DNA of 16,415 nt, from assembly GCA_020201235.1 (NCBI GenBank), contig JAIVHD010000014.1:1-16415 (forward strand), read 5' to 3'. A model generated the notes under the pieces. That model had not been told where the DNA came from. It searched no databases and saw only the letters and a list, made by a program, of their open reading frames with translations. This stretch comes from Lysobacteraceae bacterium (GTDB taxonomy: Bacteria; Pseudomonadota; Gammaproteobacteria; Xanthomonadales; Wenzhouxiangellaceae). Made by a program: the position numbers and the translations under genes. Every line of letters begins with the position of its first letter. The stretch's first letter is position 1. Shown here one piece after another: positions 1 through 16,415 of this stretch.

Positions 1-16
1 GCGTAACCTTATGAAT

Positions 17-525
17 TCACGGAAAAATCAAAAAAAGCCCATTTCCACCGCTTAAATGTCTTAGTTTGCCGTCAGAATCGTCACTGTAGGCTGAGGGCGT
101 CTCGCGCAGCGACCACTGTCAGTCTTGCCCATCGATCGCGCGGTGGCGAAGGTTGGCGGCGAAGCGCCGGAACGTTTCGAGGAATTCCGTGCTTCCGACC
201 GCGACCGACTGGCTCCACGCTGGAACTCGTTTCGGTGCAGTGTCACGTGGCGCTGCGTCGACCGATCCGGCAAGCGTTTGCTGAATCCGTTGCAGGCCAT
301 TGAGTCAGCCGGATATTTCCCATTGCGCCGGGTAAAACACGGCCCCGGCACGCACCATGTTCAAGTCGAAACGCTTTCTGGCCTGAAACAGCCAGCGACG
401 CCAGTCACGGCTGAATTACAGCAAAAACTCACGCCGATGGCAGCGCTGCGTGAGCTGCCAGATCTGGTCAGGGATGAAGTGACGATTGGCGCGCCTTTGG
501 TCGCAAACCGCCCCAGCCACGCCAC
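17..525 (-). pseudogene. REP-associated tyrosine transposase (RAYT, Y1_Tnp) remnant
   Basis: Reading the minus strand across frames gives pieces typical of RAYT transposases, which are single-strand HUH nucleases related to IS200/IS605. From about 525 downward: VAWLGRFATKGAP, then (other frame) FIPDQIWQLTQRCHRREFLL, a stop codon, FSRDWRRWLFQARKRF, and directly LNMVRAGAVFYPAQW, another stop, then WSQSVAVGSTEFLETF, and after a frameshift WSLRETPSAYSDD near the end. The block between ARKRF and LNMVRAG, which in the family carries the HUH motif and much of the catalytic core (roughly 70 residues, estimated from memory of the family), is absent at about 358-363. With at least two internal stops, a core deletion and frameshifts the gene cannot make an active enzyme. 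Family assignment rests on the RCHRREF, NMVRAG and SxAVGSxxF motifs, which I recognise with good but not absolute certainty. Confidence 0.72.
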
Positions 526-547
526 CTGGCGTGAATAAGGCGGGCTG
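517..547 (+). repeat. Terminal motif of the dispersed repeat family beside the RAYT remnant
   Basis: The segment ends GTGAATAAGGCGGGCT, nearly identical to the right end of the repeat at 14344-14365 (GTGAATAAGCCGGGCT) and to the reverse complement of the left end at 1260-1273. It lies immediately upstream of, and partly overlapping, the first codons of the transposase remnant. A looser copy in opposite orientation (CCTTAT then TTCACG) lies at about 7-20 near the other end of the remnant. The two could be the ends of the parent element. Confidence 0.5.
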
Positions 548-746
548 AACAGAATCCTGCGGCGCGGGGCGGCACCCTGGTTACACTCCAGCAACAGGCC
601 CGTGTTGAACTCGTAACCCCGGTTTTTGCAGGTGCTGGTTGGGGCTCGCTGCGGATCGTCGATTGATGCTGGAAGGTCGTGGCTGTGCTGCAGGGTGGTG
701 ACCGTTATCGAAAACCCAGCAGCCATTGTTGTGGAAACCTCTGAGA
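548..746. other. Gap with no recognised gene; possible truncated reading frame
   Basis: No recognisable gene. On the minus strand a frame opens with ATG at 726, diverging from the Zur-box-like site at 749-765, and runs for about 60 codons (MAAGFSITVTTLQHSHDL...) before entering the repeat end at 547. It could be the 5' stub of a gene interrupted by the RAYT element, but I do not recognise the protein and the frame may be chance. Confidence 0.3.
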
Positions 747-748
747 AA

Positions 749-765
749 ATGTTATATCATTACAT
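749..765. promoter_or_regulatory. Zur-box-like operator upstream of merC-family gene
   Basis: The 17 bases ATGTTATATCATTACAT form an imperfect palindrome. Against the core of the gammaproteobacterial Zur box (ATGTTATAWTATAACAT) the first eight bases and the last four match, with about two mismatches in total. It lies 21 bp before the merC-family start codon, where a repressor would block the promoter. Zinc-dependent repression by Zur is inferred from the match. Confidence 0.65.
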
Positions 766-786
766 CTTTGCATTAGCGGTGTCGCC

Positions 787-1203
787 ATGGACGTGGTATT
801 GAAAACAGAGCGCTCGCGCGAGTGTCCGGTCGGCTGGCTGGATCGGCTTGGCATTGGCATCTCAGGGTTCTGCCTGCTTCAGTGCCTGGCGCTTCCGCTA
901 ACGATGCTTTTTGCGCCGACGGTCAGCGTCGGCTTTTTCAATCACGAGATCTTTCACCTGGTGTTGCTGGCCGTGATCGTACCGGTCAGCCTGCTGGCGT
1001 TTGCGCTGGGGTTTTTTCGGCATCGCAATGCGCGGATGTGGATCCCGGCCGGCATCGGCTTCGCGCTGTTGGTCCTGGCAGCGATTCTTGAACAGCGCCA
1101 TGTTCTGGGGCAGGGCTGGATTGCGGCCGTAACTTCGGCCGGTGGTCTGGGCTTGATTATGGGTCACCTCCTGAATCTGCGTGGAAAAAGCGCGCCACGC
1201 TGA
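787..1203 (+). CDS. MerC-family small membrane protein
   Basis: This 138-residue protein fits the MerC family (mercury-uptake inner-membrane proteins and their chromosomal relatives). It has about four hydrophobic segments and the family's early cysteine motif in the first helix (GISGFCLLQCLALPLTMLF, Cys at about 33 and 37), followed by a Pro-containing helix. No mer genes lie nearby, so resistance to mercury is not implied. The Zur-box-like site 21 bp upstream points instead to induction under zinc starvation, and a role in metal transport or membrane metal handling is inferred. The start at 787 follows the operator closely, and no strong ribosome-binding site is visible. The gene appears monocistronic; a repeat element begins about 57 bp after the stop. 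Confidence 0.8.
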   Translation: MDVVLKTERSRECPVGWLDRLGIGISGFCLLQCLALPLTMLFAPTVSVGFFNHEIFHLVLLAVIVPVSLLAFALGFFRHRNARMWIPAGIGFALLVLAAILEQRHVLGQGWIAAVTSAGGLGLIMGHLLNLRGKSAPR

Positions 1204-1259
1204 ATTGTTGCCGGGCCCGTCCAGACGCACCGAACGTGGTCTTTCTGACATAATTGCTT

Positions 1260-1391
1260 AGCCCGGATTATTCACCACCCCACCTACTGCGGTGCCGGCA
1301 GGCCCCGCGTCGGTGTGCTCGGTCGCGAGACGCCCCGGCCACAGGGCCTATCGACTGCTCACGACGGTGGGGTGGTGATTCACAGCCGGGG
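1260..1391. repeat. Dispersed repeat copy A (MITE/BIME-like, about 130 bp)
   Basis: Terminal inverted repeats are visible: CCCGG, then CACCACCCCACC at 1273-1284, with its exact reverse complement GGTGGGGTGGTG at 1366-1377 followed by CCGGG at about 1386-1390. The interior has TACTGCGGTGCCGGCAGG and GTGCTCGGTCGCGAGACGCC, both recurring in other copies (11971-12174 and 14210-14365). There is no coding potential. It fills most of the gap between the merC-family and DUF962 genes. Confidence 0.8.
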
Positions 1392-1497
1392 TAATTGAGT
1401 TGCGACTCCGTGGCGCAAGCCTGGCGCGATGGCAAGTTCCTGGTTTGCTGCGCCATGATGGTGCGGCCATCCAGTATCCGAATCCCGGGAGGTTGAA

Positions 1498-1800
1498 ATG
1501 CAACCGTCGTTTTCGAGCTTTCGCGAATTTTATCCATACTATCTGGCCGAACATGCCGATTTACGATGCCGGCGTATGCATTTTGCCGGTAGCTGGCTGG
1601 TCATCGCGGCATTGCTGGCTGGCATTTTTGTATCGCCGTGGTGGTTTTTGGCCATGCCGCTGGCCGGCTACGGGTTCGCCTGGGTTGGCCATTTGGTTTT
1701 TGAAAAGAATCGGCCGGCGACCTTCAGCTATCCGGCCTACAGCCTGGCCGGCGACTGGGTCATGTTTTTCGACATTTTGCGCGGAAAAGTGCGCATCTGA
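1498..1800 (+). CDS. DUF962 / Mpo1-like membrane protein
   Basis: This 100-residue protein matches the DUF962/Mpo1-like family from end to end: FREFYPYYLAEHADLRCRR at the start, MHFAGSWLVIAALL, a helix pair, then GYGFAWVGHLVFEKNRPATF and YSLAGDWVMFF. Yeast Mpo1 is an Fe(II)-dependent dioxygenase in alpha-oxidation of 2-hydroxy fatty acids. The conserved polar residues that probably bind metal are present (His19, His28, His65 and the EKNRP segment at 69-73). The length is normal for the short bacterial members. A good ribosome-binding site, GGGAGG at 1487-1492, lies 5 bp before the ATG and fixes the start. The bacterial substrate is not known to me, so fatty-acid or membrane-lipid metabolism is inferred from the family. 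Confidence 0.85.
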   Translation: MQPSFSSFREFYPYYLAEHADLRCRRMHFAGSWLVIAALLAGIFVSPWWFLAMPLAGYGFAWVGHLVFEKNRPATFSYPAYSLAGDWVMFFDILRGKVRI

Positions 1801-1830
1801 TCTAAATCTGGCTAAGGAGTCCCGCTTTTG

Positions 1831-1851
1831 TTCGCCTGCAAGCAGGCTCCT
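1831..1851. repeat. Short palindromic repeat (REP-type)
   Basis: The core GCCTGCAAGCAGGC (1834-1847) has 6-bp arms, flanked by TTC and TCCT. This unit (AGGAGCCTGCTTGCAGGC on the other strand) resembles extragenic palindromes common in Pseudomonas and Xanthomonadales genomes. It lies 30 bp after the DUF962 stop and could form a hairpin in that transcript. The rest of the gap to 2011 holds the 18-bp repeat at 1866-1883, a small CGTAG/CTACG stem near 1989-2006, and nothing else recognised. Confidence 0.55.
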
Positions 1852-1865
1852 GAAAAGAGCCAATC

Positions 1866-1883
1866 CTTCTGATTGTATTCGTA
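1866..1883. repeat. 18-bp repeat, copy 1
   Basis: CTTCTGATTGTATTCGTA occurs here and again without mismatch at 6677-6694, where it abuts the right end of dispersed repeat copy B. The two sites are nearly 5 kb apart and non-coding, so this is probably part of another intergenic repeat. Confidence 0.6.
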
Positions 1884-2011
1884 ACCCCAACGGTGCATAA
1901 CGTCGAGCCGGAATCGCTACGCTGCCCGGTATAGCCGCCGTCGTACATCAGGTCGCGGGGCCTGTGTACTCGCGGTGCCAATCCTCACGTAGAGTGAAGC
2001 TACGCTGCGGT

Positions 2012-2931
2012 TTACAACTGCATGCCGTCGGAATACCCCAGTTCTATCAATTCACGACAGAATTCGGCTTCGAACAGCAGATAGCTCGGCAATCGTCCCG
2101 GGCCCCATGCGCCTACGCCCCTGAGCAGCGTTCTTACGCTTGCCGGCACCCGGTGCAGATGCCGGTTTGAAATTTCGCGCAGGTCTTTGCTGGGCTGAAT
2201 CAACAGTGCCTCGACCTGGCGTAGGTCGCTTTGGTCCCGACGGTCCGGGTGCAAGTGCCGCAGGGTTTCGTTGATGCGTTTCAGGCGGCCCAGGTCATTG
2301 GCCAGGTAATCCATGAAGATGACGTCGAGCAGGTAACCGCCAATTTCACCCAGCGACGGATATTTGCTGCACTCGCGGGGTTCGGGGTCAGGCAACTCGT
2401 CGCGTGTTCCGATGATCAGCATGCGATCGGCACCCATTCGGATCGGCGGGCTCAAGGGCGTGGTGTGACGCATGCCGCCGTCGCCGAAGTATTCGTTTCC
2501 GATTCGTCTTGCCGGGAACAGCAGCGGCAGCCCGGCACTGGCAAGGAGGTGCAGAGCGTCGATTTTGGCGCGCACACCAGCACGCTTGTGAAGCGACCAG
2601 GCCTCGATTTCTTCGCTAGCCTGAAAGAACGTGACCGCACGCGATGTGGCATAGCCCGAGGCGGTCACCAGCAGTGCCTTTAGGTGGCCTTCCTCGATCG
2701 CCCGATGAATGCCGGCACGGTCGAGTTCGCGCTGGAGGAGTTCGCCCAGCGGGCTGTTGTCGAGCAACGATTTCGGGTTGGCCAGGCCAAGTCCGCCGAG
2801 CGTCATCGAGCCCAGCCAGTGCAGGCCGGTGGGCCCGGCAGATACTCTGCCAGGGCCTTGAGAACGCCCACCTGGTAGGCACCTCTGGCACCACCGCCGG
2901 GCAGCATTAGAGCCGGGCGACTCACTCGCAC
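2012..2931 (-). pseudogene. Patatin-like phospholipase, internally deleted and frameshifted
   Basis: The N-terminal part, read from GTG at 2931 or 2925, carries the patatin oxyanion motif (LMLPGGGARGAYQVGVLKAL) and then meets a stop about 36 codons in. The remainder is in another frame: WLGSMTLGGLGLANPKSLLDN, then NEYFGDGGMRHTTPLSP with the catalytic Asp of the DGG motif, ending at 2012. Between the two parts, at about 2825-2842, the block that should contain the GXSXG nucleophile serine (GTSAG in relatives, roughly 60 residues) is missing. Family members are Ser/Asp dyad lipid acyl hydrolases of about 330-350 residues. Without the serine and with the frame broken this copy should be inactive. 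A minus-strand frame at 2922-3194 overlaps its start. Recognition of the family is confident; whether the lesion is real or an assembly artefact is open. Confidence 0.85.
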
Positions 2932-3194
2932 CCCTGAACGAGGAGTGGCCCGGGCCTGTCGGGTTGCAGCCTTGCATCCAGACCTTGGTTACCCGACGAC
3001 CAGCAAGGCTGGGGCGAGCGGGTGAGTAGCGCGTGGATGCAGCTTTTGGCATGGCCGGACAGGGCTTCAAACATGCCATACCCGGTATCGTGAACAAGCC
3101 TGGCAAGGGCCAGCCAACCTGACCTGAGCGGGCTTGCGATACGGACCCGGTCAATCGGGGGTCGAGGCGCTTGTTCGAGGCGAACCGGTGTCAT
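2922..3194 (-). CDS. Doubtful hypothetical protein upstream of the patatin gene
   Basis: An uninterrupted 90-codon frame begins at ATG 3194 and ends overlapping the patatin GTG start (GTGCGAGTGA), an arrangement typical of translational coupling. I recognise no domain. Codon third positions are less GC-biased than in neighbouring genes and no ribosome-binding site is visible. A 19-bp inverted repeat at 3210-3228 lies just upstream. It may be a chance frame in the patatin leader. Confidence 0.25.
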   Translation of the reverse strand: MTPVRLEQAPRPPIDRVRIASPLRSGWLALARLVHDTGYGMFEALSGHAKSCIHALLTRSPQPCWSSGNQGLDARLQPDRPGPLLVQGCE

Positions 3195-3209
3195 AGGCCG
3201 CTAATGTAC

Positions 3210-3228
3210 CATTCAGTCCAATTGAATG
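3210..3228. promoter_or_regulatory. 19-bp inverted repeat, possible operator
   Basis: CATTCA at 3210-3215 and TGAATG at 3223-3228 are perfect 6-bp arms separated by 7 bp, in a locally AT-richer stretch. It lies upstream of the minus-strand frame at 3194 and the patatin gene, and downstream of the SPOR gene stop. The size and symmetry fit a TetR-type operator. No regulator is encoded nearby, so the function is a guess. Confidence 0.35.
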
Positions 3229-3308
3229 TTGGGTCTTTCGCGTCTGTTTTGGTTCGCAGCTTCGACGGTACGGCAGGCGGCAGGCGTGAGGTCATTGCCA
3301 CGAGGTTC

Positions 3309-3863
3309 TCAACCGTCGCGCAAGACCATTGCTTCGAAGCCGTTATCGAGCAGCTGGCGTCGAGCGCTGTCGGCCGTGCGGGCGGTTTCAAACGGTCCCA
3401 GGCGTACCCGGTGCCAGCGCTGGTCGTTGACCGTGACTTGCTGGATGTTGGCCACGAGACCCAGCAAGGCAAGCCTGGCCTTCAGGCTTTCGGCGTCGTC
3501 ACCTGAGCGAAACGAGCCGATCTGGATAACATACCGACCGCCTGCGGCGGTGGCCGGCTGGTCGGGATTGTTGCGAGCCCGCTGCTCGATTTCACTATTG
3601 GGTACGATGACTTCGATTTCGGGCAAGACCGTGAAGAACTCGTATTGGTTGTTGCCGGCGCGATCGTCGGTGCCGGGCGACTCGATAATCGGCGGCTCGT
3701 CGCGGCCGCTGGGCGGCCCCTGTAAGGCTTCGTCGCCGCGCGGCAGGTAGCCTCCCATCCATGCGAGCAGGGCGACGCCAAGTCCGCACAGCAGGCCGGC
3801 TGAGAAGGTCAGGAAACCCAGCGAGCCGTTCGAACGGCCTCGACGTGCCTGCTTACGCGCCAT
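3309..3863 (-). CDS. SPOR-domain membrane protein (FtsN-like)
   Basis: This 184-residue protein has a short basic cytoplasmic N-terminus (MARKQARRGR), one transmembrane helix at about residues 15-40, a periplasmic linker with the segment YEFFTVLPEIEVIVP (74-88), and a C-terminal SPOR domain at about 108-184 (YVIQIGSFRSGDDAESLKARL ... WHRVRLGPFETARTADSARRQL). SPOR domains bind septal peptidoglycan stripped of stem peptides, so it probably acts at the division site, like FtsN. Its ATG overlaps the argS stop by one base (TAATG), implying translational coupling; argS followed by a SPOR protein is a common gammaproteobacterial pair. The hslVU genes that often follow are not here. It is much shorter than E. 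coli FtsN, so I do not use that name. Confidence 0.88.
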   Translation of the reverse strand: MARKQARRGRSNGSLGFLTFSAGLLCGLGVALLAWMGGYLPRGDEALQGPPSGRDEPPIIESPGTDDRAGNNQYEFFTVLPEIEVIVPNSEIEQRARNNPDQPATAAGGRYVIQIGSFRSGDDAESLKARLALLGLVANIQQVTVNDQRWHRVRLGPFETARTADSARRQLLDNGFEAMVLRDG

Positions 3864-5623
3864 TACATCTGCTCCGGTGCATTGACTCCGAGGATGCCGA
3901 GACCGGCGGCCAGCACGCTGCGCACCGCCACGATCAGATTGAGCCGGGCGTTTCGCAGGTCGTCGTTTTCGACCAGGATTGGCGTGGCGTTGTAATAGGT
4001 GTGGAAAAGGCCGGCCAGTTCATGCACGTAATGGGCGATGTCGTGTGGAGACCGGCGCCGGGCCGAAGACTCGATGATTTCCGGCCAGCGACCCATGGCC
4101 TGCATCAGCTTGCGCTCTTGCTTTTCCGCCAAGTGCTTCAGGGCCGCATCGCCGATTGCGGAGTTGTGCTTCATGCCGCGTCCTTCAAGTTGCCTGAAAA
4201 TGCTGAAAATTCGTGCGTGAGCGTACTGGACGTAGAAAACCGGATTTTCGTTGGCGTGCGATGTGGCCAGGTCGAGGTCGAAGTCAAGGTGTTGTTCGTG
4301 CGAGCGCATAATGTAGAAGTAACGCGCGGCATCGTTGCCGACCTCTTCGCGCAAGCGCCTGAGCGTCGTGAATTGGCCCGATCGGGTTGACATTGAGATC
4401 TGCTTGCCTTCGCGGTACAGGATGGCAAACTGAACGAGTTGGAACTCCAGACGATCAGGATCCTCGCCAAGCCCGCGGGCTGCGGCTTTAAGGCGCGGGA
4501 CGTAGCCATGGTGATCTGCGCCGAAGATGTAGATCAGCGTGCCGGGACAGCGCTCGAGCTTGTCGAGCAAATAGGCGATGTCGGAAGCGAAGTAGGTCGT
4601 GCGGCCATTTTCGCGCACGACTACGCGGTCTTTGTCGTCGCCCAGCTCCGATGACCGAAACCAGCGCGCGCCGTTTTCGGTATACAGCCAGCCTCCGGCT
4701 TCCAGGCGCTCAATGGCACGCTCCAGTGCGCCGTTGAGGTCCAGTTCGCGCTCGGAGAACCAGCGGTCGAAGACCGCGCCAAATTCTTCGAGATCTTCGC
4801 GAATGTCTGCCAGCATGGCTTCTAGCGCTGCCTGGAAGCACGCCTCGTAACCGGATTCGCCGAGCATTCGGCGCGCCGTGGCGATTAACGCGTCGATATA
4901 GATTTCCTTGTCGCCGCCGTCCTTTTCGTCGGCCGGCAGGTCGGCACCGATAGTGCGCGCCGGATGTCGCAGGTCATCGCCATGCCGGTTACGCACGCTG
5001 CGCGCGATGTCGTAGATGTATTCGCCACGATAGCCATTGTCCGGAAAGGGTACGGCTTCACCGCACAGTTCCAGGTAACGCAGCCAGACAGACACGGCAA
5101 GGATGTCCATTTGCCGACCATGATCGTTGACATAGTATTCCCGATGGACCCGATGGCCGGCGGCCTTCAGGATGGCCGAGAGCGATGCGCCGTACGCCGC
5201 GCCTCGACCATGGCCAACATGCAGTGGTCCGGTCGGGTTGGCGCTGACGTATTCGGCCAGAATGTCGGGCTGGCTTCCAGGGGGCAGGTGGCCAAACCTG
5301 GCGTCGCTCGCCAGTACTTCACGTACGACCGAGCGCAGATGATGTTCACTGGCAACAAAATTGAGAAAGCCAGGACCGGCGACGGTGACCTCGGCTACCC
5401 GCTTCGAGGCCGGCAGTTTACTGACAATCAGTTCGGCGATAGCGCGCGGCTTCATTTTGGCCGGACGGGCCAGGAGCAAGGCGATATTGCAGGCATAATC
5501 GCCGTGCTCCGGGTCACGCGGCCGGTCGATCTGAACTTCCGAATCGAGCTCGCGTGGCAACTGCCCGTCGCGCTTCAGATAGCCAAGGGCCTGGTTGATC
5601 AATTCTTCGATGTGCGCGCGCAT
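3863..5623 (-). CDS. argS: Arginine--tRNA ligase (ArgRS)
   Basis: This 586-residue cytoplasmic class I synthetase charges tRNA-Arg with arginine. Visible parts, in order: an N-terminal Add1 domain (1 to about 95, with the DPEHGDYACNIAL segment), ANPTGPLHVGHGRGAAYG with the HIGH-type motif HVGH at 135-138, the catalytic Rossmann domain with YIFGADHHGYVPRLKAA, KQISMSTRSGQF in the KMSKS position (about 410), and a C-terminal DALR anticodon-binding domain beginning near VQYAHARI. The length matches the family (E. coli 577) and nothing is missing, unlike several neighbours. The Lys-less form of the KMSKS motif is usual in ArgRS. Translation starts at ATG 5623 without a clear ribosome-binding site. 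A possible minus-strand -10 (TACAAT, 5662-5667) precedes it, and a DnaA-box pair lies a further 30 bp upstream. Confidence 0.97.
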   Translation of the reverse strand: MRAHIEELINQALGYLKRDGQLPRELDSEVQIDRPRDPEHGDYACNIALLLARPAKMKPRAIAELIVSKLPASKRVAEVTVAGPGFLNFVASEHHLRSVVREVLASDARFGHLPPGSQPDILAEYVSANPTGPLHVGHGRGAAYGASLSAILKAAGHRVHREYYVNDHGRQMDILAVSVWLRYLELCGEAVPFPDNGYRGEYIYDIARSVRNRHGDDLRHPARTIGADLPADEKDGGDKEIYIDALIATARRMLGESGYEACFQAALEAMLADIREDLEEFGAVFDRWFSERELDLNGALERAIERLEAGGWLYTENGARWFRSSELGDDKDRVVVRENGRTTYFASDIAYLLDKLERCPGTLIYIFGADHHGYVPRLKAAARGLGEDPDRLEFQLVQFAILYREGKQISMSTRSGQFTTLRRLREEVGNDAARYFYIMRSHEQHLDFDLDLATSHANENPVFYVQYAHARIFSIFRQLEGRGMKHNSAIGDAALKHLAEKQERKLMQAMGRWPEIIESSARRRSPHDIAHYVHELAGLFHTYYNATPILVENDDLRNARLNLIVAVRSVLAAGLGILGVNAPEQM

Positions 5624-5697
5624 GATGAGTGGGGCAGAATGACCGGTGTGAGCAAACCGGTATTGTAGCCGGGCTCGTCTGGATCGGCTGGACGGCG

Positions 5698-5732
5698 TTA
5701 TCCACAGAGACTGTGGATAACGTTGTGGGTAA
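5698..5732. promoter_or_regulatory. DnaA-box cluster in the argS / carbonic anhydrase gap
   Basis: TTATCCACA at 5698-5706 and TGTGGATAA at 5712-5720 are two perfect DnaA-box consensus sequences, inverted and 5 bp apart. TGTGGGTAA at 5724-5732 differs by one base, and TGTGCATAA at 5900-5908 also by one base. The cluster lies beside an AT-rich stretch. It may be a DnaA-controlled promoter, a DnaA-titration site or part of a replication origin; the sequence does not decide which. Confidence 0.7.
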
Positions 5733-5775
5733 TATCCACTCGCATGGCTGAAGCCCCCTTGATGGCGATAACTCT

Positions 5776-5880
5776 GAGGATTGGTTAAAAATGAATCACC
5801 TCATTTAAATTATTTATAAACAAATACTTACGCGTGTTTATGAATGTTCAATCTTCGCTACGCCCGACAAATTGCTGTTT
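5776..5880. other. AT-rich stretch beside DnaA boxes
   Basis: This interval is strikingly AT-rich for the window; the run 5805-5827 is TCATTTAAATTATTTATAAA-type sequence and is almost entirely A/T. It lies 50-150 bp from the DnaA-box pair and upstream of the carbonic-anhydrase promoter. It could be a duplex-unwinding element or simply an UP-type promoter region. No gene is seen in it. Confidence 0.5.
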
Positions 5881-5881
5881 T

Positions 5882-5909
5882 TTGAACTTGATATGACACT
5901 GTGCATAAT
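5882..5909 (+). promoter_or_regulatory. Sigma70-type promoter for the gamma-carbonic-anhydrase gene
   Basis: TTGAAC (5882-5887) and CATAAT (5904-5909) are 16 bp apart. Transcription would begin near 5916, giving a leader of about 32 bases to the ATG at 5948. A DnaA-box-like TGTGCATAA overlaps the -10. Confidence 0.55.
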
Positions 5910-5947
5910 GACAATTTATGGTCCTGCTTGAGATCAAGGAAAATGTG

Positions 5948-6499
5948 ATGACGTTAACAATACGTAAATTCGGAAACGTTCGACCTGTCATCGGTGAACG
6001 GGTCTGGCTGGATCCGGCATCGACGCTGATCGGGGATGTGCACCTGGGGGCGGATTGCTCGATCTGGCCCGGCGTGGTCCTGCGTGGCGATGTCAACCGG
6101 ATTCGGGTCGGGCAGCGCACCAACATTCAGGATGGCTGCATCGCTCACGTCACTCACGATGGACCGCTTTCACCCGGCGGTTTGCCGCTGATCATCGGCG
6201 ACGATGTAACGGTGGGTCATGCGGCCGTTTTGCACGCCTGTACCATCGGCAATCGATGCCTAATCGGCATGAGCGCGCTGCTGCTCGATGGCGTGGTTGT
6301 CGAAGACCAGGTCATGGTCGCGGCTGGTAGCTTGGTCAGTCCCGGAAAGCGGCTGGAATCGGGCTGGTTGTATCGCGGCAGCCCGGCACGGCCGGCACGG
6401 CGGTTGGACGAGGGCGAAATCGAGATGCTGCGCTATTCCGCCGAACATTACGTGCGCCTTAAGGACCGGTATCTGCAGGACCACCGGCAGGACGAATGA
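5948..6499 (+). CDS. Gamma-carbonic-anhydrase-family protein (YrdA-like)
   Basis: This 183-residue left-handed beta-helix (hexapeptide-repeat) protein closely resembles E. coli YrdA and relatives: SIWPGVVLRGDVNRIRVG, TNIQDGCIAHVTHDG, IGDDVTVGHAAVLHACTIGN, IGMSALLLDGVVVEDQVMVA, and the C-terminal ESGWLYRGSPARPARRL. The histidines that bind zinc at subunit interfaces in this family are present (His67/His70, His91, His96). It probably forms a cytoplasmic trimer; carbonic anhydrase activity is known for some family members and not shown for many YrdA-type ones. I set the start at ATG 5948, because AAGGA at 5936-5940 is well placed and the promoter puts transcription start near 5916; the in-frame ATG at 5918 would leave almost no leader. 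The gene is monocistronic and is followed by repeat copy B. Confidence 0.9.
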   Translation: MTLTIRKFGNVRPVIGERVWLDPASTLIGDVHLGADCSIWPGVVLRGDVNRIRVGQRTNIQDGCIAHVTHDGPLSPGGLPLIIGDDVTVGHAAVLHACTIGNRCLIGMSALLLDGVVVEDQVMVAAGSLVSPGKRLESGWLYRGSPARPARRLDEGEIEMLRYSAEHYVRLKDRYLQDHRQDE

Positions 6500-6505
6500 A
6501 CTGAC

Positions 6506-6676
6506 CCCGGTTTATTCACCACCCCACCTCCTGCGGCACCGACAGGTCCGGAGGTCGGGGTGTTTCGCGACCGGGTGCACCGGAAACTTACTCGGCTGTT
6601 CGGTGGGGACTCGCTTGGCTGCAACACGCCGCAGATGTCGAGCCTGACGGCGTTGCAGTGGGGCGGATGTTGAATA
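6506..6676. repeat. Dispersed repeat copy B
   Basis: It begins CCCGGTTTATTCACC, with CACCACCCCACC at 6517-6528 exactly as in copy A, followed by the diverged interior CTCCTGCGGCACCGACAGG. The other end is degenerate (GTGGGGCGGATGTTGAATA, about 6658-6676). It lies 7 bp after the carbonic-anhydrase stop, between convergent genes. Confidence 0.7.
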
Positions 6677-6694
6677 CTTCTGATTGTATTCGTA
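6677..6694. repeat. 18-bp repeat, copy 2
   Basis: Identical to 1866-1883. Here it directly follows dispersed repeat copy B and ends 16 bp before the stop codon of the amidase gene. Confidence 0.6.
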
Positions 6695-6709
6695 CGGCGT
6701 TAGAGTAGA

Positions 6710-8053
6710 TTAGCTGCCGGCAGGAATGACCAGCACAGCACCGGGGTGGATTACGTCGTTGTCGATGGCATTGACGCGCCTGAGCTGGTTGAGGCTGACC
6801 GAATAGCGTTGCGCGATGGTGCCCAGCGTGTCACCGCGCTTGACGACGTGGCGCGCTGCATCGTGGCGATTGGACGCAAACCAGGTTCCGCGCGGCGCGG
6901 TTTGTCGAAAATGGTCCTCGATGCCGCGTCGTATGGCAAGCGCGAGCTTGTTGCGGTAGGCCGGCGATCCAAGGTTTTTTTCGTCGTCGGGGTTGCTGAT
7001 GAAACCGACTTCGACCAGTACGCTGGGTACGTCGGGCGATCTCAAGACTACGAAATTGGCGCTTTCGACGTCCCTTCGATGGATTCGGCTGATGGCTTTG
7101 AGTTCGCTGAGAATCTGGTTTGCAGCCGTGCCGCTGTATTCCAGCGATGCGTTTTGCGACAGATCCAGAAGCACGGATTTCAACATGTCGTCGCTGTGCG
7201 CGAGGTTGACGCCACCGATCAGGTCCGATTCGTTTTCGCTTTCGGCCAGAAGCCGTGCGGCTTGGCTGGAAGCGCCGTGCCGGGAAAGGATATAGACCGA
7301 GCTGCCGCGCACCCTAAAATCGCGAAAAGCGTCGGCATGAATGGAAACGAACAGGTCAGCGCGGGCCTGTCGGGCGCGGGCGTAACGCTCGGTTAGCGGC
7401 ACATAATAATCGCCGGTTCGGATCATTACGGCGCGCATGCCGGGCGCATCGTCGATCTGGCGCATCAGTTCGCGCGACAGCGCCAGCACGACGTTTTTCT
7501 CGTAAGATCCGCCAGGTCCGATGGCGCCCGGGTCTTCGCCGCCGTGCCCGGCGTCGATTGCCACGATCATGTCGCGGTCGTCATTCGGCAATTGCCGAGC
7601 CACGGAGCGGATTCGCTCGTCTGCGCTCTGGGCATTTTTGGGGTGCAGGTCGAGAACCAGGCGGTGCCCGTATTCGCCGGTCGGTTCAAGCAGGAAACTC
7701 TTGGTTCGGGCGCTTCCGGACAGGTCCAGCACCACCCGCAAGTGTTCGCCTTCGCGGATGCCATGACGGATTTTCTTGACCACGGCGTCGTGTTCTGCGG
7801 CAATTTTCGGGGTCATCGACATGTGGGCCTGATCGATGTCGACCACGAGTCGATCGGGATTGTCGAGCGAAAAGACCCGGTATTCGATTTTCTGGTCCAA
7901 ATCGAGAACAACGCGAGTCTTGTCCGGTCCCGCCCAGACCCGCACATTGCGCACCTCGCCGGCCTGCAGTGCCCCAGACAGGCACAAAACCAGCGCTGAA
8001 ACCGCTAGAGCGCGCAGACCGGTTCCCCTGAAGTTTGCGGGTGGCTTTTTCAT
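6710..8053 (-). CDS. N-acetylmuramoyl-L-alanine amidase (AMIN + Amidase_3 + LysM)
   Basis: This 447-residue periplasmic zinc amidase cleaves the MurNAc-L-Ala bond and splits septal peptidoglycan during cell separation. Domains: a signal peptide (cleavage after ALQA, residue 31); an AMIN targeting domain at about 33-138; an Amidase_3 domain at about 162-385 with IDAGHGGEDPGAIG (zinc His170), YEKN (Glu185), VSIHADA (His239) and VEVGFISNPDDE (catalytic Glu348); an insertion around 262-335 matching the autoinhibitory helix of division amidases; and a C-terminal LysM at about 401-445 (VVKRGDTLGTIAQRYSVS). This AmiB/AmiC-type architecture with a single LysM is like Pseudomonas AmiB. The usual tsaE and mutL neighbours are absent, so I leave the symbol open. 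Activation by an EnvC/NlpD-type LytM factor is expected from the family. The gene has its own leader (8054-8204) and no clear ribosome-binding site. Confidence 0.95.
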   Translation of the reverse strand: MKKPPANFRGTGLRALAVSALVLCLSGALQAGEVRNVRVWAGPDKTRVVLDLDQKIEYRVFSLDNPDRLVVDIDQAHMSMTPKIAAEHDAVVKKIRHGIREGEHLRVVLDLSGSARTKSFLLEPTGEYGHRLVLDLHPKNAQSADERIRSVARQLPNDDRDMIVAIDAGHGGEDPGAIGPGGSYEKNVVLALSRELMRQIDDAPGMRAVMIRTGDYYVPLTERYARARQARADLFVSIHADAFRDFRVRGSSVYILSRHGASSQAARLLAESENESDLIGGVNLAHSDDMLKSVLLDLSQNASLEYSGTAANQILSELKAISRIHRRDVESANFVVLRSPDVPSVLVEVGFISNPDDEKNLGSPAYRNKLALAIRRGIEDHFRQTAPRGTWFASNRHDAARHVVKRGDTLGTIAQRYSVSLNQLRRVNAIDNDVIHPGAVLVIPAGS

Positions 8054-8204
8054 CGACGACTACTATGCAACGGATTGACTCCGATTGCAAGAGCGAATTT
8101 GTTTCGATATTAGATAGATACGGTTGATTTATGAATCAAAGCCTGATCATCGGCCGCTGACCCCGGCAGGGCGTGGACGGTGAGGGCTCCTAGCTGACAA
8201 TACA

Positions 8205-8888
8205 CTAGACCCGGAGAATGCGGAGCCAGCGCCAGAAGTTGACCATACCCATCATCGAGGCGGCGACGTAGGTGAAGGCCGCAGCCGTGAGGATCTTGCG
8301 GGCCGCGCCGCGATCCTCGTTTCTTAGATAGCCGCCTTTTTTCAGGATCGGTAACGCCCGGCGGAAGCTCGCGTCGAGTTCTGTTGGGAGCGTGACCAGG
8401 TGGATGGCAATGCCGGAGGCTAGTGCGGCCATGCCCACGACCAGGAAAATCAGCCCGGCGCGGGGCAGTTTAAGAGCTAAAAGGGCGACTGGCATCAGGC
8501 CGATCAGAATCACGCCGAGACGTTGCCATTTCTGGACCGACTTGACCAGCCGGCCGCGCCAGATCAGCGGACTATAACCGTCGGCGTGCTGCAGCGCATG
8601 GCCGACCTCGTGGGCGGCCACCGTGATGGCTGTCAGCGAAGCATCGGAGTAATTCGACGGACTCAGGCGCACGGCGCGATCGTCCGGGTCGTAGTGGTCG
8701 CCGTCTTCGGTCTGTTCGACCTTGATGGATTCGAGCCCGGCCTTGTCCAGCAGATGGCGCGCGGTTTGAGCGCCGGAACTGGGATAGCGGTCGGTCGGCG
8801 CGGCGTAGCGGCTCATGACGCGCTGAACCCACCAGCCCGGCAGCAAAACGATCCCAACCAGGAAAACCAGCCCGATCAGCAAGTGCAT
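8205..8888 (-). CDS. Membrane zinc metallopeptidase, YugP family
   Basis: This 227-residue protein has an N-terminal transmembrane helix (LLIGLVFLVGIVLLPGWW), the zinc motif HEVGH at 93-97 with upstream SDASLTAITVAA, two further membrane helices around 124-138 and 142-165, LPTELDASFRRA (Glu170, probable third zinc ligand), and a C-terminal helix at about 199-220. This is the order seen in YugP-like peptidases (Zn_peptidase_2), whose substrates are largely unknown. GGAAG lies about 8 bp before the ATG at 8888. It starts 37 bp after the rsmI stop on the same strand, so the two are probably co-transcribed. The length is complete. The 150-bp gap to the amidase start holds no recognised gene. Confidence 0.88.
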   Translation of the reverse strand: MHLLIGLVFLVGIVLLPGWWVQRVMSRYAAPTDRYPSSGAQTARHLLDKAGLESIKVEQTEDGDHYDPDDRAVRLSPSNYSDASLTAITVAAHEVGHALQHADGYSPLIWRGRLVKSVQKWQRLGVILIGLMPVALLALKLPRAGLIFLVVGMAALASGIAIHLVTLPTELDASFRRALPILKKGGYLRNEDRGAARKILTAAAFTYVAASMMGMVNFWRWLRILRV

Positions 8889-8925
8889 TGCGTGGCTTCC
8901 CGTCGTTTTTCGGAGGCGGATTGAC

Positions 8926-9783
8926 TCATGAATTTTTCCGGTTCAGGGCTTCGACCAGAGCGAATGCTTCGCGTCGATCGAGCTCGCTGACGCGTGATAA
9001 TACTCTGGCTGCGCGCGCTGGGGGAAGTTCCGCCGCCAGTTCGCGCGCAAGCGCATCAATCAGAATGGGTTTCGGCTCTGCTCCGGGCGCTCCGCTGATC
9101 AGCAAAACGGCCTCGCCGCGCTGCTGGTCCGGGTCGCCGGCGGTCCAGTCGGCCAGCTCGCCGAGGCTTGCGCGGCGAATGGTTTCGAATTGCTTGGTTA
9201 GCTCGCGCGCGACGGTCGCTAGCCGGTCAGTGCCGATTGCTGCGGCTGCATCGGCCAGCGCTTTCGGCAGCTTGCGCGCCGGCACGTAAAAAACCAGCGT
9301 CGCGGCCTGCTGCTTCAAGCTTTCCAACCGACGGCGTCGTGCGCTGGTCCGGGCGGGAAGAAATCCTTCGAAGAAAAAGCGATCGGTGGCAAGCCCGGCG
9401 GCCGACAGTGCCGCGATGGCCGCGCAGGGACCGGGGACCGGCGATACCCGGATTCCGACCTCGTGTGCGGCGGCGATCAAGCGATAACCAGGGTCGGAAA
9501 TCAGCGGCGTACCCGCGTCACACAGCAGCGCGACGTCGTGGCCCTGCCCAAGCAGCCCGATCAGTCGCTTGACCACCGATTCCTCGTTGTGTTCATGCAG
9601 GCTGACCCAACGCGGCGGCGTCTGGCGTATTGCGACGAGCTTCTGACTGGTGCGTGTATCTTCGGCCGCCAAAATCGGCGCTTCGGCCAGTACTTCGCGA
9701 GCTCTGGGGCTGAGGTCGGCAAGGTTGCCGATCGGAGTCGCGACGACCCACAGGGTACCCTTGATGCTGATTTTGAGGGACAA
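8926..9783 (-). CDS. rsmI: 16S rRNA (cytidine1402-2'-O)-methyltransferase
   Basis: This 285-residue SAM-dependent tetrapyrrole-methylase-fold enzyme modifies C1402 in the decoding centre of 16S rRNA. Motifs in order: LWVVATPIGNLADLSPRA, ILAAEDTRTSQKLV, SLHEHNEES, VALLCDAGTPLISDPGYRLI, VSPVPGPCAAIAALSAAG, FFFEGFLPA, VFYVPARKL, and a C-terminal basic helix. The length is normal. The start appears to be TTG at 9783, since an in-frame TGA lies seven codons upstream, no ATG lies between, and GGAAA is 5 bp before the TTG. It is divergent from lpoA-yraN, the standard gammaproteobacterial arrangement, which supports both calls. Confidence 0.96.
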   Translation of the reverse strand: MSLKISIKGTLWVVATPIGNLADLSPRAREVLAEAPILAAEDTRTSQKLVAIRQTPPRWVSLHEHNEESVVKRLIGLLGQGHDVALLCDAGTPLISDPGYRLIAAAHEVGIRVSPVPGPCAAIAALSAAGLATDRFFFEGFLPARTSARRRRLESLKQQAATLVFYVPARKLPKALADAAAAIGTDRLATVARELTKQFETIRRASLGELADWTAGDPDQQRGEAVLLISGAPGAEPKPILIDALARELAAELPPARAARVLSRVSELDRREAFALVEALNRKNS

Positions 9784-9856
9784 TGCGATTTCCGCGAAGC
9801 GTCAGAATCGTATTATGGCACTCATGAGGCGCAACACCCTTGCTGCTTGCACGTTT

Positions 9857-11597
9857 ATGGCCAAAGTCTGCTTGCTGCGAAAAGCACGGGTATCGGCGGG
9901 CCTGATGTTGCTGGTTCTGTTACTCGCGTCTTGCGCGTCGACGGCCCCGCAAATCGACCAGGACGCTGACAACGATCCAAATCGGCTGGCCGAACGCGGG
10001 CTGCACGAAGAGGCGGCACTGGCCTGGGCGTCGCTCGCCTGGGAGCGGCCGGACGAGGCCGCGCAGGCGCGCCGGTCCGCGGCCCGACAGTGGCTGCTTG
10101 CCGGCCGCCCGGACGAGGCGCAGCGAATGCTGGATCAATTGGAGCGCTCGAATCCCGGCAGCGCCGAATGGTACGAAGTCGAACTGCTCGCGGCCGAAAT
10201 CGCACTGGCCAGTAACGAATTTGATCGCGCCGAGCAAATTCTTTCGACCGTGCGGGGGGCGCTCCCCGAGGCGCTGCGCGAACGATACGATCTTTTGCGC
10301 CAACGGCTTGACCAGGCCAGCCCCGATTCGGCCGCGGTGCGTGTCGAGGGTCTCCGGCAATCCCTGATTGACGGCGACTTTAAACCCGAGACGGCGCTGG
10401 CTCTGCTGCTCGACCTGCCGCTGGAGACCTTGCGCGATCAACGTCGGCAGTCTGCAGACCAGGATTTGTTATTGCCGTGGCTTGACCTGGCAGCGACCGC
10501 ACGTGCCCATCTGCTCGACGATCCGGCTCTGAGTCGGGCGTTGGGTGAATGGCGGCAGCGTTTTTCGCTCGAGCGTCCGCTGGTGAGCGATTTGCTCGAC
10601 TGGATCTGGTCCTGGCGGGAGCTGCAGCCGATGCCGTCTCGGGTGACGATTTTGCTACCCGGCCAGGGGCCGCTTGTGGCGGCAGGCGACGCGTTGCGCG
10701 ACGGTATGCTGGCCTTCTGGTTCGAACTGCCCCGGCAACTGAGACCCGAGCTCGATTTCCAATGCGCCGGATGCCGGAATCCCGATGTTGCTGCTCAATC
10801 GTCCTGCCGATGAAATCCAGCTGTCGCCGGCAACCTCAATCGCGATGCTCGCGCTGCCGCCCGAGGAAGAGGCCGAGCTGGCTGCGGTACGGGCGTTGGT
10901 GACGGGCCACGAGCGTGCACTGCTGATCGCCCAGAACAGCGATTTCGGTCGGCGCGTCGCGCAGCGGTTCAGCGAGACCTTTGAGCTCGGCGGAGGCCGG
11001 GTGTATGACCGGATCGAGCACTCTTCCGTTCAGTTCGATCACACCGACCCATTGCGCAAATTGCTGGAAATCGATCGTTCAGAGCAGCGCATCGCGCAGC
11101 TCGCACAGGTTCTTGGCGGCGAGATTGAATCCGAGCCACAGCGGCGCACCGACGCTGATCTCATCTTTCTGGCCACGCGCGGCGGCGATGCCCGTCAATT
11201 GATGCCGCAATTGCGTTTTCTGGATCTCGACGACCTGGATACCTACGCCACCTCGCATGTTTACTCCGGCGAGGATTCCGGGACCGATCTGGACGGATTG
11301 CAGATCCCGGTTTCGCCGTGGGTGCTGGATTCAACCGCCGCGTCTGAACGCCGCCGCGGGGCCGAGCGGCAGTTCGAGTCACTCGGCTCGTCGTCGACCC
11401 TGAGCCTAATTCACGCGCTTGGGCGCGATGCGATGGCATTGTTGCAGTGGTTGGACCTGATGCACCAGGACCGTCTGCTCTACCTGCCCGGAAACGTCGG
11501 TCGCCTGCGCCTGGCCGACGGTGTGGTGCTGGAGCGCGACCTGCCATGGGCTCAGATTCGAAACGGACGTCCGGTGCCGATCGCCGATCAGCCGTGA
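9857..11597 (+). pseudogene. lpoA: LpoA (penicillin-binding-protein activator) with internal deletion and frameshift
   Basis: LpoA is an outer-membrane lipoprotein that activates PBP1A. The first part, from ATG 9857 (also possible 9815 or 9824), has a lipoprotein signal with lipobox LASC (Cys26), a helical TPR-like N-domain (about 30-270), and the start of the periplasmic-binding-like C-domain (VTILLPGQGPLVAAGDALRDGM). At about 10755-10765 the frame shifts: this frame runs into stop near 10811, while another frame continues ISNAPDAGIPMLLLNRPAD ... LDLMHQDRLLYLPGNVGRL to 11597. Relatives have about 45-55 more residues at the junction (the YDTG to VVGPL region), so a block appears deleted out of frame. 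A possible -10 (TATTAT, 9811-9816) favours the 9857 start. Position between rsmI and yraN confirms identity. Expression as one protein is not possible as written. Confidence 0.85.
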
Positions 11598-11613
11598 GGC
11601 CGGCGAATTCGTA

Positions 11614-11967
11614 ATGTTCAAGCGTTTGACTGGTCAGCGGGGCGAGCGACAGGCCGAAGCTTTCCTGAAACGAAACGGCTTGAAGCTGGTTGCCCGGAAC
11701 TGGCAATGCCGCCACGGTGAAATTGACTTGGTCATGCACGACCGCGAGTTCCTTGTTTTTGTCGAGGTTCGCTTGCGCACGCCGCGCGGATTCGCCAACA
11801 GCGCAGAAAGCGTTGATGTGTTCAAGCAGCGAAAACTCGTTCAGGCGGCATCGTATTTTCTGGCGACCTCGCCGCTGTGGCAGTCGTGGCCGTGCCGCTT
11901 TGATGTCGTCGGCATCGAAGGCGACACCGGTGAACTGGCCTGGATCGATCACGCCTTTGAGGCCTGA
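11614..11967 (+). CDS. yraN: YraN-family (UPF0102) endonuclease-like protein
   Basis: This 117-residue protein has the UPF0102 fold related to Holliday-junction resolvases: GQRGERQAEAFLKRNGLKLVARNWQCRHGEIDLVMHDREFLVFVEVRLR contains the catalytic-type residues E, D and ExR of the PD-(D/E)XK core. The C-terminal part (KQRKLVQAASYFLA, FDVVGIEG) is intact. The function of YraN is not established; a nuclease role is inferred. The ATG at 11614 lies 16 bp after the lpoA stop, matching the conserved lpoA-yraN operon. The diaA and BON-domain genes that usually follow are replaced here by repeat copy C and then recA. Confidence 0.92.
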   Translation: MFKRLTGQRGERQAEAFLKRNGLKLVARNWQCRHGEIDLVMHDREFLVFVEVRLRTPRGFANSAESVDVFKQRKLVQAASYFLATSPLWQSWPCRFDVVGIEGDTGELAWIDHAFEA

Positions 11968-11970
11968 ACC

Positions 11971-12174
11971 CGCCTGATTCCGCCTGATCCACTACCCCAT
12001 CTACTGCGGTGCCGCCAGGCCCCGCGTCTAGGGCGTTTGGCTCGGTCGAACATCCTTACCCCGACGTGATCGAACCGCCATGCGAGTACGCTTGCGGTGC
12101 GTTCGCTTGCGAAACGCCGCAGCCACGGCACTTGGCGGCACCTCGTAACGGAGGGGCTGTGAATACGTCGGGCT
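11971..12174. repeat. Dispersed repeat copy C
   Basis: The left part CTACTGCGGTGCCGCCAGGC repeats copy A with one mismatch, and TGAATACGTCGGGCTGA (12160-12176) is the usual right end. Inside, GGTGCCGCCA (12008-12017) pairs perfectly with TGGCGGCACC (12133-12142), so the element could fold into a long hairpin. The stretch 12082-12120 (GCGAGTACGCT ... GAAACGCCG) recurs in copy D. Confidence 0.75.
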
Positions 12175-12363
12175 GAAGCGGCGGATTTCGGGCGGTCAAA
12201 GCGTACTGATGATCCGTGCCTCGATCAATGGTCCTGTGTCGGGGCCGGTTTGGCGGCATCATAGGCACATGAGTCCCGGCGACCGCGAGATCATTCGGCG
12301 GGAGACCGTGGCGCATGCGCTGGATGGGTTGCTGGGGCGAATGTGACGAATGAACATGCTTAT
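12175..12363. other. Unassigned stretch upstream of recA; possible 25-codon ORF
   Basis: No recognised gene. A small plus-strand frame, ATG 12269 to TGA 12346, encodes MSPGDREIIRRETVAHALDG plus five residues, and its frame is open for some codons upstream of the ATG. It looks protein-like and could be a gene tail left by a rearrangement, but the family is unknown to me and chance is possible. Confidence 0.25.
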
Positions 12364-12398
12364 GTAGGTAAATCGGACGAATTCGGGTAGGTAAATCG
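12364..12398. promoter_or_regulatory. Tandem 12-bp direct repeats upstream of recA
   Basis: GTAGGTAAATCG occurs at 12364-12375 and again at 12387-12398, 23 bp start to start (about two helical turns), 43 bp before a possible recA -10 (GATAAT, 12441-12446). No E. coli-type LexA box (CTGT-N8-ACAG) is seen in the recA leader. The spacing suits a regulator binding the same face of DNA twice; a role in SOS control is only a hypothesis. Confidence 0.4.
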
Positions 12399-12488
12399 CC
12401 CTTCGAGCTCCCGACGGCCTGGCGTTTGTCGGTCGTGTGAGATAATCCTCCATCATCCAATCAGCCTATCGACGGAGACTATTCAACA

Positions 12489-13532
12489 GTGGACGACAAT
12501 CGAAAAAGAGCACTATCGGCGGCATTGAGCCAAATCGAAAAGCAATACGGCAAGGGTGCCATCATGCGCATGGGCGATGATGCGCGCTCGCGTGACGTTC
12601 CAGTTGTTTCCAGCGGATCGCTCGCGCTGGACGTCGCACTCGGCATCGGCGGGCTACCGCGCGGTCGCGTAGTCGAGATCTACGGTCCGGAATCGTCGGG
12701 CAAGACGACCCTGACACTGCACGCAGTCGCCGAGGCGCAAAAGCTCGGTGGCACGGCAGCGTTTGTCGATGCCGAGCACGCGCTCGACCCGAGCTACGCT
12801 GAGAATCTCGGCGTCAACGTCAATGATCTGCTGGTTTCCCAACCCGATACCGGCGAGCAGGCGTTGGAGATTACCGACATGCTGGTGCGTTCCGGGGCGG
12901 TCGATATCGTGGTCGTCGATTCAGTTGCAGCGTTGACCCCCAAGGCCGAAATCGAGGGCGAAATGGGTGATTCACATGTCGGGTTGCAGGCTCGCCTGAT
13001 GAGCCAGGCGTTGCGCAAACTGACCGGTAATATCAAGCGGACCAATTGCATGGTGATCTTCATCAACCAGATCCGCATGAAGATCGGCGTCATGTTCGGC
13101 TCTCCCGAGACCACCACAGGTGGCAACGCACTGAAGTTCTATTCGTCCATTCGTCTGGATATCCGCAGAATTGGCGCACTCAAGCGCGGCGATGAGGTGA
13201 TCGGCAACGAGACCCGGGTCAAAGTCGTCAAGAACAAGATGGCACCGCCGTTCCGTCAGGCAGTCTTTGAAATTCTTTATGGAGAAGGCATTTCACGCGA
13301 GGGCGAACTGATTGAACTGGGGGTTGAGCATAAAATCATCAAGAAATCCGGTGCCTGGTACAGTTACGGTGAAGATCGCATTGGGCAAGGCAAGGATAAC
13401 GTGCGAACCTTCCTCAAAGAGCATCCTGAAATGACCTCTGAAATCGAAAAAAGGCTTCGCGATATTTTGTTGCCCAAGCCCGAAGACAGCACTGAGGCAC
13501 CGGTAAAAGAAGCCGAGGACGTCGCGAGCTGA
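12489..13532 (+). CDS. recA: Recombinase RecA
   Basis: RecA is the ATP-dependent strand-exchange protein of homologous recombination and the co-protease that triggers LexA self-cleavage. The 347-residue sequence is complete: [20 protein letters not shown] at the N-terminus, Walker A GPESSGKT at 66-73, the VDAEHALDP segment, Walker [21 protein letters not shown]-binding loop L1 ([10 protein letters not shown]), loop L2 ([27 protein letters not shown]), and the acidic C-terminal tail ([16 protein letters not shown]). The start is GTG at 12489 with GGAG at 12474-12477 upstream; it aligns with the usual MDDN start of the family. It is followed by a terminator-like hairpin and then recX, the classic recA-recX order. 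Confidence 0.99.
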
Positions 13533-13570
13533 TCGATGGCTGGTGTTGGCATGATTCGTAGCAGGTCCGT

Positions 13571-13608
13571 GGCCCGGTGCCCTCGGGCATCATCGGGCCT
13601 GGTTTTTT
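13571..13608 (+). terminator. Terminator/attenuator between recA and recX
   Basis: GGCCCG (13571-13576) pairs with CGGGCC (13594-13599), with a smaller stem inside the loop, and is followed by TTTTTT at 13603-13608. A partial terminator in this position is common and keeps recX expression below that of recA. Confidence 0.65.
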
Positions 13609-13687
13609 GCCTTGTCGCAGGCCGATGGCCGCTCGGCGGAGCGTCGAAGACGCGCGATCGGGTCTTTGGGGCAGGCCAGGCCAGGGC

Positions 13688-14209
13688 ATGAGCGGTTGGG
13701 ACAACGAATGGCCCGAAGCACCTTACAGCGAGTCGGTCGCGGGCGCTGACGCCGATCAAGAACATCAGCGCGAGCACGATCGGCAGGGCCTGCGGGATGG
13801 CGCATTGCGCTTGCTGGCAAGACGCGAACACTCGTGCCTGGAGCTGAGCCGCAAACTACTTGCAAAAGGCTGGCCGCAATCGCGGGTCGACGAGGTGCTT
13901 GACGAACTGGCGGCGGCCGGCCTGCAATCGGATCAGCGCTTCGCCGAAAGCTTCGTCCGCCAGCGTGCCGGGCGATACTATGGCCCGCGCAGAATTCGGG
14001 CCGAACTGGAGCAGCGCGGGGTCGATTCCTGGCAGGCCGTAGCCGCGATCGAAAATCCCGAAATCGATTTCTTTGAAATCGCCGCCAAATATTATCAACG
14101 AAAATACCGAAACGCTGACAGCGCGCTGTCCTACGCCGAGCGCGCTCGGCGCTCTCAGGCCCTTTACCGGCGTGGATTCGAGTCGGACCACTTGCGCGAT
14201 TTGTTTTAG
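13688..14209 (+). CDS. recX: Regulatory protein RecX
   Basis: RecX binds RecA filaments and limits their activity. This 173-residue protein has an acidic N-terminal extension (about 1-36) and three tandem three-helix repeats: GALRLLARREHSCLELSRKLLAKGW, VLDELAAAGLQSDQRFAESFVRQRAGRYYGPRRIRAELEQRGV, and FFEIAAKYYQRKYRNADSALSYAERARRSQALYRRGFESDHLRDLF. I choose ATG 13688; the longer frame opening at GTG 13577 would start inside the terminator hairpin, and ATG 13625 has no better ribosome-binding site. Its length and position 155 bp after recA agree with the family. Repeat copy D begins at the stop codon. Confidence 0.93.
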   Translation: MSGWDNEWPEAPYSESVAGADADQEHQREHDRQGLRDGALRLLARREHSCLELSRKLLAKGWPQSRVDEVLDELAAAGLQSDQRFAESFVRQRAGRYYGPRRIRAELEQRGVDSWQAVAAIENPEIDFFEIAAKYYQRKYRNADSALSYAERARRSQALYRRGFESDHLRDLF

Positions 14210-14365
14210 GCGCATTCACCATCCCTGTGTCGCGAGACGCGGTCAGCGGTTGTAGCTGCGGCGTTTCGCCCGGTCGCGCATCTTCACCGCACCGGCGAGT
14301 ACGCTGCCGGCGTGCTCGGTTGCGAAAACGCCGTCGGCATGGCCCACCAGTGAATAAGCCGGGCT
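14210..14365. repeat. Dispersed repeat copy D
   Basis: It starts GCGCATTCACCATCCC directly after the recX stop and ends CCACCAGTGAATAAGCCGGGCT (14344-14365 region), matching the ends of the other copies. The interior 14295-14333 (GCGAGTACGCT ... GTGCTCGGTTGCGAAAACGCC) matches both copy C and copy A. Confidence 0.75.
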
Positions 14366-14459
14366 AACCCGACAGGCTCCGAGTCAGTGATTTACCGACA
14401 CAGCGTAGGAAAAATGCTGATGATGGTTTTCCGGCTTGCCTACCCTTTTGCGGGATAAA

Positions 14460-14590
14460 TTACCGACTCGCGACAGAAACCTGATCGCTAGACTGGACGT
14501 ATTGGTTGGTGGAGTGACTCGGGAATGCCAGTTCCCGGGTCGTCGGCGGCACACGGGTTTCTCTCTCGACTCGTGTGTCGCTCTTTTTTT
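14460..14590 (+). ncRNA. Candidate small RNA or 3' leader ending in a strong terminator
   Basis: No convincing protein is encoded between 14366 and 14698. The 3' half contains two consecutive stable hairpins: 14516-14525 paired with 14532-14541 (GACTCGGGAA / TTCCCGGGTC, loop TGCCAG), and the terminator at 14546-14590. The 5' end is uncertain; TTGCCT (14436) and GATAAA (14454) are near-promoter sequences but with poor spacing. It could instead be the long 3' tail of the recX transcript. No known RNA family is recognised. Confidence 0.35.
14546..14590 (+). terminator. Strong Rho-independent terminator
   Basis: GCGGCACACG (14546-14555) pairs along its length with CGTGTGTCGC (14572-14581), one pair being G-U, across a 16-base loop, followed by TCTTTTTTT to 14590. 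It ends whatever transcript comes from the recX side, insulating the tRNA gene. Confidence 0.8.
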
Positions 14591-14698
14591 ACGCGGTCGT
14601 TACATACCGCGGTATTCAGCGTAGAACTTCGCTAAACTACGCGCTGCGTTGCGGGATCGTCTCGCGCGGTCAAGTGCGCCGTGAAACTGAAAGCCTTC

Positions 14699-14790
14699 GG
14701 AGAGGTGGCAGAGTGGTCGAATGCGGCGGTCTCGAAAACCGTTAGGGGCTTTACGGCCCCTCGGGGGTTCGAATCCCCCCCTCTCCGCCA
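14699..14790 (+). tRNA. tRNA-Ser (anticodon CGA)
   Basis: The 92-base gene folds as a class II tRNA: acceptor GGAGAGG (14699-14705) pairs with CCTCTCC (14780-14786), discriminator G, encoded CCA (14788-14790). The anticodon loop CTCGAAA at 14731-14737 gives anticodon CGA (14733-14735), reading UCG. A long variable arm (TAGGGGCTTTACGGCCCCTC region) is the serine hallmark, and the T arm is GGGGG-TTCGAAT-CCCCC. It stands 10 bp before the alr start codon. Confidence 0.97.
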
Positions 14791-14800
14791 CCGATTGAAT

Positions 14801-15452
14801 ATGTCCCGCAACACCTTCGCAACCATCGATACCCCGGCATTGTCGCGCAACCTCGAACGGGTGCGCACCATCGTCGGTGGTGCGCGGATTATGGCCGTGA
14901 TCAAGGCCGATGCCTACGGCCATGGCCTGGGGCAATGCGTGCCGGCGCTCGCCAAGGCCGACCTGCTGGCGGTCGCTACGCTTGACGAGGCCAGCGCCGT
15001 TCGCGCGATCGACGCGCGTGCTGCGATCCTGTTGCTTGAGGGCATTACAAGCCGAGGCGAACTCGACGAGGTTCGGCGGCTTGACCTGGAATTGGTCTTT
15101 CACCATTCCGCGCAGCTCGACTGGGGCCGGAGAGACCATCGGCTACGGTGCGCGGTTTCGCGCCGCCCGCGACATGCACATCGGCGTCGCCGCAATCGGC
15201 TACGGAGACGGTTATCCGCGTAACATGCCCGATGGCACGCCGGTGCTGGTCAACGGTCGCGTGCAAGCTCTGGCCGGGCGGGTGTCGATGGACATGATTA
15301 CGATCGACCTCGAAGGCCAGTCCGATGCGCGAGTCGGAGATCCGGTGGTGTTGTGGGGCCGTGGTTTGCCGGTCGAGTCGATTGCAAACGCTGCCGGGAC
15401 CATTCCTTATGAATTACTGTGCCGGGTCACGCGCCGGGTTCACTATCGCTGA
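14801..15452 (+). pseudogene. alr: Alanine racemase with internal deletion and frameshift
   Basis: Alr is the PLP enzyme making D-alanine for peptidoglycan. The N-terminal part from ATG 14801 is normal: the PLP lysine Lys35 in [15 protein letters not shown] and barrel strands as far as [11 protein letters not shown] (about residue 107). At about 15120-15128 the frame changes and the sequence resumes with [19 protein letters not shown], then [11 protein letters not shown] (holding the catalytic tyrosine of the second subunit) and GRVSMDM, ending RRVHYR at 15452. About 140 residues (roughly 430 bp) of the barrel and hinge are absent compared with the usual length of about 360. Both catalytic residues survive, yet the fold and frame do not. 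No ribosome-binding site separates the tRNA from the ATG. Unless another alr/dadX exists, a broken copy is implausible, so an assembly error must be considered. Confidence 0.85.
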
Positions 15453-15505
15453 ATCAAGCGCGAGGCCGGCGTGCGCAGCTGTCGCGCCGGTCGGGGGGTT
15501 GGTTG

Positions 15506-16415
15506 TTATCCAGCATTATCCTGGTGCTTGCGCAGGATTCCGCGCAATTGATCGTAGCTCAGACCCAGCCGCTCGGCTGCGCGCTTGCGGTTGCCGCCGC
15601 ATTCGGTGATTGAACGCTCGACCAGGAGTTGTTCCTGCTCATCAAGCCAGGCGCGCAGGTCGTTGGGGAGCACCCCGACTCCGGGACTTGCCGCGATTGC
15701 GTTTGCCGTTTGCGGCCGCCAGGGCGAATCGAACGGGTCCAGTTCCAGCGCGCCGATCGGGTCTTTGAGATTTTCCAATCGGTAAACGGCACGCTCGACC
15801 ACGTTTTTCAATTCGCGCACGTTGCCCGGCCAGGTGTATTCGAGCATCTGGCGCATGGCGGTCGGGGAAAATCCGGCGAATAATTCGCGACCCAGCTCGC
15901 GGCTCATGCGGATCGCAAAATGCTCGGCCAGCGGCTCGATATCTTCCAGCCGCTCGCGCATCGGCGGCAGGGTAATGACATCAAACGACAGGCGATCGAG
16001 CAAGTCGGCTCGGAATTTGCCGGCCGCAGCCAATGACGGCAAGTCTTCGTTGGTTGCGCCGACCACGCGCACATCGACCGATTGGGTCGTCGATGAGCCA
16101 AGCCGCTCGAACTCGCCATATTCGATGATTCGCAGGATCTTTTCCTGCACGGCCGGCGAGGTCGTTGCAAGTTCGTCCAGAAACAACGTGCCTTCGCTGG
16201 CTTGCTCGAAGCGCCCGATGCGTCGACGGCTGGCATCGGTAAACGCCCCGGCTTCGTGGCCGAATAGCTCCGATTCGAGCAGCGCAGCGCTGATTGCGGC
16301 GCAGTTTAGCTTGACCAGCGGCTGATCCCAGCGATTGGAGAGATAATGCAGGCGCTCGGCAATCAGCTCCTTGCCGGTTCCACGCTCTCCGACCACAAGC
16401 ACCGGCCGGTTCAGG
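15506..16415 (-). CDS. pspF: PspF, sigma54-dependent activator of the phage-shock operon (5' end outside window)
   Basis: About 303 residues are visible; the N-terminus lies beyond 16415. There is no receiver domain in view, as expected for PspF. Order: Walker A GERGTGKELIAERLHYLS, the sigma54-contact loop as GHEAGAFTDASRR (consensus GAFTGA, here with Asp), Walker B GTLFLDELA, sensor I GATNED, arginine-finger region FRADLLDRLSFDV, PPMRERLEDIEPLAEHFA, sensor II WPGNVRELKNVVERAVYR, the PspF-type DPFDSPW linker, and a Fis-type HTH at the end (NRKRAAERLGLSYDQLRGILRKHQ). The similarity to E. coli PspF runs through the specific segments HYLSNRW, ELATTSP and RLSFDV, hence the symbol. pspA would be expected just past the right edge, divergent. 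It converges with alr across a 53-bp gap. Confidence 0.92.
   Translation of the reverse strand, partial: LNRPVLVVGERGTGKELIAERLHYLSNRWDQPLVKLNCAAISAALLESELFGHEAGAFTDASRRRIGRFEQASEGTLFLDELATTSPAVQEKILRIIEYGEFERLGSSTTQSVDVRVVGATNEDLPSLAAAGKFRADLLDRLSFDVITLPPMRERLEDIEPLAEHFAIRMSRELGRELFAGFSPTAMRQMLEYTWPGNVRELKNVVERAVYRLENLKDPIGALELDPFDSPWRPQTANAIAASPGVGVLPNDLRAWLDEQEQLLVERSITECGGNRKRAAERLGLSYDQLRGILRKHQDNAG

Follow-up and report, generated by a model that had tools for sequence, protein, structure and literature searches.

The window, a stretch of 16,415 nt analysed here at its full length, raises the question of why genes that lie close together on one contig keep both of their ends and seem to lack their middles. 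A sequence-only reading had proposed that four genes (a RAYT transposase, a patatin-like phospholipase, lpoA and alr) share the same lesion, with a false join during assembly as the simplest cause and a mutational process that generates internal deletions as the other candidate. The window is the entire contig 274 of a draft genome in 439 contigs and 2.89 Mb, which is 83% complete and 0.5% contaminated, and for which the database labels on the nearest proteins and relatives read Wenzhouxiangella or Wenzhouxiangellaceae. Profile and tRNA searches identify merC, an Mpo1-like gene, the patatin gene, a SPOR protein, argS, a hexapeptide protein, an amidase, a zinc peptidase, rsmI, lpoA, recX, a tRNA-Ser and alr. 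From their translations, we take recA, a yraN-like gene and part of an AAA-type regulator to be present in the window as well. Eleven of the 14 gene places that we compared in the window have no break.

We used full-length proteins of relatives as tblastn queries against the window, and read the matching pieces and their frames off the alignments. Patatin, lpoA and alr each match as a collinear pair of pieces that lie in different frames and are separated by 11 nt or less, their ends meeting or slightly overlapping, which bears out the earlier claim that the frame changes at the junction in these three genes. For patatin, on the minus strand, the N-terminal piece is at 2836..2919 (frame -3; matched by the patatins of six relatives with 63-96% identity over 25-52 aa), and the C-terminal piece at 2012..2830 (frame -2; profile and tblastn). 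All six queries are split at the junction, 2830-2836, where about 169 nt are lost; the gene is matched in 14 of 18 relatives, in 12 of them strongly. For lpoA (LppC), on the plus strand, the N-terminal piece is at 9812..10762, both ends being approximate (frame 2; Pfam LppC positions 19-244), and the C-terminal piece at 10767..11597 (frame 3; LppC 320-563), each by Pfam and tblastn. With all seven queries the two pieces meet or overlap within approximately 10752-10810, depending on the relative, and the loss is 113-116 nt. A match for lpoA is found in 17 of 18 relatives, the one in relative G006 having an internal stop. For alr, also on the plus strand, the N-terminal piece is at 14801..15124 (frame 2, 108 aa, Ala_racemase_N) and the C-terminal piece at 15126..15452 (frame 3, 108 aa and a stop, Ala_racemase_C). 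The junction at 15124/15126 splits six of the seven relatives' queries, the seventh (L070) having been cut in the wrong frame and being uninformative; against relatives, the loss is 404-416 nt. Pfam recovers positions 1-102 of 220 of the N domain and 15-124 of 127 of the C domain, in different frames.

The lost blocks had been put at 45-140 residues, which is right only roughly: lpoA lacks about 38, patatin about 56 and alr 147. None of the losses in the three genes (169, 113, 116 and 416 nt, and 440 nt by the closest comparison for alr) is divisible by three, which is partly an effect of detection, since in-frame losses are hard to detect by the method used. The pieces of all three genes align to those of relatives without stops, and the window is absent from our list of alignments that bear stops. 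The extra decay that would mark a genuine pseudogene, stops in the remaining parts, is thus absent from patatin, lpoA and alr; a very recent deletion would look alike.

The claim of one lesion in four genes stands for patatin, lpoA and alr, each with a flush and frame-changing loss, and falls for RAYT. The decayed RAYT (IS200-like transposase) remnant, at 119..580 on the minus strand, stays in one frame, with stops at 418-416 and 307-305 inside it and a third at 121-119 near its likely end, close to where the protein of a relative ends. That protein (L300; 266 aa) is Y1_Tnp by Pfam, and the RAYT pieces align to it in order, the later two with E-values of 5e-8 and 1e-6 in a single comparison. 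By inspection, about 72 residues are missing in frame relative to L300, and beyond the second stop the remnant is again short in frame. Pfam assigns no family at E 0.1 to the RAYT pieces alone; comparison of the pieces with plasmids gives no useful match, and with the other Y1_Tnp place in the same genome nothing convincing. In matching such a protein in pieces, the remnant is like pseudogenes of RAYT/IS200-like (Y1) transposases, and in its stops and in-frame losses relative to an intact relative it has the marks of a genuine pseudogene and is unlike patatin, lpoA and alr. Judging from the sequence, it is probably a separate and real pseudogene, the product of ordinary transposase decay, not to be grouped with the other three.

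The most direct evidence about the missing middles comes from alr, a gene normally required for peptidoglycan. An alanine racemase has both domains whole and in one frame, and the window alr, with 147 aa missing, does not. A search with both alr halves placed end to end finds an NCBI protein of 363 aa, here P0001, labelled “MAG: alanine racemase [Wenzhouxiangellaceae bacterium]” and encoded on a contig of 25,338 bp. P0001 is identical to the window alr at 108/108 residues on the left (P0001 residues 1-108) and at 108/108 on the right (residues 256-363), and has 147 extra residues between; the next protein by score has 86% identity over the reported stretch. A whole gene with ends identical to those of the window alr exists in another assembly. 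Relative to P0001 the loss is 440 nt (the 147 aa, minus the single nt that separates the halves), which is the best figure for it. The junction in the window reads TGG-G-GCC; in P0001 the left part continues with I, whose codon starts with A, and the right part is preceded by A, whose codon is GCN, so that by inspection no base is shared with the window. Searching the window genome (83% complete) with full-length P0001 returns only the two halves, and the alr middle was not found on another contig. A wider scan of contigs with P0001 finds relatives at no more than 67% identity among the 80 matches listed.

P0001 also bears on the reading that the families normally lack these blocks and simply vary in length. 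Linker-like regions, for instance in MutL, do vary in length. Against such variation, the blocks are present in the aligned relatives, and each of the three junctions in the window shifts the frame. For alr it is refuted, as P0001 carries the block and in all 18 relatives searched the matching frame stays open for at least 312 aa, where the window has 183 aa; for the set of genes we find it barely credible.

An intact version with identical flanks in another assembly is found for alr only. No near-identical intact lpoA or patatin appears among the best 120 matches listed for each, the best besides the window's own protein having 54% identity for lpoA and 79% for patatin, and a scan of the genome contigs with part of lpoA gave no confirmed match. 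The lack of such matches for lpoA and patatin is mildly against false joins, or else the other MAG does not contain these regions. The sequence-only reading had suggested a look for second copies of alr and lpoA, and none that could rescue the cell was seen: the genome, 83% complete, holds a single C-terminal part of each, and alr occupies a single place in it. The alternative is that the deletions are real, that the lineage has recently suffered internal deletions in many genes, and that P0001 is the intact allele of a sister strain. P0001 comes from another assembly and could belong to a sister strain rather than to the same cells, which counts against false joins, as does the lack of near-identical intact lpoA and patatin among those best 120 matches. 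Real deletions would need to be many, independent, recent and flush, and to include the only alr seen, and the pieces on both sides of the junctions stay open and alignable. We consider this alternative improbable.

To see how often such losses recur, we compared the window and 35 other contigs or stretches of its genome (36 in total, 375.5 kb, drawn from the 439 contigs; many were picked for showing up in a prior repeat search) with codon-scored predicted genes on 1.6 Mb of the same-genus genome G003 (approximately 3.2 Mb in total) and on 0.3 Mb of G005. As a control we used 20 stretches of G005, a same-genus draft that likewise has N runs; G005 was compared with G003 only, and the window genome with both. 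The window genome provides 86 comparable gene places covering 92 kb. A flush frame-changing loss of at least 20 nt occurs in 8/86 of them, or 5/72 with the window excluded, against 0/91 in the control, one doubtful case having been dropped on each side (Fisher two-sided, p = 0.0026, or 0.016 when the window is left out). The figures without the window are the fair ones, because the window was chosen for its lesions. Restoring the dropped case on each side gives 9/86 and 6/72 against 1/91, with p = 0.008 and 0.045. The contrast with the control outside the window is modest (p = 0.016, or 0.045 with dropped cases), and because it weakens to 0.045 we hold the artefact with slightly lower confidence, and real deletions with slightly higher, than we otherwise would. 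The lesion is found elsewhere in the same assembly and, with that one doubtful case dropped, not in a comparable control, which again speaks against real deletions.

The five losses outside the window are in an agmatine-deiminase-like gene (L203, 131 nt), in pmbA and tldD on the same contig (L211:4347-6925, 68 and 193 nt), in an SDR gene (L212, 20 nt) and in mutL (L213:3797-5306, 278 nt). Scanning the separate pieces with profiles confirms the gaps in TldD, PmbA and MutL. Six of the eight losses are visible against G003: patatin, lpoA, L203, L211 twice and L213. Four candidates were dropped. The 16-nt loss in L091 rests on an alignment to a reference frame whose two pieces contain 11 and 5 stops, so that the reference is probably no gene; the 142-nt loss in L099 is unclear, its pieces overlapping by 165 nt, and it also fell outside our filter; the 201-nt loss in L209 is in frame and at 45% identity; and the 26-nt loss in control L161 belongs to the reference, because in the window genome L203 shows a frame change against that reference protein at identical residues. 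The size limit for losses was 16 nt, and below it or in frame the control shows three changes of frame (14, 4 and -5 nt) and one in-frame loss (357 nt). The N-marked cases in L084 and L212 (4090-4303) were left out of the loss count in the window genome, where L203 also has one in-frame shortage of 40 aa. Extra rather than missing DNA accompanies a frame change relative to G003 in L084:4350-5421 (approximately 476 nt), L091:11949-12204 (approximately 125 nt) and L097:11305-11604 (approximately 217 nt), and L206 has 1308 nt of in-frame extra DNA; none of these was counted. The three extra-DNA frame changes are not accounted for by false joins.

Because the losses are flush, frame-changing and recurrent on other contigs, and because alr exists intact with identical ends elsewhere, patatin, lpoA and alr very probably lack their middles through false joins in a draft assembly of the metagenome type, not through mutation, and the three genes are most likely whole in the cell. 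The earlier preference for a false join as the simplest cause is supported by this recurrence and by the identical ends of the intact P0001, while nothing that we found favours a mutational process making internal deletions.

The gaps that the assembly does mark suggest how such joins could arise. The sampled stretches contain eight runs of N, 20-225 nt long, and in addition a contig (L093) that is N throughout. Homologues allow four of the eight to be measured. All four understate the length of the sequence that they replace, in three cases by 186-392 nt: 103 N stand for approximately 495 nt in a PBP1b gene, 214 N for approximately 432 nt in a dipeptidyl-peptidase-like gene, and 149 N for approximately 335-452 nt in a gene with distant homologues only (24-49% identity). 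The underestimate is not uniform, as the 25 N in L097 are nearly right, standing for approximately 43 nt if they account for all of the difference in length. These four gaps are like scaffold gaps of misestimated length in being too short, and the window junctions are unlike them in having no N left. That the marked gaps of the same assembly are themselves too short is a further point against real deletions. In the mechanism that we propose, sequence ends would flank short unassembled gaps, which in the cases seen span approximately 20-440 nt. A scaffolder or gap closer may order the ends, take the distance between them as approximately zero and join them without Ns, whereas larger gaps would receive too few Ns. 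Given the bias of the N runs, true gaps of up to approximately 400 nt could be judged to have zero length and be closed flush. The flush losses observed, of 20-440 nt, agree with such closing, though this step is one that we infer.

A different assembly fault, either two strains locally collapsed into one or an overlap falsely chosen by a gap filler, would look much like a join at zero distance, as it equally yields flush losses that are random in frame. By inspection, the junctions of patatin and lpoA permit an overlap of a few bases. Against it, no base is shared at the alr junction, and a repeat scan across the whole window, junctions included (at least 20 nt, seed 12), finds no repeat at the patatin, lpoA or alr junctions, which also excludes long repeats as the cause of the junctions. 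We regard such a fault as possible, at a minority share, and count it within our confidence that the junctions come from assembly. Extremes of GC were considered as a cause of gaps and set aside, as in relatives the missing parts do not differ consistently in GC from the remainder of the gene.

Apart from the junctions, the window has three copies of a dispersed repeat of approximately 50-120 nt, at 1263-1311, 6507-6555 and 11980-12028. A 130-nt query of this repeat has 52 matches in the window genome, and among 11 relatives it has 26 in G006, 8 in G002 and 1 in G005, the other eight having none. The first copy is predicted to form a long hairpin whose ends are inverted (z = -2.4, equalled by 3 of 200 shuffles), and the folding of the other two does not stand out. 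By these features the repeat appears REPIN-like. The copies at approximately 6500 and 12000 sit where collinearity with the gene order of G003 ends, and these breaks in order may reflect either recombination at the repeats or more joins to distrust.

There is precedent for genes seemingly broken by assembly. As described by Cooley and Wright (2024, PMC11017572), assembly errors are behind many apparent pseudogenes, and near-identical genomes differ in spurious ones. The errors treated there are small indels and miscalls, and by its own account that study does not assess MAGs; the window genome has losses of 20-440 nt at joins.

Beyond the correction of an assembly there is little new biology here. 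Were the deletions true, they would amount to a striking mutational process: a lineage that had recently acquired many blunt internal deletions, perhaps hundreds, alr included, with near-identical sister cells intact, and a deletion-making process caught in the act, a picture that we think very unlikely. In the part of this draft compared outside the window, about one gene in 14 (5/72) looks broken and probably is not. The completeness score of the draft may be affected by false joins, and claims of gene loss, essentiality or pseudogenes made from it are not to be trusted without reads. For the biology of the organism, if mismatch repair seems to be lost in this draft, as its split mutL would suggest, the loss is probably spurious.
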